A stretch of 64,000 nt of DNA from positions 3,387,001 through 3,451,000 of the forward strand of contig NZ_CP097800.1 in NCBI RefSeq assembly GCF_000612545.2, in the 5' to 3' direction. Position numbers and translations under genes: made by a program. Positions within the stretch are counted from its first letter, which is position 1, and each line of letters begins with the position of its first letter. Below the pieces are notes generated by a model. That model made no database searches. It saw only the letters and a list, made by a program, of their open reading frames with translations, and was not told the DNA's origin. This stretch comes from Streptomyces sp. PCS3-D2 (lineage in GTDB: Bacteria; Actinomycetota; Actinomycetes; Streptomycetales; Streptomycetaceae). Positions 1-64,000 of the stretch are shown here, piece after piece.

Positions 1-82
1 CGTCGGTGAGTTCCCGCGAGCGCGACGTGACGTAGTCCCAGCAGATCCAGTCGTTCGCCACCAGGCAGTTCTGCCCCGCCAC
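1..82 (-). CDS. ABC transporter permease, osmoprotectant type (5' end only)
   Basis: Only the first 27 codons are in the window; the gene continues beyond position 1. It reads VAGQNCLVANDWICWDYVTS, followed by SRSRELTD, which I recognise as the start of actinobacterial glycine betaine/carnitine/choline-type permeases, just before the first membrane segment. The GTG start at 82 is preceded by a GGGGGTGAGG ribosome binding site. It is divergent from the ATPase gene at 233, which fits one transporter with a shared 150-bp promoter region. The partner assignment is inference from position and family. Confidence 0.6.
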   Translation of the reverse strand, partial: MAGQNCLVANDWICWDYVTSRSRELTD

Positions 83-232
83 GCGCCTCACCCCCCGCCC
101 TCACACGTACACACGATCGATCCCACTGCCTTGGACGACCCTAACCCCCATCGCGGCAGATGGCCGGAATCCTTCGCACGAGGACGCCATGACCTTCACC
201 TGCGGACGGCGCGCGTGAGGAAAGATGGATCC

Positions 233-1195
233 GTGATCCGATTCGAGCATGTGACCAAGCGCTACCCCGACGGGACGACGGCCGTCGAGGACCTGTCCTT
301 CGAGGTGGCGGAAGGAGAGCTGGTCACGCTGGTCGGACCGTCCGGCTGCGGCAAGACGACCACGATGAAGATGGTCAACCGGCTCATCGAGCCGACCTCC
401 GGCCGGATCCTGCTGGGGGGCGAGGACATCGCCGCCGCCGACCCCGTCGAACTGCGCCGCCGCATCGGCTACGTCATCCAGCAGGTCGGGCTCTTCCCGC
501 ACAAGACCGTGCTGGAGAACACCGCGACCGTGCCGCAGCTGACCGGCACCCCCAGGGCCGCCGCCCGCGCCCGGGCCGCCGAGCTGCTGGAACTGGTCGG
601 ACTGGACCCGTCGGTGTACGGGAGCCGGTACCCGCAACAGCTCTCCGGCGGGCAGCGCCAGCGCGTCGGCGTGGCCCGCGCGCTCGCCGCCGACCCGCCG
701 GTGCTGCTGATGGACGAACCCTTCGGTGCCGTGGACCCGGTGGTGCGCGAGCGGCTGCAGAACGAGTTCCTGACCCTCCAGAAGACCGTGCGCAAGACGA
801 TCCTGCTGGTCACGCACGACCTGGAGGAGGCCATCCGGCTCGGCGACCGGATCGCGGTCTACGGGACCGGCACCATCGAGCAGTTCGACCGCCCGGCGGC
901 GGTCCTCGGAGCCCCGGCCACCCCGTACGTGGCCTCCTTCGTCGGCGCCGACCGGGGGCTCAAGCGGCTCGCCGTCACCACGCTCGGGACCGGCGACCTC
1001 GCACCGGCCGGGGGACCGGCGCCCGGGGTGTCGGTGGAGCTCGGTGCGACGCTGCGCGAGGCGCTCGCCGCCCTGCTGCAGGAGGACTCGGGCCGGATCG
1101 GCGTGACGGACCCCGACACCGGCGAGCTGGCCGGCGTACTGACCCCGGAAGGCGTCCACCGGGCCCTGCGCCGGGCCGAGTTGCAGCAGGCCTGA
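233..1195 (+). CDS. ABC transporter ATP-binding protein, glycine betaine/carnitine/choline type
   Basis: ATPase subunit of an osmoprotectant (OpuC/ProV-like) importer acting at the cytoplasmic face of the membrane. About 320 residues with Walker A GPSGCGKTT (about residues 35-43), signature LSGGQRQRVGVARALA, Walker B VLLMDEPFGAVDP and the H-loop LLVTHDLEEAI. The C-terminal ~100 residues (GRIGVTDPDTGELAGVLTPEG) look like a reduced CBS-type tail as in OpuCA. A longer frame is open to 131, but the GTG at 233 is chosen because AGGAAAG lies 8 nt upstream and the family begins VIRFEHVTKRYPDG. The permease start lies divergently at 82. The exact substrate cannot be told from sequence. Confidence 0.88.
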   Translation: MIRFEHVTKRYPDGTTAVEDLSFEVAEGELVTLVGPSGCGKTTTMKMVNRLIEPTSGRILLGGEDIAAADPVELRRRIGYVIQQVGLFPHKTVLENTATVPQLTGTPRAAARARAAELLELVGLDPSVYGSRYPQQLSGGQRQRVGVARALAADPPVLLMDEPFGAVDPVVRERLQNEFLTLQKTVRKTILLVTHDLEEAIRLGDRIAVYGTGTIEQFDRPAAVLGAPATPYVASFVGADRGLKRLAVTTLGTGDLAPAGGPAPGVSVELGATLREALAALLQEDSGRIGVTDPDTGELAGVLTPEGVHRALRRAELQQA

Positions 1196-1210
1196 GGAGG
1201 CGGCACGGCA

Positions 1211-1240
1211 GAGGGGCCCGACCTCCCGGTCGGACCCCTC
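1211..1240. terminator. Intrinsic terminator hairpin between convergent genes
   Basis: A 13-bp stem with one mismatch (GAGGGGCCCGACC ... GGTCGGACCCCTC, loop TCCC) lies between the ABC ATPase stop (1195) and the convergent esterase stop (1266). It probably serves both strands. Confidence 0.75.
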
Positions 1241-1265
1241 TTCACGCGGTCGCACCGCACGGCCG

Positions 1266-2375
1266 TCAGGCCTGGATGCGGCCGCTCATCCACATCAGCA
1301 TCGGCGGGATCTCCCGGCGCCAGGTGTTGAAGTTGTGGCCGCCGCTGTCGAGGATGATGGACGAGACCCGGTCCGGGCCCTGCACCTTCTTGATGAACTT
1401 CCGGGTGTCCGCCAGGTTCGGCTCACCCTTCTCACTGCTGGTGACGAGGAAGGACGTACCGGCCGGCTTCTTGTTCTCCATCACGTGCAGGATGTCCGCG
1501 CGCTTCTTCAGCTTCTCGTCGCCGTGGAAGAGGTCACCGGTCGTCGGGTCGTCGGGAGCGTCGTAGTACGCGGACAGCCCCGCCGCGGCACCGTAGGTCT
1601 GCGGGTAGTGCGCGGCGATCTTCAGAGCGCAGTAACCGCCGGTGGAGTTGCCGATGAAGCCCATGTTCTCGGGCTTCCGCCCGACCCGGAAGGTGTCCTG
1701 GATGGCCTGCGGAAGGTCCACCCCGAAGAAGGTCTCCGTCTGCGGGCCTCCGGGGACGTCGACGCACTCGGTGTCCCGCGGCGGCGCCACCGTCGGGCGC
1801 AGCATGACCAGGATCATCGGCTTCATCTTGCCCGACTTGGAGAGGCTGAAGGCCTTCATCGGGTAGTCGAGCCCTTTGATCAGGTTCTCGGCGGTGCCCG
1901 GGTAGCCCGTCAGGACGACGGACGCCGGAAAGTTCTCGTCCTTGTGCTGCGGCTGGAAGTACTCCGGCGGGAGCCAGACGTAGCCGGGGCTCGTTATCTT
2001 CGACTTCTGCCCCGATATGGCGACCTTCAGGATCTGACCGCCCACCTGGGGCTTGGCGCCACCGGGGACGTCCAGCTTCTGCTTGTCGACGACCTTGATG
2101 TCCTTGCTGCTCATGGAGTGGTCGACGACCTTGCCCATCGACGTCTCCCGGCCGAACAGGTCCGCCCAGGAACCGTAGAACAGGAAGGACTTGTTGGCCG
2201 CGAGCCCCACCGCGGAGAACAGCGCCAGCTGGGTCGCCAGCAGGAGCCCGACACGGCCGGCGACCGTACGCCAGCTGCGGCCCGAGAGCTTCGGCCAGAA
2301 CCAGATGGTGGCCGCGAACAGCAGCACACCGGCGAGGACGGCCAGCGCCAGGACCGTATTACTGGTGAGACCCAT
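1266..2375 (-). CDS. Membrane-anchored alpha/beta-hydrolase, esterase family
   Basis: A 369-residue protein of the esterase D/antigen 85-like family (PF00756 type). Two hydrophobic segments at about residues 8-27 and 42-60 anchor it in the membrane, with the catalytic domain following, probably outside the cell. The nucleophile elbow is GNSTGG (Ser about residue 242) and the catalytic His lies in GGHNFNTW (about residue 347). The domain starts with the usual VWLPPEYF strand. The substrate is unknown; actinobacterial relatives include mycolyltransferase-like proteins, but Streptomyces makes no mycolates, so a general acyl-ester hydrolase is the safe call. It is divergent from the DUF2156 gene with about 150 bp between them. 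Confidence 0.8.
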   Translation of the reverse strand: MGLTSNTVLALAVLAGVLLFAATIWFWPKLSGRSWRTVAGRVGLLLATQLALFSAVGLAANKSFLFYGSWADLFGRETSMGKVVDHSMSSKDIKVVDKQKLDVPGGAKPQVGGQILKVAISGQKSKITSPGYVWLPPEYFQPQHKDENFPASVVLTGYPGTAENLIKGLDYPMKAFSLSKSGKMKPMILVMLRPTVAPPRDTECVDVPGGPQTETFFGVDLPQAIQDTFRVGRKPENMGFIGNSTGGYCALKIAAHYPQTYGAAAGLSAYYDAPDDPTTGDLFHGDEKLKKRADILHVMENKKPAGTSFLVTSSEKGEPNLADTRKFIKKVQGPDRVSSIILDSGGHNFNTWRREIPPMLMWMSGRIQA

Positions 2376-2527
2376 GAGCAGTCAGTCGACTTTCTGATGG
2401 CAGGACTGGAAATTTCCGGCGGAAGAGTGAACCCGCTGTCCGTCGATGCCGTCCTAGGGGACGCACCACACACCGGAGGCTGTCGCGGCCTTCGGCCACA
2501 TGATCTCTCGCGGAGCAACGGGAAGCG

Positions 2528-4378
2528 ATGTCTAGCAGGATAGATGGCGATAAGTCGGGACAGGTTCCGAGCAGGGTCCGCCGAATCCTCAGGGGCCCAC
2601 AGCCGGAGTCGGTGCCCGGCCTGGTAGGTACGGCCGTCATGATCGTCGGCCTTCTGGACATCGCGGCGGGCGTCTTCCCGCGCTTCCGGCACAGCCGGAT
2701 CCACGCGGTCACCGAGGTGCTGCCCGGCTCCCTCGGACCCTTCGCCGCCGCCCTGTCCATCAGCGCGGGCGTACTGCTCCTGCTGCTCGCCCACGGCCTC
2801 AAGCGGCACAAGCGGCGCGCCTGGCGGGCCGCCGTCGTCCTGCTGCCCGCGGGCGCGGCCGCGCAGTTCATCTACCGCCACTCGATCATCGGTGTGGTCA
2901 TCGCGGCGGTGCTCCTCGCGCTGCTCCTGCGCCACCAGGGCGAGTTCAAGGCGCTGCCGGACCCGCGCAGCCGCTGGAAGGCACTGGCGAACTTCGTCCT
3001 GATGAGCGCCGGCTCCATCGGCCTGGGCCTGGTCATCGTCAACGTCCACCCGGGCAAGGTCGTCGGCACCCCGAGCCTGTACGAGCAGATCACCCACGTC
3101 GTCTACGGCCTCTTCGGCTTCGAGGGCCCCGTCGACTACGCCGGCCGGGTGTCCTGGACCGTCGGCTACTCCCTCGGCGCACTCGGCATGCTGACCGCCC
3201 TCACCACCATCTACCTGGCCCTGCGCCCCGAGCACCCGGCCGCCCGGCTCACCGCCGACGACGAGGGCAGGCTGCGCGAGCTGCTCGCCAGGCACGGCGG
3301 ACGGGACTCCCTCGGCCACTTCGCCCTCCGCCGCGACAAGGCCGTCGTCTTCTCCCCCAGCGGCAAGGCCGCCGTCACCTACCGCGTCGTCTCCGGCGTG
3401 ATGCTCGCCTCCGGCGACCCGATCGGCGACGTGGAGGCGTGGCCCGGCGCGATCGAGCGGTTCATGGAGGAGGCCAAGGCCCACTCCTGGACCCCCGCGG
3501 TCATGGGCTGCAGCGAGACCGGCGGCGAGGTGTGGACCCGCGAGACCGGACTCGACGCCCTGGAGCTGGGTGACGAGGCGATTGTCGATGTCAAAGACTT
3601 CTCCCTCTCGGGCCGCGCCATGCGCAATGTCCGCCAGATGGTGAAGCGCATCGAGCGCAACGGCTACACCACCAAGGTCCGCCGGGTCAGCGAACTGACC
3701 GACGCGGAGCTGGAGCAGGTCCGCGGCGCGGCCGAGGCCTGGCGCGGCACCGACACCGAGCGCGGCTTCTCGATGGCTCTCGGCCGCGTCGGCGACCCGG
3801 GCGACGGCGACTGCTTCATCGCCACCGCACACCGCGTGGAGGAGGGCGACACCAGCCCCTTCGGCGATCTGAAGGCCATCCAGCACTTCGTGCCGTGGGG
3901 CAAGGACGGCATGTCCCTGGAGCTGATGCGCCGCGACCGCGGCGCCGACCCTGGCATGAACGAACTGCTGATCGTCGCCTCCCTGGAAGCGGCCCCGGCC
4001 CTCGGCATCGAGCGGGTCTCGCTGAACTTCGCGATGTTCCGCTCGGCACTGGCCCGTGGCGAGAAGATCGGCGCCGGCCCCGTCCTGCGCATGTGGCGCA
4101 GCCTGCTGGTCTTCCTCTCGCGCTGGTTCCAGATCGAGTCGCTGTACAAGTTCAACGCGAAGTTCCGCCCCCGCTGGGAGCCGCGCTTCGTGGTCTTCCG
4201 CGCCACCCGCGACCTGCCCCGCATCGGCTTCGCCGCCATGCAGGCCGAGGGCTTCGTGACGCTGGCCCTGCCCCGCCTCTTCGCCGCCCGCCGCCGTCCC
4301 AAGCCGGTCCGCACCTGTACGCACAACCTGGTGGCGTCCGTCCCGAAGCAGGCCGAACGCGAGGTCCAGGCCGCCTAG
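2528..4378 (+). CDS. MprF-like DUF2156 membrane protein (phosphatidylglycerol lysyltransferase domain)
   Basis: A 616-residue protein. The N-terminal ~240 residues hold five or six hydrophobic helices (for example around residues 35-54, 75-97, 105-140, 160-180 and 215-240). The C-terminal region (about 265-590) is a DUF2156/GNAT-fold domain like the aminoacyl-tRNA-dependent transferase domain of MprF. In MprF this domain transfers lysine or alanine from charged tRNA to phosphatidylglycerol, reducing membrane negative charge. The full MprF flippase module is longer, so flippase activity is doubtful. Its TAG stop lies inside the CTAG duplicated by the neighbouring IS5 element, so the coding region is intact up to the insertion. 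Confidence 0.8.
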   Translation: MSSRIDGDKSGQVPSRVRRILRGPQPESVPGLVGTAVMIVGLLDIAAGVFPRFRHSRIHAVTEVLPGSLGPFAAALSISAGVLLLLLAHGLKRHKRRAWRAAVVLLPAGAAAQFIYRHSIIGVVIAAVLLALLLRHQGEFKALPDPRSRWKALANFVLMSAGSIGLGLVIVNVHPGKVVGTPSLYEQITHVVYGLFGFEGPVDYAGRVSWTVGYSLGALGMLTALTTIYLALRPEHPAARLTADDEGRLRELLARHGGRDSLGHFALRRDKAVVFSPSGKAAVTYRVVSGVMLASGDPIGDVEAWPGAIERFMEEAKAHSWTPAVMGCSETGGEVWTRETGLDALELGDEAIVDVKDFSLSGRAMRNVRQMVKRIERNGYTTKVRRVSELTDAELEQVRGAAEAWRGTDTERGFSMALGRVGDPGDGDCFIATAHRVEEGDTSPFGDLKAIQHFVPWGKDGMSLELMRRDRGADPGMNELLIVASLEAAPALGIERVSLNFAMFRSALARGEKIGAGPVLRMWRSLLVFLSRWFQIESLYKFNAKFRPRWEPRFVVFRATRDLPRIGFAAMQAEGFVTLALPRLFAARRRPKPVRTCTHNLVASVPKQAEREVQAA

Positions 4379-5116
4379 GAGTTGTCGTCAAAGTGTCAGG
4401 CCCACATCAGGATCGATGCGAGGGTGACGGCTGCTTTGTAGGACTGGGCGGTCTTGTCGTAGCGGGTGGCGATGCCGCGCCACTGCTTCAAGCGGTTGAA
4501 GCACCGCTCCACGACGTTGCGGTGCTTGTAGATCTCCTTGTCGAAGGCCGGAGGGCGGCCGCCGAGGCTGCCCTTGCGGGCCCGGTTGCGGACCTGGTCG
4601 GCCCGTTCGGGGATGGTGTGCCCGATGCCGCGGCGCCGCAGCCAGGTGCGGATCGCTTTCGAACTGCAGCCCTTGTCGCCGATGACGTGACCGGGCCTGG
4701 CGCGGGGCCGGCCGAGGGGCGGGCTCCGGTGCCCCCTTTTCGGGCACCGGCGGCGTGCTGGTGGGCGCGGACGATGGTGGAGTCGACCGACACCAGCCAG
4801 TCGATATCACCCGTGGCGTCGGCCTTGGCCTGGGCGGCCTGGAGCATCCGGTCGAACGTGCCGTCCGCCGCCCAGCGGCGGAAGCGGGTGTGGAGGCTGG
4901 TCCACGGACCGTACCGTTCGGGGACGTCCCGCCAGGGGACGCCGGTGCGGAACTTCCACACGATCCCGTTCAGGACCATCCGGTCGTCCAGCCGGGGCGC
5001 CCCGGCGCGGGCCGGGGCAGCAACGGGCGTATCAGGTCCCACTCGGCACCGGACAGTTCATGGCGACGTATCACCACACCATGATCCACAATCCAAGATC
5101 ACTTTGACGGCAGGCT
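4379..5116 (-). mobile_element. IS5-family insertion sequence with CTAG target duplication
   Basis: A 738-bp element. Imperfect terminal inverted repeats (17 bp, 12 matches; core CGTCAAAGTG identical) lie at 4379-4395 and 5100-5116. It is flanked by a direct CTAG at 4375-4378 and 5117-5120, matching the 4-bp YTAR target preference of IS5-type elements. The one gene inside is a DDE transposase on the minus strand, with an N-terminal frameshift and a probable -1 frameshift site. Removing the element and one CTAG rejoins two convergent genes whose stop codons shared that palindrome. Confidence 0.88.
4396..5077 (-). pseudogene. IS5-family transposase, frameshifted
   Basis: The coding sequence must be assembled from three frames. 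Frame 1 starts at GTG 5077 and reads [20 protein letters not shown]. An indel at about 4995-5015 moves it to the frame reading [20 protein letters not shown], then [20 protein letters not shown]. At 4732-4740 (minus strand AAAAGGGGG) it moves -1 to [20 protein letters not shown] and ends KAAVTLASILMWA at 4396. The mid-gene shift falls at a homopolymer slip site, where two-ORF IS5 elements use programmed frameshifting. The N-terminal shift has no such explanation, so the copy is probably dead. Confidence 0.8.
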
Positions 5117-5824
5117 CTAGGCCGAACGGCCTGCGTGGGCGAGGGCGCTGGGCGTGCGGCAGCCGACGATCGCCGGAGCCTCGTGGACGAGCGTGTCGTC
5201 GGTGAGCGCCTCCACCATGAACAGCGCGAAGTCCACCCGGCGCGTCAGGTTGCCGGCCAGTACCGGGTCGCCCACGTGCCGACTCCATACGGGCAGCCCC
5301 TGACTCTCGCCCTCCTCCAGGTCGCTGCCGCGCACCACGGTCCACCGGGTGTCGCTGGCGAACACTCTGCGGCACGCCTCCACCTGGTCGTCGATCTCCA
5401 CGGCGCGGACGAGTCTGGCCAGCCGGGTGACGATCCTGACGGTCGTTCTGAACCTCCACGAGTAGCGGTCCTTGCCGTCGCGCGTGATGTGCCAGCCGCA
5501 GGAGAAGACCAGCCGCGCGCCCGGCCGTGCGTGGTCGAGCACCGCCTGAGCCGTGCCCGAGGAGTACTGCTGGACGCCCCACGGCGCCAGCACCGTCAGC
5601 ACCCCGTCGCAGCCGGCCACCGCCCGCCGGATCACCTCGGGGTCGTTCGTGGGGCCGGGCACGACGGTCATCCGGCCCTCGAAGGCGGCGAGCTTCGGCA
5701 CACTGCGCTCCCGGCACACGCCGACCACCTCATAGCCGCGCTCGAGTGCGTGCCGGACCATGTACTGCCCGAGCTTCCCCGAGGCTCCGATGATGCAGAC
5801 CTTCTTCACGCGATCCGTGCCCAT
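5117..5824 (-). CDS. NAD(P)H-binding oxidoreductase (atypical SDR, NmrA-like)
   Basis: A 235-residue single-domain Rossmann protein. It starts MGTDRVKKVCIIGASGKLGQ, with the dinucleotide motif GASGKLGQY, followed by strands reading VVGVCRERS and MTVVPGPTND typical of NAD(P)-binding epimerase-like proteins. The ATG at 5824 is chosen over 5896 because AAAGGG lies 7 nt upstream and because the longer version would run into the tandem operators at 5852-5890. It is divergent from a TetR repressor that is very likely its regulator. The substrate is unknown. The TAG stop overlaps the right-hand IS5 target duplication. Confidence 0.78.
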   Translation of the reverse strand: MGTDRVKKVCIIGASGKLGQYMVRHALERGYEVVGVCRERSVPKLAAFEGRMTVVPGPTNDPEVIRRAVAGCDGVLTVLAPWGVQQYSSGTAQAVLDHARPGARLVFSCGWHITRDGKDRYSWRFRTTVRIVTRLARLVRAVEIDDQVEACRRVFASDTRWTVVRGSDLEEGESQGLPVWSRHVGDPVLAGNLTRRVDFALFMVEALTDDTLVHEAPAIVGCRTPSALAHAGRSA

Positions 5825-5851
5825 GGCGCAGCCCTTTCGCCGCCTCGTCAA

Positions 5852-5890
5852 CCTTACGCTGTAAGGCACGGTAGCCTTATGCTGTAAGGC
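5852..5890. promoter_or_regulatory. Tandem TetR operators between divergent genes
   Basis: Two palindromes whose centres lie 23 bp apart: CCTTACGCTGTAAGG (5852-5866, perfect 6-bp arms around GCT) and GCCTTATGCTGTAAGGC (5874-5890). They lie between the oxidoreductase start (5824) and the TetR start (5920), the usual place for autoregulation plus control of the divergent gene. Confidence 0.78.
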
Positions 5891-5919
5891 AATCAAGAGG
5901 CGCGGAGAAGGAGGAGTGG

Positions 5920-6606
5920 ATGCCCGAGGGAGGCAAGGGCCGGCGCGGGACCTCGGCGCGTACCCCGCTCAGCCGCGAGCGCGTGATCCGCGCGGCGGTG
6001 GCCGTCGCGGACGAGAAGGGGGCGACCGCGCTCACGATGCGGGCCATCGCCGAACCGCTGGGCGTCGAGGCGATGTCGCTCTACCACCACGTGGCCGGCC
6101 GGGAGGACATTCTCGACGGCATGGTGGACGCGGTGTTCGACGAGATCGAACTGCCGCAGGGCGGCACAGACTGGAAGAGCGCGATGCGCCGCCGCGCGGA
6201 GTCCGTCCGCGCCGCCCTGCGACGCCATCCGTGGGCCGTCGGTCTGATGGACTCCCGCTCCCGGCCCGGCCCCGCGACCCTGCGCCACCATGACGCCGTC
6301 CTCGGCGTCCTGCGCGCCGGCGGGTTCTCCGTCCCCATGGCCGTGCACGCCTTCTCGCTGATCGACAGCTACCTGTACGGCTTCGTGCTCCAGGAGCTGA
6401 GCCTGCCGTTCAGCGATCCGGCGGAACGGGACGAGGTCACGGGCGCCATCCTCCGGGAGATGCCCGCCGACACCTACCCCCACCTCGCGGAGGTGGCCAC
6501 CGAGCACGTCCTCAACCCCGGCTACGACCACGCGGACGAGTTCACCTTCGGGCTCACCGTCATTCTCGACGCCCTGCGGCCCGACGAGGGTGAGGCCCGG
6601 CTCTGA
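5920..6606 (+). CDS. TetR/AcrR-family transcriptional regulator
   Basis: A 228-residue repressor. The N-terminal helix-turn-helix (about residues 20-65) reads SRERVIRAAVAVADEKGATA, then LTMRAIAEPLGVEAMSLYHH, the standard TetR recognition-helix pattern. The C-terminal half resembles TetR_C-type ligand-binding domains. The ATG at 5920 follows a GGAGGAG ribosome binding site. Two matching palindromic operators lie just upstream and would let it repress itself and the divergent oxidoreductase. The effector is unknown; the lone oxidoreductase target suggests a small reactive or xenobiotic molecule, which is inference. Confidence 0.88.
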   Translation: MPEGGKGRRGTSARTPLSRERVIRAAVAVADEKGATALTMRAIAEPLGVEAMSLYHHVAGREDILDGMVDAVFDEIELPQGGTDWKSAMRRRAESVRAALRRHPWAVGLMDSRSRPGPATLRHHDAVLGVLRAGGFSVPMAVHAFSLIDSYLYGFVLQELSLPFSDPAERDEVTGAILREMPADTYPHLAEVATEHVLNPGYDHADEFTFGLTVILDALRPDEGEARL

Positions 6607-6655
6607 TCCCCGGGACGCGAGCCGCGCTCAGGGGCTGCCATATCCAGGTCAGCCC

Positions 6656-6661
6656 TACCCT
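6656..6661 (+). promoter_or_regulatory. Probable -10 element of folP (leaderless start)
   Basis: TACCCT lies only 6 nt upstream of the folP ATG at 6668, and no ribosome binding site is visible. This spacing would put the transcription start at or next to the ATG, as in leaderless Streptomyces mRNAs. No convincing -35 box is seen. Confidence 0.4.
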
Positions 6662-6667
6662 TGACCC

Positions 6668-7540
6668 ATGAACACCAAGCGCGGAGCCATCGACCGGGGC
6701 CGGGTCGCAGGACTGCCCGAATGGGACCGCTGCGCGGTCATGGGCGTCGTCAACGTGACCCCCGACTCCTTCTCCGACGGCGGTCGCTGGTTCGACACCA
6801 CCGCCGCCGTCAAGCGCGGGCTCGACCTGGTGGCCCAGGGCGCCGACCTCGTGGACGTCGGCGGCGAGTCCACCCGTCCCGGCGCCTCCCGCGTCGACGA
6901 GGAGGAGGAGCTGCGCCGTGTCGTCCCGGTGGTGCGCGGCCTGGCCTCCGAGGGCGTCACCGTCTCCGTCGACACCATGCGGGCGACCGTCGCCGCCCGG
7001 GCCGTCGACGCCGGAGCCGCCCTGGTCAACGACGTCAGCGGCGGCCTCGCCGACCCCGGCATGATCCCGGCCGTCGCCGCCGCCGAGGTCCCCTTCGTGG
7101 TCATGCACTGGCGCGGCTTCAGCGCCGACATGAACAGCCTCGCCGTCTACGACGACGTGATCGCCGAGGTCACCGCCGAACTCCGGGCCCGGATCGACGC
7201 GGTCGTCGCCGGCGGCATCGCCCCCGAGCGGCTCCTCGTCGACCCCGGCCTCGGCTTCGCCAAGAACGCCGACCACGACCTGGCGCTGGTCGCGCACATG
7301 GCCGACCTGCGCGCCCTCGGCTTCCCGCTGCTGGTCGCCGCCTCACGGAAGCGCTTCCTCGGCCGGGTCCTGGCCGGCGGCACGGACGCCGCCCCGCCGC
7401 CGGCCCGCGAACGGGACGCCGCCACGGCCGCCGTCTCCGCGATCGCCGCGCACCAGGGTGCCTGGGCCGTACGGGTCCACGAGGTACGGGCGACCGCGGA
7501 CGCGGTTCGGGTGGCCCGCGCCGTGGAAGGGGCACTCTGA
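6668..7540 (+). CDS. folP: Dihydropteroate synthase
   Basis: Condenses 6-hydroxymethyl-7,8-dihydropterin diphosphate with p-aminobenzoate in folate synthesis; this is the sulfonamide target. The 290 residues carry the family motifs MGVVNVTPDSFSDGG (about 25-39), DVGGESTRPGA (about 62-72), the VNDVSGG loop, DPGLGFAKN and the C-terminal SRKRFLG. Length is normal. It heads a run with the NTF2-like gene, folB and folK on the same strand, so the steps from dihydroneopterin to dihydropteroate are clustered; folE lies nearby in the opposite direction. Confidence 0.95.
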   Translation: MNTKRGAIDRGRVAGLPEWDRCAVMGVVNVTPDSFSDGGRWFDTTAAVKRGLDLVAQGADLVDVGGESTRPGASRVDEEEELRRVVPVVRGLASEGVTVSVDTMRATVAARAVDAGAALVNDVSGGLADPGMIPAVAAAEVPFVVMHWRGFSADMNSLAVYDDVIAEVTAELRARIDAVVAGGIAPERLLVDPGLGFAKNADHDLALVAHMADLRALGFPLLVAASRKRFLGRVLAGGTDAAPPPARERDAATAAVSAIAAHQGAWAVRVHEVRATADAVRVARAVEGAL

Positions 7541-7565
7541 CCCTCATCGACCGACAAGGAGAACA

Positions 7566-8009
7566 GTGAGCAGAACCGACATCGAAGCGGTCGAAGAGGT
7601 CAACACGGCCTTCTACGAGGCAATGGAGCGGGGGGACTTCGACGCTCTGTCGGCACTCTGGCTGGAGGACGAGATCTCCTGCGTGCATCCCGGCTGGCCG
7701 GTGCTCTCCGGCCGGGGCGAGGTACTGCGCTCGTACGCGCTGATCATGTCCCACACCGAGTACATCCAGTTCTTCCTCACCGACACCAAGGTGGCCGTCA
7801 TAGGTGACACGGCACTGGTGACATGCACCGAGAACATCCTCAGCGGCGGACCCGCCGAGGACGGCGGAGAGCTCGGCCCGCTCGTCGGCCAGCTGGTCGT
7901 CGCCACGAATGTGTTCCGACGCACATCGAGGGGCTGGCGCCTGTGGTCCCACCACGGTTCTCCCGTCCTCACGGAGTCCGACGAGGACGACGAGGACCCC
8001 TCCTCCTGA
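7566..8009 (+). CDS. NTF2-like (SnoaL/DUF4440-type) protein in the folate cluster
   Basis: A 147-residue cone-fold protein starting SRTDIEAVEEVNTAFYEAME, with the typical W-x(4)-ISCVHPGWPVLSGR core and the final beta strands reading WRLWSHHGSP. The GTG at 7566 follows AAGGAGA. It lies 25 bp after folP and ahead of folB, so it is probably co-transcribed. Homologues keep this position in many Streptomyces folate clusters, but no biochemical role is known to me. A role in handling a pterin intermediate is only a guess from position. Confidence 0.75.
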   Translation: MSRTDIEAVEEVNTAFYEAMERGDFDALSALWLEDEISCVHPGWPVLSGRGEVLRSYALIMSHTEYIQFFLTDTKVAVIGDTALVTCTENILSGGPAEDGGELGPLVGQLVVATNVFRRTSRGWRLWSHHGSPVLTESDEDDEDPSS

Positions 8010-8140
8010 CCCCTACGGCGGGGGCCGGACTGTTTCGCAGGTAAATTCGAAGTCGGACGACGCCGACCGCACTCGGCGCAGGCCCATGGCCCCGGGGAGC
8101 ACCGGGACCGGAAGCACTTACGAAAGCAGGAGTGATTCGC

Positions 8141-8500
8141 GTGGATCGTGTCGCGCTGCGCGGCCTCAAGGCTCGCGGGCACCACGGCGTCTTCCCCCGG
8201 GAGCGCGAGGAGGGCCAGACCTTCATCGTCGACCTCGTGCTGCACCTCGACACCCGCCCGGCGGCGGCCGGGGACGACCTGGCGAAGACCGTGCACTACG
8301 GGGTGGTCGCCGAGGAGGTCGTCGACGTCGTCCAGGGCGAGCCCGTCGACCTGATCGAGACCCTGGCCGAGCGGATCGCCCAGCAGTGTCTGAAGCACGA
8401 AGCGGTGGCGCAGGTGGAGGTCGTCGTCCACAAGCCGGACGCTCCCATCACCGTCCCCTTCGACGACGTGACCATCACGATCACCCGGAGCCGCGCATGA
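8141..8500 (+). CDS. folB: Dihydroneopterin aldolase
   Basis: Converts 7,8-dihydroneopterin to 6-hydroxymethyl-7,8-dihydropterin and glycolaldehyde. The 119 residues begin VDRVALRGLKARGHHGVFPR and contain the HYGVVAEEV segment and the active-site Lys in VVHKPDAP. The GTG at 8141 is chosen over the GTG at 8132 because GCAGGAG ends at 8131, giving normal spacing only to the later codon. Its stop overlaps the folK start (ATGA at 8497-8500), indicating translational coupling. Confidence 0.92.
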   Translation: MDRVALRGLKARGHHGVFPREREEGQTFIVDLVLHLDTRPAAAGDDLAKTVHYGVVAEEVVDVVQGEPVDLIETLAERIAQQCLKHEAVAQVEVVVHKPDAPITVPFDDVTITITRSRA

Positions 8501-9105
8501 ACAACGGACTGAACGCTCAGAGCGACCCCACCGTCCAGCCGGTACCCGCCTCCGTCGTCGAGGCGGTCGACGCGGCGGACGTGACCCTGTCCAACCCCAA
8601 ATGGGCCGTCATCGCGCTCGGCGCGAACCTCGGCAACCGCCTGGAGACCCTCCAGGGCGCCATCGACGCCCTCGGCGACACCCCCGGCCTGCGGGTCAAG
8701 GCCGTCTCCCCCGTCTACGAGACCGAGCCGTGGGGCGTCGAGGCCGGCTCGCAGCCCTCGTACCTCAATGCGGTCATCGCGGTGAAGACCACCCTGCCCC
8801 CGTCCTCGCTGCTGGAGCGCGGGCAGGCCATCGAGGAGGCCTTCGACCGCGTCCGCGAGGAGCGCTGGGGCCCGCGCACGATCGACGTCGACATCGTGGC
8901 GTACGCCGACCGCGTCTGCGACGACCCGGTCCTCACCCTCCCGCACCCCCGTGCCCACCAGCGCGCCTTCGTGCTGGCCCCCTGGCACGACATCGACCCG
9001 GAGGCCCAGCTCCCGGGCCGGGGCCCGGTCGCCGGCCTCCTGGCCGGAATCGGCCTGAGCGGCGTCACGCCGCGCCCCGACCTGGAACTCCACCTCCCCG
9101 AGTAG
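8497..9105 (+). CDS. folK: 2-amino-4-hydroxy-6-hydroxymethyldihydropteridine pyrophosphokinase
   Basis: Transfers pyrophosphate from ATP to 6-hydroxymethyl-7,8-dihydropterin, supplying FolP. The 202 residues carry ALGANLGNR (about 45-53), VYETEPWG, and the signature ERWGPRTIDVDIV. An N-terminal extension of about 40 residues (AQSDPTVQPVPASVVEAVDA) precedes the conserved domain, as in other Streptomyces FolK proteins. The ATG overlaps the folB stop by 4 nt. Confidence 0.94.
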   Translation: MNNGLNAQSDPTVQPVPASVVEAVDAADVTLSNPKWAVIALGANLGNRLETLQGAIDALGDTPGLRVKAVSPVYETEPWGVEAGSQPSYLNAVIAVKTTLPPSSLLERGQAIEEAFDRVREERWGPRTIDVDIVAYADRVCDDPVLTLPHPRAHQRAFVLAPWHDIDPEAQLPGRGPVAGLLAGIGLSGVTPRPDLELHLPE

Positions 9106-9153
9106 TCGTTAGTAGCCTGTTCACGGCTACTCGCTGAAAGTGGGGACGGGCAA

Positions 9154-9642
9154 GTGAAGCAACTGAGGCCGGGGGTCCTGGCGGGCATCTTCGTGGTCGC
9201 CGGGGTCCTGTCCTGGGCCGGTGCCCGGCTGTGGAACGCGTACGGCACCCTGCCGGGCGTTCCGCTGGCCGCGCCGATCGTCCTGGGGGCCATTGCCGTG
9301 GTGCTGCTGGCCACCGCACTGTCCCTGAAGGCCCGGCTCAAGGCCCAGCGGGAGCGCCGCCCGGGCGCGAAGGGCGTGGAGCCGCTCATGGCGGCCCGCG
9401 CGGTGGTCTTCGGACAGGCCAGCGCGCTGGTGGCCGCGCTGGTGGCGGGCATGTACGGCGGTGTGGGGGTCTTCCTGCTGACCGACTCCCTCGATGTCCC
9501 CGCCCGCCGCGACCAGGCCTGGTACGCCGGATTCTCCGTCCTGGCAGGCATCGCGGTCATCGCCGCCGCACTCTTCCTGGAGCGCGTCCTGAAGCTCCCC
9601 GAGGACGAGGACCCCGCCCCGGAGACCCCCGCCCGGGCGTAG
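9154..9642 (+). CDS. DUF3180-family membrane protein
   Basis: A 162-residue protein with four hydrophobic segments (about residues 8-25, 38-60, 82-108 and 122-145), starting with GTG at 9154 and reading VKQLRPGVLAGIFVVAGVLS. Actinobacterial DUF3180 proteins are regularly found just after folK, as here, but their role is not known. It ends the folate run; a strong hairpin follows about 100 bp later. Confidence 0.8.
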   Translation: MKQLRPGVLAGIFVVAGVLSWAGARLWNAYGTLPGVPLAAPIVLGAIAVVLLATALSLKARLKAQRERRPGAKGVEPLMAARAVVFGQASALVAALVAGMYGGVGVFLLTDSLDVPARRDQAWYAGFSVLAGIAVIAAALFLERVLKLPEDEDPAPETPARA

Positions 9643-9738
9643 GGCGTCCCGTTCGCCGTCAGGCCTCCCACGGGGCGCGGACCAGGTGCCCGTTCACCAG
9701 GACGTCAGGATGGGGTGCGCGCCGGAAGCCCACAGCAT

Positions 9739-9777
9739 CGGTCCCCCTCCGCGAACTGAAGTCTCGGAGGGGGACCG
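9739..9777. terminator. Strong hairpin terminator between DUF3180 gene and folE
   Basis: A perfect 13-bp stem (CGGTCCCCCTCCG / CGGAGGGGGACCG) with a 13-nt loop lies between convergent genes, 24 bp downstream of the folE stop. It is likely bidirectional. The rest of the 159-bp interval 9643-9801 holds no gene that I can support. Confidence 0.82.
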
Positions 9778-9801
9778 GAGCGGACAGCGCTGACAGTGCC
9801 G

Positions 9802-10410
9802 CTAGCGAGCCATGATGAGGCTCATCGCCTCGGCCCGGGTGGCCGTGGTACGGAGCTGGCCCCGAACTGCGGACGTGGTGGTCTTGGCGCCCGGCTTGCG
9901 GATGCCGCGGACCGACATGCACATGTGCTCCGCCTCGATCACCACGATGGCCCCGCGTGCGTCAAGGATCTCCATCAGGGAGTCCGCTATCTGCGTCGTG
10001 AGGCGCTCCTGGACCTGCGGTCGGCGGGCGTAGACCTCCACAAGGCGGGCGAGCTTCGACAGGCCCGTGATCTTGCCGTTCTCCGACGGGATGTAGCCGA
10101 CGTGCGCGACTCCGTGGAACGGCAGCAGATGGTGCTCACACAGGGAAACGATCTCGATGTCCTTCACCAGGACCATCTCGTCATGCCCCAGGTCGAACAC
10201 CGTCGTCAGTACGTCCTCCGGCTCCTGCCACATGCCGGCGAGGATCTCCCGGTAGGCACGCGCCACGCGCGCCGGCGTCTCCAGGAGGCCCTCGCGGTCC
10301 GGGTCCTCGCCGACCGCGATCAGGAGTTCACGGACCGCAGCCTCCGCGCGCTTCTCGTCGAACTCGCCGATCCTGCCCTCGCCACCGGTCAGGGTCACTG
10401 GGTCGGTCAT
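9802..10410 (-). CDS. folE: GTP cyclohydrolase I
   Basis: Converts GTP to 7,8-dihydroneopterin triphosphate, the first step of folate synthesis. 202 residues with the zinc and active-site motifs [27 protein letters not shown] and [20 protein letters not shown]. The ATG at 10410 ([10 protein letters not shown]) is preferred over the upstream ATG at 10449 because GAGGATGAG sits just before it. It is transcribed in the same direction as ftsH upstream, but a strong terminator lies between them, so it probably has its own promoter. Confidence 0.95.
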
Positions 10411-10451
10411 CTCATCCTCGTTCCTGTCCGCACACGCGGTCGTACTCATGT

Positions 10452-10487
10452 GCCGCGCCCCCCAGGCTAGAGCCTGGGGGGCGCGGC
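10452..10487 (-). terminator. Terminator of ftsH
   Basis: A perfect inverted repeat with 17-bp arms (GCCGCGCCCCCCAGGCT and its complement) separated by AG, 29 bp after the ftsH stop. The very stable GC stem fits an actinobacterial terminator without a U-tract. Confidence 0.82.
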
Positions 10488-10515
10488 TTCCATTCCGGGT
10501 GGGTCGACCCTCCGG

Positions 10516-12540
<2,025 letters not shown>

Positions 12541-12546
12541 CCATAC

Positions 12547-12571
12547 GGGGCGCCAGGCGCCCCGTCCCTCC
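12547..12571 (-). promoter_or_regulatory. Remote ribosome binding site of ftsH bridged by a palindrome
   Basis: On the minus strand GGAGGG (12566-12571) lies 25 nt upstream of the ftsH ATG. The palindrome GGGGCGCCTGGCGCCCC (12547-12563) fills the gap. If it folds, the SD-like sequence would be brought to about 8 nt from the start codon. This is sequence-based inference. Confidence 0.5.
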
Positions 12572-12746
12572 TGCCCGTAGGTAAATGCTGCTGTGTGAGT
12601 AAAGACTGTTCTTCGGAATGTACCCCTGAATTGTCACCCGCGGCCCGTGGGACGGGTGACAGACCCGCCTTCCCCTGCTCCAACGGCGGGAACCGCCCCC
12701 GGGTTCCCCGGCCGGGCCGGTGGTTCCCAGGGGGGGCCGGTCGGGG

Positions 12747-13307
12747 TCAGCCGCCGTAGACGTGCGGGGCGAGGGTGCCGACGAACGGCAGGTTGCGGTA
12801 CTTCTCCGCGTAGTCGAGGCCGTAGCCCACGACGAACTCGTTCGGGATGTCGAAGCCGACCCACTTCACGTCGATCGCGACCTTCGCGGCCTCGGGCTTG
12901 CGCAGCAGCGTGACGACCTCCAGAGAGGCCGGCTGGCGGGAGCCCAGGTTCGACAGCAGCCAGGACAGCGTCAGCCCGGAGTCGATGATGTCCTCGACGA
13001 TCAGGACGTGCTTGTCCTTGATGTCGGTGTCCAGGTCCTTGAGGATCCGCACCACGCCGGAGGACTGGGTTCCGGCGCCGTACGAGGACACCGCCATCCA
13101 GTCCATGGTGAGCGGGGTGGACAAGGCGCGCGCCAGGTCCGCCATCACCATGACAGCGCCCTTGAGCACGCCGACGATGAGCAGGTCCTTGCCCGCGTAC
13201 TCCGCGTCGATCTTCGCGGCCAGCTCGGCCAGCTTCGCGTCGATCTCTTCCTTGGTGATGAGCACCGACTGGAGGTCGTTGCCCATGTCCTTCTCGTCCA
13301 CCCGCAT
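12747..13307 (-). CDS. hpt: Hypoxanthine phosphoribosyltransferase
   Basis: Purine salvage enzyme that joins hypoxanthine or guanine to PRPP. 186 residues starting [20 protein letters not shown], with the PRPP-binding motif [15 protein letters not shown] and the C-terminal [20 protein letters not shown]. The frame is open far upstream (to 13820) because of GC bias; ATG 13307 matches the length of Streptomyces Hpt proteins. ATG 13286 (MGNDLQ) is possible. It lies between tilS and ftsH, an order conserved widely in bacteria. Confidence 0.93.
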
Positions 13308-13372
13308 CACTTTCGTTGTCGGCCGGGGCTCCGGGGTGGCCCCCGGAGGACTCAGCCGTGTTTCAGCACCAA

Positions 13373-14434
13373 TCAGCCCTGCCGGATGACAAGTCTGCCA
13401 CCCTGGCGCTGGGCCTCCACCCGGCCGGGCAGGTTGATGGCACCCTGACCGCGCCATCCGGTGATGAGGCGGTCGACTTCCTCGATGTGGCGCGCGAAGA
13501 GGGAGCCCGCGGGGGAGCCGGCGGCGACGACGGCCCTGCGCAGCACCCGGCGGCGGACGGCCGGGGGGAGGGCGTACAGCTTGGCGCACTCCAGGCGGCC
13601 GTCCTCGTCGCGTACGCCGCGGTCCGCCTCGGCGGCCCAGGCGTCGAGCGCGTCGGCGTCGTCGCGGGAGAGCTGGGCGGTACGGGCGAGGGCCTCCACG
13701 ACACCCTTGCCGAGCGCCTTCTCCAAGGCGGGCAGTCCCTCGTGGCGCAGGCGGGAGCGGGTGTAGGCGGGGTCCATGTTGTGCGGGTCGTCCCAGACGG
13801 CCAGGGACTGCACCATGCACGCCTTGCGGGCGGTCTGCCGGTCGACCTGGAGGAAGGGGCGGCGGTAGCGGTGGCTGCGTCCGGGACCGCCGGAGACTTC
13901 GGCCATGCCGGAGAGCGAGCGGATGCCGGATCCGCGGGCGAGTCCCAGCAGGACGGTTTCCGCTTGATCGTCCCGAGTGTGGCCGAGCAGCACCGCGGCG
14001 GCACCGAGGCGGTCGGCGGCCTCGTCCAGGGCGCCGTAGCGGGCGTCGCGGGCGGCGGCCTCGGGGCCTGCGCCGCGGCCGACGCGCACGGCGACGGACT
14101 CCACCGGGTCCAGGCCGAGGGAGGTCATGCGGGCGACGACTTCGGCGGCCCGCTGGTCGGAGCCGGCCTGCAGTCCGTGGTCGACGGTGATGCCGCCGGC
14201 CCGGATACCGAGTTTGGGGGCCTCGAAGGCGAGGGCCGAGGCGAGGGCCATGGAGTCGGCGCCGCCGGAGCAGGCGACGAGCACGAGTGGCGGGGTGCCC
14301 GAGCCGGTGCGACGGTCGGCACGGGGGATGCCTCCGGACGGAGTCCGGGGGAGGTCGGTGAGGTCGGTGAGGACGTCGTGGAGTACGCGGCGGACCGCCA
14401 GGCGTATCGCCGCGACCGCAGGATGGGGACCCAT
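13373..14434 (-). CDS. tilS: tRNA(Ile)-lysidine synthase
   Basis: Modifies C34 of the tRNA(Ile) CAU anticodon to lysidine, allowing AUA reading. 353 residues with the N-type ATP-pyrophosphatase P-loop [15 protein letters not shown] (about 53-67), [20 protein letters not shown] and the following [12 protein letters not shown] segment. The C-terminal part ([19 protein letters not shown]) is short, as in actinobacterial TilS. It is followed by hpt with 65 bp between, so the two are probably co-transcribed. Confidence 0.93.
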
Positions 14435-14701
14435 GTCCGGTGCCCTTCGATGGAGTTGGGATGCCTCGGAGGCTTCGGGTGGTGTGCGGGGGCGCTTGCC
14501 CGACTACCCCCGCAGAACGGAGAGGATGTCACTCAGAGTGCGTCGATGGTGACAGAACCGAGCCGTTCCCCGAGCATCGCACGCCCTTCTACGGCTCACG
14601 GTCCCTCGGACGGGTGATGCTGCTTCCCCCAGTGAGACATGTTTAGGCCTCTCCGTCACGTGTGGCGCGGGTGAACGTGGGAGAAGGGCCGGGACCGTGC
14701 G
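14435..14701. other. Gene-free interval upstream of tilS
   Basis: No coding region is supported here. It holds a stem with 8-bp arms (TGCGGGGG at 14485-14492, CCCCCGCA at 14507-14514) about 50 bp upstream of the tilS start. This could be part of the tilS leader or the end of an upstream transcript. I see no clear promoter boxes. Confidence 0.4.
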
Positions 14702-14734
14702 GCACGGGCCCGCCGGCGCGCGGCGGGCCCGTGC
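14702..14734 (-). terminator. Terminator of the DUF2342 gene
   Basis: A perfect 14-bp stem (GCACGGGCCCGCCG and its complement) with a 5-nt GCGCG loop, starting 10 nt after the stop codon at 14744. Confidence 0.82.
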
Positions 14735-14743
14735 GCCCGGGTG

Positions 14744-15907
14744 TCAGCCCTCCCGGTCCTCCCCGCCGGTCTCCCCTCCCGTCTCGCCCCCCTTGCCGTG
14801 GACCCTGGCCACCCAGTCCGCGGGCCGGTCGATCTCCGCCTTGGTGGGCAGCGTGTTCGGTGAGGTCCAGACCCGGTTGAAGCCGTCCATGCCCACCTGG
14901 CCGACGACGGCACGCACGAAGCGCTCGCCGTCGCGGTACTGGCGCAGCTTGGCGTCGAGGCCGAGCAGCTTGCGCAGGGCGGCGTCGAGCCGACCCGCTC
15001 CGCTGGCGCGGCGCTGCTGGAACTTCTCCCGGATCTCGGCGACCGAGGGCACCACCTGGGGGCCGACGCCGTCCATGACGAAGTCGGCGTGGCCCTCCAG
15101 CAGGGACATGACGGCGGTGAGGCGGCCGAGGATCTCGCGCTGCTCGGGGGTCTGCACGAGCTCGACGAGGGAGCGGCCCTCGTCTCCGCGCTCGGCGTCG
15201 GGGCGGGCGCCGGCGAAGGACTGGGCGGCCTCCCGGATGCGTTCGAGGACGGTCATCGGGTCCACGTCGGTGGCGCCGAGAAACGTCTGGATCTCGCCTT
15301 CGAGGTGGGCCCGCAGCCACGGGACGGCCGTGAACTGGGTACGGTGCGTCTCCTCGTGCAGGCAGACCCAGAGCCGGAAGTCGTGCGGGGCCACCTCCAG
15401 CTCGCGCTCGACGTGCACGATGTTCGGGGCGACGAGCAGCAGCCGGCCGCCCGCCGCGGAGGCCGGCAGGTCGCGGGAGACGGGCGCGAAGGTCTCGTAC
15501 TGCCCCAGGACCCGAGAGGCCAGGAAGCTGAGCAGCATGCCCAGCTCGACGCCGGTGACCTTGCCGCCGACGGCCCCGAGCACGGCTCCGCCGGGGGCGG
15601 CCGCGCGGCGGTCCTGCATCTTGCCGAGGAGCGGCATGAGCAGCTCCCGGAATCCGGCGACGTTGGCCTTGACCCAGCCGGCCCGGTCGACGACCAGGAC
15701 GGGGGTGTCGGGGACGGCGGCGCCGTCCGGGATCATCCGGGTGAACTCGCGTACGTGCCGTTCCGAGGTCCTGGCGTGCCCGCGCAGCTCGGCGACGACG
15801 GCCCGTGCCTCGTCCCGGGTGACCTCCGGGCCGGGCCGTACCAGCCGGGTCGCGGTCGCGACCGCGAGGTTCCAGTCGACCATCTCCGCACCACTGATGC
15901 TCGTCAT
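14744..15907 (-). CDS. DUF2342 zinc-metalloprotease-like protein (F420-biosynthesis-associated type)
   Basis: A 387-residue protein of the actinobacterial DUF2342 family, often labelled coenzyme F420 biosynthesis-associated or zinc-dependent metalloprotease. It reads SISGAEMVDWNLAVATATRL at the start and has a zincin-like motif HEETHRTQF at about residue 184, which fits HExxH. The flanking LWVCLHEETHRTQF and PWLRAHLEGEIQTFL segments are typical of the family. It probably co-transcribes with the dacB-like gene upstream (38 bp gap). Protease activity is inferred from the motif, not shown. Confidence 0.8.
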   Translation of the reverse strand: MTSISGAEMVDWNLAVATATRLVRPGPEVTRDEARAVVAELRGHARTSERHVREFTRMIPDGAAVPDTPVLVVDRAGWVKANVAGFRELLMPLLGKMQDRRAAAPGGAVLGAVGGKVTGVELGMLLSFLASRVLGQYETFAPVSRDLPASAAGGRLLLVAPNIVHVERELEVAPHDFRLWVCLHEETHRTQFTAVPWLRAHLEGEIQTFLGATDVDPMTVLERIREAAQSFAGARPDAERGDEGRSLVELVQTPEQREILGRLTAVMSLLEGHADFVMDGVGPQVVPSVAEIREKFQQRRASGAGRLDAALRKLLGLDAKLRQYRDGERFVRAVVGQVGMDGFNRVWTSPNTLPTKAEIDRPADWVARVHGKGGETGGETGGEDREG

Positions 15908-15945
15908 GCGTCAACCGTACGTGGGGGAGGCGTCCTGCGGACCCC

Positions 15946-17388
15946 TTACGGAGCGCCCGCGACAGCTGCGGCCAGCTTGTCGAGGCCCTTCTCGGCACCC
16001 TGGGGGCCGGGGCTGTTCGCCGTGAGGAAGGCGAAGGCGAGGAGCCTGCCGGCGGGGTCGACCACGGTGCCGGACAGGGAGTTCACTCCGGTGAGGGTGC
16101 CGGTCTTGGCGCGGACCAGGCCGGCCGCCGGGGAGGTGCCCGCGTTGCGGGCGCGCAGGGTCCCGGTGAATCCGGCGACGGGCAGCCCGGTGAGGACGGG
16201 CCGCAGCTCGGGGTGCTGCGGGTCGGCGGCCTTGGTGAGCAGGCCGGTCAGCAGGCTTGCGCTGACCTTGTCGGCGCGGCTCAGTCCGCTGCCGTCGGCG
16301 AAGCGGGAGCCGCTCGTGTCGATGCCGAGGGCGGCGAGCCGTTCGGTGACGGCCTTCTCGGCCCCCTCGAAGCTGGCGGGCCGGCCGGAGGCGAGGGCGG
16401 TCTGCCGGGCGAGGGCCTCGGCGATGTCGTTGTCGCTGTTGGTCAGCATCCGCTCGACGAGGCCGGCCACCGGGGCGGACCGGGTGACGGCCAGCGGCTG
16501 GACACCGGCCGCCGGCCTGGCCCGGGCGGGTTCCCCGGTGACCGTGATGCCGCGCTCCGCCAGCAGGGCGCCGAAGGCGCGGGCGGCGGCACCGGCCGGG
16601 TCGTCGGTGCGGTCCACGGGCCCGGAGACGGAGTCGTCGGGGCGGCCCTCGTCGGCCGCCAGTGCGGTCACCGGGGCGATGTTGGGGTTGACGCCGATCG
16701 GGTGCCGGACGGGGCCGCTGTAGAGGCTGTCGTCGTACCCGAGGGTCACGGTGTCGGTGCCGGCGGCCTTGAGCGCCTGCGCGGCGTCGGCGGCGAGGAC
16801 GACGAGACTGCCGCCGGCACCGGCGGGGTTCTTCCGCTTCGCGGTGAGGGAGGGGTCGCCGCCGCCGACGAGGACGATCTGGCCGGGGGCGGCGCCGGGC
16901 ACGACGGTGGTCCTGATCCGGTGCTCGGGCCCGAGCGCGGCCAGGACGGCGGCCGCGGTGGCGATCTTGACGGTGGAGGCGGGCGTCATCGCGGTCCGCG
17001 CCCCGGACTCGTAGAGCACCTGTCCGGTGGCGGTGTCCACGACGGAGGCGGTACGGACGGTGCCGAGGGCCGGATCGGCCAGCAGCGGGCCCAGCCTGGC
17101 GGCCAGTGTGCCGGCCGGTGCGGCCGCGGCGGCCTGCCCCTGCGGAACGCCGGGCCCGACGGCGGCCAGGACCCCGGGGGCACTGGGCGCGGCCTGCGGA
17201 AGGCGCTCGGCGCCGGCCGCGCCACCGTGATCTGCACCACCCGTGCGGCTCCAGGAGGCAGCCGCGTCCCGCTCGGCCTTACGCTGGCCGGAGTCCCACG
17301 GACCGGCGGCGGTCACGGCTGCCACCGACAGGGCGAGGCCGGCGACGGCCGCACCCGCGGTGAGCTGCCACGTCTTGACCAATGGCAT
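15946..17388 (-). CDS. dacB: D-alanyl-D-alanine carboxypeptidase/endopeptidase (PBP4, S13 family)
   Basis: Penicillin-binding protein that trims or cleaves peptidoglycan stem peptides outside the membrane. 480 residues from ATG 17388, chosen for AAGGGG about 10 nt upstream; a longer frame to 17433 lacks this. An N-terminal signal/anchor (about 8-28) precedes the catalytic domain. The motifs are SxxK in PASTVKIATA (about 134), SDN in TNSDNDIAEAL (about 316) and KTG in RAKTGTLTGV (about 427). The ~150-residue insertion between the first two motifs is characteristic of class C PBPs. It is divergent from ppa. Confidence 0.9.
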   Translation of the reverse strand: MPLVKTWQLTAGAAVAGLALSVAAVTAAGPWDSGQRKAERDAAASWSRTGGADHGGAAGAERLPQAAPSAPGVLAAVGPGVPQGQAAAAAPAGTLAARLGPLLADPALGTVRTASVVDTATGQVLYESGARTAMTPASTVKIATAAAVLAALGPEHRIRTTVVPGAAPGQIVLVGGGDPSLTAKRKNPAGAGGSLVVLAADAAQALKAAGTDTVTLGYDDSLYSGPVRHPIGVNPNIAPVTALAADEGRPDDSVSGPVDRTDDPAGAAARAFGALLAERGITVTGEPARARPAAGVQPLAVTRSAPVAGLVERMLTNSDNDIAEALARQTALASGRPASFEGAEKAVTERLAALGIDTSGSRFADGSGLSRADKVSASLLTGLLTKAADPQHPELRPVLTGLPVAGFTGTLRARNAGTSPAAGLVRAKTGTLTGVNSLSGTVVDPAGRLLAFAFLTANSPGPQGAEKGLDKLAAAVAGAP

Positions 17389-17551
17389 CTCGGACCAGCC
17401 CCTTTCGCGATCACACATATGCGTGAGGGACACTTAACCACTGCGTCTTGCCGCGAGCATGGCACCCCACCCGAGAGGGACGGGCCGGACGCGCACGCAG
17501 TTGAATCAATGCCGTCTCGAAGCAATGAAGCTGATCATGGAGGAGCAGGAC

Positions 17552-18046
17552 GTGGAGTTCGACGTCACCATCGAGATCCCCAAGGGTTCGCGGAACAAGT
17601 ACGAGGTGGACCACGAGACCGGCCGGATCCGTCTGGACCGTCGCCTCTTCACCTCGACCAGCTACCCGGCCGACTACGGCTTCGTCGAGAACACCCTCGG
17701 TGAGGACGGCGACCCGCTGGACGCGCTGGTCATCCTCGACGAGCCGACCTTCCCGGGCTGCCTGATCAAGTGCCGCGCCATCGGCATGTTCCGCATGACG
17801 GACGAGGCGGGCGGCGACGACAAGCTGCTCTGCGTGCCGGCCTCCGACCCGCGCGTCGAGCACCTGCGCGACATCCACCACGTGTCCGAGTTCGACCGCC
17901 TGGAGATCCAGCACTTCTTCGAGGTCTACAAGGACCTGGAGCCGGGCAAGTCGGTCGAGGGCGCGAACTGGGTCGGCCGCGCCGAGGCCGAGGCCGAGAT
18001 CGAGGCCTCGTACAAGCGCCTGGAGGCGCAGGGCGGCCACCACTGA
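17552..18046 (+). CDS. ppa: Inorganic pyrophosphatase
   Basis: Hydrolyses pyrophosphate in the cytoplasm, pulling biosynthetic reactions forward. 164 residues beginning [20 protein letters not shown], with the signature DGDPLDALV that binds divalent metal. The GTG at 17552 is chosen because GGAGG lies 8 nt upstream and the conserved family N-terminus starts there; an ATG at 17525 and further upstream codons are in frame but outside the conserved region. Family I soluble PPase of normal length. Confidence 0.94.
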
Positions 18047-18100
18047 GCCCAGGCTCGGTGGTAGCTGGGCCGGGGCACTCCCCCGCGCCCTCCGAAGCAT

Positions 18101-18140
18101 GACGGCGGGCGGCATTCCCTCGGGGATGCCGCCCGCCGTC
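18101..18140 (+). terminator. Terminator of ppa
   Basis: A perfect 15-bp stem (GACGGCGGGCGGCAT and its complement) with a 10-nt loop, 54 bp after the ppa stop. Confidence 0.82.
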
Positions 18141-18223
18141 GTGCTTCCGGGGGAGCCAGGTTTCGACGGGGAGGAAACGGTTCCGCATACTGATGATCCG
18201 GGTGATCACGAACAGGAGGACGC

Positions 18224-19867
18224 GTGGCGGAGGCCGACGGGGCGGAGGACAGGAAGCCCCAGTCCGACGAGGCGCACAGCGCCTTCACGCCGCCTCCGGG
18301 CATGGAGCCGGACACGGCCGACGACGACCAGCCCACCTCCGAGTTCGTCCGCCCGCCGAACACCGGTCCGGCCCCGCCCGAGCCGGAGGGCTCGGCCTTC
18401 GCCGCGCCGGCCACCTACAGCGCCGCGCAATCCCCTCCCGCCTACACCCCCGGCCAGGGCTTCCCCGCCGTCCGGCTGAAGGAGTCGCCCTGGCAGGACC
18501 GCATGCGCACGATGCTGCGCATGCCGGTCGACGTGCGCCCCGTACCGGACCTCGTGCAGCGGCCGAGCGAGGCGGGGCCCGCCGTGGGCCGCGTGCTCGA
18601 CCTGACGCTGCGCATCGGCGAGCTGCTGCTGTCGGGCGGCGAGGGCTCCGAGGACGTGGAGGCGGCGATGTTCGCCGTGGCCCGCTCCTACGGGCTGGAC
18701 CGCTGCGAGCCGACGGTCACCTTCACCATGCTGTCGATCACGCACCAGCCGTCGCTGGTCGACGATCCGGTCTCGGCGAGCCGGACGGTGCGCCGCCGGG
18801 GCACCGACTACACCCGTCTGGCGGCGGTGTTCCGGCTGGTGGCCGACATCAGCTCGCCGGACACCGACATCACGCTGGAAGAGGCCTACCGGCGCCTCGC
18901 CGAGATCCGGCGCAACCGGCACCCGTACCCCACGTGGGTGCTGACGGCGGCCGCGGGGCTGCTCGCCGGGGCCGCCTCGGTGCTGGTCGGCGGCCGGGTG
19001 CTGGTCTTCTGCGCGGCCGCGCTGGGCGCGGTCCTCGGTGACCGGCTCGCGTGGCTGTGCGCCGGGCGCGGGCTGCCGGAGTTCTACCAGTTCGTGGCCG
19101 CCGCGATGCCGCCGGCCGCCTTCGGGGTGGCGCTCAAGCTCGCGGAGATCGAGGACATCAAGGCCTCCGCCGTGATCACCGGCGGACTGTTCGCGCTGCT
19201 GCCCGGGCGGGCCCTGGTCGCGGCCGTGCAGGACGGCCTGACGGGCTTCTACATCACCGCGGCCGCCCGGCTCCTGGAGGTCATGTACCTCTTCATCGGC
19301 ATCATCATGGGCGTACTGGTCGTGCTCTATCTCGGCCTCCAGCTGGGCGCCTCGCCCAAGCCGGAGGAGGTCCTCCAGATCACCGAGCGGCCGCTGATCC
19401 AGATCGCGGCGTCGATGGTGCTGGTCTTCACCTTCGCGATCCTGCTCCAGCAGGAACGCTCGACCGTCTGGATCGTGACCCTGAACGGCGGGGTGGCGTG
19501 GGTGACGTTCGGAGCGCTGCACTACGCGGGCGGGATCCCGCCCGTGCCGGCCACCGCCGTCGCGGCCGGACTGGTGGGCCTCTTCGGCCAGCTCTTCTCC
19601 CGCTACCGCTTCGCCTCCGCCCTGCCGTACGTCACGGCCGCCATCGGGCCGCTGCTGCCGGGTTCGGCGACGTACTACGGGCTGCTGCTGATCGCCGAGG
19701 ACCGGCTCAACGAGGGGCTCGGCTCCCTGGTGAACGCCGCGGCCATCGCGCTGGCCATCGCGATCGGGGTCAACCTGGGGTCGGAGACCTCCCGGCTGTT
19801 CATGCGCATCCCGGGGGCGGCGAGCGCCGGAAGCCGCGCGGCGGCGAAGCGGACCCGGGGCTACTGA
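18224..19867 (+). CDS. ThrE-type threonine/serine exporter
   Basis: A 547-residue membrane protein. A soluble N-terminal part (1-130, Pro/Asp-rich then ThrE-like, with LDLTLRIGELLLSGGEGSED) is followed by about ten hydrophobic helices between residues 235 and 535. This matches ThrE plus ThrE_2 domains fused in one chain, as in the Corynebacterium threonine exporter. Exported substrate is inferred from the family. The GTG at 18224 follows GGAGG. It ends at a bidirectional terminator facing the DedA gene. Confidence 0.85.
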   Translation: MAEADGAEDRKPQSDEAHSAFTPPPGMEPDTADDDQPTSEFVRPPNTGPAPPEPEGSAFAAPATYSAAQSPPAYTPGQGFPAVRLKESPWQDRMRTMLRMPVDVRPVPDLVQRPSEAGPAVGRVLDLTLRIGELLLSGGEGSEDVEAAMFAVARSYGLDRCEPTVTFTMLSITHQPSLVDDPVSASRTVRRRGTDYTRLAAVFRLVADISSPDTDITLEEAYRRLAEIRRNRHPYPTWVLTAAAGLLAGAASVLVGGRVLVFCAAALGAVLGDRLAWLCAGRGLPEFYQFVAAAMPPAAFGVALKLAEIEDIKASAVITGGLFALLPGRALVAAVQDGLTGFYITAAARLLEVMYLFIGIIMGVLVVLYLGLQLGASPKPEEVLQITERPLIQIAASMVLVFTFAILLQQERSTVWIVTLNGGVAWVTFGALHYAGGIPPVPATAVAAGLVGLFGQLFSRYRFASALPYVTAAIGPLLPGSATYYGLLLIAEDRLNEGLGSLVNAAAIALAIAIGVNLGSETSRLFMRIPGAASAGSRAAAKRTRGY

Positions 19868-19906
19868 CGGCCGCCGGCGGCCCTGCGTCCGGGCGTCGGG
19901 GACGCG

Positions 19907-19954
19907 GAACGGGCCGCACCCCCTGCCCCGGTGGGGCGGGCGTACGGCCCGTTC
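19907..19954. terminator. Bidirectional terminator between ThrE-type and DedA genes
   Basis: Outer stem GAACGGGCCG / CGGCCCGTTC with further internal GC pairing (CCCC/GGGG), between convergent stops at 19867 and 19968. Confidence 0.65.
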
Positions 19955-19967
19955 GGCGCGTGCGGTC

Positions 19968-20678
19968 TCAGCGCTTGGCGTGGCGCCCGCGCTGACCCGG
20001 GGCCTGCGGGCCGGTGCCGTCGTCGGCGGCGACGGCCTCCGGGGCCCGGCCGGCGGCCGCCTTGGCCTCCTTGCGGGCCTTCAGCACCTCGAAGGCGACC
20101 GGGATGACGGACAGCAGGACGATGCCGACGAGGATCGGCTCGACGTTGTCCTTGATGAAGGAGATCTGCCCGAGCCAGTAGCCCGCGACGGTGACGCCCG
20201 CGCCCCACCCGATGCCGCCGATGATGTTGTAGGTGAGGAAGGTGCGGTACTTCATCGTGCCGGCGCCCGCGACCATCGGGGCGAAGGTGCGGATGATCGG
20301 CACGAAGCGGGCGAGCACGATGGCCTTGGGGCCGTGCTTGTCCATGAACTCGTGCGCCTTGTCCAGGTTCTCCCGCTTGAAGAGCTTGGAGTTCGGACGG
20401 TTGAAGAGCTTCGGCCCGAAGAACTTGCCGATCATGTAGCCGACCTGGTCGCCGATGATGGCCGCGGCGACGATGAGGGTGCAGACCAGCCACAGCGGCT
20501 GCTTGATGTACTGCCCGTCCGCGACCAGCAGACCGGCGGTGAACAGCAGGGAGTCGCCGGGGAGGAAGGCGAAGAGACCCGACTCGGCGAAGACGATGAC
20601 CAGGATGCCGATCAGACCGAAGTGCGAGATCAGGTAGTCCGGGGACAGCCACTCAGGGCCGAGCGCAAGCGTATACAC
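19968..20678 (-). CDS. DedA-family membrane protein
   Basis: A 236-residue DedA/SNARE-associated protein. Visible motifs are FAESGLFAFLPGDSLLFTAG (about residues 30-50), the conserved GDQVGYMIGKFFG, and the ARFVPIIRTFAPMVAGAGTM motif with FxxRxxPxxR/T spacing, followed by NIIGGIGWGAG. Four or five membrane helices are visible. DedA proteins include undecaprenyl-phosphate and phospholipid flippases; the role here is not known. The GTG at 20678 is my choice; the frame is open further upstream to a TTG near 20738. The basic/acidic tail (QAPGQRGRHAKR) is cytosolic. Confidence 0.83.
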   Translation of the reverse strand: MYTLALGPEWLSPDYLISHFGLIGILVIVFAESGLFAFLPGDSLLFTAGLLVADGQYIKQPLWLVCTLIVAAAIIGDQVGYMIGKFFGPKLFNRPNSKLFKRENLDKAHEFMDKHGPKAIVLARFVPIIRTFAPMVAGAGTMKYRTFLTYNIIGGIGWGAGVTVAGYWLGQISFIKDNVEPILVGIVLLSVIPVAFEVLKARKEAKAAAGRAPEAVAADDGTGPQAPGQRGRHAKR

Positions 20679-20744
20679 GGGTTCCGGGCTCTCCTGGATC
20701 GAGGGGGACGTGCCGATGGGGGCGGTTTCAATTATCAACGCACA

Positions 20745-20780
20745 CGACCCCCGCCCGGTTCCAGGTACCGGCGGGGGTCG
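20745..20780 (-). terminator. Terminator of the tipA-like gene
   Basis: An 11-bp stem CGACCCCCGCC / GGCGGGGGTCG, extended by CGGT/ACCG with a bulge, 17 bp after the tipA-like stop at 20798. Confidence 0.7.
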
Positions 20781-20797
20781 CCTGCGGGATATTCCGC

Positions 20798-21556
20798 TTA
20801 CACCTGGCGCACGGCGTTCGCGAGGATCGCGTTGCGCAGGTGCGCCGCGAAGCCCGGCTTCATCGCATCGTAGAACGCCGTGAAGCGCTCGTCCGCCACG
20901 TACATCTCGCCGAGGCAGGTGTGCATCTCGTAGGGGCAGTCGTAGAACCACGTGTGGATGTGCAGGCGGTGCTCCTCTGCGAGGTCCATCGCACGCTCGC
21001 CGTCGGCGGCTTCGCCCGCCTCCATGGCCGCCGCGTAGCGGCGGCCCCATGCGGCGGACTCGTCCTGGATCCGCTGCCAGTCGTCCTTGGTGTACGAGGC
21101 CGCCCGGCGCTGCGACTCGGCGTACGCCTCGGTGTCGCCCCAGCGCTCCTCGGCCTCCTGTGCGTAACGCTCCGGGTCCTTGTCCCCGAAGACCTCGAAC
21201 TTCTCCTCGGGCGTGAGGTTGATGCCCATCTTCTTCGCCTCCATGGCGTGCTCAACGGCCTTGGCCATCTGCTGGAGCCGGGCGATCCGGTCGGTCAGCA
21301 GGGCATGCTGCCGGCGCAGATGCTCCTGTGGATCCGACTGCGGGTCGTCCAGCAGGACCGCGACCTCGTCGAGGGGGAAGCCGAGCTCCCGGTAGAACAG
21401 GATCCGCTGAAGCCGGTCCAGGTCGGCGTCGTCGTACCGCCGGTGTCCCGCGCTGCTGCGGCCGCTCGGGGAGAGCAGGCCGATCTCGTCGTAGTGGTGC
21501 AGGGTGCGCACCGTGACGCCGGCGAAACCGGCGACCTGGCCCACGGAGTAGCCCAT
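20798..21556 (-). CDS. tipA: TipA-type MerR regulator with thiopeptide-binding TipAS domain
   Basis: A 252-residue regulator. The MerR winged-helix DNA-binding domain (1-70: GYSVGQVAGFAGVTVRTLHH) leads through a coiled coil (75-108) to the TipAS multidrug-binding domain (about 110-252: MGINLTPEEKFEVFGD, CPYEMHTCLGEMYVADERFT). In S. lividans TipAL binds thiopeptides such as thiostrepton covalently and activates its own promoter, while TipAS is made from an internal start at the same methionine. Here the internal ATG is at 21229. The start at 21556 follows GGAGGGAAGCG. The Cys in CPYE/HTC is present. Confidence 0.92.
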   Translation of the reverse strand: MGYSVGQVAGFAGVTVRTLHHYDEIGLLSPSGRSSAGHRRYDDADLDRLQRILFYRELGFPLDEVAVLLDDPQSDPQEHLRRQHALLTDRIARLQQMAKAVEHAMEAKKMGINLTPEEKFEVFGDKDPERYAQEAEERWGDTEAYAESQRRAASYTKDDWQRIQDESAAWGRRYAAAMEAGEAADGERAMDLAEEHRLHIHTWFYDCPYEMHTCLGEMYVADERFTAFYDAMKPGFAAHLRNAILANAVRQV

Positions 21557-21587
21557 CGCTTCCCTCCTCTGCTCGGGTACGCCCTTC

Positions 21588-21618
21588 ACTGTGGTTCCTC
21601 ACGCCGCGTGAGGTGCAA
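21588..21618 (-). promoter_or_regulatory. tipA promoter with MerR-type operator
   Basis: On the minus strand TTGCAC (-35, 21613-21618) is separated by a 19-bp spacer from CACAGT (-10, 21588-21593). The spacer carries the perfect palindrome CCTCACGCGGCGTGAGG (21597-21613). This long spacer with a central palindrome is diagnostic of MerR-activated promoters and closely resembles the known ptipA sequence. Confidence 0.82.
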
Positions 21619-21632
21619 GCCCTTTCCGCCGG

Positions 21633-22016
21633 CTACCTGCTCAGGCCCCGGTAGCGGCCCACCGCCAGCGGGAAGAAGACCGCGAGCAGCAGGAGCGGCC
21701 AGGCGACCGCCGGCAGGGCCGCGTGGTCGGCGGCCCACGAGGGCGCGGCCGCGCGGGTCGAGGCCGGTGGTCGGCTCGTCCAGAAACAGCACCTGCGGGT
21801 CCGTGATCAGGGAGGCGGCGAGGTCGAGCCGGCGCCGCATACCGCCGCTGTACTGCCTGGCCCCCTTCCGGCCGGTGTCCGCGAGGCCGAAGCGCTCCAG
21901 CGGTTCGTCGGCGCGCCGCCCGGCCCGGCGCGCGCCCAGGTGGTGGAGGCGGCCGAACAGGTCCAGGTTCTGCCGGCCGTCCGGCCCCTCGCCCCGCCCG
22001 GCACCCCGCCCTTCAC
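21633..22016 (-). pseudogene. Remnant of ABC transporter: middle of ATPase joined to tail of ABC-2 permease
   Basis: The upstream part reads as the middle of a DrrA-type ATPase: YSGGMRRRLDLAASLITDPQ, VLFLDEPTTGLDPRGRA, with no Walker A region. Near 21755 it passes, out of frame, into the C-terminus of an ABC-2 permease (AALPAVAWPLLLLAVFFPLA, then VGRYRGLSR and a stop at 21633). The N-terminal ATPase part and most of the permease are gone, so an internal deletion has fused two adjacent genes. It abuts the DinB gene stop at 22017. Confidence 0.8.
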
Positions 22017-22529
22017 CTAACCCATGGCCTTGGTGCCGTCGATGGATTCGCGGACGATGTCCGCATGGCCCGCGTGCCGGGCGAACTCCTCCACCAGGTG
22101 CAGCAGCATCCAGCGGACCGAGACCTTGGCGTCCTTCGGGAACCACGGCGCCGGCGGCAGCGGAAAGGTGGCGTCCAGGCTCGGGACGGCGGCGACGAAG
22201 GCCTCCGTCTCCTGTCGGATCCCGTCCCAGAACTCCAGGACCGAGGCCACGGACTCGCCCTCGGCGAGCCGGAAGGCGTTCGCGTAGTCCTCCTCGGTGC
22301 GCTGCCGTTCGTTCGGCTTCCGCTGGGCCATGCGCAGCCAGCTCAGCTCGCACTCGGCCACGTGCTTGAGCAGCCCGGACAGGCTGAGCTCGCTGGCGCT
22401 GGGGCGGCTCGCCGCCTGCTCCTCGTCCAGCCCGGCCAGCGTCCCGCGGATCGCCGCGCGCTGGGACTCGACGAAGGCGAGGAGCGTGCCGCGCTCGTCG
22501 CCGAGGACCTCGGTGGACATCTGAGTCAT
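22017..22529 (-). CDS. DinB/DUF664-family protein
   Basis: A 170-residue four-helix-bundle protein. It contains LLKHVAECELSWLRMA, WDGIRQETEAF and the HLVEEFARHAGHADIVRES segment; these supply the three His positions of the DinB/mycothiol-dependent metal site. Family members include mycothiol-dependent S-transferases. The substrate is unknown. It lies immediately upstream of the ABC remnant. Confidence 0.85.
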   Translation of the reverse strand: MTQMSTEVLGDERGTLLAFVESQRAAIRGTLAGLDEEQAASRPSASELSLSGLLKHVAECELSWLRMAQRKPNERQRTEEDYANAFRLAEGESVASVLEFWDGIRQETEAFVAAVPSLDATFPLPPAPWFPKDAKVSVRWMLLHLVEEFARHAGHADIVRESIDGTKAMG

Positions 22530-22611
22530 GACTGACCGCCTCCGCGTGCTGTCGCCGGGGGCCTCTCCCCCGACACCCCCACGCTACGCAGGGATGCGGT
22601 CGGTTCCTGTC

Positions 22612-24711
22612 CTAGTTGGCGGCTCCGTCGGGGGCGTCCTCGTGGTCCGGGCGGATCGCGGGCAGCTCCGTGGCCGGCTTCGGCAGCAGCGCCTTGGTGA
22701 GGTCCTGCCTGCCGGTCGGGTCGAGCCCGTACATCGCCTCGTAGATCTTGCGGACGGCCGGACCGGAGGCACCGGAGCCGGTGCCGCCCTGGGAGATGGT
22801 CATGACGATCGCGTAGTCCTCGGTGTACGAGGCGAACCACGAGGTGGTCTGCTTGCCCTGGACCTCGGCCGTACCGGTCTTGGCGTGCATCGGGATCTGC
22901 TTCTGCGGCCAGCCGCCGAAGCGCCAGGCGGCGCTGCCATTGGTCGCCACCCCGGCGAGGGCCCGGTCGATGTCATCGCGCGTCCTGGCGTCCATCGGGA
23001 GCCTGCCGGCCTCCTTGGGGGCGATCTCCTCCACCGACGTCCCGTCGGCGCTGACGATCGCCTTGCCGACGCTCGGCCGGTGCAGGGTGCCGCCGTTGGC
23101 GATGGCCGCGTAGACCGACGCCATCTGCAGCGGGGTGACGAGGGTGTCGCCCTGACCGATCGAGTAGTTGATCGCGTCGCCCTCGCGCAGCTGGTTGCCC
23201 TGGCGGCAGTTCTCGTAGGCGATCCGCTCGGCGAAGCTGCCGTTCTTCTTGCCGTCCCGGCACCAGGCGTCCTTGTTGGCGTCGAAGAAGTCCTGCTTCC
23301 ACGCGCGGTCGGGGATCCGGCCGGGCACCTCGTTGGGCAGGTCGACGCCGGTGCGCTTGCCCAGACCGAACGCATGGGCCGTCTTGAAGAACCAGTCGTT
23401 CGGGTCCTTCTTCGGCTTGATGCCCCCGTCCTTCTTCCACTCCTGGTCGGCGAGCAGGTAGTAGACCGTGTCGCAGGAGACCTCCAGGGCCCGGCCGATG
23501 GTGATGTCGCCGTGGCCCTGCGACTCGAAGTTCGTGAAGGTCTGGCTGCCCACCGAGTACGAGCTGGGGCAGGGGTAGCGGTTGTTGAAGGGGTAGCCGG
23601 CGTTGACCGCGGCGGTGGAGGTGACCACCTTGAAGATGGAGCCCGGCGCCGCCTGCCCCTGGATCGCCCGGTTCAGCAGCGGGTAGTTGGACTTCTTGTC
23701 GGTGAGGGAGGCGTAGTCCTTCGCCGAGATGCCACCCACCCAGGCGTTCGGGTCGTAGGTCGGGTTCGAGGCCATCGCCACGATCCGGCCCGTCTTGGCC
23801 TCCATCACCACGACCGCGCCCGAGTCGGCCTCGTAGTTGCGCCCGGTGTTCCTGTCGTGCACCTTGCGCGCTTCGATCATGGCGTTGTTCAGCTCGCGCT
23901 CGGCGACGGCCTGCACCCGGGAGTCGATCGAGGTCACGACGTTCGAACCGGGCTGCGCCGGGTCCGTCCGGCCCTGCCCGATCACGCGCCCGAGGTTGTC
24001 CACCTCGTAGCGGGTGATGCCGGACTTCCCGCGCAGTTCCTTGTCGTACGTGCGCTCCAGACCGGAGCGGCCCACCTGGTCGGAGCGCAGGTACGGCGAG
24101 TCGGTCTTCTTCGCCTTGGTGATCTCTTCGTCGGTGACCGGGGAGAGGTACCCGAGCACCTGAGCGGTGTTGGCCTGGTCCGGGGCCGCGTAGCGGCGCA
24201 GCGCGGTCGCCTCGGCGGTGATGCCCGGGAAGTCCTCGGGGTGCTCACGGATCTGCAGGGCCTGCTCCGTGGTCGCCTCGTCGCTGACCGGGATCGGCTG
24301 GTAGGGGGAGCCGTTCCAGCAGGGCTGCCTGGTCTTGGAGTCGCAGAGCCGCACCTTGTCGATGACTTCCTGGGGGTCCATGCCGAGGACCCCGGCGAGC
24401 CGGGTCAGCACGGACTTGCCCTTGTCCTTCATGGTCAGCAGCTCGGTGCGGCTGGCGGAGACCACGAGGTGGGTCGCGTTGTCGGCGAGCGGTACCCCGC
24501 GCGCATCCAGGATGGAGCCGCGCACGGCCGGCTGGACCACCTGCTGGACGTGGTTGTTCTTGGCCTCGTCGGTGTACTCGGAGCCGTTGCGGATCTGGAG
24601 GTACCAGAGCCGTCCGCCCAGTGTGAGCAGGAGGGAGAAGACCACGACCTGGATGACGACGAGCCGGTTCTGGACCCGAGGGGTCCGGCCGGTCTCCGGT
24701 ATGTTGCTCAA
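22612..24711 (-). CDS. mrdA: Penicillin-binding protein 2 (class B transpeptidase)
   Basis: A peptidoglycan D,D-transpeptidase. 699 residues: one membrane anchor (about 17-37: LVVIQVVVFSLLLTLGGRLW), the class B dimerisation domain with RGSILDARGVPLA and RRYAAPDQANTAQVLGYLSP, then the transpeptidase with SIFK (about 357), SCD as the SxN motif and KTGT (about 609). It is not in an mreBCD-rodA operon here, so it is probably one of several Streptomyces PBP2-like paralogues rather than the Rod-complex enzyme itself. The gene symbol denotes the family. Confidence 0.88.
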   Translation of the reverse strand: MSNIPETGRTPRVQNRLVVIQVVVFSLLLTLGGRLWYLQIRNGSEYTDEAKNNHVQQVVQPAVRGSILDARGVPLADNATHLVVSASRTELLTMKDKGKSVLTRLAGVLGMDPQEVIDKVRLCDSKTRQPCWNGSPYQPIPVSDEATTEQALQIREHPEDFPGITAEATALRRYAAPDQANTAQVLGYLSPVTDEEITKAKKTDSPYLRSDQVGRSGLERTYDKELRGKSGITRYEVDNLGRVIGQGRTDPAQPGSNVVTSIDSRVQAVAERELNNAMIEARKVHDRNTGRNYEADSGAVVVMEAKTGRIVAMASNPTYDPNAWVGGISAKDYASLTDKKSNYPLLNRAIQGQAAPGSIFKVVTSTAAVNAGYPFNNRYPCPSSYSVGSQTFTNFESQGHGDITIGRALEVSCDTVYYLLADQEWKKDGGIKPKKDPNDWFFKTAHAFGLGKRTGVDLPNEVPGRIPDRAWKQDFFDANKDAWCRDGKKNGSFAERIAYENCRQGNQLREGDAINYSIGQGDTLVTPLQMASVYAAIANGGTLHRPSVGKAIVSADGTSVEEIAPKEAGRLPMDARTRDDIDRALAGVATNGSAAWRFGGWPQKQIPMHAKTGTAEVQGKQTTSWFASYTEDYAIVMTISQGGTGSGASGPAVRKIYEAMYGLDPTGRQDLTKALLPKPATELPAIRPDHEDAPDGAAN

Positions 24712-24772
24712 CTCGATCTCCCCCGGGCGGCTGCCTACGCCCGGTCGAGTCTAGGGGTGCGCGGACCCTCGA

Positions 24773-26230
24773 TCAGAACGGGAAGGCGGTCCGCCCATGC
24801 TGAACGGAGATCCACTTCTGGGTGGTGAACGCCTCGACCGTGGCCTCGCCGTTGAGCCTGCCCAGGCCCGAGGCCTTCTCGCCGCCGAACGCGGCCAGCG
24901 GTTCGTCCCCGATCGTGGAGTCGTTGACGTGGATCATCCCCGTCTCGATGCGCTGGGCGAAGCGGACGCCCCGCTCCACGTCCCGGGTGTGCACGGCGCC
25001 GCTGAGCCCGTACGGGGTCGCGTTGGCCAGCCGCACCGCCTCGTCCTCGCCGTCGAAGACCACCAGCAGCGCCACCGGGCCGAAGATCTCCTGGCCCAGG
25101 AGCGGGGAGTCCTCGGGGATCCCGGCGAGCACCGTGGGCTCGACCAGGTTGCCGCGCGTAGACCCCCGTACGAGTGCCTGCGCGCCGGATTCCACGGCCT
25201 GGTCCACGAGTGCGGTCAGGGCGTCGGCCTGGAAGGAGTTGATCAGCGGGCCGATGTGGGTGTCGGCCTCGCGCGGGTCGCCCGTCCTCAGGCCGCGCAC
25301 CCGGGCGGTGAACTTCTCCGTGAACTCCTCGGCGACGGACGCGTCGACCAGGATCCGGTTGGCGGCCATGCAGACCTGGCCCTGGTAGACGAAACGGCTG
25401 AAGACGGCCGCGTCCACCGCGTAGTCGAGGTCGGCGTCATCGAGGACGACGAGCGCACTGTTGCCGCTGAGCTCCAGGACCGTGCGCTTGAAGTGGCGGG
25501 CGGCGATCGCGCCGACGTGCCGGCCGACCCGGTCCGACCCGGCGAAGGAGATCACCTTGGGGACGGGGTGCGTCAGGAGCGCGTCGCCTATCTCGGCGAT
25601 GTCGGTGACCAGCACGTTCAGCAGGCCGGCCGGAAGCCCCGCGTCCTCGAAGATCTTGGCGATCACGCCGCCGCCCACGACGGGGGCGTTCTGGTTCGGC
25701 TTGACCACGACCGCGTTGCCGAGGGCCAGGGCCGGCGCCACCGACTTCAGGGTGACCAGGAAGGGGAAGTTGAAGGGGCTGATCACGGTCACGACGCCGA
25801 CGGGCAGCCGCTGGACCCGGTTCTCCTTGCCCTCCACGGGCGAGGGCAGGATCCGGCCCTCGGGGCGGACGGCCAGCTGGAGCGACTCGCGGATGAACTC
25901 CATCGCGAGGTGGACCTCGTACTCGGCCTTGGGACGGGTCCCGCCGAGTTCGTCGATCATCGCCTCGACGATCTCCTTCTCGCGCTCCTCGGTGATCCGC
26001 AGGGCGCGCTCCAGAACCGCGCGTCTGATGTACGGGCTGGTCGTGGCCCACTCCCGCTGGGCGCGCTCGGCGCCGCGGTACGCCCGGTCCACCTGCTCGA
26101 CGGTGGCCACGGTGATGGCCGCGAGCTTCTCACCGTTGTACGGGTTGACGTCGATGATGTCCCACGAACCGTTGCCGGCCAGCCATTCGCCGTCGATGTA
26201 CTGGTGAGCGAGGTCGCTGAATATGGACAT
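24773..26230 (-). CDS. Aldehyde dehydrogenase (benzaldehyde/vanillin dehydrogenase-like)
   Basis: NAD(P)-dependent oxidation of an aldehyde to a carboxylate. 485 residues from ATG 26230 (MSIFSDLAHQYIDGEWLAG). It shows VISPFNFPFLVTLKSVAPAL, VVVKPNQNAPVVGG, FAGSDRVGRHV, the general-base strand LELSGNSALVVL and the catalytic Cys in YQGQVCMAANRI. The final FGGEKASGLGRLNGEATVEA is typical. Similarity in the start and catalytic region suggests the aromatic aldehyde group, but the substrate is inferred. An in-frame extension to 26293 is not conserved-looking. Confidence 0.88.
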   Translation of the reverse strand: MSIFSDLAHQYIDGEWLAGNGSWDIIDVNPYNGEKLAAITVATVEQVDRAYRGAERAQREWATTSPYIRRAVLERALRITEEREKEIVEAMIDELGGTRPKAEYEVHLAMEFIRESLQLAVRPEGRILPSPVEGKENRVQRLPVGVVTVISPFNFPFLVTLKSVAPALALGNAVVVKPNQNAPVVGGGVIAKIFEDAGLPAGLLNVLVTDIAEIGDALLTHPVPKVISFAGSDRVGRHVGAIAARHFKRTVLELSGNSALVVLDDADLDYAVDAAVFSRFVYQGQVCMAANRILVDASVAEEFTEKFTARVRGLRTGDPREADTHIGPLINSFQADALTALVDQAVESGAQALVRGSTRGNLVEPTVLAGIPEDSPLLGQEIFGPVALLVVFDGEDEAVRLANATPYGLSGAVHTRDVERGVRFAQRIETGMIHVNDSTIGDEPLAAFGGEKASGLGRLNGEATVEAFTTQKWISVQHGRTAFPF

Positions 26231-26319
26231 GCCATCCCTTACTGCGAGCGCGCACCCGTGCGCTGCACCGGAGACCGATCGGTCATCATGCACTGATCAG
26301 ACGTCATACTACGTGCGGA

Positions 26320-27180
26320 TCAAGACAGTTGGAGTAGGCCGCGAAGAAGATCCCTGGTCCGGTCGGGATCGGGGCAGTCGGCCTGGAGGCGCTCCATGGC
26401 CCGTTCGTACTGCCCCACTTCCTCGCCCTTGTCCAGGTAGAGGGCACTGGTGAGCTGTTCCAGATAGACGATGTCCTGGAGGTCGGACTCGGGGAAGCGG
26501 AGCAGGGTGAAGGCTCCGCTCTCGCCCGCGTGCCCGCCGAAGGAGAAGGGCATCACCTGGAGCTGCACGTTGGGCCGCTCCGAGACCTCGATGAGGTGCT
26601 CCAGCTGACCGCGCATGACGTTGCGGTCGCCGTACGGGCGGCGCAGCGCGGCCTCGTCGAGCACGGCGTGGAAGACGGGTGCGTTCTCGGAGACGAGCAC
26701 CTTCTGCCGCTCCAGGCGCAGCGCGACGCGGCGGTCGATCTCGGCGGCGGTGGCGCCGGGCATGCCGCGACTGACGACGGCGTGGGCGTAGGCCTCCGTC
26801 TGGAGCAGGCCGTGGACGAACTGCACCTCGTAGATCCGGATGAGCGACGCGGCACCCTCCAGACCGATGTAGGTCTGGAACCAGCCCGGCAGCACGTCGC
26901 CGTAACTGTGCCACCAGCCGGTCGCGTTCGCCTCGCGCACCAGACCCAGCAGGGACTCGCGCTCGGTGCTGTCCGTTACTCCGTAGAGCGTGAGGAGGTC
27001 CTCGACGTCCCGCGCCTTGAAGCTCACCCTTCCCAACTCCAAGCGGCTGATCTTCGATTCGGATGCGCGGATCGAGTAGCCGGCCGCCTCACGGGTGATG
27101 CCGCGGGATTCTCGGAGTCGCCTGAGCTGGGAGCCCAGGAGGATGCGGCGCACCACAGAACCGCTTGCTTCTGCGGTCAC
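26320..27180 (-). CDS. XRE-family regulator with DUF5753 domain
   Basis: A 286-residue protein. The helix-turn-helix lies at about residues 10-65 (LLGSQLRRLRESRGITREAA, SESKISRLELGRVSF), followed by a C-terminal DUF5753/Scr1-type domain (about 95-280: WWHSYGDVLPGWFQTYIGLE, EAAASLIRIYEVQFVHGLLQTE-like). GTG 27180 is chosen because GGGGAGG lies about 9 nt upstream; upstream in-frame starts lack this. With the HATPase and DUF397 genes nearby it forms a module repeated many times in Streptomyces genomes and linked to developmental control (WhiJ/AbaA-like). Confidence 0.87.
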   Translation of the reverse strand: MTAEASGSVVRRILLGSQLRRLRESRGITREAAGYSIRASESKISRLELGRVSFKARDVEDLLTLYGVTDSTERESLLGLVREANATGWWHSYGDVLPGWFQTYIGLEGAASLIRIYEVQFVHGLLQTEAYAHAVVSRGMPGATAAEIDRRVALRLERQKVLVSENAPVFHAVLDEAALRRPYGDRNVMRGQLEHLIEVSERPNVQLQVMPFSFGGHAGESGAFTLLRFPESDLQDIVYLEQLTSALYLDKGEEVGQYERAMERLQADCPDPDRTRDLLRGLLQLS

Positions 27181-27198
27181 TCGTACTGCCCTCCCCAT

Positions 27199-27537
27199 CG
27201 CATTGGTGTGCGCGTGGCGTGCGCGTGCCCGGGGCCCCCGCTCCCCAGAGGCCGCAAGTCTGCCACCAAAACGCATCGGGCCGTACTCGTTCTGTAACGG
27301 AATCCCGTCTTCGGGAAAAGAAGTCCGTAAGTATGCGTAGGAAGAAATGAGCAAGAACCGTCACGTGAGTGGACAGGTCCGGCGCGTGCACGTGCATCTG
27401 CCCTTGCATCCGGCCCGGGCATTCGGAACGATGGTCCCCGCGCACCTGCGTGCTCTTCGCGCCGGCGCGGGACCCACCCCGCAGTTCTCTTTGGACACAA
27501 GCCACCGCTTCGTCCGCGAATCCCGGGAGTGCCTCGC
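27199..27537. other. Gene-free divergent interval of the XRE/HATPase module
   Basis: About 340 bp between divergent starts. It contains an AT-richer stretch at 27280-27360, consistent with promoters, and the TGCACGTGCA-bearing repeat at 27384-27401. A reading frame from 27347 has a plausible RBS but no family resemblance and runs through the HATPase gene out of frame, so I do not call it. Confidence 0.5.
27384..27401 (+). promoter_or_regulatory. Candidate operator GCGTGCACGTGCATCTGC, copy 1
   Basis: An 18-bp sequence that contains the palindrome TGCACGTGCA. It is present again, inverted and identical, at 28473-28490, and its 12-bp core GTGCACGTGCAT occurs at 28124-28135. All copies lie in the intergenic DNA of the XRE/HATPase/DUF397 module. 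Confidence 0.55.
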
Positions 27538-28047
27538 ATGGGGACGAATGGATCGACCATGCTCGAGCCGTTACGGCAGGGGCTTCCCCCGGTCGACCCC
27601 ACGGCTGTCTCCGGGTCCGCCTCATGCGCTCTGCCCGCGCGGTTCGACGCGGTGCGCGGCGCCCGCACTTTCACCCGCTCGACGCTGTCCCAGTGGGGCC
27701 TCGACGACCGCTTCGACGACGTGGCCCTGGTCGTCTCCGAGCTCGTCACCAACGCCCTGCGCCATGCCCTGCCCGAGGAGTCGCGGGGGCCGGACGCCGA
27801 GCCGGGGCCGCCGGTGCGGCTGCACCTGATGCGGTGGAGCACCCGGCTGGTGTGCGCGGTGCGCGACCCCAGCGAGGACCGGCCCGGCGGGGCGTTCTCG
27901 CCGGAGCGGACCGAGGAGAACGTCGACCTGGAGTCCGGGCGCGGACTGTTCCTGGTGGACTCGTACAGCGACAGCTGGGGCTGGCACCCGCTGGCGGGGC
28001 GGCTGACCGGCAAGGTGGTCTGGGCACTGTTCCTGCTCCACGACTGA
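27538..28047 (+). CDS. HATPase-domain protein (RsbW/anti-sigma regulatory type)
   Basis: A 169-residue GHKL ATPase-fold protein. The N box is VVSELVTNALRHALP (about residues 65-79), followed by RDPSEDRPGG (G1-like) and SGRGLFLVDSYSDSWG (G2-like). Such stand-alone proteins act as anti-sigma or partner-switching kinases in Streptomyces. ATG 27538 is chosen for GGGAG 8 nt upstream; GTG 27529 is possible. Association with XRE and DUF397 genes is the usual context. Confidence 0.85.
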   Translation: MGTNGSTMLEPLRQGLPPVDPTAVSGSASCALPARFDAVRGARTFTRSTLSQWGLDDRFDDVALVVSELVTNALRHALPEESRGPDAEPGPPVRLHLMRWSTRLVCAVRDPSEDRPGGAFSPERTEENVDLESGRGLFLVDSYSDSWGWHPLAGRLTGKVVWALFLLHD

Positions 28048-28086
28048 GCCGGCCGGGCCGGCCGCCGGACGGCCTGCTTCAAGACG

Positions 28087-28125
28087 ACTGGCCGGGACCG
28101 ATCACTGCGATCGGTCCCGGCCAGT
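28087..28125. terminator. Bidirectional terminator, HATPase and DUF397 genes
   Basis: A perfect 17-bp stem (ACTGGCCGGGACCGATC and its complement) with a 5-nt loop between convergent stops at 28047 and 28159. Confidence 0.85.
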
Positions 28126-28135
28126 GCACGTGCAT
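28124..28135 (+). promoter_or_regulatory. Candidate operator core GTGCACGTGCAT, copy 2
   Basis: A 12-bp match to the core of the 18-bp repeat at 27384 and 28473, overlapping the base of the terminator stem. It lies downstream of both genes, so a regulatory role at this copy is less clear. Confidence 0.35.
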
Positions 28136-28158
28136 GGCTTGATGAGTGCGCCGTTCCG

Positions 28159-28404
28159 TCAGCCGATCAGATGATCGAACTCGCCGTCCTTGACGCCCAG
28201 GAGCAGGGCTTCTATCTCGGCCGGCGTGTAGACGAGCGCCGGACCGTCCGGGAAGCGCGAATTGCGCATGGCGACGTCGCCTCCCGGCAGCTTCGCGAAC
28301 TCCACGCAGGAACCCTGCGAGTTGCTGTGTCTGCTCTTCTGCCACGTCAGCTCAAACAAGGAAGCGAGTTCTGCAGCTGCCATCCCGTTGTACGCGTGGT
28401 CCAC
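28159..28404 (-). CDS. DUF397-domain protein
   Basis: An 81-residue protein with the DUF397 pattern: TWQKSRHSNSQGSCVEFAKL (W-x-KS-x-S--C-VE), then VAMRNSRFPDGPALVYTPAE, and a Trp-less end FDHLIG. DUF397 proteins pair with XRE/DUF5753 regulators and are thought to modulate them. GTG 28404 is the likely start; ATG 28383 (MAAAELA) would give a 74-residue version. Confidence 0.88.
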   Translation of the reverse strand: MDHAYNGMAAAELASLFELTWQKSRHSNSQGSCVEFAKLPGGDVAMRNSRFPDGPALVYTPAEIEALLLGVKDGEFDHLIG

Positions 28405-28472
28405 AGGAAGCCCCCGATAGTGCAGATGTCAACTCCACCGGATCATAGCTGTGTTCACCAGCTGCTGCATGC

Positions 28473-28490
28473 GCAGATGCACGTGCACGC
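28473..28490 (-). promoter_or_regulatory. Candidate operator, copy 3 (inverted relative to copy 1)
   Basis: Reads GCGTGCACGTGCATCTGC on the minus strand, identical over 18 bp to 27384-27401. It lies about 70 bp upstream of the DUF397 start, a sensible promoter-proximal position. The 296-bp interval 28405-28700 contains no supported gene. Confidence 0.55.
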
Positions 28491-28700
28491 GGGGTGTTCC
28501 GATGATCACAGACAGGTCCGCCCGATCGCCGGGCCGGAGCGGCCGGAGTACCCCCACCCCCCGGAACCGGCCCATGACGCCGGAAAGGGGCGGCTTTCAG
28601 GATCTCTTCAGATTTGTCCGGAGCGCCGTCCTGCCTGTTCCATGGGCCGGGCGCGCGAGGGATCCCGAAGAGAAGCCGGACCGTCCGAGAGGGGAACACT

Positions 28701-28865
28701 TTGCTCCGCAACGCCGTCCAGCCCTGGCACCTGCTCATCGTCCTGGTGGTCCTGCTGCTGGTGTTCGGTTCCAAGAAGCTGCCCGACATGGCCCGCTCAC
28801 TGGGGCGGTCGATGCGCATCCTGAAGTCGGAGGCCCGGGCCCTGCGCACGGACGAGACCCCGTAG
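28701..28865 (+). CDS. tatA: Short TatA-family protein
   Basis: A 54-residue protein with one membrane helix (about 9-22: [20 protein letters not shown]), the [16 protein letters not shown] hinge and amphipathic helix of TatA/E, and a very short charged tail. TatA oligomerises to form the twin-arginine translocation pore. The TTG at 28701 follows GAGGGGAAC. The main Streptomyces TatA is longer (about 90 residues), so this is probably a secondary, TatE-like copy. It is convergent with the DUF2786 gene, 8 bp away. Confidence 0.85.
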
Positions 28866-28873
28866 CCGAGCCC

Positions 28874-30049
28874 CTACGGCAGGGGGCGGCGGCGGCCGCC
28901 CATGTGGGCCCGGTCGGCGGCCGCGGTGCCGTCCTCCCAGCCCGCGTGGTCGGTGGCGCCGCGCAGCCGGGTGGTGGTGGTCCGGGGGAACATCTCCTCG
29001 GCCCGGGAGGTGACCGCCACGTCGCGGGCCACCAGGGCCGGCAGGTGGTCCGGGGCCTCCGCCGCCGCGTGCTCGGCCGTCTCGGCGAGCCGGTGGCCGA
29101 GCCGACTGGCGTAGGCCAGCAGGAAGGACTGCCGGAAAGTCTTGGTCCGCTTGCGTCCGCCCGACCGCTGCGCGGCCTCCGCACGGGTCATCGCGGCCGT
29201 TCCCTGCACCAGGAGCGAGGTGTAGAGCAGCTCCACCGCCTCCAGGTCGCTCTCGAAACCGACCACCGTGGAGAACTCGAAGCCGCTGTTCCACACCGCC
29301 CGGCAGCGGTTGGCGGTGGCCACCGCGTCGAGGAGTACCGCCTTGGCCTCCTCGTACGGCGGCTCGACACCGATCCGGCAGGCCGCGGGCACCTGCGCGG
29401 GCCCTCTGCCGCTCGCCGCGAGCAGCGCCTCGTCCACGGTGTGCCGGGCCATCAGCTCCTGGGCCTTGGCGCTGAGCGCCTCGGCCTCCTGCGGATAGGT
29501 GGTCGCCTCGGCCTTGGCGAGCAGGGCCCGGATCCGGCCCAGCATGCGCGGCTCGATGTGGGCGTGCTCCGCGAGGGCGTCGACCGGGTCTCCGGGCAGC
29601 GGACCGATCGGCTCGATCGAGGGCAGCCGGACCAGCAGCCGCAGCACCTCCAGGAATGCGGTGGCCAGGGTGAACCGGTCGGCGCGTTCGCGCCCGGCGA
29701 GCGCCTCGGCGTACGCGTCGTCGTCCGTCCACCACACCTCGCCGGCGTCCCAGCGGGCCGGGAGGCGGGCGTAGCGGCGCGCCTCGGCGGCGATCAGGTC
29801 CCCGGCGATCCGCAGGTGCCGCTCGCCGAGGTCCCGGCGGACCAGCCGCAGCACGTCGGCCGGCCGCCAGCCCCGCTCCCACCCCTGCCGTACGTACGCC
29901 TCCCCGCGCGCGAGCAGCTCGCGCCCCACGCCGGGCCAGCGTCCGGAATCGGCGACCAGCAGCGAGGCCCCGGTGTCCAGCCCGGCGTCGTCCAGGGCGT
30001 GGAGGGCCGCGGCGAAGGCGCGGTCGACGGTCTCGGCACGTTCTGTCAC
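28874..30049 (-). CDS. DUF2786-domain protein
   Basis: A 391-residue protein of the actinobacterial DUF2786 group. The central segment GRIRALLAKAEATTYPQEAE, AEALSAKAQELMARHTVDEA matches DUF2786; the C-terminal part (RKRTKTFRQSFLLAYASRLG) matches the following domain. No function is known to me. GTG 30049 (VTERAETVDRAFAAALHALD) is chosen by alignment of the N-terminus with the family; the RBS spacing is poor. The frame is open much further upstream because of GC bias. Confidence 0.78.
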   Translation of the reverse strand: MTERAETVDRAFAAALHALDDAGLDTGASLLVADSGRWPGVGRELLARGEAYVRQGWERGWRPADVLRLVRRDLGERHLRIAGDLIAAEARRYARLPARWDAGEVWWTDDDAYAEALAGRERADRFTLATAFLEVLRLLVRLPSIEPIGPLPGDPVDALAEHAHIEPRMLGRIRALLAKAEATTYPQEAEALSAKAQELMARHTVDEALLAASGRGPAQVPAACRIGVEPPYEEAKAVLLDAVATANRCRAVWNSGFEFSTVVGFESDLEAVELLYTSLLVQGTAAMTRAEAAQRSGGRKRTKTFRQSFLLAYASRLGHRLAETAEHAAAEAPDHLPALVARDVAVTSRAEEMFPRTTTTRLRGATDHAGWEDGTAAADRAHMGGRRRPLP

Positions 30050-30093
30050 GCCTCTCAGCTTGGCATGTCCCGCTTCGCGTCCCGTTCCCGGTG

Positions 30094-30165
30094 GCGGCCG
30101 GGGCCCGCGGCACGGTGCCGCGCGGCCGGGGCCCGCGGCAGGGTGCCACGCGGCCGGGGCCCGGC
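30094..30165. repeat. 28-bp-period GC-rich tandem repeat
   Basis: GCGGCCGGGGCCCG recurs at 30094, 30122 and 30150, with each 28-bp unit continuing CGGCA(C/G)GGTGCC(G/A)C; the third copy is partial. It lies between the divergent DUF2786 and polymerase genes, about 40 bp from the latter's start. Confidence 0.7.
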
Positions 30166-30204
30166 GCGCGGCCGCTGTCGGCCCCCGGTGGGACACTCGC
30201 ACCC

Positions 30205-31950
30205 ATGAGCGACCGCACTCCCCGGTGGGCCCTCGCCGAGGACGGCGACGGGTGGTGGCACGCCGCGCCCGTGCACCCCGCGGAGGCGACCCCGGCGAGC
30301 GCGCGTCCGACGGCAGCGAACCCGCTCCGCGTCCGCGACCCCGCCGACGCGGTCCGCTCCGCCCCGCCCGGCACCCGCTGGGTCTGGCGGTCCACCGCCG
30401 CGGTCTACCCCCGGCTGCTCGCGGCCGGTGTCCGCGTCGAGCGGTGCCACGACATCGAGGACGCCGAGCTGCTGCTGCTGGGCCACGAGGGCCGCTCCGG
30501 CGAGCCCCGCTCGGCCGCCGCCGCCTGGGCCCGGCTGAACAACGCCCCCGTGCCACCCGATCCGCCGCAGCGCGCCGCCGCCCCCCGCGCCCAGGACTCC
30601 CTCTTCGACCCGCAGCCCGCCGCAGTCTCCCTGGACGCCCTGCTCGCCGTCCACGCCGACCAGGTGAAACGGCTCGACGCGACCGCCCGGCCCGACCGGA
30701 TGCGGTTGCTCGTCGCCGCCGAGTCCGCCGCGTTCCTCGTCGCCGCCGAGATGAACCGCGCCGGTCTGCCCTGGCGGGCCGACGTGCACCGGGCCCTGCT
30801 GACCGAGCTGCTCGGCGAACGGTACGCGGGCGGCGGTGAGCCCCGCCGCCTCGCCGAGCTGGCCGACCGCGTCTCGGCGGCCTTCGGCCGGCGCGTGCGC
30901 CCCGACCTGCCCGCCGAGGTCGTCCGGGCCTTCGCCAAGGACGGGATCAAGCTGAAGTCCACCCGCCGCTGGGAGATCCAGGAGCTGGACCACCCCGCGG
31001 TGGAACCGCTGATCGCGTACAAGAAGCTGTACCGGATCTACACCGCCCACGGCTGGTCCTGGCTCGGCGACTGGGTCCACCAGGGCCGCTTCCGACCGGA
31101 GTTCGTCCCCGGCGGCACGCTCACCGGCCGCTGGGTCACCAACGGCGGCGGGGCCCTGCAGATCCCGAAGGTGATCCGCAAGGCCGTCGTCGCCGATCCG
31201 GGCTGGCGGCTCGTCGTCGCCGACGCCGACCAGATGGAACCGCGCGTGCTCGCCGCGATCTCCCGCGACCCCGCCTTCATGGAGGTCGCCGGGCGACCCG
31301 AGGACCTCTACACCGCCGTCTCCCGCCAGGGCTTCTCCGGCGACCGCGAGAAGGCCAAACTGGCCGTCCTCGGGGCCGTCTACGGGCAGACCTCCGGGGA
31401 CGGCCTGAAGAACCTGGCCGCGCTCCGCCGCCGCTTCCCGCAGGCCGTCGCATACGTGGACGACGCGGCGAAGGCCGGCGAGGAGGGCCGGCTCGTGCGC
31501 ACCTGGCTCGGCCGCACCTGCCCCCCGCCCGCCGGCTCCGGCGAGGGCGACGAGGCCGGGGACGGGGGCGTCGACCCGGGGGAGGGCGAGCTGGTGGGCG
31601 AGGCCGGCGCCCGACCGGACCGGGAGGACGCCCGACCCCCGGGCCACGCCTCCCCCCATGCCCGGGCCCGCGGCCGGTTCACCCGGAACTTCGTCGTCCA
31701 GGGCAGCGCCGCCGATTGGGCCCTGCTGCTGCTCGCGGCCCTGCGGCAGGCGACCGCCGGGATGCGCGCGGAGCTGGTCTTCTTCCAGCACGACGAGGTG
31801 ATCCTGCACTGCCCGGCCGAGGAGGCCGGGGCCGTGGTGGAGGCGATCCGCGCCGCCGGCGACCGGGCCGCCCGGATCTGCTTCGGCGACACCCCGGTCC
31901 GGTTCCCGTTCACGACGGCGGTCGTGGAGTGCTACGCCGACGCCAAGTGA
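30205..31950 (+). CDS. DNA polymerase I-like protein (3'-5' exonuclease/polymerase type)
   Basis: A 581-residue family A polymerase-related protein. Polymerase motif A is VVADADQMEPRVLAAISRD (about 340), motif B KAKLAVLGAVYGQTSGDG (about 385) and motif C FFQHDEVILHCP (about 530). An N-terminal exonuclease-like region (1-200) precedes it. An acidic Gly/Glu/Pro-rich insertion (about 440-490: GEGDEAGDGGVDPGEGELVG) sits between motifs B and C. ATG 30205 (MSDRTPRWALAEDGDGWWHA) is the start. It is distinct from the replicative repair Pol I, which is about 900 residues. Its biological role is unclear. Confidence 0.82.
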   Translation: MSDRTPRWALAEDGDGWWHAAPVHPAEATPASARPTAANPLRVRDPADAVRSAPPGTRWVWRSTAAVYPRLLAAGVRVERCHDIEDAELLLLGHEGRSGEPRSAAAAWARLNNAPVPPDPPQRAAAPRAQDSLFDPQPAAVSLDALLAVHADQVKRLDATARPDRMRLLVAAESAAFLVAAEMNRAGLPWRADVHRALLTELLGERYAGGGEPRRLAELADRVSAAFGRRVRPDLPAEVVRAFAKDGIKLKSTRRWEIQELDHPAVEPLIAYKKLYRIYTAHGWSWLGDWVHQGRFRPEFVPGGTLTGRWVTNGGGALQIPKVIRKAVVADPGWRLVVADADQMEPRVLAAISRDPAFMEVAGRPEDLYTAVSRQGFSGDREKAKLAVLGAVYGQTSGDGLKNLAALRRRFPQAVAYVDDAAKAGEEGRLVRTWLGRTCPPPAGSGEGDEAGDGGVDPGEGELVGEAGARPDREDARPPGHASPHARARGRFTRNFVVQGSAADWALLLLAALRQATAGMRAELVFFQHDEVILHCPAEEAGAVVEAIRAAGDRAARICFGDTPVRFPFTTAVVECYADAK

Positions 31951-32018
31951 CACCCCGGCCCGACCCGGCCCTCGGCCACCGGACCGCGCTGCCGCCCTTC
32001 TCGTCGGGCCCCGCGGTT

Positions 32019-32894
32019 TCAGCCCGTGCCCGACCCGGCTCCCGTCCCGCCCCGCTCCGGTTCGGCGGCCGGCAGGTCGTTCAGCGCCGGGTGCCAGACC
32101 GGTGAGGTGACCAGGGCCTTCAGTCGGGCGCTGTCCAGGGGCGGGGCGGGCCGCGAAACGGCCGCCCCCTTCTGCGCCGGGGCGTTCCACTCGGAGACCT
32201 CGACCAGGAAGCCGGCCGGGGTCACGAGGACGGCCCGCCAGCACTTGGTGTCCACCCGGCGGTCCGCGTACTCGTACCCCTTGTGGACCAACAGCTTCGA
32301 GCCGTCCGGCAGCCGCTCGGTCCGGCAGTCGTCGTATCCCTGGATGCTCCTGTCCCCGCACCGGGTGAGCTGGTCGGCGTGGCTGCCCCCGGGGTCCACC
32401 CGGGAGAGGCTGAGGGCCACGGCCGCCTTGCCCTTCCCGTCGTCGTACACGCCGGAGACCGCCGCTCCGCCCTCGCTGTCCGTGCCGCGCGCCACCGTGG
32501 CGGTCAGCGCCCCGCCCCCGCCCGACAGCGCCTCCTCCAGGTCGGCCATCATCCGTTCGGCGCCGACCGCGCCGCTGCCGGTCCGCGGCTTCCCCGCCCA
32601 GCCGTCCGGCGCGCCACCGGACCCGCCCGAACCGCCCTCCGGCATCGGCCGTGCCACGGCGTGGCCCGGGTCGGCGCCGCCCCCGCCGCCGAGGAGCCCG
32701 CCGACGGATGCGCCCGCCGTCGCGATCAGGGTCAGGGCCAGGGCCAGCACGGCTCCTCCGGCGACGGCGGCCCGGCGGCGCGCCACCAGGCGCCGGCCAC
32801 GTGCCTCACCGGCGTCCGCCAACGCGTGCCCGTCGGCCGTGAAACCGGCCCCCGCCTGCCGGAGGGCCGTACCGAGATCATCTTCGAACGACAT
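32019..32894 (-). CDS. Membrane-anchored protein downstream of sigma factor, probable anti-sigma factor
   Basis: A 291-residue protein. A cytosolic N-terminus of about 40 residues (SFEDDLGTALRQAGAGFTAD) leads to one membrane helix (about 46-66: AVAGGAVLALALTLIATAGA) and an external domain. This topology and the position 66 bp after a SigE-type sigma factor gene fit a co-transcribed anti-sigma factor or sensor. No ZAS zinc motif is present, so the inhibitory contact would be of another type. Assignment is by context and topology. Confidence 0.65.
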   Translation of the reverse strand: MSFEDDLGTALRQAGAGFTADGHALADAGEARGRRLVARRRAAVAGGAVLALALTLIATAGASVGGLLGGGGGADPGHAVARPMPEGGSGGSGGAPDGWAGKPRTGSGAVGAERMMADLEEALSGGGGALTATVARGTDSEGGAAVSGVYDDGKGKAAVALSLSRVDPGGSHADQLTRCGDRSIQGYDDCRTERLPDGSKLLVHKGYEYADRRVDTKCWRAVLVTPAGFLVEVSEWNAPAQKGAAVSRPAPPLDSARLKALVTSPVWHPALNDLPAAEPERGGTGAGSGTG

Positions 32895-32960
32895 GGGGCA
32901 TCGGGCCTTCCGTTGCGCGGGTGGGGAGGGGCGGTGCGGGAGCGCAGGGCGCCGGCGCCC

Positions 32961-33491
32961 TCAGGGCTCCGCGAAGCCGGCCGGGCCCTCGCCCAGCTGC
33001 TCCCGCAGCCGGGCCAGCGCCCGCGAGGTCCGAGTACGGACGGCCGCCGAGCCGGTGCTCATCGCATCGGCGGTCTCCTCGACGCTGCGGTCCTCCCAGT
33101 ACCGGAGCACCAGCACCGCCCGGTCCTTGGGCGCCAGCCGCTCCAGCGCCCGCAGCAGGGGCATCCGCGACAACGGATCTCCCCCGCCGACCATGACCGC
33201 TCCCGGGTCGCCGGACTCCCCCGCCGGGCGCTCCGCCGCCGGGCGCTCCCCCGCCGGCCGGCGGCGCCGGTGCGTCAGATAGGCCCGCACCAGCACCGTC
33301 TGCGCGTACGCCGCCGGATTGTCGATCCGGGAGATCCGGCGCCAGTGCAGGTACATCCGGCCCAGGGTCTCCTGCACCAGATCCTCCGCGAGACGGGTGT
33401 CCCCGCCCGCCAGCAGACATGCCGACCGGTACAGGTGCTCCGACCGGCCCGCCGCGAATTCCCGGAACCCGTCCCTGCGCCCCTGTCGCAT
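32961..33491 (-). CDS. ECF sigma factor, SigE family (SigE70 type)
   Basis: A 176-residue ECF sigma factor. Region 2 is about 10-80 (FREFAAGRSEHLYRSACLLA, DTRLAEDLVQETLGRMYLHW); region 4 is about 110-165 (LERLAPKDRAVLVLRYWEDR, SVEETADAMSTGSAAVRTRT). A Pro/Glu/Ala-rich linker with the repeat PAGERPAAERPAGE joins them. ATG 33491 follows GAGGGGGA. The signal it responds to is unknown; the downstream membrane protein is its likely regulator. Confidence 0.88.
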   Translation of the reverse strand: MRQGRRDGFREFAAGRSEHLYRSACLLAGGDTRLAEDLVQETLGRMYLHWRRISRIDNPAAYAQTVLVRAYLTHRRRRPAGERPAAERPAGESGDPGAVMVGGGDPLSRMPLLRALERLAPKDRAVLVLRYWEDRSVEETADAMSTGSAAVRTRTSRALARLREQLGEGPAGFAEP

Positions 33492-33547
33492 CCGCTCCCC
33501 CTCGCATCCGTCCCACTCCACTGACGCGCCGGACCCCCGGGAACGTT

Positions 33548-34054
33548 TCACCCCTGGGCGGAGTCCGCTCGGCCCAGGTCGTGGAAGTACACGTGGAACT
33601 GCTCGCGCACGAAGCCCTCCGCCTCGTAGAGCTCCTGCGCGATCGTGTTGTCGTAGGCGGTCTCCAACTGGACGCCCGCCACCCCGGCCGCGCGGGCCCG
33701 GCCCAGCACCTCGCGCAGCAGCGCCCGGCCGGCCCCGGTGCGGCGGCCGGAGGGGGCCACGTAGAGGTCGTTGAGGATCCAGGCGGTGGTCAGCGACAGG
33801 GAGGAGAAGGCGCGGTAGACCTGCGCGAAGCCGACGGTCCCGTGCCCGGGGACGTCGGCGAGCAGTACCAGGGACTCCTCCTTGGCGATGCGCTCGGCCA
33901 GGAAGGCCCGCGGGGCGTCGGGGTCCTTGACGTCCACCTCGTAGAAGTCGAGGTAGCCGCGGAAGAGCTCCGCCGCCGTCTCGACGTCCGCCTCGCCCGC
34001 GGCGCGAACCGCCACCGCGGAGTGCGGACCCTCGTGTGTCGACCGACCGTTCAT
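33548..34054 (-). CDS. GNAT-family N-acetyltransferase
   Basis: A 168-residue acyl-CoA-dependent acetyltransferase. Motif A is ILNDLYVAPSGRRTGAGRAL, giving the Q/RxxGxG/A acetyl-CoA loop (RRTGAG), and motif B is QLETAYDNTIAQELYEAEGF. The substrate is unknown. It precedes the sigma-factor gene on the same strand by about 56 bp but has no obvious functional link. Confidence 0.87.
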   Translation of the reverse strand: MNGRSTHEGPHSAVAVRAAGEADVETAAELFRGYLDFYEVDVKDPDAPRAFLAERIAKEESLVLLADVPGHGTVGFAQVYRAFSSLSLTTAWILNDLYVAPSGRRTGAGRALLREVLGRARAAGVAGVQLETAYDNTIAQELYEAEGFVREQFHVYFHDLGRADSAQG

Positions 34055-34106
34055 GCGCGTCTCCCTGGCTCTCGGACGCGGTGGACCTCACCGCGAAGGG
34101 CCAACG

Positions 34107-34562
34107 CTACGACGGGAGTTCACTCCTCCCGCCATGAGCTGCCCGGGATCGGGCGGGGCGGGCAGGGCGAAGGGCGCGGTCGGGCCCTTTCCCGTGGGCG
34201 GCAACCTTCCCGTAGCGGCTCCCGCACCCCGCAATCGCTCCCGCCGATGCGGCGGAAGGAGCCGGCCCCTGCTCGGCCTTCGGGTCGGCCACCAGGTGGC
34301 GTGCCTGGGTGACCTGTGGGAGCTGTTCGTGCAGGACCCGCAGCCGCAGGTCGGTGAGCCGGCCCACGGCAGTCTTCGGGTCGGCGGCCAGGACGGCCGT
34401 CCGGTCGCCCTGGAGCAGTCCGAGCCGGAACAGCCTCTCCTGGGCCGTTTCGACTTTGTCCCGCGGTACGTGGAGGAGGACGTGGAGGTCCTCGCCCAGT
34501 GTTCCCGGATTCCGCAGGCAGTGGCGGTATATGCGCTCTTCCGTGGCGGTCAGTCCGAGCAT
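34107..34562 (-). CDS. TrmB-like winged-helix protein (N-terminal half of a LuxR-type regulator)
   Basis: A 151-residue protein. Residues 1-70 (MLGLTATEERIYRHCLRNPG, DLHVLLHVPRDKVETAQERL, FRLGLLQGDRTAVLAADPKT) match the TrmB-like HTH found at the N-terminus of many Streptomyces two-HTH LuxR regulators. The LuxR HTH expected at the C-terminus is absent; the chain ends in low-complexity Ala/Gly/Arg sequence. The start is uncertain: ATG 34562 or GTG 34583, neither with a good RBS. A LuxR-type HTH-only gene lies divergently at 34712. Confidence 0.6.
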   Translation of the reverse strand: MLGLTATEERIYRHCLRNPGTLGEDLHVLLHVPRDKVETAQERLFRLGLLQGDRTAVLAADPKTAVGRLTDLRLRVLHEQLPQVTQARHLVADPKAEQGPAPSAASAGAIAGCGSRYGKVAAHGKGPDRALRPARPARSRAAHGGRSELPS

Positions 34563-34711
34563 GAGCAGGCTGGCGCCGTGCACTTTGCCCCGGTCGGCCG
34601 TGCGATCGATCACTGCCGGGCGACTGGCCGGAAGCCGGGCAGTCCGACATAGAGGACAGCAGGGTAACGCGCAGGTGAAAAATGAACTCCGGCAAAGCGG
34701 TAGGAAATGAT

Positions 34712-35008
34712 ATGAATCACCAACATTCAACGAGGGAAGCCGCTTTGAAGTCATTGGCCGAAAATCGACCACTGGATTTCTCCTGCCTCACCAGCCGCGA
34801 GGTGGAAGCGCTCCTCCTGCTCGCCTCCGGGGAGCAGAACCGCCGCCTCGCACGGCACCTCGGTATCGCCGAACGCACGATCCGCGCCCACACCGCGAGC
34901 ATCGTCCGCAAGCACCGGCTGAAGTCACGGTTCGAGGCGGCGATCGTCACCCATCTGCACGCCGACGACATCAGGCAGCTGGAGACCACCCAGCGCAGCG
35001 CCGCCTGA
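34712..35008 (+). CDS. LuxR-type HTH-only regulator
   Basis: A 98-residue protein that is almost entirely a LuxR/GerE DNA-binding domain: LTSREVEALLLLASGEQNRR, then LARHLGIAERTIRAHTASIV (about residues 28-85). There is no receiver or ligand domain. ATG 34712 is chosen for TAGGAAA just upstream; ATG 34682 would add 10 residues. The upstream DNA (34665-34745) is unusually AT-rich for this genome. It is divergent from the TrmB-like HTH gene. Confidence 0.83.
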   Translation: MNHQHSTREAALKSLAENRPLDFSCLTSREVEALLLLASGEQNRRLARHLGIAERTIRAHTASIVRKHRLKSRFEAAIVTHLHADDIRQLETTQRSAA

Positions 35009-35036
35009 CCGGCGCCCGGACACACCGCCCGGGAAA

Positions 35037-35074
35037 GAAGGGCCGGTCCCCCTCGGTGGGGGGACCGGCCCTTC
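35037..35074. terminator. Bidirectional terminator
   Basis: A perfect 16-bp stem (GAAGGGCCGGTCCCCC and its complement) with a 6-nt loop, between convergent stops at 35008 and 35095. Confidence 0.85.
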
Positions 35075-35094
35075 CTGCGTGAACCCGGTCGCCG

Positions 35095-35613
35095 CTACGG
35101 CAGCGCGCTGCTCACACCGTCCACGATCATCATCCACATGGGCTGGCCGCCGGTGCCGAAGGCCGAGGCCAGCGCGTAGCCGACCGACGCGTCCAGCGGC
35201 CGGACCTCCTCGTCCTCCCGCCACTCCGCGAGGACCAGCTCGTCGCCGTCGGAGGAGAAGTCACCGATGTGCGCGCCGTCGCGGATCAGCCTGCTGCTCG
35301 GGATGGAGTCCGGGACGAGCCGGTAGCGCACCCCCTCGAACTCCACGTCCACCCGGTACGACCGCCTGCCCAGGCCGGCCTTGGCCGGCTTCAGCTTCGC
35401 CTCCCGGCCGTCGATCCGCAGGGTGAGGAAGGCAGCGTCGCGGGTGCCGATCGCGATCTGCGCGTCCGCCTCCGAGGCCGGGTCCCGCTCCAGGACCACG
35501 GAAGGGATCCCCTGGCCGTCGACCTCCAGGCGGAGCTGACCGTCCTGGTGGACGGTGATCCCGCCGAAGCGGGTGTCCTCGATGGGGGGCGGGTTCCGGT
35601 CTGCATCGTTCAT
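35095..35613 (-). CDS. Hypothetical protein
   Basis: A 172-residue acidic protein with no signal peptide or membrane segment. It is rich in beta-strand-like segments (TRFGGITVHQDGQLRLEVDG, YRVDVEFEGVRYRLVPDSIP) and ends with FGTGGQPMWMMIVDGVSSAL. I do not recognise the family. It lies upstream of a truncated ABC exporter gene on the same strand. Confidence 0.65.
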   Translation of the reverse strand: MNDADRNPPPIEDTRFGGITVHQDGQLRLEVDGQGIPSVVLERDPASEADAQIAIGTRDAAFLTLRIDGREAKLKPAKAGLGRRSYRVDVEFEGVRYRLVPDSIPSSRLIRDGAHIGDFSSDGDELVLAEWREDEEVRPLDASVGYALASAFGTGGQPMWMMIVDGVSSALP

Positions 35614-35705
35614 GGTCAGGTCCTTCGGTGCGGGTGGGGCAGGAGGTTCGTCGCGGCGGGACCGACGGCCGGGCGCGGGGCGCGCGCCCGGCCACCGGAA
35701 ACGTT

Positions 35706-36518
35706 TCAGCGGGCGGAGGCCAACTGGGTCGCGGCCAGTTCGCGGTAGGTGTCGTTGCGCTCCAGCAGCTCCTCGTGCGGGCCGTGGTCGCCGACCCGGC
35801 CGTCGTCGAAGAGGACCAGCCGGTCGGCGGTGGTCACCGTGGACAGCCGGTGCGCGATCAGCAGGACCGTGCAGTTCTCTGCGGCCTGCTCGACCGTCCT
35901 GCGCAGGGCGATCTCGCTGAGCCCGTCCAGATGGGCCGTGACCTCGTCCAGCAGCAGCACCTGCGGCTTGCGCAGCAGCGCCCGGGCGATGGCGAGGCGC
36001 CGGCGCTCACCGCCGGAGAGGGCGAGGCCGCGGGTGCCCACCTCGGTGTCGAGCCCGTCCGGGAGCCCCGCGACGAACGCGTCGAGCAGGGTCTTGCGGA
36101 GCACCTCGGCGATGTCCTCGTCGCTCGCGTCGGGGGCCGAGTACAGGAGGTTCTCGCGCAGGGTCCCGGCGAGCATCGGGGAGTCCTGCTCCACGTAGGC
36201 GATGCGGCGGCGCAGGTCGGCCCGGCTCAGGGAACGGATGTCCGTCCCGTCGAGACGGATGCTGCCCGCGTCGCTCTCGTAGAAGCGCTGGACCAGAGAG
36301 AACACCGTGGTCTTTCCCGATCCGGAGGAACCGACGATCGCGGTGACCGCGCCCGCGGGCGCGGTGAAACTGGTCCCCTTCAGGGTAGGCGTACGGCCCT
36401 GATAGGCGAACTCCAGCTCCTCCACGACCACTTCCGGCGGCGGCCCGGTGGGCGTCGCAGGCGTCAGGTCCACATCGTCCTCGGTCTCCATCTGCCGGAC
36501 TTCCTCGATCCGGGCGAG
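35706..36518 (-). pseudogene. ABC exporter, C-terminal ATPase half only (5'-truncated)
   Basis: A complete nucleotide-binding domain of a fused TMD-NBD exporter: Walker A GSSGSGKTT, signature LALSGGERRRLAIARALLR, Walker B VLLLDEVTAHLDG and switch His IAHRLSTVT. Upstream the frame reads ALARIEEVRQMETEDD, the usual linker after the last membrane helix, and then stops matching at about 36518. The membrane domain is missing. An ATG at 36491 could still make a 261-residue ATPase, but no partner is present. Confidence 0.75.
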
Positions 36519-36824
36519 GGCGCCGTCGTCGGCGTCTGCACCCTGGCCGGCCCGTGGGGCGCCGCGATCGGTTTCGTCGTGCGCAACCAGCTGATCGCGG
36601 TGATCGGCCTGGTGGTGTGGGGCACCCTCGGCCAGCTGATGGTGCTGAGCCAGTTCCCGAAGGTGGGCCGCTTCCTCCCGGACGGCGCGCAGCCGGCCGT
36701 GCTCGGTGACCGGCTCACCCTCCCGAGCGCCCTGGACGCCCCGTACGGCCTCCTGGTGCTGGTGGCCTGGTGCGCGGCACTGGCCCTGCTGGCCCGGCGG
36801 ATGTTCACCAGCCGCGACGTCTGA
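36519..36824 (+). pseudogene. ABC-2 permease, C-terminal fragment (5'-truncated)
   Basis: The plus-strand frame from about 36510 reads WGAAIGFVVRNQLIAVIGLV, GQLMVLSQFPKVGRFLPDGA, then a final helix LLVLVAWCAALALLARRMFT and a stop at 36824. This is the last third of an ABC-2-type permease, with no start codon or N-terminus. It begins where the truncated exporter on the other strand ends, so one deletion probably removed both 5' halves. Confidence 0.72.
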
Positions 36825-36845
36825 CCCCGGCCCGCACGGCCGGGC

Positions 36846-36884
36846 GCGAGCGGACCCCGGATCCTCGGCCCGGGGTCCGCTCGC
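36846..36884. terminator. Bidirectional terminator
   Basis: A perfect 14-bp stem (GCGAGCGGACCCCG and its complement) with an 11-nt loop, between the permease remnant stop (36824) and the convergent stop at 36904. Confidence 0.82.
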
Positions 36885-36903
36885 GGCCCTGCATGATGGG
36901 CCG

Positions 36904-37143
36904 TCAGTCGGCGGATTCGGTGGTGCCGTCCGGGTGGACCAGGATGCGGATGGCGCCGCCGTACCGGTCGTCGCTGATGGTCGCCGCGGCCGGCCCGCCC
37001 GTCTGCTGGGCCCGCTGCTGGAGGATCGAGATGACGACCTCCTGGATGTCGACGTACGGCGGGGCCGTGACGGGAACGCCGTCGACCAGACCGGCGCTGT
37101 GCGAGAAGACGCGGACCTCGGCGACCGAGTACGTGGGCTGCAT
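36904..37143 (-). CDS. Small hypothetical protein downstream of WhiB fusion
   Basis: A 79-residue protein (MQPTYSVAEVRVFSHSAGLV ... RILVHPDGTTESAD) with no recognised domain; the centre (YVDIQEVVISILQQRAQQTG) is probably helical. It starts 14 bp after the WhiB-fusion stop and is almost certainly co-transcribed with it. Confidence 0.65.
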   Translation of the reverse strand: MQPTYSVAEVRVFSHSAGLVDGVPVTAPPYVDIQEVVISILQQRAQQTGGPAAATISDDRYGGAIRILVHPDGTTESAD

Positions 37144-37157
37144 GGGGCGGGAGCCTT

Positions 37158-38582
37158 TCAGGAGCTCGCGGCGAAGGCGCCGCCGGAAGGGGAGGCCACG
37201 GCGTAGGTGCCGCGGGAGACACGCAGCAGACGACCCGACCTGGCCAGGGCGGACAGGGCGTTGCTGACCGACTTCGCCGCGTCCCGGTACGCGCCGCGGG
37301 GCAGCGCCAGGAGCACGTCCCGGGCGGTGAACGCCCCGGGGAAGGAGGTCACGGCATCCTCCACGGCCCGCCGCAGGCTGAGCGCCGGAAGCGGGGTGTA
37401 GGGGAGCCCCGCGCCGGGGACCGGGTCCGGAACGGAGCGCAGCCGCGGGTCGTACGGGCCGCCCACCGCCCGGAACCGGTCGGCGTACGCGCTGCGCGGC
37501 GTCCCGGCCGCGTACCGCTCGATGTGCGTGCCGAGGACGCCCAGGGAGGCGTGGACTGCGGACAGTTCCGGCCCGTACGGGGTGTCGGCCCCCAGGTCGC
37601 CCGGATCCGACGGGGTGCTCAACACCGCCGTGAGGACCTCGATCCGGCGAATCGATTCGGCAAGCCGGTGCAGCAGGGGCTCGAAGATGTCCTGGCGCAG
37701 CGCGGAGAGCGGATCGCTGGCCGCGAGTTCCACGCTCACCGATCCGGTGAGGCCGTTCGACTCCGGGAGGCTGGTGAGGTCGTCGCCCGAGGCCGCCCGC
37801 CACTCCTCCAGGCACCGGCGGGCCTCCCCGAGCGCCGCGCACATCTCCGGTCCGATGCCCGCGGTGGGCATGCGCACCAGCATCGCCGCGACCAGCCCGG
37901 TGACCTCGAGCGTGGGCAGCACGGAGCGGAGTACGGGGCCGAGGACGGCCTTCTGTATGGCGCGGGCCGGATCGTCGAGCGAGAAGCCGATCCGTTCGCC
38001 TGCCGGGGCCGCCATCGATACCTCGTATGTGTTGACCTGCTGTTGACCGGTCCGCGGCTCAGTGCGTGCCGTGGACCGGTGTGCCTTGCCGTTCACCGCG
38101 GCGCCCGTGGGGACCACCGCCGCGACCGGGCCCGCCGCCGAGAGGGCCGGCCGGTTCGCCCGATGCTCCTGGAGCGCGTGGAACCCCTGGAGGACCAGGA
38201 CGTCCTCCACGTCCGCGGCCCGTCCGCCGCCCTCGCCTCGGGGCGAGAGCCGCCCCTGCGCGTCGCCGATGCCGATCCTGCGTCTGATCCAGCGCCGGTC
38301 CTGCCGGGTGGTGGCGGCCGCGTACCCTCCGGGATCGGACTGGACGACCGCGTCCCGCAGGCACTCCGCCCAGAGCGGGCAGGAGGAGCAGAGCTGACGT
38401 GCGGCATGGGTGAGGGCCTGGAGCCTGCGCGTCTGGAGCGGAGGCCCGGCGGCCCTGCCGACGGGTGGGTTGATGAGCAACGGCTGCCCGAAGATGTCCG
38501 GCCGTCTTTGGCAGGGCAGGAGGACGGAAGCACTCGCCGCCTGCACACCGGTGGGCGACGCCGTACGTACTGTCGTGACCAT
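37158..38582 (-). CDS. WhiB-domain protein with long C-terminal extension and terminal winged helix
   Basis: A 474-residue protein. The N-terminal WhiB-like domain has four Cys at 24, 65, 68 and 74, the last three as C-x2-C-x5-C (QLCSSCPLWAEC), followed by DPGGYAAATTRQDRRWIRRR where Wbl proteins have their turn and basic region; it probably binds a 4Fe-4S cluster. The middle (about 190-370) is helical and unrecognised. The end (about 400-470: LRRAVEDAVTSFPGAFTARD, KSVSNALSALARSGRLLRVS) looks like a winged helix. Ordinary Wbl proteins are 80-130 residues, so this is a fusion. ATG 38582 follows GGGGGAG. Confidence 0.78.
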   Translation of the reverse strand: MVTTVRTASPTGVQAASASVLLPCQRRPDIFGQPLLINPPVGRAAGPPLQTRRLQALTHAARQLCSSCPLWAECLRDAVVQSDPGGYAAATTRQDRRWIRRRIGIGDAQGRLSPRGEGGGRAADVEDVLVLQGFHALQEHRANRPALSAAGPVAAVVPTGAAVNGKAHRSTARTEPRTGQQQVNTYEVSMAAPAGERIGFSLDDPARAIQKAVLGPVLRSVLPTLEVTGLVAAMLVRMPTAGIGPEMCAALGEARRCLEEWRAASGDDLTSLPESNGLTGSVSVELAASDPLSALRQDIFEPLLHRLAESIRRIEVLTAVLSTPSDPGDLGADTPYGPELSAVHASLGVLGTHIERYAAGTPRSAYADRFRAVGGPYDPRLRSVPDPVPGAGLPYTPLPALSLRRAVEDAVTSFPGAFTARDVLLALPRGAYRDAAKSVSNALSALARSGRLLRVSRGTYAVASPSGGAFAASS

Positions 38583-38591
38583 GAAGACTCT

Positions 38592-38648
38592 CCCCCGAGA
38601 CGATCATGACTCGGGGGGACTATAGAACAGGCCGAACATCGTTCGCAA
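38592..38648 (-). promoter_or_regulatory. Promoter of the WhiB-fusion operon with inverted repeat over the RBS
   Basis: On the minus strand TTGCGA (38643-38648), an 18-bp spacer and TATAGT (38619-38624) form a good housekeeping-type promoter in AT-rich DNA. Just downstream the inverted repeat CCCCCGAG (38592-38599) / CTCGGGGG (38610-38617) covers the expected transcription start and the GGGGGAG ribosome binding site. Confidence 0.65.
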
Positions 38649-38709
38649 AATTGTCTCGAAAGCGCCGATGTGCATAAAACATAAGGACAGTGATGGTCCA
38701 TCAGCCTAA

Positions 38710-39321
38710 CTAACCGTCCGTGTCGACAGCCGGTACCCGGCGTCGCGAGAAGCGTCTCCACGAGCCGGTCCGGCGCCTCAGCGCCGCCAGCCCGCCGCCC
38801 CGCGCGACCAGCACCAGGGCCAGGCCGGCGAATCCCATCGGCACGGAAGCGGCCGGGACCACCGTTCCCACCGCCGAGGTCACGACGAGCACCATGTCCG
38901 CGAGGACCACGGTCACCCCGCGCCGACCCGGATGGATCCGGGGGATCCAGGCACCCAGCAGGGCCATCAGCGACAGCGCCCAGTACCCGAACACGGCCTG
39001 CCCGCCCAGCACTCCGTTCGCCGACCCGCCCGCGATCTCCCCGGCGGCCCCGAAGTAGCCGGCGAGCGCCGCGGTCACCAGGGTCGACGCGAGCGCGAGC
39101 AGGAGCTGGCCACGCCGACGCATCAGCCACAGCAGCCCCGCAAGCACCACCAGCCCGCTGACGGTGACGAACGAGGCCATGCTGGTCGAAGCGAGCGCGA
39201 ACAGCGTGTAGACACCGGCCACCCCGAAGACGAGCCGGCGCAGCAGCCGCACGGCCCAGGCGTCGTCGCGCTCCTGCCGCAGGAAGCGGCGCACGGAGTC
39301 GCGGAAAGGTCGGAACATCAC
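38710..39321 (-). CDS. Hypothetical integral membrane protein
   Basis: A 203-residue protein with about six hydrophobic helices (for example LVFGVAGVYTLFALASTSMA, VSGLVVLAGLLWLMRR, LLLALASTLVTAALAGYFGA, GYWALSLMALLGAWIP, VLADMVLVVTSAVGTVVP) and basic termini. No family is recognised. It lies downstream of the family-1 copy A on the same strand with a 100-bp gap that contains a small GGCATC/GATGCC stem (39342-39357). Confidence 0.65.
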   Translation of the reverse strand: MMFRPFRDSVRRFLRQERDDAWAVRLLRRLVFGVAGVYTLFALASTSMASFVTVSGLVVLAGLLWLMRRRGQLLLALASTLVTAALAGYFGAAGEIAGGSANGVLGGQAVFGYWALSLMALLGAWIPRIHPGRRGVTVVLADMVLVVTSAVGTVVPAASVPMGFAGLALVLVARGGGLAALRRRTGSWRRFSRRRVPAVDTDG

Positions 39322-39421
39322 GGGCCCTCCATGCCGGGTGTGGCATCCAGAGATGCCTTGTGCTGGGCTTTCGCCCGCGCGACAGCGCCGCGCTCTACAA
39401 GCGGAGGTATCACTCCCGAAC

Positions 39422-40048
39422 TCACCGGCGTCCGTCCTTCATGAGCCCGGGATAGATGCGCAGACGCATGTTGACCGCTCCGGCATCGGACCCGTCAGCG
39501 GTGCCCAGGGCGGGAGTGACCGTCAGGCTGGCCAGGACACCCGCCGAAGCGGCGAGCTCCCAGTAGGCGATGCGGTAGGGCCGCTTCTCCCGACGTCGCA
39601 CCTCCGGGTTGGGAACGGCGTACTTGCCGAGTTCGTCAGGGAAGGAGTCCGAGTCCCAGGCACCGTCCCAGGCGGGTTCGCCCAGCACTGACGATGCAGC
39701 GTCCCGGTAGAGCGGCCAGACCCGCTCCGCCTCATCGAGCAGTTGGGGGTTGCCCTCCGGCGTTGTCGCCGCCCCTCCCCAAACCCAGTGGGAGACCTCC
39801 TGCACCGGCGCCCAGCTGCCACCCAATGCTTCCAGCACCCAATCACCGCCGGTATCGGTGCGCACGTTCAGGACGTACTCGAACTGGGTCGGCGTCCACC
39901 CGAACTGCGCACACCACATGTCCAGGCCTTTGCCCGGCAGCGGAGGCCCGTTCCAGACGGTCTCCCAGTCCACGCCCGCCAGCCCGCGCAGCTCCGTGGC
40001 CAGCTCCTGCGGCGTCCGGCCCACCGGGCGTTCGAAGGGGGTACCCAT
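39422..40048 (-). CDS. Family-1 paralogue A (T4SS-associated, ~208 aa)
   Basis: A 208-residue protein with no signal peptide. The N-terminal half (RTPQELATELRGLAGVDWET, VWNGPPLPGKGLDMWCAQFG, WTPTQFEYVLNVRTDTGG) is nearly identical to copies B, C and D; the C-terminal half differs. Recurring features are W-x(2)-VWxGPP, W-C-x(4)-W, a PAWDGAWDSDSFPDE-type loop and YRIAYWEL. The family is unknown to me. This is the last gene of the array downstream of the secretion operon and has no family-2 partner after it. Confidence 0.8.
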   Translation of the reverse strand: MGTPFERPVGRTPQELATELRGLAGVDWETVWNGPPLPGKGLDMWCAQFGWTPTQFEYVLNVRTDTGGDWVLEALGGSWAPVQEVSHWVWGGAATTPEGNPQLLDEAERVWPLYRDAASSVLGEPAWDGAWDSDSFPDELGKYAVPNPEVRRREKRPYRIAYWELAASAGVLASLTVTPALGTADGSDAGAVNMRLRIYPGLMKDGRR

Positions 40049-40110
40049 GTTCCTGTCTCTCTCACGTGTGCACGCAACACCAACCGCTCCGGCCGCGGAC
40101 CGGACCGTGT

Positions 40111-40377
40111 TCAGCCGGCCCCGGAAGGCCGAGGTGATCGTTCCATCTTCCGTTCCACGTCCCGCTCCGGCCCCTCGGCCGGGGTGAGCTTCGCCGCATC
40201 CTCCGCGAGGCTGTCGATATACGTTTTCGGAGTCATCTTCGCCGCCTTGGCCGACGCTTTGATACGGCGCGCTACGGCCTTCGGATCGAGCGCTTCCTCC
40301 TTGGCACGCTTGTCACGGGCATGCGCCCGACCCAACGCGCCCTCCACGATGTCTGCCGGTATCGGCTCAGTGCTCAC
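40111..40377 (-). pseudogene. Family-2 paralogue B2, truncated
   Basis: 88 codons from GTG 40377, which overlaps the stop of copy B (GTGA). The first ~70 residues (TEPIPADIVEGALGRAHARD ... YIDSLAEDAAKLTPAEG) match the start of C2 (PIPELITEGALALANDR ... YIDLLAEDAAKLTPAEG). It then runs into the conserved intergenic repeat (RDVERKMERSPRPSGAG) and stops. The main body of a family-2 protein has been lost by recombination, probably through the shared GGCCGGGGTGA sequence. Confidence 0.78.
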
Positions 40378-41000
40378 CGGCGACCGGCCGTCATCGGGCG
40401 GGGATAGACCTGAAGGCTCATGTTGACCACTCCGCGATCGGAGCCGCCGGCAGTGCCAAGTGCCGGTGTGATCCTCAGGCTCACCAGGGCGCCGGTCGGG
40501 GCGTCCAGTTCCCAGTAGGCCATGTGGTAAGGATCCTTTTCCTCGATCCGGTCCGTCGCCTTGGGAATCGCGTACTCGCCGAGCTCGTGAGGGAAGAAGT
40601 CGGAATCCCAGGCGCCTTCCCATGCGGGTCGGCCCAGCACCGATGACACCGCGTCCCGATAGCGCGGCCAGACACGATCGGCTTCGGCCAGAACCCAGGG
40701 ACTCCCCTCCGGCGTCTTCGACGACTCTCCCCATACCCAGTGGGAGACACTGTGCACGGGCCTCCAGCTGCCACCTCGCGCATTCAGGACCAGCTCACCG
40801 CCGGTATCGGTGCGCACGTTCAGGACGTACTCGAACTGGGTCGGCGTCCACCCGAACTGCGCACACCACATGTCCAGGCCCTTGCCCGGCAGCGGAGGCC
40901 CGTTCCAGACGGTCTCCCAGTCCACGCCCGCCAGCCCGCGCAGCTCCGTGGCCAGCTCCTGCGGCGTCCGGTCCACCGGCGGTTCGAAAGGGGTACCCAC
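40374..41000 (-). CDS. Family-1 paralogue B
   Basis: 208 residues from GTG 41000, which gives the same length as copy A; an ATG at 41042 would add 14 residues. The N-terminal half is nearly identical to A, C and D, and the C-terminal half carries its own variants (RPVHSVSHWVWGESSKTPEG, KATDRIEEKDPYHMAYWELD). It is translationally coupled to the truncated B2 by a GTGA overlap. Confidence 0.8.
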   Translation of the reverse strand: MGTPFEPPVDRTPQELATELRGLAGVDWETVWNGPPLPGKGLDMWCAQFGWTPTQFEYVLNVRTDTGGELVLNARGGSWRPVHSVSHWVWGESSKTPEGSPWVLAEADRVWPRYRDAVSSVLGRPAWEGAWDSDFFPHELGEYAIPKATDRIEEKDPYHMAYWELDAPTGALVSLRITPALGTAGGSDRGVVNMSLQVYPRPMTAGRR

Positions 41001-41265
41001 GTCGCTTGCTCTCTCTCGCGTCTCGTACGTCACAGCAGCCATCCGGGTCCACCGACCGGATCGTGTTCAGCCGGCCCCGGAAGGCCGGGGTGATCGTTCC
41101 ATCTTCCGTTCCACGCCCCGCTCCGGCCTCACCGGCATCAGGCGCGCAAGGGCCGGGGACAGCACGGAGGCGCAGCTTGAGCGACGGGGAGTCGCGGCAA
41201 GGGGCAAGGGGTCATGCCGGACCGTCCATACCTGCGGCCTGGGGACGGGTGTCAAGGGTCGGACC
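40790..41265. repeat. Constant block of the cassette array, copy at B
   Basis: Contains, in minus-strand order, the 3' tail of C2, a ~210-bp intergenic region and the 5' half of copy B. Nearly identical DNA occurs at 42684-43165 (D2 tail to copy C). Shorter matching parts occur at 39847-40170 (intergenic plus copy A) and 43587-43858 (copy D 5' half and leader). Two near-identical 62-codon frames inside it (41067-41255, 42958-43146) are by-products of the repeat. Confidence 0.82.
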
Positions 41266-42267
41266 GGCCTTGGGTCCGGCTGCGGAAGCCGGTACGGGGG
41301 TCACGGCCCGGGTAGTCTTGGTCGGTTGTTTGAAGCCGAGCTGCCAGAGCGGGGTGGGCAGGGCCTTCGGAGAGGCCTGCCGCTCGGGCGCCTCGACGGC
41401 CTCGGCCGGCCCCTGACCGGGAGCGACCTCCTCGATGATCCCGTCGATCTTCGCCTGCCGCTCCTCCGGGGTGAGCTTCGCGAAACCCTCCGGGTCGATG
41501 TACCGGGGCAGCGTCGGATTGTCGAACTGCGCAACGGCCCGCACCTCATTGGTCCCGGCCTCGTTCCGCGTCACCTCGGGCCAGCTCTGATTGGCCTCGT
41601 AGGCGAAGTGGATGTTGTGCAGACCGACCTCGGCGTTCCTGCACAGCTCGCCGGACTCCTGGGTGTGCAGGATGGACCGGGTGTTGGCGTCCTGCCCGAA
41701 CACGATGACCCGCCCTTCGGCGAGCCCCGCGTAGGTCTTGGAGATCTTGCCCCAGACCTCCTTCGCGTAGCCGGGGTGGAATCCACTCTCCGCGCCACCG
41801 AGGGCCTCAATGACTTCAGGTTCCCAGAGGAACATGTCGTCCAGCTCTGCGCCTCCCCGCGTCGTCTCCAGCGTCTGGGCGGAACCCGGGTTGGCCTTGT
41901 TCTGCTGGGCCGCCCACTCCTCCGCGATGAACCGCTGGGACAGGAAGGGGACGTCCCAATCGTTCAGCGGCGCCTCCGGATGCTCCAGACCAAACGACCA
42001 GAAGGCACTGATCGGCTTCGTCCCCTCGGCCGGGGTGAGCTTCGCCGCATCCTCCGCCAGAAGATCAATGTATTGCTTCTCCTTGGATGCCCGAAGTTTG
42101 CCATCGGGGTCCAACTCGTCCTTCAGTCCCGCCGCCTCAGCAGCGGCACTGATGCGTGCCACTACCGATTCCGGGTCCGCACTGGCTTCCTCGGATTTCG
42201 CCTGGCGGTCGTTCGCCAGGGCCAGGGCGCCTTCGGTTATCAGCTCCGGTATCGGTGCCGAGCTCAT
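41212..42267 (-). CDS. Family-2 paralogue C2 (~350 aa, putative secreted partner)
   Basis: 351 residues starting 2 nt after the copy C stop. The N-terminal ~110 residues are helical and charged (PIPELITEGALALANDRQAK). The centre has the family core W-x2-IS-x2-YAGLAEGRVIVFGQDANT, then SILHTQESGELCRNAEVG. The C-terminus is a Pro/Ala-rich, probably disordered tail ending TRPQAAGMDGPA. No signal peptide or membrane helix is seen. The family is not recognised; being coupled to family 1 inside a secretion operon suggests a substrate or effector, which is inference. Confidence 0.75.
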   Translation of the reverse strand: MSSAPIPELITEGALALANDRQAKSEEASADPESVVARISAAAEAAGLKDELDPDGKLRASKEKQYIDLLAEDAAKLTPAEGTKPISAFWSFGLEHPEAPLNDWDVPFLSQRFIAEEWAAQQNKANPGSAQTLETTRGGAELDDMFLWEPEVIEALGGAESGFHPGYAKEVWGKISKTYAGLAEGRVIVFGQDANTRSILHTQESGELCRNAEVGLHNIHFAYEANQSWPEVTRNEAGTNEVRAVAQFDNPTLPRYIDPEGFAKLTPEERQAKIDGIIEEVAPGQGPAEAVEAPERQASPKALPTPLWQLGFKQPTKTTRAVTPVPASAAGPKAGPTLDTRPQAAGMDGPA

Positions 42268-42269
42268 CG

Positions 42270-42893
42270 TCAGTTGACCTTCAGAGGACGGGGATACACG
42301 CGCAGGCTCATGTTCACCACTCCACTGCGGGATCCGTCGGCGGTACCCATCGCGGGAGTGAGGGACAGGCTGACGAGCGTGCCCTCAGACGCCGGCAGCT
42401 CCCAGTAGGCGATGCGGTAGGGACGCTTTTGGGCCAGTCGCGTTTCCGGCTTCGGCACGACGTACTTGCCGAGTTCGTCGGGAAAGTCGGCCGAGTCCCA
42501 CCCTCCGTCCCAGGCCGGCTCACCCAGAACCGACGATGCTGCGTCGCGATAGCGAGGCCAGACCTCATCGGCCTCGGCGAGAAGCCGAGGATTTCCCGAG
42601 GGACCACCGACGGCCGAACCACCCCATACCCAGTGGGAAACCGACTTCACGGGTGCCCAGCCGCCGCCCGTTGAATTCAGCACCAGCTCACCGCCAGTAT
42701 CGGTGCGCACGTTCAGGACGTACTCGAACTGGGTCGGCGTCCACCCGAACTGCGCACACCACATGTCCAGGCCCTTGCCCGGCAGCGGAGGGCCGTTCCA
42801 GACGGTCTCCCAGTGCACGTCGACCAGCCCGCGCAGCTCCGTGGCCAGCTCCTGCGGCGTCCGGTCCACCGGGCGTTCGAAGGGGGTACTCAT
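42270..42893 (-). CDS. Family-1 paralogue C
   Basis: 207 residues from ATG 42893 (MSTPFERPVDRTPQELATEL). The 5' half and leader are nearly identical to copy A; the 3' half (KSVSHWVWGGSAVGGPSGNP, PKPETRLAQKRPYRIAYWEL) is its own. It precedes the intact family-2 gene C2 with a 2-nt gap, so C and C2 form a complete pair. Confidence 0.82.
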   Translation of the reverse strand: MSTPFERPVDRTPQELATELRGLVDVHWETVWNGPPLPGKGLDMWCAQFGWTPTQFEYVLNVRTDTGGELVLNSTGGGWAPVKSVSHWVWGGSAVGGPSGNPRLLAEADEVWPRYRDAASSVLGEPAWDGGWDSADFPDELGKYVVPKPETRLAQKRPYRIAYWELPASEGTLVSLSLTPAMGTADGSRSGVVNMSLRVYPRPLKVN

Positions 42894-43165
42894 GTTCCTG
42901 TCTCTCTCTCACGTGTGCACGCAACACCAACCGCTCCGGCCGTGGACCGGATCGTGTTCAGCCGGCCCCGGAAGGCCGGGGTGATCGTTCCATCTTCCGT
43001 TCCACGCCCCGCTCCGGCCTCACCGGCATCAGGCGCGCAAGGGCCGGGGACAACACGGAGACGCAGGTTGAGCGACGGGGAGTCGCGGCAAGGGGCAAGG
43101 GGTCATGCCGGACCGTCCATACCTGCGGCCTGGGGACGGGTGTCAAGGGTCGGACCGGCCGCCGG
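42684..43165. repeat. Constant block of the cassette array, copy at C
   Basis: Contains the family-2 tail remnant after copy D, the intergenic region and the 5' half of copy C. It is nearly identical to 40790-41265. The intergenic part includes the small hairpin CCCCGGAAGGCCGGGG. Confidence 0.82.
43103..43165 (-). pseudogene. Family-2 tail remnant (D2)
   Basis: The frame ending at 43103 reads GPTLDTRPQAAGMDGPA, identical to the C-terminus of C2, but it directly follows copy D and has no body. A family-2 gene once followed copy D and was deleted, leaving only its 3' end, which is part of the constant block. Confidence 0.7.
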
Positions 43166-43796
43166 CTCGGGGGTCACGGCCGGGGACCGGACGCGGATAC
43201 ACGTCGAGGTCCATGTTGACGACTCCGATGCTCGACCCGTCGGCCGTGCCCAGGCCAGGCGTGATGCGCAGACTGACCAGCGTCTCCGCCGACCCGGCAA
43301 GCGCCCAGTAGGCCATGTGGTACGGGTCCTTGTCCTCGATCCGGTCCCGCTGCTGGGGAATCGCGTATTCACCAAGCTCCTGCGGGAAGGAGTCGGAGTC
43401 CCAGGCCCCCTCCCAGGCTGGCTCGCTCAGCACCGAGGAAACGGCATCGCGGTAGAGGGGCCACGCCCGGTCGGCCTCGGCCAGCACTTCCGCGTTGTGT
43501 TCCGGGCCGTTGACCGACACGGCACCCCAGACCCCGTGGGAAACGCTCCTCACCGGCGCCCAGCTCCCGCCCGTTGCATTCAGCACCAGCTCACCGCCGG
43601 TATCGGTCCGCACGTTCAGGACGTACTCGAACTGGGTCGGCGTCCACCCGAACTGCGCACACCACATGTCCAGGCCCTTGCCCGGCAGCGGAGGGCCGTT
43701 CCAGACGGTCTCCCAGTCCACGCCCGCCAGCCCGCGCAGCTCCGTGGCCAGCTCCTGCGGCGTCCGGTCCACCGGCGGTTCGAAGGGGGTACCCAC
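43143..43796 (-). CDS. Family-1 paralogue D
   Basis: 217 residues from GTG 43796; the start matches copies A-C. The 5' half and the leader (shared with B) are nearly identical to the others, and the 3' half is distinct (RSVSHGVWGAVSVNGPEHNA, QQRDRIEDKDPYHMAYWALA). The C-terminus (GRDPRAGGRSDP) extends past the family norm into the remnant of a deleted family-2 partner. It lies 29 bp after copy E. Confidence 0.8.
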   Translation of the reverse strand: MGTPFEPPVDRTPQELATELRGLAGVDWETVWNGPPLPGKGLDMWCAQFGWTPTQFEYVLNVRTDTGGELVLNATGGSWAPVRSVSHGVWGAVSVNGPEHNAEVLAEADRAWPLYRDAVSSVLSEPAWEGAWDSDSFPQELGEYAIPQQRDRIEDKDPYHMAYWALAGSAETLVSLRITPGLGTADGSSIGVVNMDLDVYPRPVPGRDPRAGGRSDP

Positions 43797-43825
43797 GTCG
43801 CTTGCTCTCTCTCGCGTCTCGTACG

Positions 43826-44449
43826 TCACAGCAGCCATCCGGGTCCACCGACCGGATCGGGGTCGGCAGGACCGTGGAAGGCGAGAGTGATCGTCCCACC
43901 CCCCGGCCCCCGGCCCGTCCGGCAGTACAGGTCGAGGACGATCACCGGCGCGAGCGGGTTCGCCCAGCGCCACTGCGCGAGCCGGTACGGAGCCTTGCGC
44001 TCCAGCCGGTCCGCCGCGTCGCCCCAGCGGCCCGGAGCGGGCGGCTCCGGGAAGTCGGGACTGTCCCAGGCGCCCGCCCAGCCGGGCGCGCCCAACGCGG
44101 CGGTCAGCTGCGCGAGGTACGCCCCGTACCGGTCGAGGGCGACCTCCATGACGCCCGCGTCGTCGGCTCGCGCGTCCGCCCGGACCCGCCAGGCCGTGTA
44201 CGACGCGCGGGTCACAGGCCGGCCGGAGCCACTGGAGGAGGCCAGGTGCAGGCGGCCGCCGCCCGGCGTGCGCACCCACAGGCCCGCCTGGGGCCACAGC
44301 GGCGTCCAGCCGAAACCCGCGCACCACTCGGCGAGCGGGGCCTCGTCCTCCGGCAGGCCCGCCCATACGGCGCGCCAGTCCACGCGCAGCAGCCCTGCCA
44401 GCTCGGCGGCGAGCTGCTGCGGCGGGTGGTCGGTGATGACACTGGCCAT
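43826..44449 (-). CDS. Family-1 paralogue E (divergent)
   Basis: 207 residues (MASVITDHPPQQLAAELAGL, LRVDWRAVWAGLPEDEAPLA, EWCAGFGWTP). It keeps the family framework (DWRAVWAG, EWC-x3-GW, GAWDSPDFPEP, YRLAQWRW) but differs from A-D throughout, including the 5' half. It begins 13 bp after the VirB6-like gene stop, linking the family-1 array directly to the secretion operon. Confidence 0.8.
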   Translation of the reverse strand: MASVITDHPPQQLAAELAGLLRVDWRAVWAGLPEDEAPLAEWCAGFGWTPLWPQAGLWVRTPGGGRLHLASSSGSGRPVTRASYTAWRVRADARADDAGVMEVALDRYGAYLAQLTAALGAPGWAGAWDSPDFPEPPAPGRWGDAADRLERKAPYRLAQWRWANPLAPVIVLDLYCRTGRGPGGGTITLAFHGPADPDPVGGPGWLL

Positions 44450-44462
44450 GGTTCAGGGCTTC

Positions 44463-46769
44463 CTAGTGGGATACCCGGCCGCCGCTGCCGTCTCGCGGCG
44501 GCGGGGGCTGGTACGGCTGGGGCTGTTGCTGCGGCTGGGCGGGCGGAGTGGGTGCCTGCGGCGGGCGCGGCGCCGGCGGCCGGGCCACTGGACCGTCGAC
44601 GATGCTGACCCGGCCGGCCGGTCGGGCCGCCTGCTGCGGCGCCGGGGCCTGCTGGGGCGCGGGGGCGGGAGCCGAAGCGGGAGCCGGCTGGGGCGCGGGA
44701 GGCGGCCCCTGCTGCGGCGCGGGCGCTTGGGAGGCGCTGACCCGGCCGCTGCGGCGTCGCGGCTGCGGCTCGGCGGCGGTCTGCTCCTCCGTCTCCCGCT
44801 CCTGCCTCTGCTTCATCTGGTCGTAGTTCTCCTTCTGGAGCGCGGCAGCCATCTGTGTGCTCTTGCGCTGGTTCCGCTTGGTGCTGCTCGGAGCGATCCA
44901 GCCGCCCTTCTGGAGCTTCCCGCCGAGCACGGCCTTGTCCATGCCCCGGCCGACGTTCCCGGCGGCCCGACCAGTCACCCGGCCCGCCACCCGGCCCGCA
45001 CCCGCGGCAGCATTGCCTGCGAGGCGCTGGCTCTGAGCGCCTAGCTTGCTGGTCAGCGAGTTCGCCATGTCGCCCGCACCGAGTGCGTCCTCCGCGCCTG
45101 CGATCTTCGGGCTGTAGCTGCCCGAGAGCAGCTTCTTCAGCATCATCACGACGGCGATCGTGACGAGCAGGAGAATCAGCAGCTGCATGCCGAGGGAGAT
45201 CCGGGCAGGCAGGATCATCTGGTAGAGCACCAGCAGGACCGTGAGGATCACACCGAAGCCCGCGCGCAGCACGAAGCTGTGGATGAAGGTCTCCAGCCAG
45301 CCCTTGAGCAGCTTCTGCTGGGACGGATGGATGCCCAGGGTGGCGATCAGCGGAAGCATGATGATCATGATGAGGGTCACGGCGTGCCACAGCAGCGTGA
45401 GCGCACTGAGCACGATCACCATGACGCCGACGATCAGTGCGGCGAAAACCGAATAGAAGGAGATCGCGAGCCGGTCACCAGCGTTGTGACCGGCCCACTC
45501 CTCGAAGGAGACCGGGTAGATGAATTTGTCCCCGTCATCGCTGTCGTGGTTGGCGTCCTTGCCGCCCGCCATCTCGTAACGAATGGGAACCCAGCTGTCG
45601 TTGTACTTGTCGATGGGCTCTTTGGGGTCGATCTCCTTGTTGGTGCGGGCCTGAGCCACCAACTGGCGCACCCGGAGGTCCGCGCAGCGAGCGCTCCCAT
45701 CAGCGCCCCAGTCGCACTTGGTCGAGCCCTTCGGAACGCAGTCGGCCCGGACACCGCCCTCCTCGTTCTTGAAGATGCAGTTGGTGCCGGGCTCGCCGAA
45801 CTGTCCCAGAGCCCAGGGACGGAAGAGCAGCGTGTCGTACATGGCGCAGCTGTTGACCCGCACACCCCGGTTGCGTGCACCTTCGGGCAGGTCACAGGGC
45901 GGCGGCATCGTCTCCGCCATGCCGCCCAGAACTGCCTCGCTGAGCAGAGAGTTGGCCTGGGCAATGCCAGAATCCGCCTCGTTGATGAACTTGTTGTAGT
46001 TCCCGCCGGTGAGCATGACCACGACGGCGATGGTGGTCAACGATGCCCAGCCGACGCCCGCCCAGGCCTCTCGCATCTCGTTCTTGCGCCATTTGCCGAA
46101 CACCCAGATGCCCGTAAGCGTGATCATGAGGGGCACGGCAGGTATGAAGAGCTTCGTCTTGAGCGTCTCCACCGCATTGTCGCGCCCCGTATACAGGCCG
46201 GAGAGCGGGCTGGGATTGGAGGCGTACTCCTTGATGGAAATGGCGGTGCGGGTCAGCATTTTAGTGAGGTCGAAGACCGTATCCGCGATGCCGTTGTTGA
46301 TGTAGTTCATGATGGAGCAGTCGTCGGCGTCGCTGCCGTTGAACCAACCATCGTTTTCCTGCGAGGCGTCCCCCACGCCGCGCATGGTCATGGACCAGTT
46401 CAGCCCGCGCACGCCGGCGAGCTCGTACATCGTGTAGTTCTGAGCATCCAGCGGCATATCGGCGGGGTTGCCGTAGAAGCCCGTCGTGTCGTTGAGGTTC
46501 TTGCCGCGCTTGTCTTCCCACTGCTTGACAGCCGGCATGATCGACTCGATGTTGCCGGGGTTGTCCATCTGGTAGTTGTCGTCGCCCGTGAAAGAGCAGG
46601 CGAAGCTCACGGCGTTCGCCGAGTTGGGCACGGCCATCGTCAGGGCAATCAACGCGAACATCAGGAACGCGCCGACGCGCACCACACGCCCGACCGCCTT
46701 CACCCGTTGACGGGGGGAGGGCCGGCCGGAGAGATCTCCACGTGACTTGGCGCTACGGCGTACGAGCAT
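44463..46769 (-). CDS. VirB6/TrbL-like polytopic protein of the T4SS-like system
   Basis: A 768-residue protein. A signal/anchor segment lies at about 31-53 (GAFLMFALIALTMAVPNSAN), then a Cys-containing external region and helices at about 205-260. A second external region has paired Cys (PPCDLPEG, SCAMYD, NCIFKN, DCVPKG, KCDWG, RCADL). A dense block of helices (about 445-590) includes HAVTLIMIIMLPLIATLGIH. The last ~170 residues are a cytosolic Ala/Gly then Pro/Gln-rich tail with three (S)GRVS motifs. Topology fits the channel scaffold (VirB6/TrbL class) of a conjugation-like machine. Confidence 0.78.
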   Translation of the reverse strand: MLVRRSAKSRGDLSGRPSPRQRVKAVGRVVRVGAFLMFALIALTMAVPNSANAVSFACSFTGDDNYQMDNPGNIESIMPAVKQWEDKRGKNLNDTTGFYGNPADMPLDAQNYTMYELAGVRGLNWSMTMRGVGDASQENDGWFNGSDADDCSIMNYINNGIADTVFDLTKMLTRTAISIKEYASNPSPLSGLYTGRDNAVETLKTKLFIPAVPLMITLTGIWVFGKWRKNEMREAWAGVGWASLTTIAVVVMLTGGNYNKFINEADSGIAQANSLLSEAVLGGMAETMPPPCDLPEGARNRGVRVNSCAMYDTLLFRPWALGQFGEPGTNCIFKNEEGGVRADCVPKGSTKCDWGADGSARCADLRVRQLVAQARTNKEIDPKEPIDKYNDSWVPIRYEMAGGKDANHDSDDGDKFIYPVSFEEWAGHNAGDRLAISFYSVFAALIVGVMVIVLSALTLLWHAVTLIMIIMLPLIATLGIHPSQQKLLKGWLETFIHSFVLRAGFGVILTVLLVLYQMILPARISLGMQLLILLLVTIAVVMMLKKLLSGSYSPKIAGAEDALGAGDMANSLTSKLGAQSQRLAGNAAAGAGRVAGRVTGRAAGNVGRGMDKAVLGGKLQKGGWIAPSSTKRNQRKSTQMAAALQKENYDQMKQRQERETEEQTAAEPQPRRRSGRVSASQAPAPQQGPPPAPQPAPASAPAPAPQQAPAPQQAARPAGRVSIVDGPVARPPAPRPPQAPTPPAQPQQQPQPYQPPPPRDGSGGRVSH

Positions 46770-46821
46770 CAGCTTCCTTCTGGAGTTCCGCGACGGACGA
46801 ACGGTGGGACGGCGATGTGAC

Positions 46822-47376
46822 CTACCTGGGGATGTAGTCCGTCCTGATGCAACCCTTGGCGCTGGCCTCGCGCTTGGAGTACCCGCTCGGGATCTTGCTG
46901 TTCAATCGCTCGTCGCACGACACGATGAGCATTCCGGCGGACGTCAGCGCGGTTACGGTTTCGCCATCCTCAGGAACGACCGCGAAGTCTGCCCCGACCA
47001 GCGCGCGCCCCTGCTCCCCGGCCTCCTTCTTCGCCTTGAGTCCCTGCTCGAACTTCTTCATGTCGGAGATGACCAACAGGACCATCGGATCGCCTTGATC
47101 GGACTCACAGAACGCCCGCTCCTTCACTCCGCCCTCGGCTCCATTGGGCAGCTTCTTCGTGGCGCTCTTGGCGAACCCGCCGGCCGTCGCTTCCGTCTCC
47201 AGGTCCTTGCACACGGTGTGCTGGTTGATGAAACGCACCATCGAAGCCACGTCCTTCGCCTTCGGCAGGCTCTTACCTCCGAAGCCCGTCTGCTGCGCCT
47301 CGCCGTCCCCGCAGCCCGTCAGGGCGGTGAGGGCGACCAGTGCCGCTGCTGCGGCGAGGGTCCTGGTCTGACGCAT
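46822..47376 (-). CDS. Lipoprotein of the T4SS-like cluster
   Basis: A 184-residue predicted lipoprotein: signal peptide 1-21 with lipobox LTALTGC (Cys 22), then a small external domain with further Cys (TVCKDL, AFCESD, IVSCDER, KGCIRTD) that could form two disulfides. ATG 47376 is chosen because the signal peptide starts there. It lies between the VirB4 and VirB6-like genes and is probably an envelope component of the machine. No specific family is recognised. Confidence 0.75.
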   Translation of the reverse strand: MRQTRTLAAAAALVALTALTGCGDGEAQQTGFGGKSLPKAKDVASMVRFINQHTVCKDLETEATAGGFAKSATKKLPNGAEGGVKERAFCESDQGDPMVLLVISDMKKFEQGLKAKKEAGEQGRALVGADFAVVPEDGETVTALTSAGMLIVSCDERLNSKIPSGYSKREASAKGCIRTDYIPR

Positions 47377-47429
47377 GGTGGTGTCTCCTTCGGTACGGAT
47401 TTCGCAATGTTCTGGACGGGGCGGCACGG

Positions 47430-50408
47430 TCACGCCGGGGCGGTCTCCCGCGCCGCCTCCGCCGCCTGGCCGGCCTCCTGCATGAAGGTCCAGTCCCACA
47501 CGCTGAGCGGCGGGTCGATCGCCTGCCGGGCGGGACGGGTCGTGCCGTTGGTGTCGGTGGCGGCGAGGATCTCCTTGAAGACCAGGTCCACCGCGACCGT
47601 GCCGACCCGCTTGTCGACGTCGCGCTGCAGGCAGACACCGGTACGGAGCTCCTGCAGGGCCGAGATCACCTTCGCGTCGTTGTCGGGCCGGCCCAGCAGC
47701 GGGGCCACCATCGAGGCCTCCTGCGCCGACTTCTGCTTGAACGCGAAGACCGTGTGGATCTGGTTGGCGCCACCACTGCGCGCCTCGGAGTCCTCGATCT
47801 GGACGAGGTCGATGGCCTGCTGCGTGATCAGCACGGTGACCGCCAGGTAGGAGCGGCCCTGCTTGAGCGCGCGTCGCATCAGGTCGCGGCCGCTCTCCGT
47901 CGCGGTGACCACGTACGCCTCGTCGACGAACAGGGCCTTGGGCCGCAGGCCGATCTCCCCCGTCACCGGGTTCTTCTCGTAGCCCACGTCGAGCATCTGG
48001 CTGCCCAGTTCCACGACCGCCATCAGCGCCGTGGCGGCCAGCCGCTCGGCGGGGTTCCAGTTGCGCGGGTCCGAGGAGGACGGGGACTGGAAGCCGCGCA
48101 GGGTGATCACCGTGCGGCGCTTGCGCATCGCGGACAGGGTCTTCGGGCTCTCGGCGAAGGCCAGGCGCGCGTACGGCAGGGTCCGCAGCTCGGTGAGGAG
48201 CATCTGGGCGAGCTTGAGGTCCTTCACGGCCTCGCGGTCACCGCTGGACACCGCCTGGTCGTAGGCGTTCACGACCTCGTCGACGACCTGCCACAGCGTC
48301 GGCCGCGGCACCCTCTCCTCGGCCTCCCGCGCCGTCAGGCCCTGCTCGGTGGCCTGCCGGATGGCGGAGTTGTACCAGCCGACGACGGTGGCCATGGCCT
48401 CGATGACGGGCAGCCGGACGCGCTGGTAGTCCTCGTCGCCGAGGAAGCCCCGCAGCATCGACTCCGCGAGCAGACGGCCCGAGGGCACGTCGCGGGCGAC
48501 CACCCACGGGTCGAGCACGCCGGCCTGACCCTTGAGGAGGTCGACGACCTCGGTCTCCGCCCAGAACTCCGGATTGACCGGCTGGAAGCGGCTGCCCTCC
48601 GTCGCGAGGAGGCCCGCCTCGGCATCGTAGGCGAAGGCCGGGTCGTTGACCTGCGCACCGAAGGCCAGGTAGTAGCAGAGCTGCGCGAAGTCGGTCTTGG
48701 GGTCGATGACCAGGCAGCGCACGCCCGACTCCGACTCCTCGTAGAACTTCTGCAGCGCGAGCGAGGACTTGCCGCCGCCGGACGCGCCGACGATGGCCAG
48801 GCCACCGCCGTCGTTGCGGGCCGGGCCGACGTGCAGGGAGTAGTGGACGGGCATCTTGCCCGCCCAGCCGACGAGGTTGCCGACCCAGCCGAGCTGCTTG
48901 CCCGAACGCTGCTCGGGGTTGTCGCCGAGCTCGGTGCCCGCGGTGGGCAGCCCGGCGCCGAGCTGCTCGACCTCCTGCAGCCGCAGATACGGGGCGATCG
49001 GCAGCTTGGGGGCGTCGCCCGGGAGCTGGGACTGCAGGAGGCGCCACTGCTGGCGGGTCGGCCGCAGCAGGGTGACCTTGAGGTCCTGCTTGAACTGCAT
49101 CTCCAGGATGCGGCGGCGGCGCTCCAGCTCGCCGAGGTCGGGCGCGGAGATGGTGAAGCGGATCTGCGCCTCCATGCCCGGCATCTTGTGCTCCTCGACG
49201 TCGTCGACGAGGTGCTGGGCACGCGTGACCTGCTGCGCGAGCTGGGTGCCGGGCGACCGGCCGGAGTTGGCCATGTCGTTCATCTCGTCGACAAGGTTGC
49301 CGCTGATCTTCTTCGCCCGGTCCTTGAACTTCAGGTACGGGATCAGCGTGAAACGCATGTCGATCTCGACCGGGAAGTCCACGTGCTGCGACGCGTAGCG
49401 CGCCCAGGCGGTGGACTGCCGGAAGCGGGTCTCCGTGGGCCAGCTCGCGGCAACCAGGGTCGTCGTGTAGCTGGTGTGCTGCTCGCCGGTGAACTCGTCG
49501 TACTGGTGCAGCACGATGTGCGTCTTGTGGTTCTCGCCGGAGAAGTCGACGACCAGGTCGAACTGGTCGGGTCCCCAGGAGCGGGAGCCGAGCACGGGCT
49601 CCGGCGGGACGGCCAGGTCACCGTGGAGCGGCTTGCGAATCAGCCAGACCAGTTCCTCGCGGGTGAGCGGGACCCCGCTCAGGCCCTCCAGGCTCTCGTG
49701 GACCTCCCGCGCGACCTGGGTCCACTGGGCCAGCAGGCCCGGCGACAGGTACTCGTCGTGGACGCCGGTGGCCACGGCCGCGACCTGATCGGCAGTGCCG
49801 CGCACGGCCGCCGTCAGCCCCGGCTCCTCGACGGGGTCGTCACCGCCGGGAAGGACCCCGGTGCCGTTCGCACCGCGCTTCAGCGAGCCCAGCTTGACCA
49901 GCAGGATGTTGCGTTCGCGGGTCGCCCCGATGCGCTCCTGATACTCGGCCTTGCGCAGGTTGTAGGCCTTGTAGTTCTCGGTCGGGTCCCAGGCCACCGT
50001 GTTGAGCCGGTCGGCCCACTCCACCGCCGTGATCGGGCGGTAGACCTTGCGGTAGTGGCACTCGACGTTACGGTCGCCGCGGGCGAGGTTGAGCAGACCG
50101 CGGGCCGGGCCCTCGGCCATGGCCTGGAGCTCGCCGGCGTTGAGGTACTCGTCGATGGCCGTGGGGAGCACGAGCCCGGTCCAGACCGATTCTCCGTGGA
50201 CGAAGATCATGTCGTCGGCGTAGCGGTAGGGCAGCCGCAGGTCCTCACGGCGCGCGGACTGGCCCGAGCGGTTCCGGGAGCCGCTCTGGTGCTGCGTACC
50301 TCCGCCGGAGGCCTGGCCTTCCTTGTTCTTCTTGGAGCCGGCGGAGGCGATGATCATCGCGATCACGAAGAAGGCGACCGCCCCGCCCAGAAGGATCATC
50401 ATGATCAT
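47430..50408 (-). CDS. VirB4-like ATPase of the T4SS-like system
   Basis: A 992-residue protein. One N-terminal membrane helix (about 3-22: MMILLGGAVAFFVIAMII) and a Ser/Gly linker precede a VirB4/TraC-type N-domain. The C-terminal RecA-like ATPase has Walker A GASGGGKSSLALQKF (about 540), Walker B KALFVDEAYVV (about 823), and the conserved LRGFQ and LITQQAIDLVQIEDSEARSG motifs. VirB4 ATPases energise substrate transfer and pilus or channel assembly. The N-terminal helix is unusual for VirB4 alone and may substitute for a VirB3-like part. The TcpE gene lies 8 bp upstream. Confidence 0.9.
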   Translation of the reverse strand: MIMMILLGGAVAFFVIAMIIASAGSKKNKEGQASGGGTQHQSGSRNRSGQSARREDLRLPYRYADDMIFVHGESVWTGLVLPTAIDEYLNAGELQAMAEGPARGLLNLARGDRNVECHYRKVYRPITAVEWADRLNTVAWDPTENYKAYNLRKAEYQERIGATRERNILLVKLGSLKRGANGTGVLPGGDDPVEEPGLTAAVRGTADQVAAVATGVHDEYLSPGLLAQWTQVAREVHESLEGLSGVPLTREELVWLIRKPLHGDLAVPPEPVLGSRSWGPDQFDLVVDFSGENHKTHIVLHQYDEFTGEQHTSYTTTLVAASWPTETRFRQSTAWARYASQHVDFPVEIDMRFTLIPYLKFKDRAKKISGNLVDEMNDMANSGRSPGTQLAQQVTRAQHLVDDVEEHKMPGMEAQIRFTISAPDLGELERRRRILEMQFKQDLKVTLLRPTRQQWRLLQSQLPGDAPKLPIAPYLRLQEVEQLGAGLPTAGTELGDNPEQRSGKQLGWVGNLVGWAGKMPVHYSLHVGPARNDGGGLAIVGASGGGKSSLALQKFYEESESGVRCLVIDPKTDFAQLCYYLAFGAQVNDPAFAYDAEAGLLATEGSRFQPVNPEFWAETEVVDLLKGQAGVLDPWVVARDVPSGRLLAESMLRGFLGDEDYQRVRLPVIEAMATVVGWYNSAIRQATEQGLTAREAEERVPRPTLWQVVDEVVNAYDQAVSSGDREAVKDLKLAQMLLTELRTLPYARLAFAESPKTLSAMRKRRTVITLRGFQSPSSSDPRNWNPAERLAATALMAVVELGSQMLDVGYEKNPVTGEIGLRPKALFVDEAYVVTATESGRDLMRRALKQGRSYLAVTVLITQQAIDLVQIEDSEARSGGANQIHTVFAFKQKSAQEASMVAPLLGRPDNDAKVISALQELRTGVCLQRDVDKRVGTVAVDLVFKEILAATDTNGTTRPARQAIDPPLSVWDWTFMQEAGQAAEAARETAPA

Positions 50409-50415
50409 GAGGGAT

Positions 50416-50964
50416 TCATCCTGCGGTCTCGGAGTGTGCGGTTTCAGGAAGGCGCGGGTACGGCTGCTCGGAGCGGTCCACCGCCGCGAACGAGGAACCG
50501 TGCTGCGCCGCCGCGGCCAGGGCTTCTTCGTACTGGCGCTGCCAGCGCGGCGAACCGGGCTGCCAGAGGATCACCTGCCAGCGAAGCTCCGCCGGCTCCC
50601 GGTCGGCGGCCAGGCCTTGGAGCCGCTTGGGCTGGAACCAGTAGTCGGCCCAGACCACCACCTGCTGGCTGAGCGTGAGCGCGGAGGGCAGCGGCCGGCC
50701 CCACACGAAGTAGACGCCGACCGGCGGTCCGATGTAGAGGACCGACGTCACCACCGAGAGGCCCAGGAAGGGCAGGAAGGCGGAGAGCGAGAGCAGCGTC
50801 ACCAGCCACAGGAGGCCGAAGCCGAAGGCGGCGCCGAGGGCGGGCAGCAGCAGGCCCGGAAGCGGGATGTTGCCCCAGTTCCAGATGCGCTTGGGACGGT
50901 TGAGCAGGTCCGTGTGGTCGTAGGCGACCATCGGCTCGGGTGCGTCCTGCGTGTCCTGCGCCAT
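50416..50964 (-). CDS. TcpE-like conjugation membrane protein
   Basis: A 182-residue protein with a cytosolic N-terminus (YDHTDLLNRPKRIWNWGNIP), two or three closely spaced helices (about 36-90: LLLPALGAAFGFGLLWLVTL, LGLSVVTSVLYIGPPVGVYF) and a cytosolic tail with WADYWFQPKRLQGLAAD. This matches the TcpE/PrgI-like family found immediately before VirB4 genes in Gram-positive conjugation clusters. It is coupled to the VirB4 gene. Confidence 0.8.
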   Translation of the reverse strand: MAQDTQDAPEPMVAYDHTDLLNRPKRIWNWGNIPLPGLLLPALGAAFGFGLLWLVTLLSLSAFLPFLGLSVVTSVLYIGPPVGVYFVWGRPLPSALTLSQQVVVWADYWFQPKRLQGLAADREPAELRWQVILWQPGSPRWQRQYEEALAAAAQHGSSFAAVDRSEQPYPRLPETAHSETAG

Positions 50965-51043
50965 CAGCCGGTCCCCCTCTCTGACGTGGTTGCGGGCCGC
51001 GGGTCACGGGCGGGCCGGGCGGATGCACCGGCCGCTCCCGGGA

Positions 51044-51313
51044 TCAGCCCTTGGCGCCGCCGCCGCCGATCTGGCTGCCGAGGTCGATGAGCAGGCCCGC
51101 GAGACCGGTCGCGCCACCGATGATCAGGGCGGCGAGCGCGATCATGCCGAAGCCCTGGAATGCCTCGCGCATGCCGTCACCGCGCTTCATGGAGAGCAGC
51201 ATCCGGATGCCGAGGATCAGCAGGGCGCAGATCGCCACGGTGGTGCCGATGCCCGTGAGGATCTTCTGGATCTCGCCGAACATGCCGTTGAGGGTGGTGG
51301 CCGCCAGGTTCAT
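51044..51313 (-). CDS. Small VirB2/TcpD-like membrane protein
   Basis: An 89-residue protein with two helices (about 22-42: GIGTTVAICALLILGIRMLL; about 55-78: GMIALAALIIGGATGLAGLL) joined by the basic loop SMKRGDGMREAFQG and ending in Gly-rich GGGGAKG. Size and topology match pilin-like VirB2/TcpD subunits of Gram-positive T4SS. Function is inferred from topology and position between the TcpC-like and TcpE genes. Confidence 0.72.
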   Translation of the reverse strand: MNLAATTLNGMFGEIQKILTGIGTTVAICALLILGIRMLLSMKRGDGMREAFQGFGMIALAALIIGGATGLAGLLIDLGSQIGGGGAKG

Positions 51314-51375
51314 GGCGTGTTCCTTTCGCTGAAGTGCGGGGGAGGGGTGTGGGAGGTGCGTCTGTGGGGGCGCGG

Positions 51376-53073
51376 TCAGGGCGCCTTCGGCGCGGGCGAG
51401 GTGCCCGGCGCGGGCGAGGTGCCCGGAGCGGGCTCACCGCCGGCCGGCGGGTTCTCCTCCGGGACGGGCGCCTCGGAAGCCGTCGTCCCGGCGTCCGCCC
51501 TGCCGCCCGTCGGGTCGAGGACCCCGCCGCGGACGTCCTTGATGAACCAGCCCTGGGCGGTGTTCACGAGCGTCAGCCGGTAGGAGCGCTTCACGCTGGT
51601 GGTCGGGGGCGGGGTGCCCTTCGCGGGAGCCGCGGCGGCGGCGGCGCCCCAGACGACCGTCACCCGTGCCTGCACCGCCTGGCCCTGCCCGTAGGTGATC
51701 GTCGCGTTGGGTTCGCTGCCCTCGGGAGCCAGCGCGACGACCTCCTGCACTTCGGGCGCGGCCAGCGCCCCGGCCAGGCCCGTGGTCGCCGACTGGCTCG
51801 CGTCGGGGGTCGTGAAGCGGGTGAGTCCGGTGGCGTCCGAGGCGCCCCAGGCCTTGAAGAAGCCGGGCAGCACCTGCGCCTTGAGCTGGTTGGAGAGCTC
51901 CTGGTCGACGACCTCGTCGTCCTGCTTGACAGCGGGCGCGCTGCCGCGCGAAGCGAGCGGCATCTCGCCGACGTTGCCCGCGATGCGCAGCCCCGACCCC
52001 GTCGCCGGGTCCTTCACGTACACCGGCACGGACAGCGTGGTGAGGCGGCCGGTCGACAGCTTGACCTGGATCCCCAGGTAGCGGCCGTTCGCCCCGAACT
52101 CGGGAAGCTCCTCGACCGTGCCGTCCCACTTGGCGTGGCGGACGCTCTGGGTGCCCTGGCCGGTCATGCCGCAGTCGCGGTCCACACCCGAGGAGGCGTA
52201 GCGGGTCAGGGCGTCGCGGCGCTTGTCGGCGTTCTGCGGCGAGTACGTCATGCAGAGCGTCACATACTCCTCCGCGAACGTCGCGGCGGCGGCGATCGGG
52301 AACTCGGAGAGCCGGTAGCGCTCCACGTCCTTCGCGCTGAGGTCTGCGTCGGCCACCGCGACCGACGACTTGCCGATGACCAGGCCCGCGACACCGCACG
52401 AGCCCAGCGCGAAGGCACACGTCGTGATCAGCAGGGCGGCGCGTACCGCGACGTGCGTACGCCGTCCCTGTGCGGGCAGCCGCCCGCCGGGTCGCGGCAC
52501 CTCGAACCCGGCCCCGCCGACGGCGCGGGCCCGGCTCCCGGAGGATGCCGCCGAACCGGCGGCGGGACCGGCGGCGGGACCAGCGGCGGCGGTCGGCACG
52601 GAGGAGTCGGCGGGCCGGGCGTCGCCCCCCACGGAAGCGGCGGCAGCCTGCGCGGGCGCGGCGGCCGCACGTCCGCCGCCCTTCTTGCGGCCTTCCCGCT
52701 CGGCCTTCTTCTGCTCGTACGCGGCCTTGCGCTCGGCCCGCTTCGCCTCCTGGGAGGCCTTGCGCCGGTCCCTCTTCGACGCGGCCGACGGCTGACTCAC
52801 CTGCGGCGGCAGGACCGGCACGGCCGCCTCGCCCGGCGGCACGGGGCCCGGCCGCGCCGAGCGCACCCAGGCCGCGGCCACCTGCGCGCGCACGGCGTCC
52901 GAGGACTGCTGGGGCGGCGCGGGCGGGTTGTCGGCGTAACCGTAGGGGGCGGTGGCCCGGGGGGACTGCGGCTGCGGCTGGGCTCCGGTGGGCCATCCGG
53001 CTGCGGACCGGCCCTGCTCCCCGGAAGTCCGGTCTCCGTCGACCCCGCCAGCAGAGCTGTTGTGGTCCGTCAT
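51376..53073 (-). CDS. TcpC/VirB8-like protein heading the T4SS-like operon
   Basis: A 565-residue protein. A long Pro/Gln/Ala-rich cytosolic N-terminus (1-205) contains a basic coiled stretch (SKRDRRKASQEAKRAERKAA). One membrane helix follows (about 208-232: AALLITTCAFALGSCGVAGL), then an external region with two NTF2-like segments (AAAATFAEEYVTLCMTYSPQ; PGFFKAWGASDATGLTRFTT) and a Pro/Thr tail with the repeat [14 protein letters not shown]. This is the TcpC/VirB8 layout of Gram-positive conjugation systems. ATG 53073 is the start; the frame is open further upstream only through GC bias. Confidence 0.8.
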   Translation of the reverse strand: MTDHNSSAGGVDGDRTSGEQGRSAAGWPTGAQPQPQSPRATAPYGYADNPPAPPQQSSDAVRAQVAAAWVRSARPGPVPPGEAAVPVLPPQVSQPSAASKRDRRKASQEAKRAERKAAYEQKKAEREGRKKGGGRAAAAPAQAAAASVGGDARPADSSVPTAAAGPAAGPAAGSAASSGSRARAVGGAGFEVPRPGGRLPAQGRRTHVAVRAALLITTCAFALGSCGVAGLVIGKSSVAVADADLSAKDVERYRLSEFPIAAAATFAEEYVTLCMTYSPQNADKRRDALTRYASSGVDRDCGMTGQGTQSVRHAKWDGTVEELPEFGANGRYLGIQVKLSTGRLTTLSVPVYVKDPATGSGLRIAGNVGEMPLASRGSAPAVKQDDEVVDQELSNQLKAQVLPGFFKAWGASDATGLTRFTTPDASQSATTGLAGALAAPEVQEVVALAPEGSEPNATITYGQGQAVQARVTVVWGAAAAAAPAKGTPPPTTSVKRSYRLTLVNTAQGWFIKDVRGGVLDPTGGRADAGTTASEAPVPEENPPAGGEPAPGTSPAPGTSPAPKAP

Positions 53074-53361
53074 CGAGTCCGCCTCTCCCCCGCGTGTGAG
53101 CCCCTCCGCCGGCCGACCGGTTGGCGGGCCTCCTGCTGAGGCCAGGTGCGGAACGGCAGTGTGGCAAATGAAGACGACAACGCCTCCCCCCTTTTCCCCG
53201 CGGGGAAAGAGTGAGGAAAGACGGGGAAAGCACGAGGAATTCCCGAACGGGACTCCCGGGCGGACGGAAGGGGGCGGGCCGTCCGGCACTCGGCACAATG
53301 AGCGGTCGCGTCCGGGCAGCGGGCGCCACGGATCCGTCCCCGACCCTGCGAAGGACGAGAG
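53074..53361. promoter_or_regulatory. Divergent promoter region with CTTTCCYCG repeats and palindrome
   Basis: A 288-bp regulatory interval between the T4SS operon (minus) and the small-protein/F/F2 genes (plus). At 53187-53236 the minus strand reads CTTTCCCCG, CTTTCCTCA, then CTTTCCCCGCGGGGAAAAGG, with a perfect 16-bp palindrome TTTCCCCGCGGGGAAA at 53193-53208. The same arrangement occurs at 59371-59410 upstream of the other secretion operon, in the same orientation relative to it. Confidence 0.72.
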
Positions 53362-53799
53362 TTGAGCGAGCAGTACGCCCTCCCCGAGGCGCCCGCGGAC
53401 CTGGCGCCCGGCCCCGCGACCGAGGCGCAGCACGCCTGGATCGCCGGCTACGAACCCGGCAACCCCTGGCAGTCGAAGCTCTGCCTGAGCACCCCGCAGG
53501 GCACCGTCTCCTACCCCCTGACCCCGCACACGATGCCCGAACTGCTGGAGGGCCTGGTGCTGGTGGCCCAGGCCCAGCAGGGCACCGCGGGCACGACGGC
53601 GCCCGCCGACACCCCCGAGGGCGAGCCCGACGGCGCGGTGGAGGAGGCTCCGAGCACGAGCCTGCACGACGGCCGCGCCGCCCGGATGACGGGCTGGGCC
53701 GTGGTCCACGACCTGTGGGAACGCGGCGACACCTCGGTCCGCTTCATCATGGGTGCGGCGGTGATCGGCCTGCTGGTCCTCGGGATCGTCCTGTCCTGA
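53362..53799 (+). CDS. Small C-terminally membrane-anchored protein
   Basis: A 145-residue protein from TTG 53362 (AAGGACGAGA upstream). The N-terminal part is acidic and Pro-rich (EQYALPEAPADLAPGPATEA, AWIAGYEPGNPWQSKLCLST). One helix lies at the very C-terminus (about 128-144: FIMGAAVIGLLVLGIVLS). Tail-anchored topology with no recognised domain. It is the first gene of the plus-strand unit leading into the F/F2 pair and opposite the TcpC-like gene, so it may be an accessory of the machine. Confidence 0.7.
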   Translation: MSEQYALPEAPADLAPGPATEAQHAWIAGYEPGNPWQSKLCLSTPQGTVSYPLTPHTMPELLEGLVLVAQAQQGTAGTTAPADTPEGEPDGAVEEAPSTSLHDGRAARMTGWAVVHDLWERGDTSVRFIMGAAVIGLLVLGIVLS

Positions 53800-53845
53800 C
53801 CGCATGTCACGATGCCCCACGGACACCGAGCGAGGAGCCTGCACA

Positions 53846-54469
53846 ATGCTGAGGGAAACATCGGGCCGCACGGCCCAGGACCTGGCCGCCGAACTGGCGG
53901 GCCTGCGCGGGATCGACTGGGCCTCGGTCTGGGCGGGACCGCCGCAGGGCGGCTCCCCGGAGTTCCGCAGGTGGTGCGAACGCTACGCCTGGGAACCGCA
54001 GAACGTGGAGCGCAACCTCGTCGTGCACAGCCGCTCCGGCGGCAGGTGGACCTTCGAGTCGAACGGCAACTGGACCCCCGTCTTCCGTCTGACCCACTGG
54101 GCGTGGCGGCTCGGGGCGGACGAACCGTCCGAGAACCCCGCCCTGCTGGCCGGGGCCGCGGACGAGTGGCCCGCCTTCCTCCGGGCGGCCGAAAGCGTAC
54201 TGGGGCCCGCGGCGTGGAACGGCCCCTGGGACGCGCCTGACTTCCCGGAGCCGCCGGAGAAGGGGCTCTGGGAGAGCCGCGACTACCGCCTCGAGACCCG
54301 CACCCCCTACCGGATGGCCTTCTGGGAGCCGACGGGCGAGCACCCCGGCCAGGCGGTGATCGTGCTCGTGCAGTCCGTGTCGTTCGCGGCGTGGACCGCC
54401 GACACCCCCGGCGGCTCCCGTATCCGGCTGACCGTCCACGCCCCTGAAGGCTCGCGGAGGCTCAGGTGA
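53846..54469 (+). CDS. Family-1 paralogue F
   Basis: 207 residues (LRETSGRTAQDLAAELAGLR, GIDWASVWAGPPQGGSPEFR, RWCERYAWEPQNVERNLVVH). The same framework as A-E but diverged in sequence; closest in style to the disrupted copy G (RTPQDMAAEL, SGSPQGGSTEFAEWCDRNGW). Loop GPWDAPDFPEP and YRMAFWEP are conserved. Its stop overlaps the F2 start (GTGA at 54466-54469). Confidence 0.82.
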   Translation: MLRETSGRTAQDLAAELAGLRGIDWASVWAGPPQGGSPEFRRWCERYAWEPQNVERNLVVHSRSGGRWTFESNGNWTPVFRLTHWAWRLGADEPSENPALLAGAADEWPAFLRAAESVLGPAAWNGPWDAPDFPEPPEKGLWESRDYRLETRTPYRMAFWEPTGEHPGQAVIVLVQSVSFAAWTADTPGGSRIRLTVHAPEGSRRLR

Positions 54470-55479
54470 GACCCGATGCCCCACCCACCCCGGAAGAAAT
54501 AGCCCGGGCCTTCGTCCTCGCGCAGGCGCAGGCCGACGCGGAGCCCACCGAAATGGAGGATGGCAACCGGCTGGCGCTCCGGATCCACCAGGACTACCTG
54601 GCCACGGTCCCCGCGGGTGAGAAGGGACCGGGTCTCCTGGCGTACATCGCGAATCTGGCGGAGACCGAGTCCGTCACCAATGAAGGGCGGGGTCCAGACC
54701 GCGCGTTCTGGTCGTACGTGTCGCAGCTGGACGGTGTGGACGAACCGGTGCCCAACCGCTTCCTGGCCCGGGCGTGCGGGGAATCACGTGGTCTCCAGGT
54801 ACTGGAGGACACCCCGGCCGGCCACCTGCTCAATGCGTACTGCCTAGGCAACGTGAAGGTGGTGGACTCACTCGCCCAGCACTTCGACTTCGAACCGGAG
54901 GACCTGGACGCCGTTCACGGCACGGCGTGGGACCGCCTCTCGGAGCGATACGCCGAGGCGACGACGGGCACGGTGGTCGCCTTCGCGGCCGATATCACCA
55001 AGGGTTCGGTGCTCGGCAAGACCGAGGTCCCGGAGCTCCTGCGGAACGCGGCAGTGGGCAAGGACGGCATCAAGTTCGCCACGCCGCTGCCCCGACACGA
55101 GCACCTGCCGGCGGACGTCGACGCCTTCATCACCAACGACCCCGTCAGGTGCCAGCTGGTCATGGAGGACTACGACCCCGACACGTCCCCCCGGGACTTC
55201 GCCGCCAAGCTGGAGGCCATCGACGTCCCCGAGGACCAGAAGGAAGCCCGCGCGGCGATCGTGGAACGGCTGTCCCAGGCCGCCGCCTACCCGGACCTGG
55301 TGCAGGAGACCCCCGAGCCCGGCCCGAAGGCCGCCCTGGCCGACTCCTTCCTGCCCGGGATGAACGTGGGGCACAGCATCGTCCCCGCGGCCCGCGGCGT
55401 CCCCACCGGCCACGGGGCGGGGGCGCATGTGCCGCCGGCCCCGCAGCTCGCCCCGAAGCCCGCCGGCGTCGAGCACTGA
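54466..55479 (+). CDS. Family-2 paralogue F2 (putative secreted partner)
   Basis: 337 residues from GTG 54466. The helical N-terminus (TPEEIARAFVLAQAQADAEP) is followed by FWSYVSQLDG (about 81-90), ARACGESRGLQVLEDTPAGH (about 101-120), the family core WDRLSERYAEATTGTVVAFA and SVLGKTEVPELLRNAAVG (about 155-198), then LVMEDYDPDTSPRDFAAKLE (about 231-250). The tail is Pro/Ala-rich and ends KPAGVEH. No signal peptide or membrane helix is seen. It is an intact copy of the gene broken at G2. Function is unknown. Confidence 0.78.
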   Translation: MRPDAPPTPEEIARAFVLAQAQADAEPTEMEDGNRLALRIHQDYLATVPAGEKGPGLLAYIANLAETESVTNEGRGPDRAFWSYVSQLDGVDEPVPNRFLARACGESRGLQVLEDTPAGHLLNAYCLGNVKVVDSLAQHFDFEPEDLDAVHGTAWDRLSERYAEATTGTVVAFAADITKGSVLGKTEVPELLRNAAVGKDGIKFATPLPRHEHLPADVDAFITNDPVRCQLVMEDYDPDTSPRDFAAKLEAIDVPEDQKEARAAIVERLSQAAAYPDLVQETPEPGPKAALADSFLPGMNVGHSIVPAARGVPTGHGAGAHVPPAPQLAPKPAGVEH

Positions 55480-55525
55480 CCGGTCGCACCGGGCGGCGCC
55501 ACCACGGCCGTTCGGCGGGACCGGC

Positions 55526-55909
55526 CTACGCCTCCGGCTCGTACTCCTCCAGCGGGAGCGGGTCGAACGGATAGGCCGTATGCCCGCCGACCTTGGGCGA
55601 ACACGCCGCGAACGGACCCAGGTCCGTGTCCATGAGCACGCGCAGGTGCGGGTCGGCATGGTGCAGCCACCAGGTCGACATGCCGAGGGCGGTGTCGTGC
55701 CGGAGGTGCTCCCAGGCGAGCCAGAGCCCGGAGAGCCGGGCACCCGCCTCGGGGTGCTCCCACCAGCGGGGACACCAGGTGGCGGAGGATCCGTTCAGCC
55801 GCCGGCGGACCATCGGGGCGAGGTACTCGGAAACGAAGGCGAAGACGTCGGGGAAGTGGAGGGGAACTTCCCCGCCACTGTCCGGCCGTTCTGCAGGCGT
55901 CGTGCTCAT
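55526..55909 (-). CDS. DUF4913-family protein
   Basis: A 127-residue protein with the DUF4913 pattern: LHFPDVFAFVSEYLAPMVRR, WCPRWWEHPEAGARLSGLWL, AWEHLRHDTALGMSTWWLHH, then a C-terminal Cys in FAACSPKVGGHTAYPFDPLP. Such proteins accompany T4SS/TraG-type clusters in Streptomyces. It is the last gene of the minus-strand unit G-G2-DUF4913, 28 bp after G2. Role unknown. Confidence 0.82.
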   Translation of the reverse strand: MSTTPAERPDSGGEVPLHFPDVFAFVSEYLAPMVRRRLNGSSATWCPRWWEHPEAGARLSGLWLAWEHLRHDTALGMSTWWLHHADPHLRVLMDTDLGPFAACSPKVGGHTAYPFDPLPLEEYEPEA

Positions 55910-55937
55910 GGGGTCTCTTCCTCGGGTGCGTCGCCGG

Positions 55938-57029
55938 TCAGTGTTCCATCCCGGCGGACTCGGGGGCGGCCTCGATCACGGGGTTGATCACACCGTGCGT
56001 GCTCGCGCTCACCGATCGGGGGGGGCCGGCACCTTGATGGCGCGGGGGATGCTCACGCCGGGGAGGAAGCCGTTGGCCGGGGTGGCCACACTGGCTTCGG
56101 GCCTCTGGGCTCCGTTCGGCTCCGCCACCGTCCGCCCGGCCTCCGGTTCCCCGACCGCCGTGTCGGACTCCTCGCGGGCCGTCCCTTCCTCTGCCGGCTC
56201 CGCGTAACTGGTCGCCGACGAAAGCCGGGCGACGGCCGCGGCACGCGCCTCCCGCTGGTGCTCCGGCACCTCGATCGCAGCGAGCCTGGCCGCGAAGAGC
56301 AAGGGGGGTCGTACCCTTCACGGCGTAGTCCTCCATGCGGAGGTCACAGCGGACGGCCGGGTCCGCCATCAGGTCGTACATCTCTGCCGGAAGGGGCGCC
56401 TGACGCGGGAACTCGATGGGGAATCCCACCGCGTCCTTCCCCACGCCCTCGGGCCCGACGACCTTCGGCATCTCCGTCTCCCCCAGGATGGACCCGGCGC
56501 CGATCTCGGCCGCGAAGACGGCGACCTGTCCCTCGGCCGCTTTGGCGTACTGCCCCGAGGCGGCCTCCCAGATCCCGGCCGGAGCGTCCTGGACGGCCTG
56601 CTCCGTCAAGTTGAACCGTCTGACCAAGGCCTGCTGTACGTTCCGGTCCCACAGCTCGTACGACTCGAGCTTGCGACCCACCGGCGAGTCCTCCAGCACC
56701 TGGTAGCCCCGGCTCTCACCGCACGCCTGGACGAGGAAGCGGTGCCCCACCTCGCGCAGCGCTCCCTCCGGCTGGGAACGCCAGGACCAGAGCGCACGCA
56801 CCTCTCCCCGGTCCGCTGCGGTGGGCGACTCCGTCAGTGCGACGTGGGTGCTGTAGGCGAGCACGTCGGGGAACATGTCCTTGCCGCCCGCCGCCTGCCC
56901 GTCCCGGTACAGGCGGTCGACGGCCTGCGCGACCTTGTCCGGGGCGAGGGGGCGGTGCTCGTAGTACGCCTCCTCCAGCTCCATGGCGCGGTCGATCTCT
57001 GCTTGTGTCGGGCGAAGGAACTCCGTCAG
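55938..57029 (-). pseudogene. Family-2 paralogue G2 with two compensating frameshifts and CTG start
   Basis: It starts with CTG (57027-57029) overlapping the copy G stop as CTGA; the family usually uses GTG or ATG. It reads FLRPTQAEIDRAMELEEAYY, ACGESRGYQVLEDSPVG, WEAASGQYAKAAEGQVAVFA, SILGETEMPKV and LRMEDYAVKGTTPL. At the C6 run (56303-56308) homology moves to another frame (LFAARLAAIEVPEHQREARA ... GFLPGVSIPRAIKVPAPP). At the C8 run (56018-56025) it returns to the first frame, ending PVIEAAPESAGMEH. One base too many and one too few in the two runs explain this. Confidence 0.75.
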
Positions 57030-57425
57030 CGAGCCCTCGCAGTGAACTCGGCCGGCGGAAAGACCTCGAGCGAGACGGCCGTGCCACCCGGCGTGTCCGC
57101 GGTCCACGTGGGGAAGCTGACCGTCTGGGACAGCACGAAGTACGGCTCTCCCGGCACCGCGCCCGCCGGCGCCCAGTAGGCGAAGCGATAGGGCTCGCGG
57201 TTCAGCATCCGCTCGTCACGGCCGTTCCAGTACCAGTGGCGCGGCGGTTCCGGGAAGTCCGAGGCGTCCCAGGATCCCGTCCAGGTGGGCAAGCCCAGCA
57301 CGCCCTGCGCCACCTGGAGGAAGGTGGGCCAGCTCGCTTCGACGGCCGAGAACACCTCACCGTTCTCCGCAGCGGTCTGGGCCTTCAACTGGTACGCGTA
57401 GTGCTCCAGCGCAGTCAGCCCCGTT
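57026..57425 (-). pseudogene. Family-1 paralogue G, 3' part (split by IS110 element)
   Basis: The C-terminal part of a family-1 protein: ITGLTALEHYAYQLKAQTAA, FSAVEASWPTFLQVAQGVLG, TGSWDASDFPEPP, YRFAYWAPAG. It joins in frame to the 5' part at 58976-59202 if the intervening element is removed: ...WTFFDRAG + ITGLTALEHYAYQ..., the same length as copy F across the junction. Confidence 0.85.
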
Positions 57426-57428
57426 ATG

Positions 57429-57684
57429 TTTTCTGCGGTTCCGCAATGGGGCCGCTGGCCTCCGGGCCCGGCATGACTGTTGCCCCCTGTCGAAGGCATG
57501 ACCTGGGGGGTGGTGTCACCGGGTCCGGGGGTGTTCGTCGGAGACGCTGATCAGAGGTCCGGCCACCGTCCGGTCCGGCGCAATGCTGGACAGTTCGCGG
57601 GCGGCAGGTCTGCATAACGTGGATGCGCGAGCACGACACCCGAGCCGAGGCCGGCACCGTCAACACCCCCTGGGAAGGGGCACG
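57429..57684 (+). ncRNA. Putative bridge RNA region of the IS110 element
   Basis: The non-coding left end upstream of the transposase. In IS110-group elements this region encodes the bridge RNA that pairs with target and donor DNA. Several GC-rich stem candidates are visible (for example GGTCCGGCC near 57555 with GGTCCGGCG near 57573). I cannot fold it or define ends, so this is family-based placement only. Confidence 0.5.
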
Positions 57685-58902
57685 ATGTTCGAGATCGAAG
57701 ACGTGGGCGTGTTCCTGGGCCTGGACGTCGGCAAGAGCAGCCATCACGGTCATGGGCTCACCCCGGGCGGGAAGAAGGTCTTCGACAAGCAGCTGCCCAA
57801 CAGCGAGCCCAAGCTGCGGGCCGTCTTCGACAAGCTGACCGCGAAGTTCGGCACCGTGCTGGTGATCGTGGACCAGCCCGCCTCCATCGGCGCCCTGCCA
57901 CTGACCGTCGCCCGCGACGCGGGCTGCCAGGTCGCCTACCTGCCCGGACTGGCGATGCGCCGGATCGCCGACCTCTACCCGGGCGAGGCCAAGACCGACG
58001 CCAAGGACGCCGCCGTCATCGCGGACGCCGCCCGGACGATGCCGCACACCCTGCGCTCGCTGGAGCTGACCGACCAGATCACCGCCGAGCTGACCGTGCT
58101 CGTCGGCTTCGACCAGGACCTGGCCGCCGAGGCCACCCGCACCTCCAACCGGATACGGGGCCTGCTCACCCAGTTCCACCCCAGCCTGGAACGCGTCCTG
58201 GGCCCGCGCCTGGACCACCAGGCCGTGACCTGGCTGCTGGAGCGCTACGGATCCCCAGCCGCCCTGCGCAAGGCCGGACGCCGCAGACTCGTCGAGCTGA
58301 TCCGCCCGAAGGCCCCGCGCATGGCCACCAGGCTGATCGACGACGTCTTCAACGCGCTCGACGAGCAGACCGTCGTCGTTCCCGGGACCGGCACCCTCGA
58401 CATCGTCATCCCCTCCCTGGCCGCCTCGCTGGCCGCTGTCCACACCCAGCGCCGGGCGATGGAAGCCCAGATCAACGCCCTGCTGGAGGCTCACCCTCTT
58501 TCCCCGGTCCTGACGTCGATGCCCGGCGTCGGCGTCAGGACCGCCGCCGTCCTGCTGGTCACCGTCGGCGACGGCACCAGCTTCCCCACCGCCGCCCACC
58601 TCGCCTCCTACGCCGGCCTCGCCCCCACCACGAAGCAGTCCGGGACCTCGATCCATGGCGAACACGCACCCCGAGGCGGAAACCGGCAGCTCAAACGGGC
58701 GATGTTTCTCTCCGCCTTCGCCTGCATGAACGCCGACCCGGCCTCCCGCGCCTACTACGACAAGCAACGAGCACGCGGCAAAACCCACACCCAGGCCCTC
58801 CTCCGCCTCGCCCGCCAACGCATCAGCGTCCTGTTCGCCATGCTCCGCGACGGCACCTTCTACGAATCCCGGACACCGACGGACGTCGAGCTCGCCGCTT
58901 AG
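57685..58902 (+). CDS. IS110-family DEDD transposase
   Basis: 405 residues, apparently intact. The N-terminal RuvC-like domain has VFLGLDVGKSSHHG (first Asp), VLVIVDQPASIGALP and ADLYPGEAKTDAKDAAVIAD (later acidic residues). The C-terminal Transposase_20 domain has LTSMPGVGVRTAAVLLVTVG, LASYAGLAPTTKQSGTSIHG with the catalytic Ser, and GGNRQLKRAMFLSAFACMNA. ATG 57685 follows AAGGGG. It is transcribed opposite to the gene it interrupts. Confidence 0.93.
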   Translation: MFEIEDVGVFLGLDVGKSSHHGHGLTPGGKKVFDKQLPNSEPKLRAVFDKLTAKFGTVLVIVDQPASIGALPLTVARDAGCQVAYLPGLAMRRIADLYPGEAKTDAKDAAVIADAARTMPHTLRSLELTDQITAELTVLVGFDQDLAAEATRTSNRIRGLLTQFHPSLERVLGPRLDHQAVTWLLERYGSPAALRKAGRRRLVELIRPKAPRMATRLIDDVFNALDEQTVVVPGTGTLDIVIPSLAASLAAVHTQRRAMEAQINALLEAHPLSPVLTSMPGVGVRTAAVLLVTVGDGTSFPTAAHLASYAGLAPTTKQSGTSIHGEHAPRGGNRQLKRAMFLSAFACMNADPASRAYYDKQRARGKTHTQALLRLARQRISVLFAMLRDGTFYESRTPTDVELAA

Positions 58903-58975
58903 CCTCAGCGAGCCCGAACCACCCGAAACCCGACACAGGTGCCTTGACGAAAGACATAGAGGCACCCCCCCCATG

Positions 58976-59202
58976 CCTGCCCGGTCGAAGAACGTCCACC
59001 TGCCCCCGTCCGTTGTCCTCACCCGCAGCTGCCGGTCGAAGGTCAAAGGGTCCCAGCCATTGCGGTCACACCACTCGGCGAATTCCGTGGATCCGCCCTG
59101 CGGCGACCCCGACCACACCGACGGCCAGTGGTCCACGGCTTTCATGTTCGCCAGTTCGGCCGCCATGTCCTGCGGTGTCCGGCCGGTCTCCTCGGTCAGC
59201 AT
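58976..59202 (-). pseudogene. Family-1 paralogue G, 5' part (split by IS110 element)
   Basis: From ATG 59202 (GGGGACGAGG upstream): MLTEETGRTPQDMAAELANM, WPSVWSGSPQGGSTEFAEWC, DRNGWDPLTFDRQLRVRTTD, GGRWTFFDRAG, then the IS110 element. Its promoter would lie in the divergent region shared with the gene at 59477. Confidence 0.85.
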
Positions 59203-59476
59203 CCTCGTCCCCTTCGTCGGCGTCGGCGTCGGCGTCTCAACGTGGCGTGCTCGACCGTACCTCCGGAGCACCGAGGCCCCGGGCGGGCAGAAGCCGTGAG
59301 GGGTCCCGCCCCACCTTCACGCATTCTTTGCACTGGCTTCGCACGTGCGATCCCCTGCCGGGGCCCGGTCTTTCCTCGCTCTTTCCTCGGTTTTCCTCGC
59401 GGGGAAAAGGCCTGCGTCTTCCGTCGTCCCTCCCCCTACCGTGTCCGGGCGACCTGACTGAGGGAGGCCCGGGACG
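59203..59476. promoter_or_regulatory. Divergent promoter region with the same CTTTCCYCG/palindrome element
   Basis: At 59371-59410 the plus strand reads CTTTCCTCG, CTTTCCTCG, then TTTTCCTCGCGGGGAAAAGG; the repeats are 11 bp apart and the palindrome TTTTCCTCGCGGGGAAAA (one mismatch) is at 59391-59408. TACCGT (59437-59442) could be the -10 box for the gene at 59477, 35 bp upstream. The matching element at 53187-53236 precedes the other secretion operon. Confidence 0.72.
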
Positions 59477-60166
59477 GTGGAGTCACCTGCCGAGAACAAG
59501 CGAAGCGCGGCACTTGCCCTGGCGGTACTGGGAGTTCTGCTGATCGCCTCCCTGGTCGTCCTCCTCGTCTTCGACGGCGAGGACGACGCGGACCCCACGG
59601 CGGACGGCAAGGCACCTTCGGCCTCCGCGCAGGGCAAGGGCGCCTCCGCGGCCGGCGGCGCGAACGGTGGTGCGGGCCAGCAGGCCGGCGCGAACGGCGC
59701 CGACTCCGTGCCGCCCATCGTCCAGCCGGCGGAACTGGCCGAAGCCCACCGGGCGATGGCCGCCTACATGGCCGGCCTGAGCACGTACACGTACACCGAC
59801 CAGAGCGCCGCCTGGTCCAAGCCCCTGCTCGACCTCACGGTCTCGGACGAGCGGATGAAGGGCCTCACCGCCCTCCCCACGGGCAAGGCCTGGGACACCT
59901 GCCAGGTCGCCCGCTGCTCCTCCACCGGCAAGGCGAGCGTGGTGCGCGACGGCATGATCGCCCAGGACCTGGTCAACGGCGGCGGCAGCCTGGTCTCCAG
60001 CGTGGTCTCGCTGACCTCCGTGCGCTCCGAGAACGGCAAGCAGACCCTCACGGAGACCAACTCCTGGCTGGTCAGCGCCCGCAAGGACGCCGGCGCGTGG
60101 AAGGTGTCGGGCTTCGACCTGCAAGGCCTGGGCAACGTGGGCGCGGACGAGAAGGCAGGGAACTGA
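59477..60166 (+). CDS. Second VirB8/TcpC-like membrane protein
   Basis: A 229-residue protein from GTG 59477. One membrane helix (about 11-31: ALALAVLGVLLIASLVVLLV) precedes an acidic Gly/Ala linker and an external domain with the NTF2-like pattern (ELAEAHRAMAAYMAGLSTYT, DTCQVARCSSTGKASVVRDG, GAWKVSGFDLQGLG). Two Cys (DTCQVARC) may pair. Position and topology suggest a VirB8-like scaffold part. It is followed 6 bp later by the wall hydrolase gene. Confidence 0.72.
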   Translation: MESPAENKRSAALALAVLGVLLIASLVVLLVFDGEDDADPTADGKAPSASAQGKGASAAGGANGGAGQQAGANGADSVPPIVQPAELAEAHRAMAAYMAGLSTYTYTDQSAAWSKPLLDLTVSDERMKGLTALPTGKAWDTCQVARCSSTGKASVVRDGMIAQDLVNGGGSLVSSVVSLTSVRSENGKQTLTETNSWLVSARKDAGAWKVSGFDLQGLGNVGADEKAGN

Positions 60167-60172
60167 TACCCG

Positions 60173-62269
60173 ATGGTGGCTCCTGCCGTACTCGCGGCCG
60201 CGTCGAAGGCCGCCAAGGTCGCCAAGACGGCCAAGACGGCCGCCCAGATGGCCGGCGGCCAGGGCGGGGGCGGCGGCAAGAAGAAGAACAACGGCAAGAT
60301 GCTGCTGCTCGCCGGCCTCGGCGGACTGCTGCCGATCGGCGGCGCCGGGCTCATCGCCCTGGTGCTGATCGGCGCGCTCGTCGGTGGTCTCGGCAGCGGC
60401 GCCGCGCAGGCGGCCTGCGGCAACTACGCCGAGAACGCGGGCCACGGCAACACCGGTGACCAGGCGGCCACCAACCCGATCATGCCCGCCGGCACGATCT
60501 ACCTGCCCAGTGAGACGGCCCGCAACGAGATACCCCCGCGGATGATCCTCGCGGCGATGCGCGCCGCCGCCCGCTACGAGGGGCTGGACTGGACGCTCAT
60601 CGCCGGCCAGATGTACCAGGAGACGAAGTACGGCCAGGACCCGTCCGCGGCCCCCGGGGGCAAGAACAGCGCGGGCTACATGGGCCTGCTGCAGTTCGGC
60701 CCTCCCGCCTGGAAGGACTACGGCGACGACGGCAACGGCGACGGCAAGAAGGACCTCTACAACATCGACGACGCGGCCTACGCCGCCGCGAACTTCCTCC
60801 ACGCCCTGAAGGCCGAGACGCAGCCCTGGAAGGCCCTGCTGCGCTACTCCGGCTCGCTGGAGAGCAACACCGTCTACCCCCGTGTGGTCCTCACCCAGGC
60901 GGCCCGCTACCGCGGCAACCTCACCGGCGAGAAGAGCCTGATCGAGGGGTGGTACGCCCACCTGAAGGCGACCGTCGAGAAGAACCCGAACTTCCCCACC
61001 CTGGGCCAGCAGTCGGACATCCCCGCCCCCGTCGGCAACGACGCGCAGCCGACCGAGGCCCTGAGCATCACGTCGGCCTCGCCCCGCTCCTGGTCCACGC
61101 CGCCCTACCCGGGAGACGCCGCGGCCACCACCCGCGCCGCCGCGGACCCGGGCAGCCGGGTGTCCGCGGACCCGGGCGCCCGGATCGAGACCGTCGCCTT
61201 CTCCCGCCCGATGATCAAGCCGGCCGCGCCGCCGAGCCAGGACGGCAAGAACTGGCAGTGGCCGCTGAAGGAGGGCACGTACACCGTCGGCACCAAGTAC
61301 CACGCCAACGGTTCCAGTTGGAGCCTCGGCTACCACACCGGCCTCGACCTGCGGGCGACCTCCGGCACCCCCATCTACGCCCCCGCCGACGGCAAGGTCA
61401 TCAAGGTGACCAGCGGCGGCTCGTACGGCAACGAGACCCACATCGAGCACGCGGGCGGCGTCGTCACCCTGTACGCGCACCAGACCAAGGCGATGGTGTC
61501 CCAGGGCGCCTCCGTCAAGCGCGGCGACCAGATCGGCACCGTCGGCAGCACGGGCAACTCCAGTGGCCCGCACCTGCACTGGGAGGTCCGCGTCCCCGGT
61601 GTCGACAACCCCTTCGTCCCCGGCCAGGACAACGGCCCCGGCATGATCGACCCGGAGGGCTGGCTGCAGGGCAAGGTCTCGGCCACCCCGGACTACGGCA
61701 CCGTGCCCGGGGGCGGCGGCGACACGGCCAAGGACGCCACGTACGCCTCGTGCGCCAAGGACGGCAAGGGCACCGCGGTGCCCCCGGACGGCGCGGGCGT
61801 CACCGGCGTCCTGCCGGGTGCCGACGACCCGGTCGTCCGGTCCGCGCTCCGCTGGGCCCAGCGGGGCATCGGCCGCCCGTACGTGTGGGGCGCGCCCCGG
61901 CTCCAGGGCAACAACCCGGTCTCCTTCGACTGCTCCAGCTTCACGCAGTGGATGTACTACCAGGCCAGCGGCGGAAAGATCGACATCGGTACGGTCACCT
62001 ACACCCAGGAGAAGAACCTCCGCGCGTCGAAGATCGACCTGAGTCAGGCGCAGCCCGGGGACCTCATCTTCTTCCGGCCCGGCCCGAGCGGTTCCGAGCA
62101 CGTCGCGGTCGTGTGGGACCCGGCCGGCAAGAAGATCCTGCACGCCCCGCGCGTGGGCAAGAACGTCGAGTTCAGCACCTGGGACGTGCAGGGCCAGATC
62201 ACCGGCGTGTACCGGGTGCCGATCCCGGCGGGCACCAACCCCGTCGAAGGCGGCGGCGAACACGCGTAG
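60173..62269 (+). CDS. Three-domain peptidoglycan hydrolase of the T4SS-like system
   Basis: A 698-residue wall-opening protein. A basic N-terminus and membrane helix (about 43-78) precede a transglycosylase-like domain (about 115-265: GQMYQETKYGQDPSAAPGGK, NSAGYMGLLQFGPPAW), an M23 endopeptidase (about 365-480: YHTGLDLRA, SGPHLHWEVR) and an NlpC/P60 domain (about 545-690: FDCSSFTQWMYY with Cys about 585, PGDLIFFRPG, SEHVAVVWD with His about 642). This is a VirB1/PrgK-like role with an extra catalytic domain. All three active sites look intact except that the transglycosylase acid is only inferred (QETKYG). Confidence 0.88.
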   Translation: MVAPAVLAAASKAAKVAKTAKTAAQMAGGQGGGGGKKKNNGKMLLLAGLGGLLPIGGAGLIALVLIGALVGGLGSGAAQAACGNYAENAGHGNTGDQAATNPIMPAGTIYLPSETARNEIPPRMILAAMRAAARYEGLDWTLIAGQMYQETKYGQDPSAAPGGKNSAGYMGLLQFGPPAWKDYGDDGNGDGKKDLYNIDDAAYAAANFLHALKAETQPWKALLRYSGSLESNTVYPRVVLTQAARYRGNLTGEKSLIEGWYAHLKATVEKNPNFPTLGQQSDIPAPVGNDAQPTEALSITSASPRSWSTPPYPGDAAATTRAAADPGSRVSADPGARIETVAFSRPMIKPAAPPSQDGKNWQWPLKEGTYTVGTKYHANGSSWSLGYHTGLDLRATSGTPIYAPADGKVIKVTSGGSYGNETHIEHAGGVVTLYAHQTKAMVSQGASVKRGDQIGTVGSTGNSSGPHLHWEVRVPGVDNPFVPGQDNGPGMIDPEGWLQGKVSATPDYGTVPGGGGDTAKDATYASCAKDGKGTAVPPDGAGVTGVLPGADDPVVRSALRWAQRGIGRPYVWGAPRLQGNNPVSFDCSSFTQWMYYQASGGKIDIGTVTYTQEKNLRASKIDLSQAQPGDLIFFRPGPSGSEHVAVVWDPAGKKILHAPRVGKNVEFSTWDVQGQITGVYRVPIPAGTNPVEGGGEHA

Positions 62270-62373
62270 CGGACCGCGCCGGCGGGAGCCGGCGCACCGC
62301 AGACCCCTCAGCAGCAACGGAACGGATACCTCTTCCGTGCCAGATCCGCTCCAGCGGAAGGACAGTCCTGACC

Positions 62374-64000
62374 ATGGCCTCACCCCAGCAGAAGAAGCCC
62401 CGCGCCGACGAGGACTGGACGATCGAGATCGCCTGCCTCGTCGGAGGCCTCCTGGCGCTTCTGTGCGGTGCCTGGCTCGCCGCGCGCCTCGGTTCGTCCT
62501 TCGGCGACCACCCGGCGCCGCCGGGCAACCCGTTCTCGTTCGCCGTCTCCCTGGTCATGGGTGACTACTCCTGGCCGCACGGAGCGGCGAACGCCATCGC
62601 GGCCGCCGAGGTCCTGCTGCTCGCCGGAGCCGTGACCGCCGCCTATCGGCTGCGCCAGCGCCTGCGCAACAAGCCCGACGTCGACGGCGCCGCCCAGCAC
62701 CTCGCCAAGGGCGAGGAGCTCGGCAAGCTCACCATGAAGGGTGCCGCCGCGACCGCCGAACGCCTCGGTGTGGACAGCGGCTCCCCGGGCGTCTTCATCG
62801 GCCGCTCGCTGCACGGGCGCCAGCCCCTGTTCGGCTCCTTCGAGGACATGCACGTCGACATCTGGGGTCCCCGTACGGGCAAGACGACCCGGCGCGCCAT
62901 CCCCGCGATCCTCGACGCCCCGGGCTCCGTACTCGTCACCTCCAACAAGCGCGACATCGTCGACGCCACCCGGGGCCCGCGCCAGGCCCGCGGCCAGGTC
63001 TGGGTCTTCGACCCCCAGCAGGTGGCGCAGGAGCCGCCCACCTGGTGGTGGAACCCGCTGTCGTACGTGACCGACGTCGCCAAGGCCCGCAAGCTGGCCG
63101 ACCACTTCGCGTCGGGCTCGCGGGACGCCGACGCCTCCACGGACGCGTTCTTCGACCCCGCCGGACAGGACCTCCTCGCCAACCTCCTGCTGGCGGCGGC
63201 GACCGCCAAGGCCTCCATCACCCAGATCTACACCTGGCTGTCCAACCCGAAGGACGACACCCCCGAGCGCATCCTGCGCGGGGCCGGACACCTGATGCCG
63301 GCCGACGCCCTCTCCGGCGTCATCACCGCCCCGGACAAGCAGCGCAGCGGCATCTACGGCGTCGCCCAGCAGATGGCGTCCTGCCTGATCAACCCCGAGG
63401 TCAACAAGTGGGTGACGCCGCTCTCCGCGACGGACGACCGCCCGGAGTTCGACCCGCGCGAGTTCGTCCGCGCCGACTCCACCCTGTACTCGCTCTCCCG
63501 CGAGGGCACTGACTCCGCCGGCCCGCTGGTGACCGCTCTGACCGTGGCGGTCGTCGAGGCCGCCGAGGAGTACGCCACCACGCAGCGCGGCGGCCGGCTG
63601 TCCCGCCCGCTGGTGGGGGTCCTCGACGAGGCCGCGAACGTCTGCCGCTGGCGCGCCCTGCCCGACCTCTACTCGCACTACGGATCGCGCGGCATCATCC
63701 TGATGACGATCCTCCAGTCCTGGGCCCAGGGCATCGAGGTGTGGGGCGAGCGCGGCATGGAGAAGCTCTGGTCGGCCGCGAACGTCCGCGTGTACGGCGG
63801 CGGCGTCTCGGACACCCGCTTCCTCGGCGACCTCTCGGAGCTGGCCGGCGAGTACGAGCTGCGCGAGTTCACCACGTCCCGCGCCTCGGAGACGGGCGGC
63901 TGGTCGGGCCACCGCACCCTGAACGAGTCGGTACGCCGCGACCGCGTCCTGAAGGTCTCCGACCTGGGCGCGATGCCGCCCGGCCGGGCCCTCGTCCTGG
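62374..64000 (+). CDS. VirD4/TraG-type coupling ATPase (3' end outside window)
   Basis: The first 542 residues of a T4SS coupling protein. Two N-terminal helices (about 18-38 and 68-90) lead to the ATPase: Walker A GPRTGKTTRRAIPAIL (about 165), DPAGQDLLANLLLAAAT, Walker B LVGVLDEAANVCRW (about 413) and MTILQSWAQGIEVWG. VirD4 proteins select substrates and hand them to the channel. ATG 62374 is the start. The gene runs past position 64000; the C-terminal substrate-binding part is not visible. Confidence 0.9.
   Translation, partial: MASPQQKKPRADEDWTIEIACLVGGLLALLCGAWLAARLGSSFGDHPAPPGNPFSFAVSLVMGDYSWPHGAANAIAAAEVLLLAGAVTAAYRLRQRLRNKPDVDGAAQHLAKGEELGKLTMKGAAATAERLGVDSGSPGVFIGRSLHGRQPLFGSFEDMHVDIWGPRTGKTTRRAIPAILDAPGSVLVTSNKRDIVDATRGPRQARGQVWVFDPQQVAQEPPTWWWNPLSYVTDVAKARKLADHFASGSRDADASTDAFFDPAGQDLLANLLLAAATAKASITQIYTWLSNPKDDTPERILRGAGHLMPADALSGVITAPDKQRSGIYGVAQQMASCLINPEVNKWVTPLSATDDRPEFDPREFVRADSTLYSLSREGTDSAGPLVTALTVAVVEAAEEYATTQRGGRLSRPLVGVLDEAANVCRWRALPDLYSHYGSRGIILMTILQSWAQGIEVWGERGMEKLWSAANVRVYGGGVSDTRFLGDLSELAGEYELREFTTSRASETGGWSGHRTLNESVRRDRVLKVSDLGAMPPGRALVL

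Follow-up and report, generated by a model that had tools for sequence, protein, structure and literature searches.

Gene content of the locus

The window (the whole stretch of DNA analysed, 64,000 nucleotides from the soil bacterium Streptomyces sp. PCS3-D2) carries a chromosomal T4SS module of the Gram-positive type, which spans positions 36904-64110 and in which paired genes of two families, F1 (family 1) and F2 (family 2), are embedded, F1 sitting directly upstream of F2 in the array (Table 1). The gene order and strands described in a previous sequence-only reading were borne out when the DNA was read again, and TcpC, VirB4, VirD4 and the three-domain wall hydrolase were confirmed by profile matches. 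The Gram-positive T4SS parts VirB4, VirD4, VirB8/TcpC and wall hydrolase are all present. For the VirB6/VirB3-type parts, the VirB6-like protein matched an NCBIfam profile under that profile's cut-off and the TcpE position was without a profile match. The small protein of 89 aa formerly termed TcpD-like is preferably regarded as VirB2-pilin-like, since its match to PF04956 is above the cut-off. The genes named TcpE and second VirB8-like protein were found to be conserved in relatives, while the names themselves stayed unconfirmed, no Pfam profile matching either protein at E up to 1. The operon itself extends beyond copy A, where three more conserved genes follow. No RNA families or tRNA were found in the window.

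Table 1 Features of the T4SS module and the F1/F2 array, with positions in the window
Feature	Position	Strand	Evidence
Conserved 79-aa gene, left edge of module	36904..37143	-	Same place in relatives; no Pfam match
WhiB-like regulator, AbiEi-like C-terminus	37158..38582	-	PF02467 E 1e-5, PF13338 E 1e-5; conserved in module
Conserved hydrophobic protein, closes slot 1	38710..39318	-	No Pfam match
F2 remnant after A, start fused to tail	39318..39425	-	By eye
F1 copy A, without intact F2	39422..40048	-	F1 profile scan
F2 N-terminal remnant ("B2")	40111..40370	-	F2 profile positions 2-77
F1 copy B, without intact F2, start uncertain	40374..41042	-	F1 profile scan
F2 copy C2, intact, ARC-type toxin-like	41212..42267	-	F2 profile; putative catalytic residues
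F1 copy C, partner of C2	42270..42893	-	Gene pairing
F2 tail remnant after D	43104..43160	-	Within 216-nt repeat, 99% identical to C2 end
F1 copy D, without F2	43143..43796	-	F1 profile scan
F1 copy E (F1E type), adjoins VirB6	43826..44449	-	Position, conserved in relatives
VirB6-like membrane protein	44463..46769	-	NF046089 E 2e-15, below cut-off
Lipoprotein-like protein	46822..47376	-	Named by eye; conserved
VirB4 ATPase	47430..50408	-	AAA_10, PF12846 E 1e-28
TcpE-like by position, name unconfirmed	50416..50964	-	No Pfam match; conserved
VirB2-pilin-like protein	51044..51313	-	PF04956 E 5e-7
TcpC/VirB8-like protein	51376..53073	-	PF12642 E 1e-24
Small conserved protein with hydrophobic segment, opens slot 2	53362..53799	+	Kept in relatives
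F1, slot 2 partner	53846..54469	+	F1 profile scan
F2, slot 2, intact, ARC-type toxin-like	54466..55479	+	F2 profile; putative catalytic residues
DUF4913 protein	55526..55909	-	PF16259 E 4e-35
F2 broken by frameshift	55938..57107	-	F2 profile split across two ORFs
F1 second part, gene split by IS110	57026..57427	-	F1 profile positions 76-201
IS110-family transposase	57685..58902	+	PF01548 E 7e-50
F1 first part, same IS110-split gene	58975..59202	-	F1 profile positions 1-74
Conserved protein, VirB8-like by position only	59477..60166	+	No Pfam match
Cell-wall hydrolase SLT_2 + M23 + NlpC/P60	60173..62269	+	Pfam profiles
VirD4 coupling protein, ends 64110	62374..64000	+	TraG-D_C PF12696 E 2e-32, PF02534 E 1e-19

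Family 1 proved to be real. Copies A-D share near-identical first parts at the DNA level (92-100% identity over about the first 60 codons, 82-92% over the next 20 codons and mostly 52-82% over the remainder), and the window copies are mosaics in which near-identical first parts are joined to diverged second parts. Intact family 2 genes are limited to C2 and the slot 2 copy; "B2" is an N-terminal remnant, further F2 remnants follow F1 copies A and D (read by eye), and a third F2 gene is frameshifted, its F1 partner being split by IS110. F1 copies A, B and D outlast the decayed F2 genes and are still open frames, and their second parts gave dN/dS values of 0.15-0.31 despite the loss of F2. The second parts of B and D are nearer to F1 with intact F2 in other species than to the neighbouring A/C, while A and C are each other's nearest match.

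Mobility genes and distribution of the module

As the sequence-only reading had noted for the window, no relaxase or integrase was recognised by Pfam among the scanned module genes, and no relaxase was found among the labelled module genes of 24 named and 10 further loci (3 coincide). In the own genome, the relaxase profiles PF08751 and PF03432 gave 0 and 2 matches, the nearer lying about 76 kb away, and the PF00589 matches lay at least 160 kb away, although the same search missed an integrase 69 kb off in the relaxase element. The extension past position 64000, proposed earlier as a check for such genes, gave 35 kb of housekeeping-type genes (named by eye). A relaxase and an integrase do occur farther to the right, at about 69-77 kb from the window, within an apparently separate small element. 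Contig C3 also carries a relaxase. In trans, the machine could serve this relaxase and that of the 69-77-kb element, a point counted against the interpretation given below.

An ordinary ICE as the main reading was rejected because no module relaxase or integrase was recognised and the module occurs in several chromosomal neighbourhoods. A related explanation would be a DNA-moving conjugation machine whose relaxase is provided in trans, the F1-F2 genes serving for addiction or for killing of non-recipients. It draws on the two relaxases just mentioned and on VirB4 relatives on Rhodococcus plasmids, one of which was examined; this plasmid, typed as non-mobilizable, carries them in a conjugation-type cluster. 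We consider this quite unlikely, given that no relaxase was recognised in the conserved module and that Streptomyces conjugative plasmids use TraB, as stated in the available part of a review (PMC12857230).

Altogether 24 named loci, 23 of them from Streptomyces, contain the module, and in 20 of the 24 the F1-F2 genes occupy two fixed slots; the slot-1 unit has two F1-type proteins in most loci. In a same-genus sample, VirD4 (at least 79% identical) was found in 16 of 393 genomes and a strong F2 match in 16 of 386, and these were the same 16 genomes. Left out of this count after inspection were 12 genomes with weak F2-profile matches, namely nine proteins of one family (A6), one pretoxin-HINT protein and two F1-F2 fusions. 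The two sets of loci overlap (G062 = L063, G086 = L065 and G216 = L076), and the samples are therefore not independent. Among 296 phylum-wide genomes, the F2 core profile matched two, namely the own genome and one other of its genus; F2 was not detected in plasmids or viral contigs at the limits used, nor F1 in plasmids.

A joint loss is seen in two loci (L071 and L073), which keep VirB4 and are without F1, F2 and DUF4913, and without VirD4 at the usual place. G042 has a different T4SS (VirB4 22% identical) together with VirD4 (79-84%), F1, F2 and DUF4913 as a block, and G362 has one extra F1-F2 pair just outside the module. In L060, VirD4 is kept and F1/F2 are absent from the locus, which was counted against the association. 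Relatives without a T4SS within 20 kb were an F1-F1 fusion (G013) and two F1-F2 fusions (G227 and G269), the latter without the last catalytic E. With these three and the extra pair of G362 as exceptions, the F1/F2 homologues were not found mainly away from T4SS genes, and the link to the T4SS drawn earlier survives this check. The adjacency would be incidental if F1-F2 were a toxin-antitoxin or abortive infection system depleting NAD on phage attack. Such a system would fit the partner-first overlapping gene order, the fusions away from the T4SS and a simple hydropathy check in which F2 showed nothing like a signal peptide, but it does not readily account for the occupation of two fixed module slots in 20 of 24 loci, the co-occurrence with VirD4 in 16 of 16 genomes or the VirD4-F1-F2 block on a different T4SS, and we regard it as unlikely.

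The F2 family and its partner F1

Judged from its sequence, F2 is a member of the CD38/ADP-ribosyl-cyclase toxin family (Tox-ARC), an assignment that is new here. When an F2 profile built from 29 sequences was searched against 177,635 PDB sequences, the top two entries were bacterial ARC toxins, 9ro8 (E 8e-5) and 9ouf (E 1.4e-3), with Aplysia cyclase and CD38 ranking lower. These direct matches are modest and unrelated entries rank above CD38 (TatB, E 0.26; gp41 constructs, E 0.003), which was counted against the assignment. A bridge is provided by the pretoxin-HINT protein, which was found by the F2 profile and whose C-terminus matched 9ouf at E 6e-19, and a profile-profile comparison of F2 with a second family that finds CD38 gave E 2e-10. 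The putative catalytic residues W82, E114, W155 and E187 are present in 38/38, 40/40, 41/41 and 41/41 of the F2 proteins covering each position. W155 and E187 align with ARC toxins and E114 with CD38 in the HMMER output, whereas W82 was matched by motif and by eye (AFWSY versus AFFWSG). In ARCtox, changing the corresponding residues to alanine abolishes activity, according to the available part of the paper (PMC12605009), in which a Streptomyces mirabilis ARC protein, possibly related to F2, is also pictured. Against known families, neither F2 (best E 0.003, in 1 of 29) nor F1 (best Pfam E 0.002, in 1 of 52) had a credible match, and the best PDB matches of F1 were unrelated proteins (E 0.05).

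An enzyme of this family might also make a cyclic ADP-ribose signal within the mycelium, as part of a developmental complex like cmdABCDEF of S. coelicolor, which is likewise a chromosomal T4SS-like Streptomyces cluster. Deletion of cmd genes delays sporulation and three of them resemble plasmid transfer genes, as far as the accessible text tells (PMC2782261), and a WhiB-like regulator is present in our module. Compared by description only, cmdABCDEF differs in its six genes and its developmental role. The sparse spread (16 of 393 genomes), the diversity of F2 and the co-divergence of F1 would fit conflict better. Moreover, F2 keeps E114, a type of glutamate described in the available excerpt as needed for cADPR hydrolysis and not kept in the cyclase Nac1 (PMC12356396). 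A developmental role is thus very improbable in our view.

F1 lies upstream of F2 in all 41 cases (distinct F2 proteins from 29 of the 33 loci used, including the frameshifted window copy), 38 by called genes within 400 nt and 3 by a six-frame scan. The two genes usually overlap by 4 bases; wide gaps, of 290 and 377 nt, occur in two of the 38 pairs, in each case where the F2 call is shortened. The C-terminus of F2 consists of a Pro/Ala-rich stretch followed by a short tail, G-[MILV]-[GEDA], which was present in 36 of 41 F2 and 11 of 765 other proteins, the pattern having been chosen from the same F2 sequences. Within the F1-F2 cassettes, the F1 first part, the spacer and the F2 tail are shared, and the F1 second part and the F2 body vary.

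Adjacent genes co-diverge through linkage alone. After allowing for VirB4, F1 distances tracked those of F2 with a partial rho of 0.79 (35 pairs, 0 of 500 permutations, kinship ignored). For this comparison 35 of the 38 pairs were used: G042, for want of a close VirB4, was omitted along with two short F2, and the window's frameshifted F2 and its partial F1 entered as read. In slot 1, the first and second parts of F1 both gave 0.83 with the ARC domain, which was counted against our interpretation, and the second part stood out only in the 12 pairs without F1E (0.58 versus 0.27 for the first part). F1 could alternatively act mainly as a secretion chaperone or adaptor that hands F2 over to VirD4, in which case immunity would come from another source or from F1E alone. 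This would suit a protein that is encoded before F2 and whose first part hardly varies within the window, as well as the doubling of F1-type proteins in the slot-1 unit of most loci and the existence of F1-F1 and F1-F2 fusions. It is fairly unlikely, however, considering that orphan F1 genes are kept without F2, as well as the dN/dS of their second parts; that F1 genes with intact F2 in other species are a better match to the second parts of B and D than A/C are, though A and C are mutually closest; and that in 23 slot-1 pairs F1 follows the ARC domain (0.85) more closely than F1E (0.56).

Proposed function and related systems

The ARC domain, its residues, the pairing, the VirD4 co-occurrence and the lack of a recognised relaxase or integrase in the module support, at the sequence level, the earlier proposal of protein export with F2 as candidate substrates and F1 as putative immunity proteins or chaperones. 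From the ARC homology and residues, pairing, slots, VirD4 co-occurrence and mosaic F1 genes, we infer export, delivery, toxicity, immunity and joint swapping, and we consider it rather probable that the T4SS delivers F2 as an NAD(P)-depleting toxin, with F1 as the cognate immunity protein. In this mechanism, a chromosomal T4SS of conjugative ancestry would have been specialised to move proteins. VirD4 would recruit F2, presumed to be a CD38-like NAD(P) glycohydrolase/ADP-ribosyl cyclase of the cytosol. Through the VirB/Tcp channel with its wall hydrolase, F2 would then enter a neighbouring cell and drain NAD(P) there. F1, made just before F2, most likely binds and silences F2 in the producer and its kin. 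Recombination of F1-F2 cassettes would create new specificities, and old F1 genes may persist as orphan immunity once F2 decays.

The closest known toxins are Tox-ARC/ARCtox (Pantoea) and Tac1 (Streptococcus), which share with F2 the CD38-type catalytic W, E, W, E and an adjoining partner gene; Tox-ARC and F2 appear to be one domain family by profile and by the bridging polymorphic-toxin C-terminus. Unlike Tox-ARC, F2 is not borne as a C-terminal domain on an LXG/PAAR-type carrier but stands alone, having an N-terminal region of its own and a tail rich in Pro and Ala; its partner F1 has no credible family match, and the system is T4SS-linked. Bacteria-killing T4SSs of the Xanthomonas type are Gram-negative machines with a long C-terminal signal domain, whereas the machine of the present module is Gram-positive and of the TcpC type, its putative toxins belong to a single family and their tail is some six residues long. 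In Xanthomonas, Stenotrophomonas and Lysobacter, such a T4SS is described, in the part of the source available, as injecting protein, the effectors being recognised by a C-terminal consensus and an adjoining immunity gene (PMC8262851). Protein secretion has been proposed for the Gram-positive T4SS 89K of Streptococcus suis, which differs in secreting a protease and lying on a pathogenicity island, with no toxin-immunity array mentioned in the accessible text (PMC12857230). Export of a toxic enzyme by a Streptomyces T4SS has been suggested before, according to the available excerpt, for an exported alarmone synthetase encoded close to T4SS genes of S. albireticuli (PMC12691689); the enzyme is a different one, and the machine may be another.

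A 2025 review, in its accessible part, expresses surprise that the functions known for Gram-positive T4SSs are almost all in DNA transfer, and describes the existence of dedicated effector T4SSs in these bacteria as a long-standing question (PMC12857230). No earlier report of an F1-F2/T4SS system was found in the open-licence literature searched. It is quite possible, if somewhat less than probable, that this is the first dedicated toxin-injecting Gram-positive T4SS, a conjugation machine that would have dropped its relaxase and would instead deliver CD38-like enzymes that destroy NAD and are selected by VirD4. In its operon-embedded cassette array, F2 and the second part of F1 would be exchanged as one unit, and the orphan F1 genes would form a heritable record of earlier toxins. 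The delivery routes named for ARC toxins in the available text include T5SS, T6SS, T7SS and CdiA among others, and the T4SS is not among them; if the proposed function is true, the T4SS would join these routes. As an object of study the locus is compact, the chemistry of its putative toxin can be named, and the system is naturally gained and lost across species.

The T4SS module in the window and in related genomes

The gene order and strands proposed by the sequence-only reading were reproduced both by listing ORFs and by calling genes from codon usage (see table). Profile matches support TcpC, the VirB2-pilin-like protein, VirB4, the wall hydrolase and VirD4, and, below the cut-off, the VirB6-like protein. 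To the right, the module is flanked by 35 kb of housekeeping-type genes, named by eye. The F1 gene interrupted by an IS110 element adjoins a frameshifted F2, and the two are one pair in decay. In a related locus (L054), two F1-F2 pairs and DUF4913 occupy slot 2 and all point the same way; by comparison, the part of the window that contains DUF4913 and the broken pair looks inverted.

Features of the window (G000:C1:3387001-3451000; genome size 7.6 Mb), of the same genome and of related loci (L)
Feature	Position	Strand	Basis or remark
TcpC, VirB2-pilin-like, protein at TcpE place, VirB4, lipoprotein-like, VirB6-like	53073 downwards	minus	ORF listing, gene call
F1 copies E, D, C (with F2, 41212-42267), B, A, after VirB6-like gene	39422-44449	minus	ORF listing, gene call
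Hydrophobic protein, WhiB/AbiEi-like regulator, 79-aa protein	down to 36904	minus	three conserved genes beyond A
WhiB-like regulator with AbiEi-like C-terminus	37158-38582		conserved in module
Small protein, then F1-F2 pair (F2, 54466-55479)		plus	ORF listing, gene call
DUF4913, broken F2, IS110-split F1		minus	beyond plus-strand F1-F2 pair
IS110 element inside F1 gene	57427-58975		
Conserved protein without family, three-domain wall hydrolase, VirD4	end 64110	plus	
Small element: phage-type integrase, relaxase	L165:1874-10296 = G000:C1:3519874-3528296		LacI HTH match mid-integrase
F1-F1 fusion (G013)	L053:9654-11000	minus	448 aa
F1-F2 fusions (G227, G269)	L124 688-1842; L125 682-1836		
Pretoxin-HINT protein	L132 1441-3147 (minus strand)		clear ARC toxin domain at end; Rhs-type repeats by eye
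Similar second ARC-type domain fragment	L132 454-873	minus	downstream of pretoxin-HINT protein

The VirB4 query returned 24 loci (85-94% identical; 23 Streptomyces records and one Actinobacteria bacterium OV320), whose BLAST-labelled genes share this order up to the contig ends. In these loci the interval from VirB6 to the hydrophobic gene (slot 1) usually holds F1E-F1-F2 (F1E, E-type F1), with two such units in L070 and L076, and the interval from the small protein to DUF4913 (slot 2) holds F1-F2. F2 was found in 20 of the 24. Four loci were without it: L060, L061, whose contig stops after VirB6, and L071 and L073, which were also without DUF4913 and without VirD4 at its usual place. Ten sampled genomes, three of them also represented among the 24 loci, agree with this arrangement, and their modules lie in several different chromosomal neighbourhoods. 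One genome (G362) has, by eye, the chromosomal neighbourhood of the window, and an extra F1-F2 pair lies just outside its module. Judged from sequence, the T4SS genes and the F1-F2 array form a unit.

In a sample of 150 genomes, own genome included, F1 was found in 7, F2 in 6 and a close VirB4 in 5. VirD4 at 79% identity or more was present in 16 of 393 same-genus genomes (some match in 379, next best 68%), and of 386 such genomes searched with the F2 core profile, 16 had a best E below 1e-40 and 12 a weak match (E 1.7e-7 to 4.7e-4). Both criteria pick out the same 16 genomes, and in every one of them F2 and VirD4 share a contig, the nearest copies within about 19 kb of each other; these are related species, so no probability is attached. 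Genome G042 has a different T4SS (VirB4 22% identical), yet VirD4, F1, F2 and DUF4913 stand together. Against a reading of F2 as a T4SS-delivered toxin, L060 keeps VirD4 without F1 or F2, and the 20 kb read around each of three fusion proteins contain no T4SS: an F1-F1 fusion in G013, and F1-F2 fusions in G227 and G269, which lack the last catalytic glutamate and have the same neighbours in both genomes. At L148 (G230), where the 32 kb read contain neither F1 nor F2, a VirD4 about 70% identical adjoins DUF4913; perhaps DUF4913 belongs with VirD4.

F2 as a probable ADP-ribosyl cyclase-type enzyme

No credible Pfam or NCBIfam family match was found for F2. When F2 profiles were compared with PDB sequences, the solved bacterial ARC (ADP-ribosyl cyclase, CD38-type) toxins 9ro8 and 9ouf ranked first both with the whole protein (E 3.5e-4 and 2.8e-3) and with the core profile (E 8e-5 and 1.4e-3), while Aplysia ADP-ribosyl cyclase and CD38 ranked lower (E 0.04 to 1.9). 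Since unrelated entries intervene between the ARC toxins and CD38 (TatB at E 0.26 and, with the core profile, gp41 constructs at E 0.003), these E-values alone are no proof of an ARC identity. Residues W82, E114, W155 and E187 (numbered on F2 54466-55479) are kept in every F2 covering them and correspond to W273, E299, W323 and E356 of ARCtox, each required for activity according to the available part of PMC12605009. W155 and E187 were aligned by HMMER with ARC toxins and E114 with CD38; W82 was matched by motif and by eye.

The F2 profile also found, via its C-terminus, a same-genus protein (L132) with a pretoxin HINT domain (PF07591, E 5e-23), and the final 129 residues of this protein match 9ouf with E 6e-19 and 9ro8 with E 1.6e-17. 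An alignment of nine further F2-found proteins (A6) ranked CD38-family entries top (best E 0.0026; the rest 0.16 or worse) and, compared profile to profile, aligned with F2 (E 2e-10). These A6-type proteins (L126-L131, L133-L135; same genus) carry an N-terminal LQR-x-x-GNAAV-like motif of a kind typical for contractile-injection cargo, and the profile of their C-terminal domain has CD38-family entries at the top of its matches; the two scanned had no Pfam match, and the group is perhaps an undescribed NAD-targeting cargo family. Because the catalytic residues are kept, L132 forms a bridge and A6 links to CD38, F2 is very probably an ARC-family enzyme. NAD(P) depletion would be the expected outcome of its activity, since E114 corresponds to a glutamate needed for cADPR hydrolysis in the accessible text of PMC12356396.

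Pairing of F1 with F2

F1 had no credible family match in Pfam, NCBIfam or PDB sequences. It lies upstream of all 41 F2 genes (38 by called genes, the other 3 by six-frame scan), with a 4-base overlap in 30 of the 38 called pairs. F1 distances track F2 distances with VirB4 allowed for (partial rho 0.79, 35 pairs), although linkage can account for part of this correlation. In slot 1 (23 pairs), the value against the ARC domain was 0.85 for F1 and 0.56 for F1E, and the first and second F1 parts tracked F2 equally (0.83 each); among the 12 pairs that lack F1E, the value was higher for the second part (0.58) than for the first (0.27).

Copies A-D in the window are mosaic: about 60 codons are 92-100% identical and the next 20 82-92%, followed by a sharp drop. 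Over the first 78 codons their dS is 0.09-0.18; over the remainder it is 0.75-1.5, with dN/dS of 0.15-0.31. In their second parts, B and D are nearest (or tied) to F1 of other species with intact F2, not to neighbouring A or C, while A and C are nearest each other. The F1 genes A, B and D are all open and adjoin decayed F2 remnants, a pattern that would fit immunity genes retained against the toxins of relatives. Immunity, rather than a chaperone role only, is the likelier function of F1, which may also act as a chaperone.

Proposed export route and relation to known systems

No signal-peptide-like stretch was seen in F2 by simple hydropathy. Its C-terminal region is Pro/Ala-rich, and 36 of 41 F2 end in the short tail G-[MILV]-[GEDA], compared with 11 of 765 other proteins of the same loci, the pattern having been derived from these sequences. 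Because of these features and the VirD4 link, T4SS export would be the simplest exit route, and F2 is probably exported by this machine. Neither a Pfam scan of the window's module genes nor the labelling of those of relatives, done by similarity only, recognised a relaxase or integrase. The T4SS could in principle move DNA with a relaxase in trans, since the same genome holds two of the MobA/VirD2 type, one on the 15.6 kb contig C3 and one in the integrase-bearing small element 69-77 kb right of the window. VirB4 relatives lie on Rhodococcus plasmids, with a conjugation-type cluster in the one plasmid examined, which points to conjugative ancestry of the module's T4SS.

In the available portions of the literature, the carriers reported for ARC toxins are of the T5SS, T6SS and T7SS kinds (PMC3482391, PMC12605009, PMC12356396), whether Gram-positives have a dedicated effector T4SS is treated as unsettled, one case having been proposed (PMC12857230), the position of an alarmone synthetase gene beside T4SS-type genes in Streptomyces is called suggestive (PMC12691689), and cmdABCDEF is another chromosomal T4SS-like cluster that Streptomyces retains (PMC2782261). 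The accessible text of PMC3218068, PMC11297309 and PMC10711302 makes no mention of an ARC toxin paired with a T4SS, and no report of F1 or F2 was noticed among the results of searches of an open-licence library. The machine type and the toxin type are both known; as far as literature searches show, their combination in a Gram-positive, with a recombining cassette array, is new.
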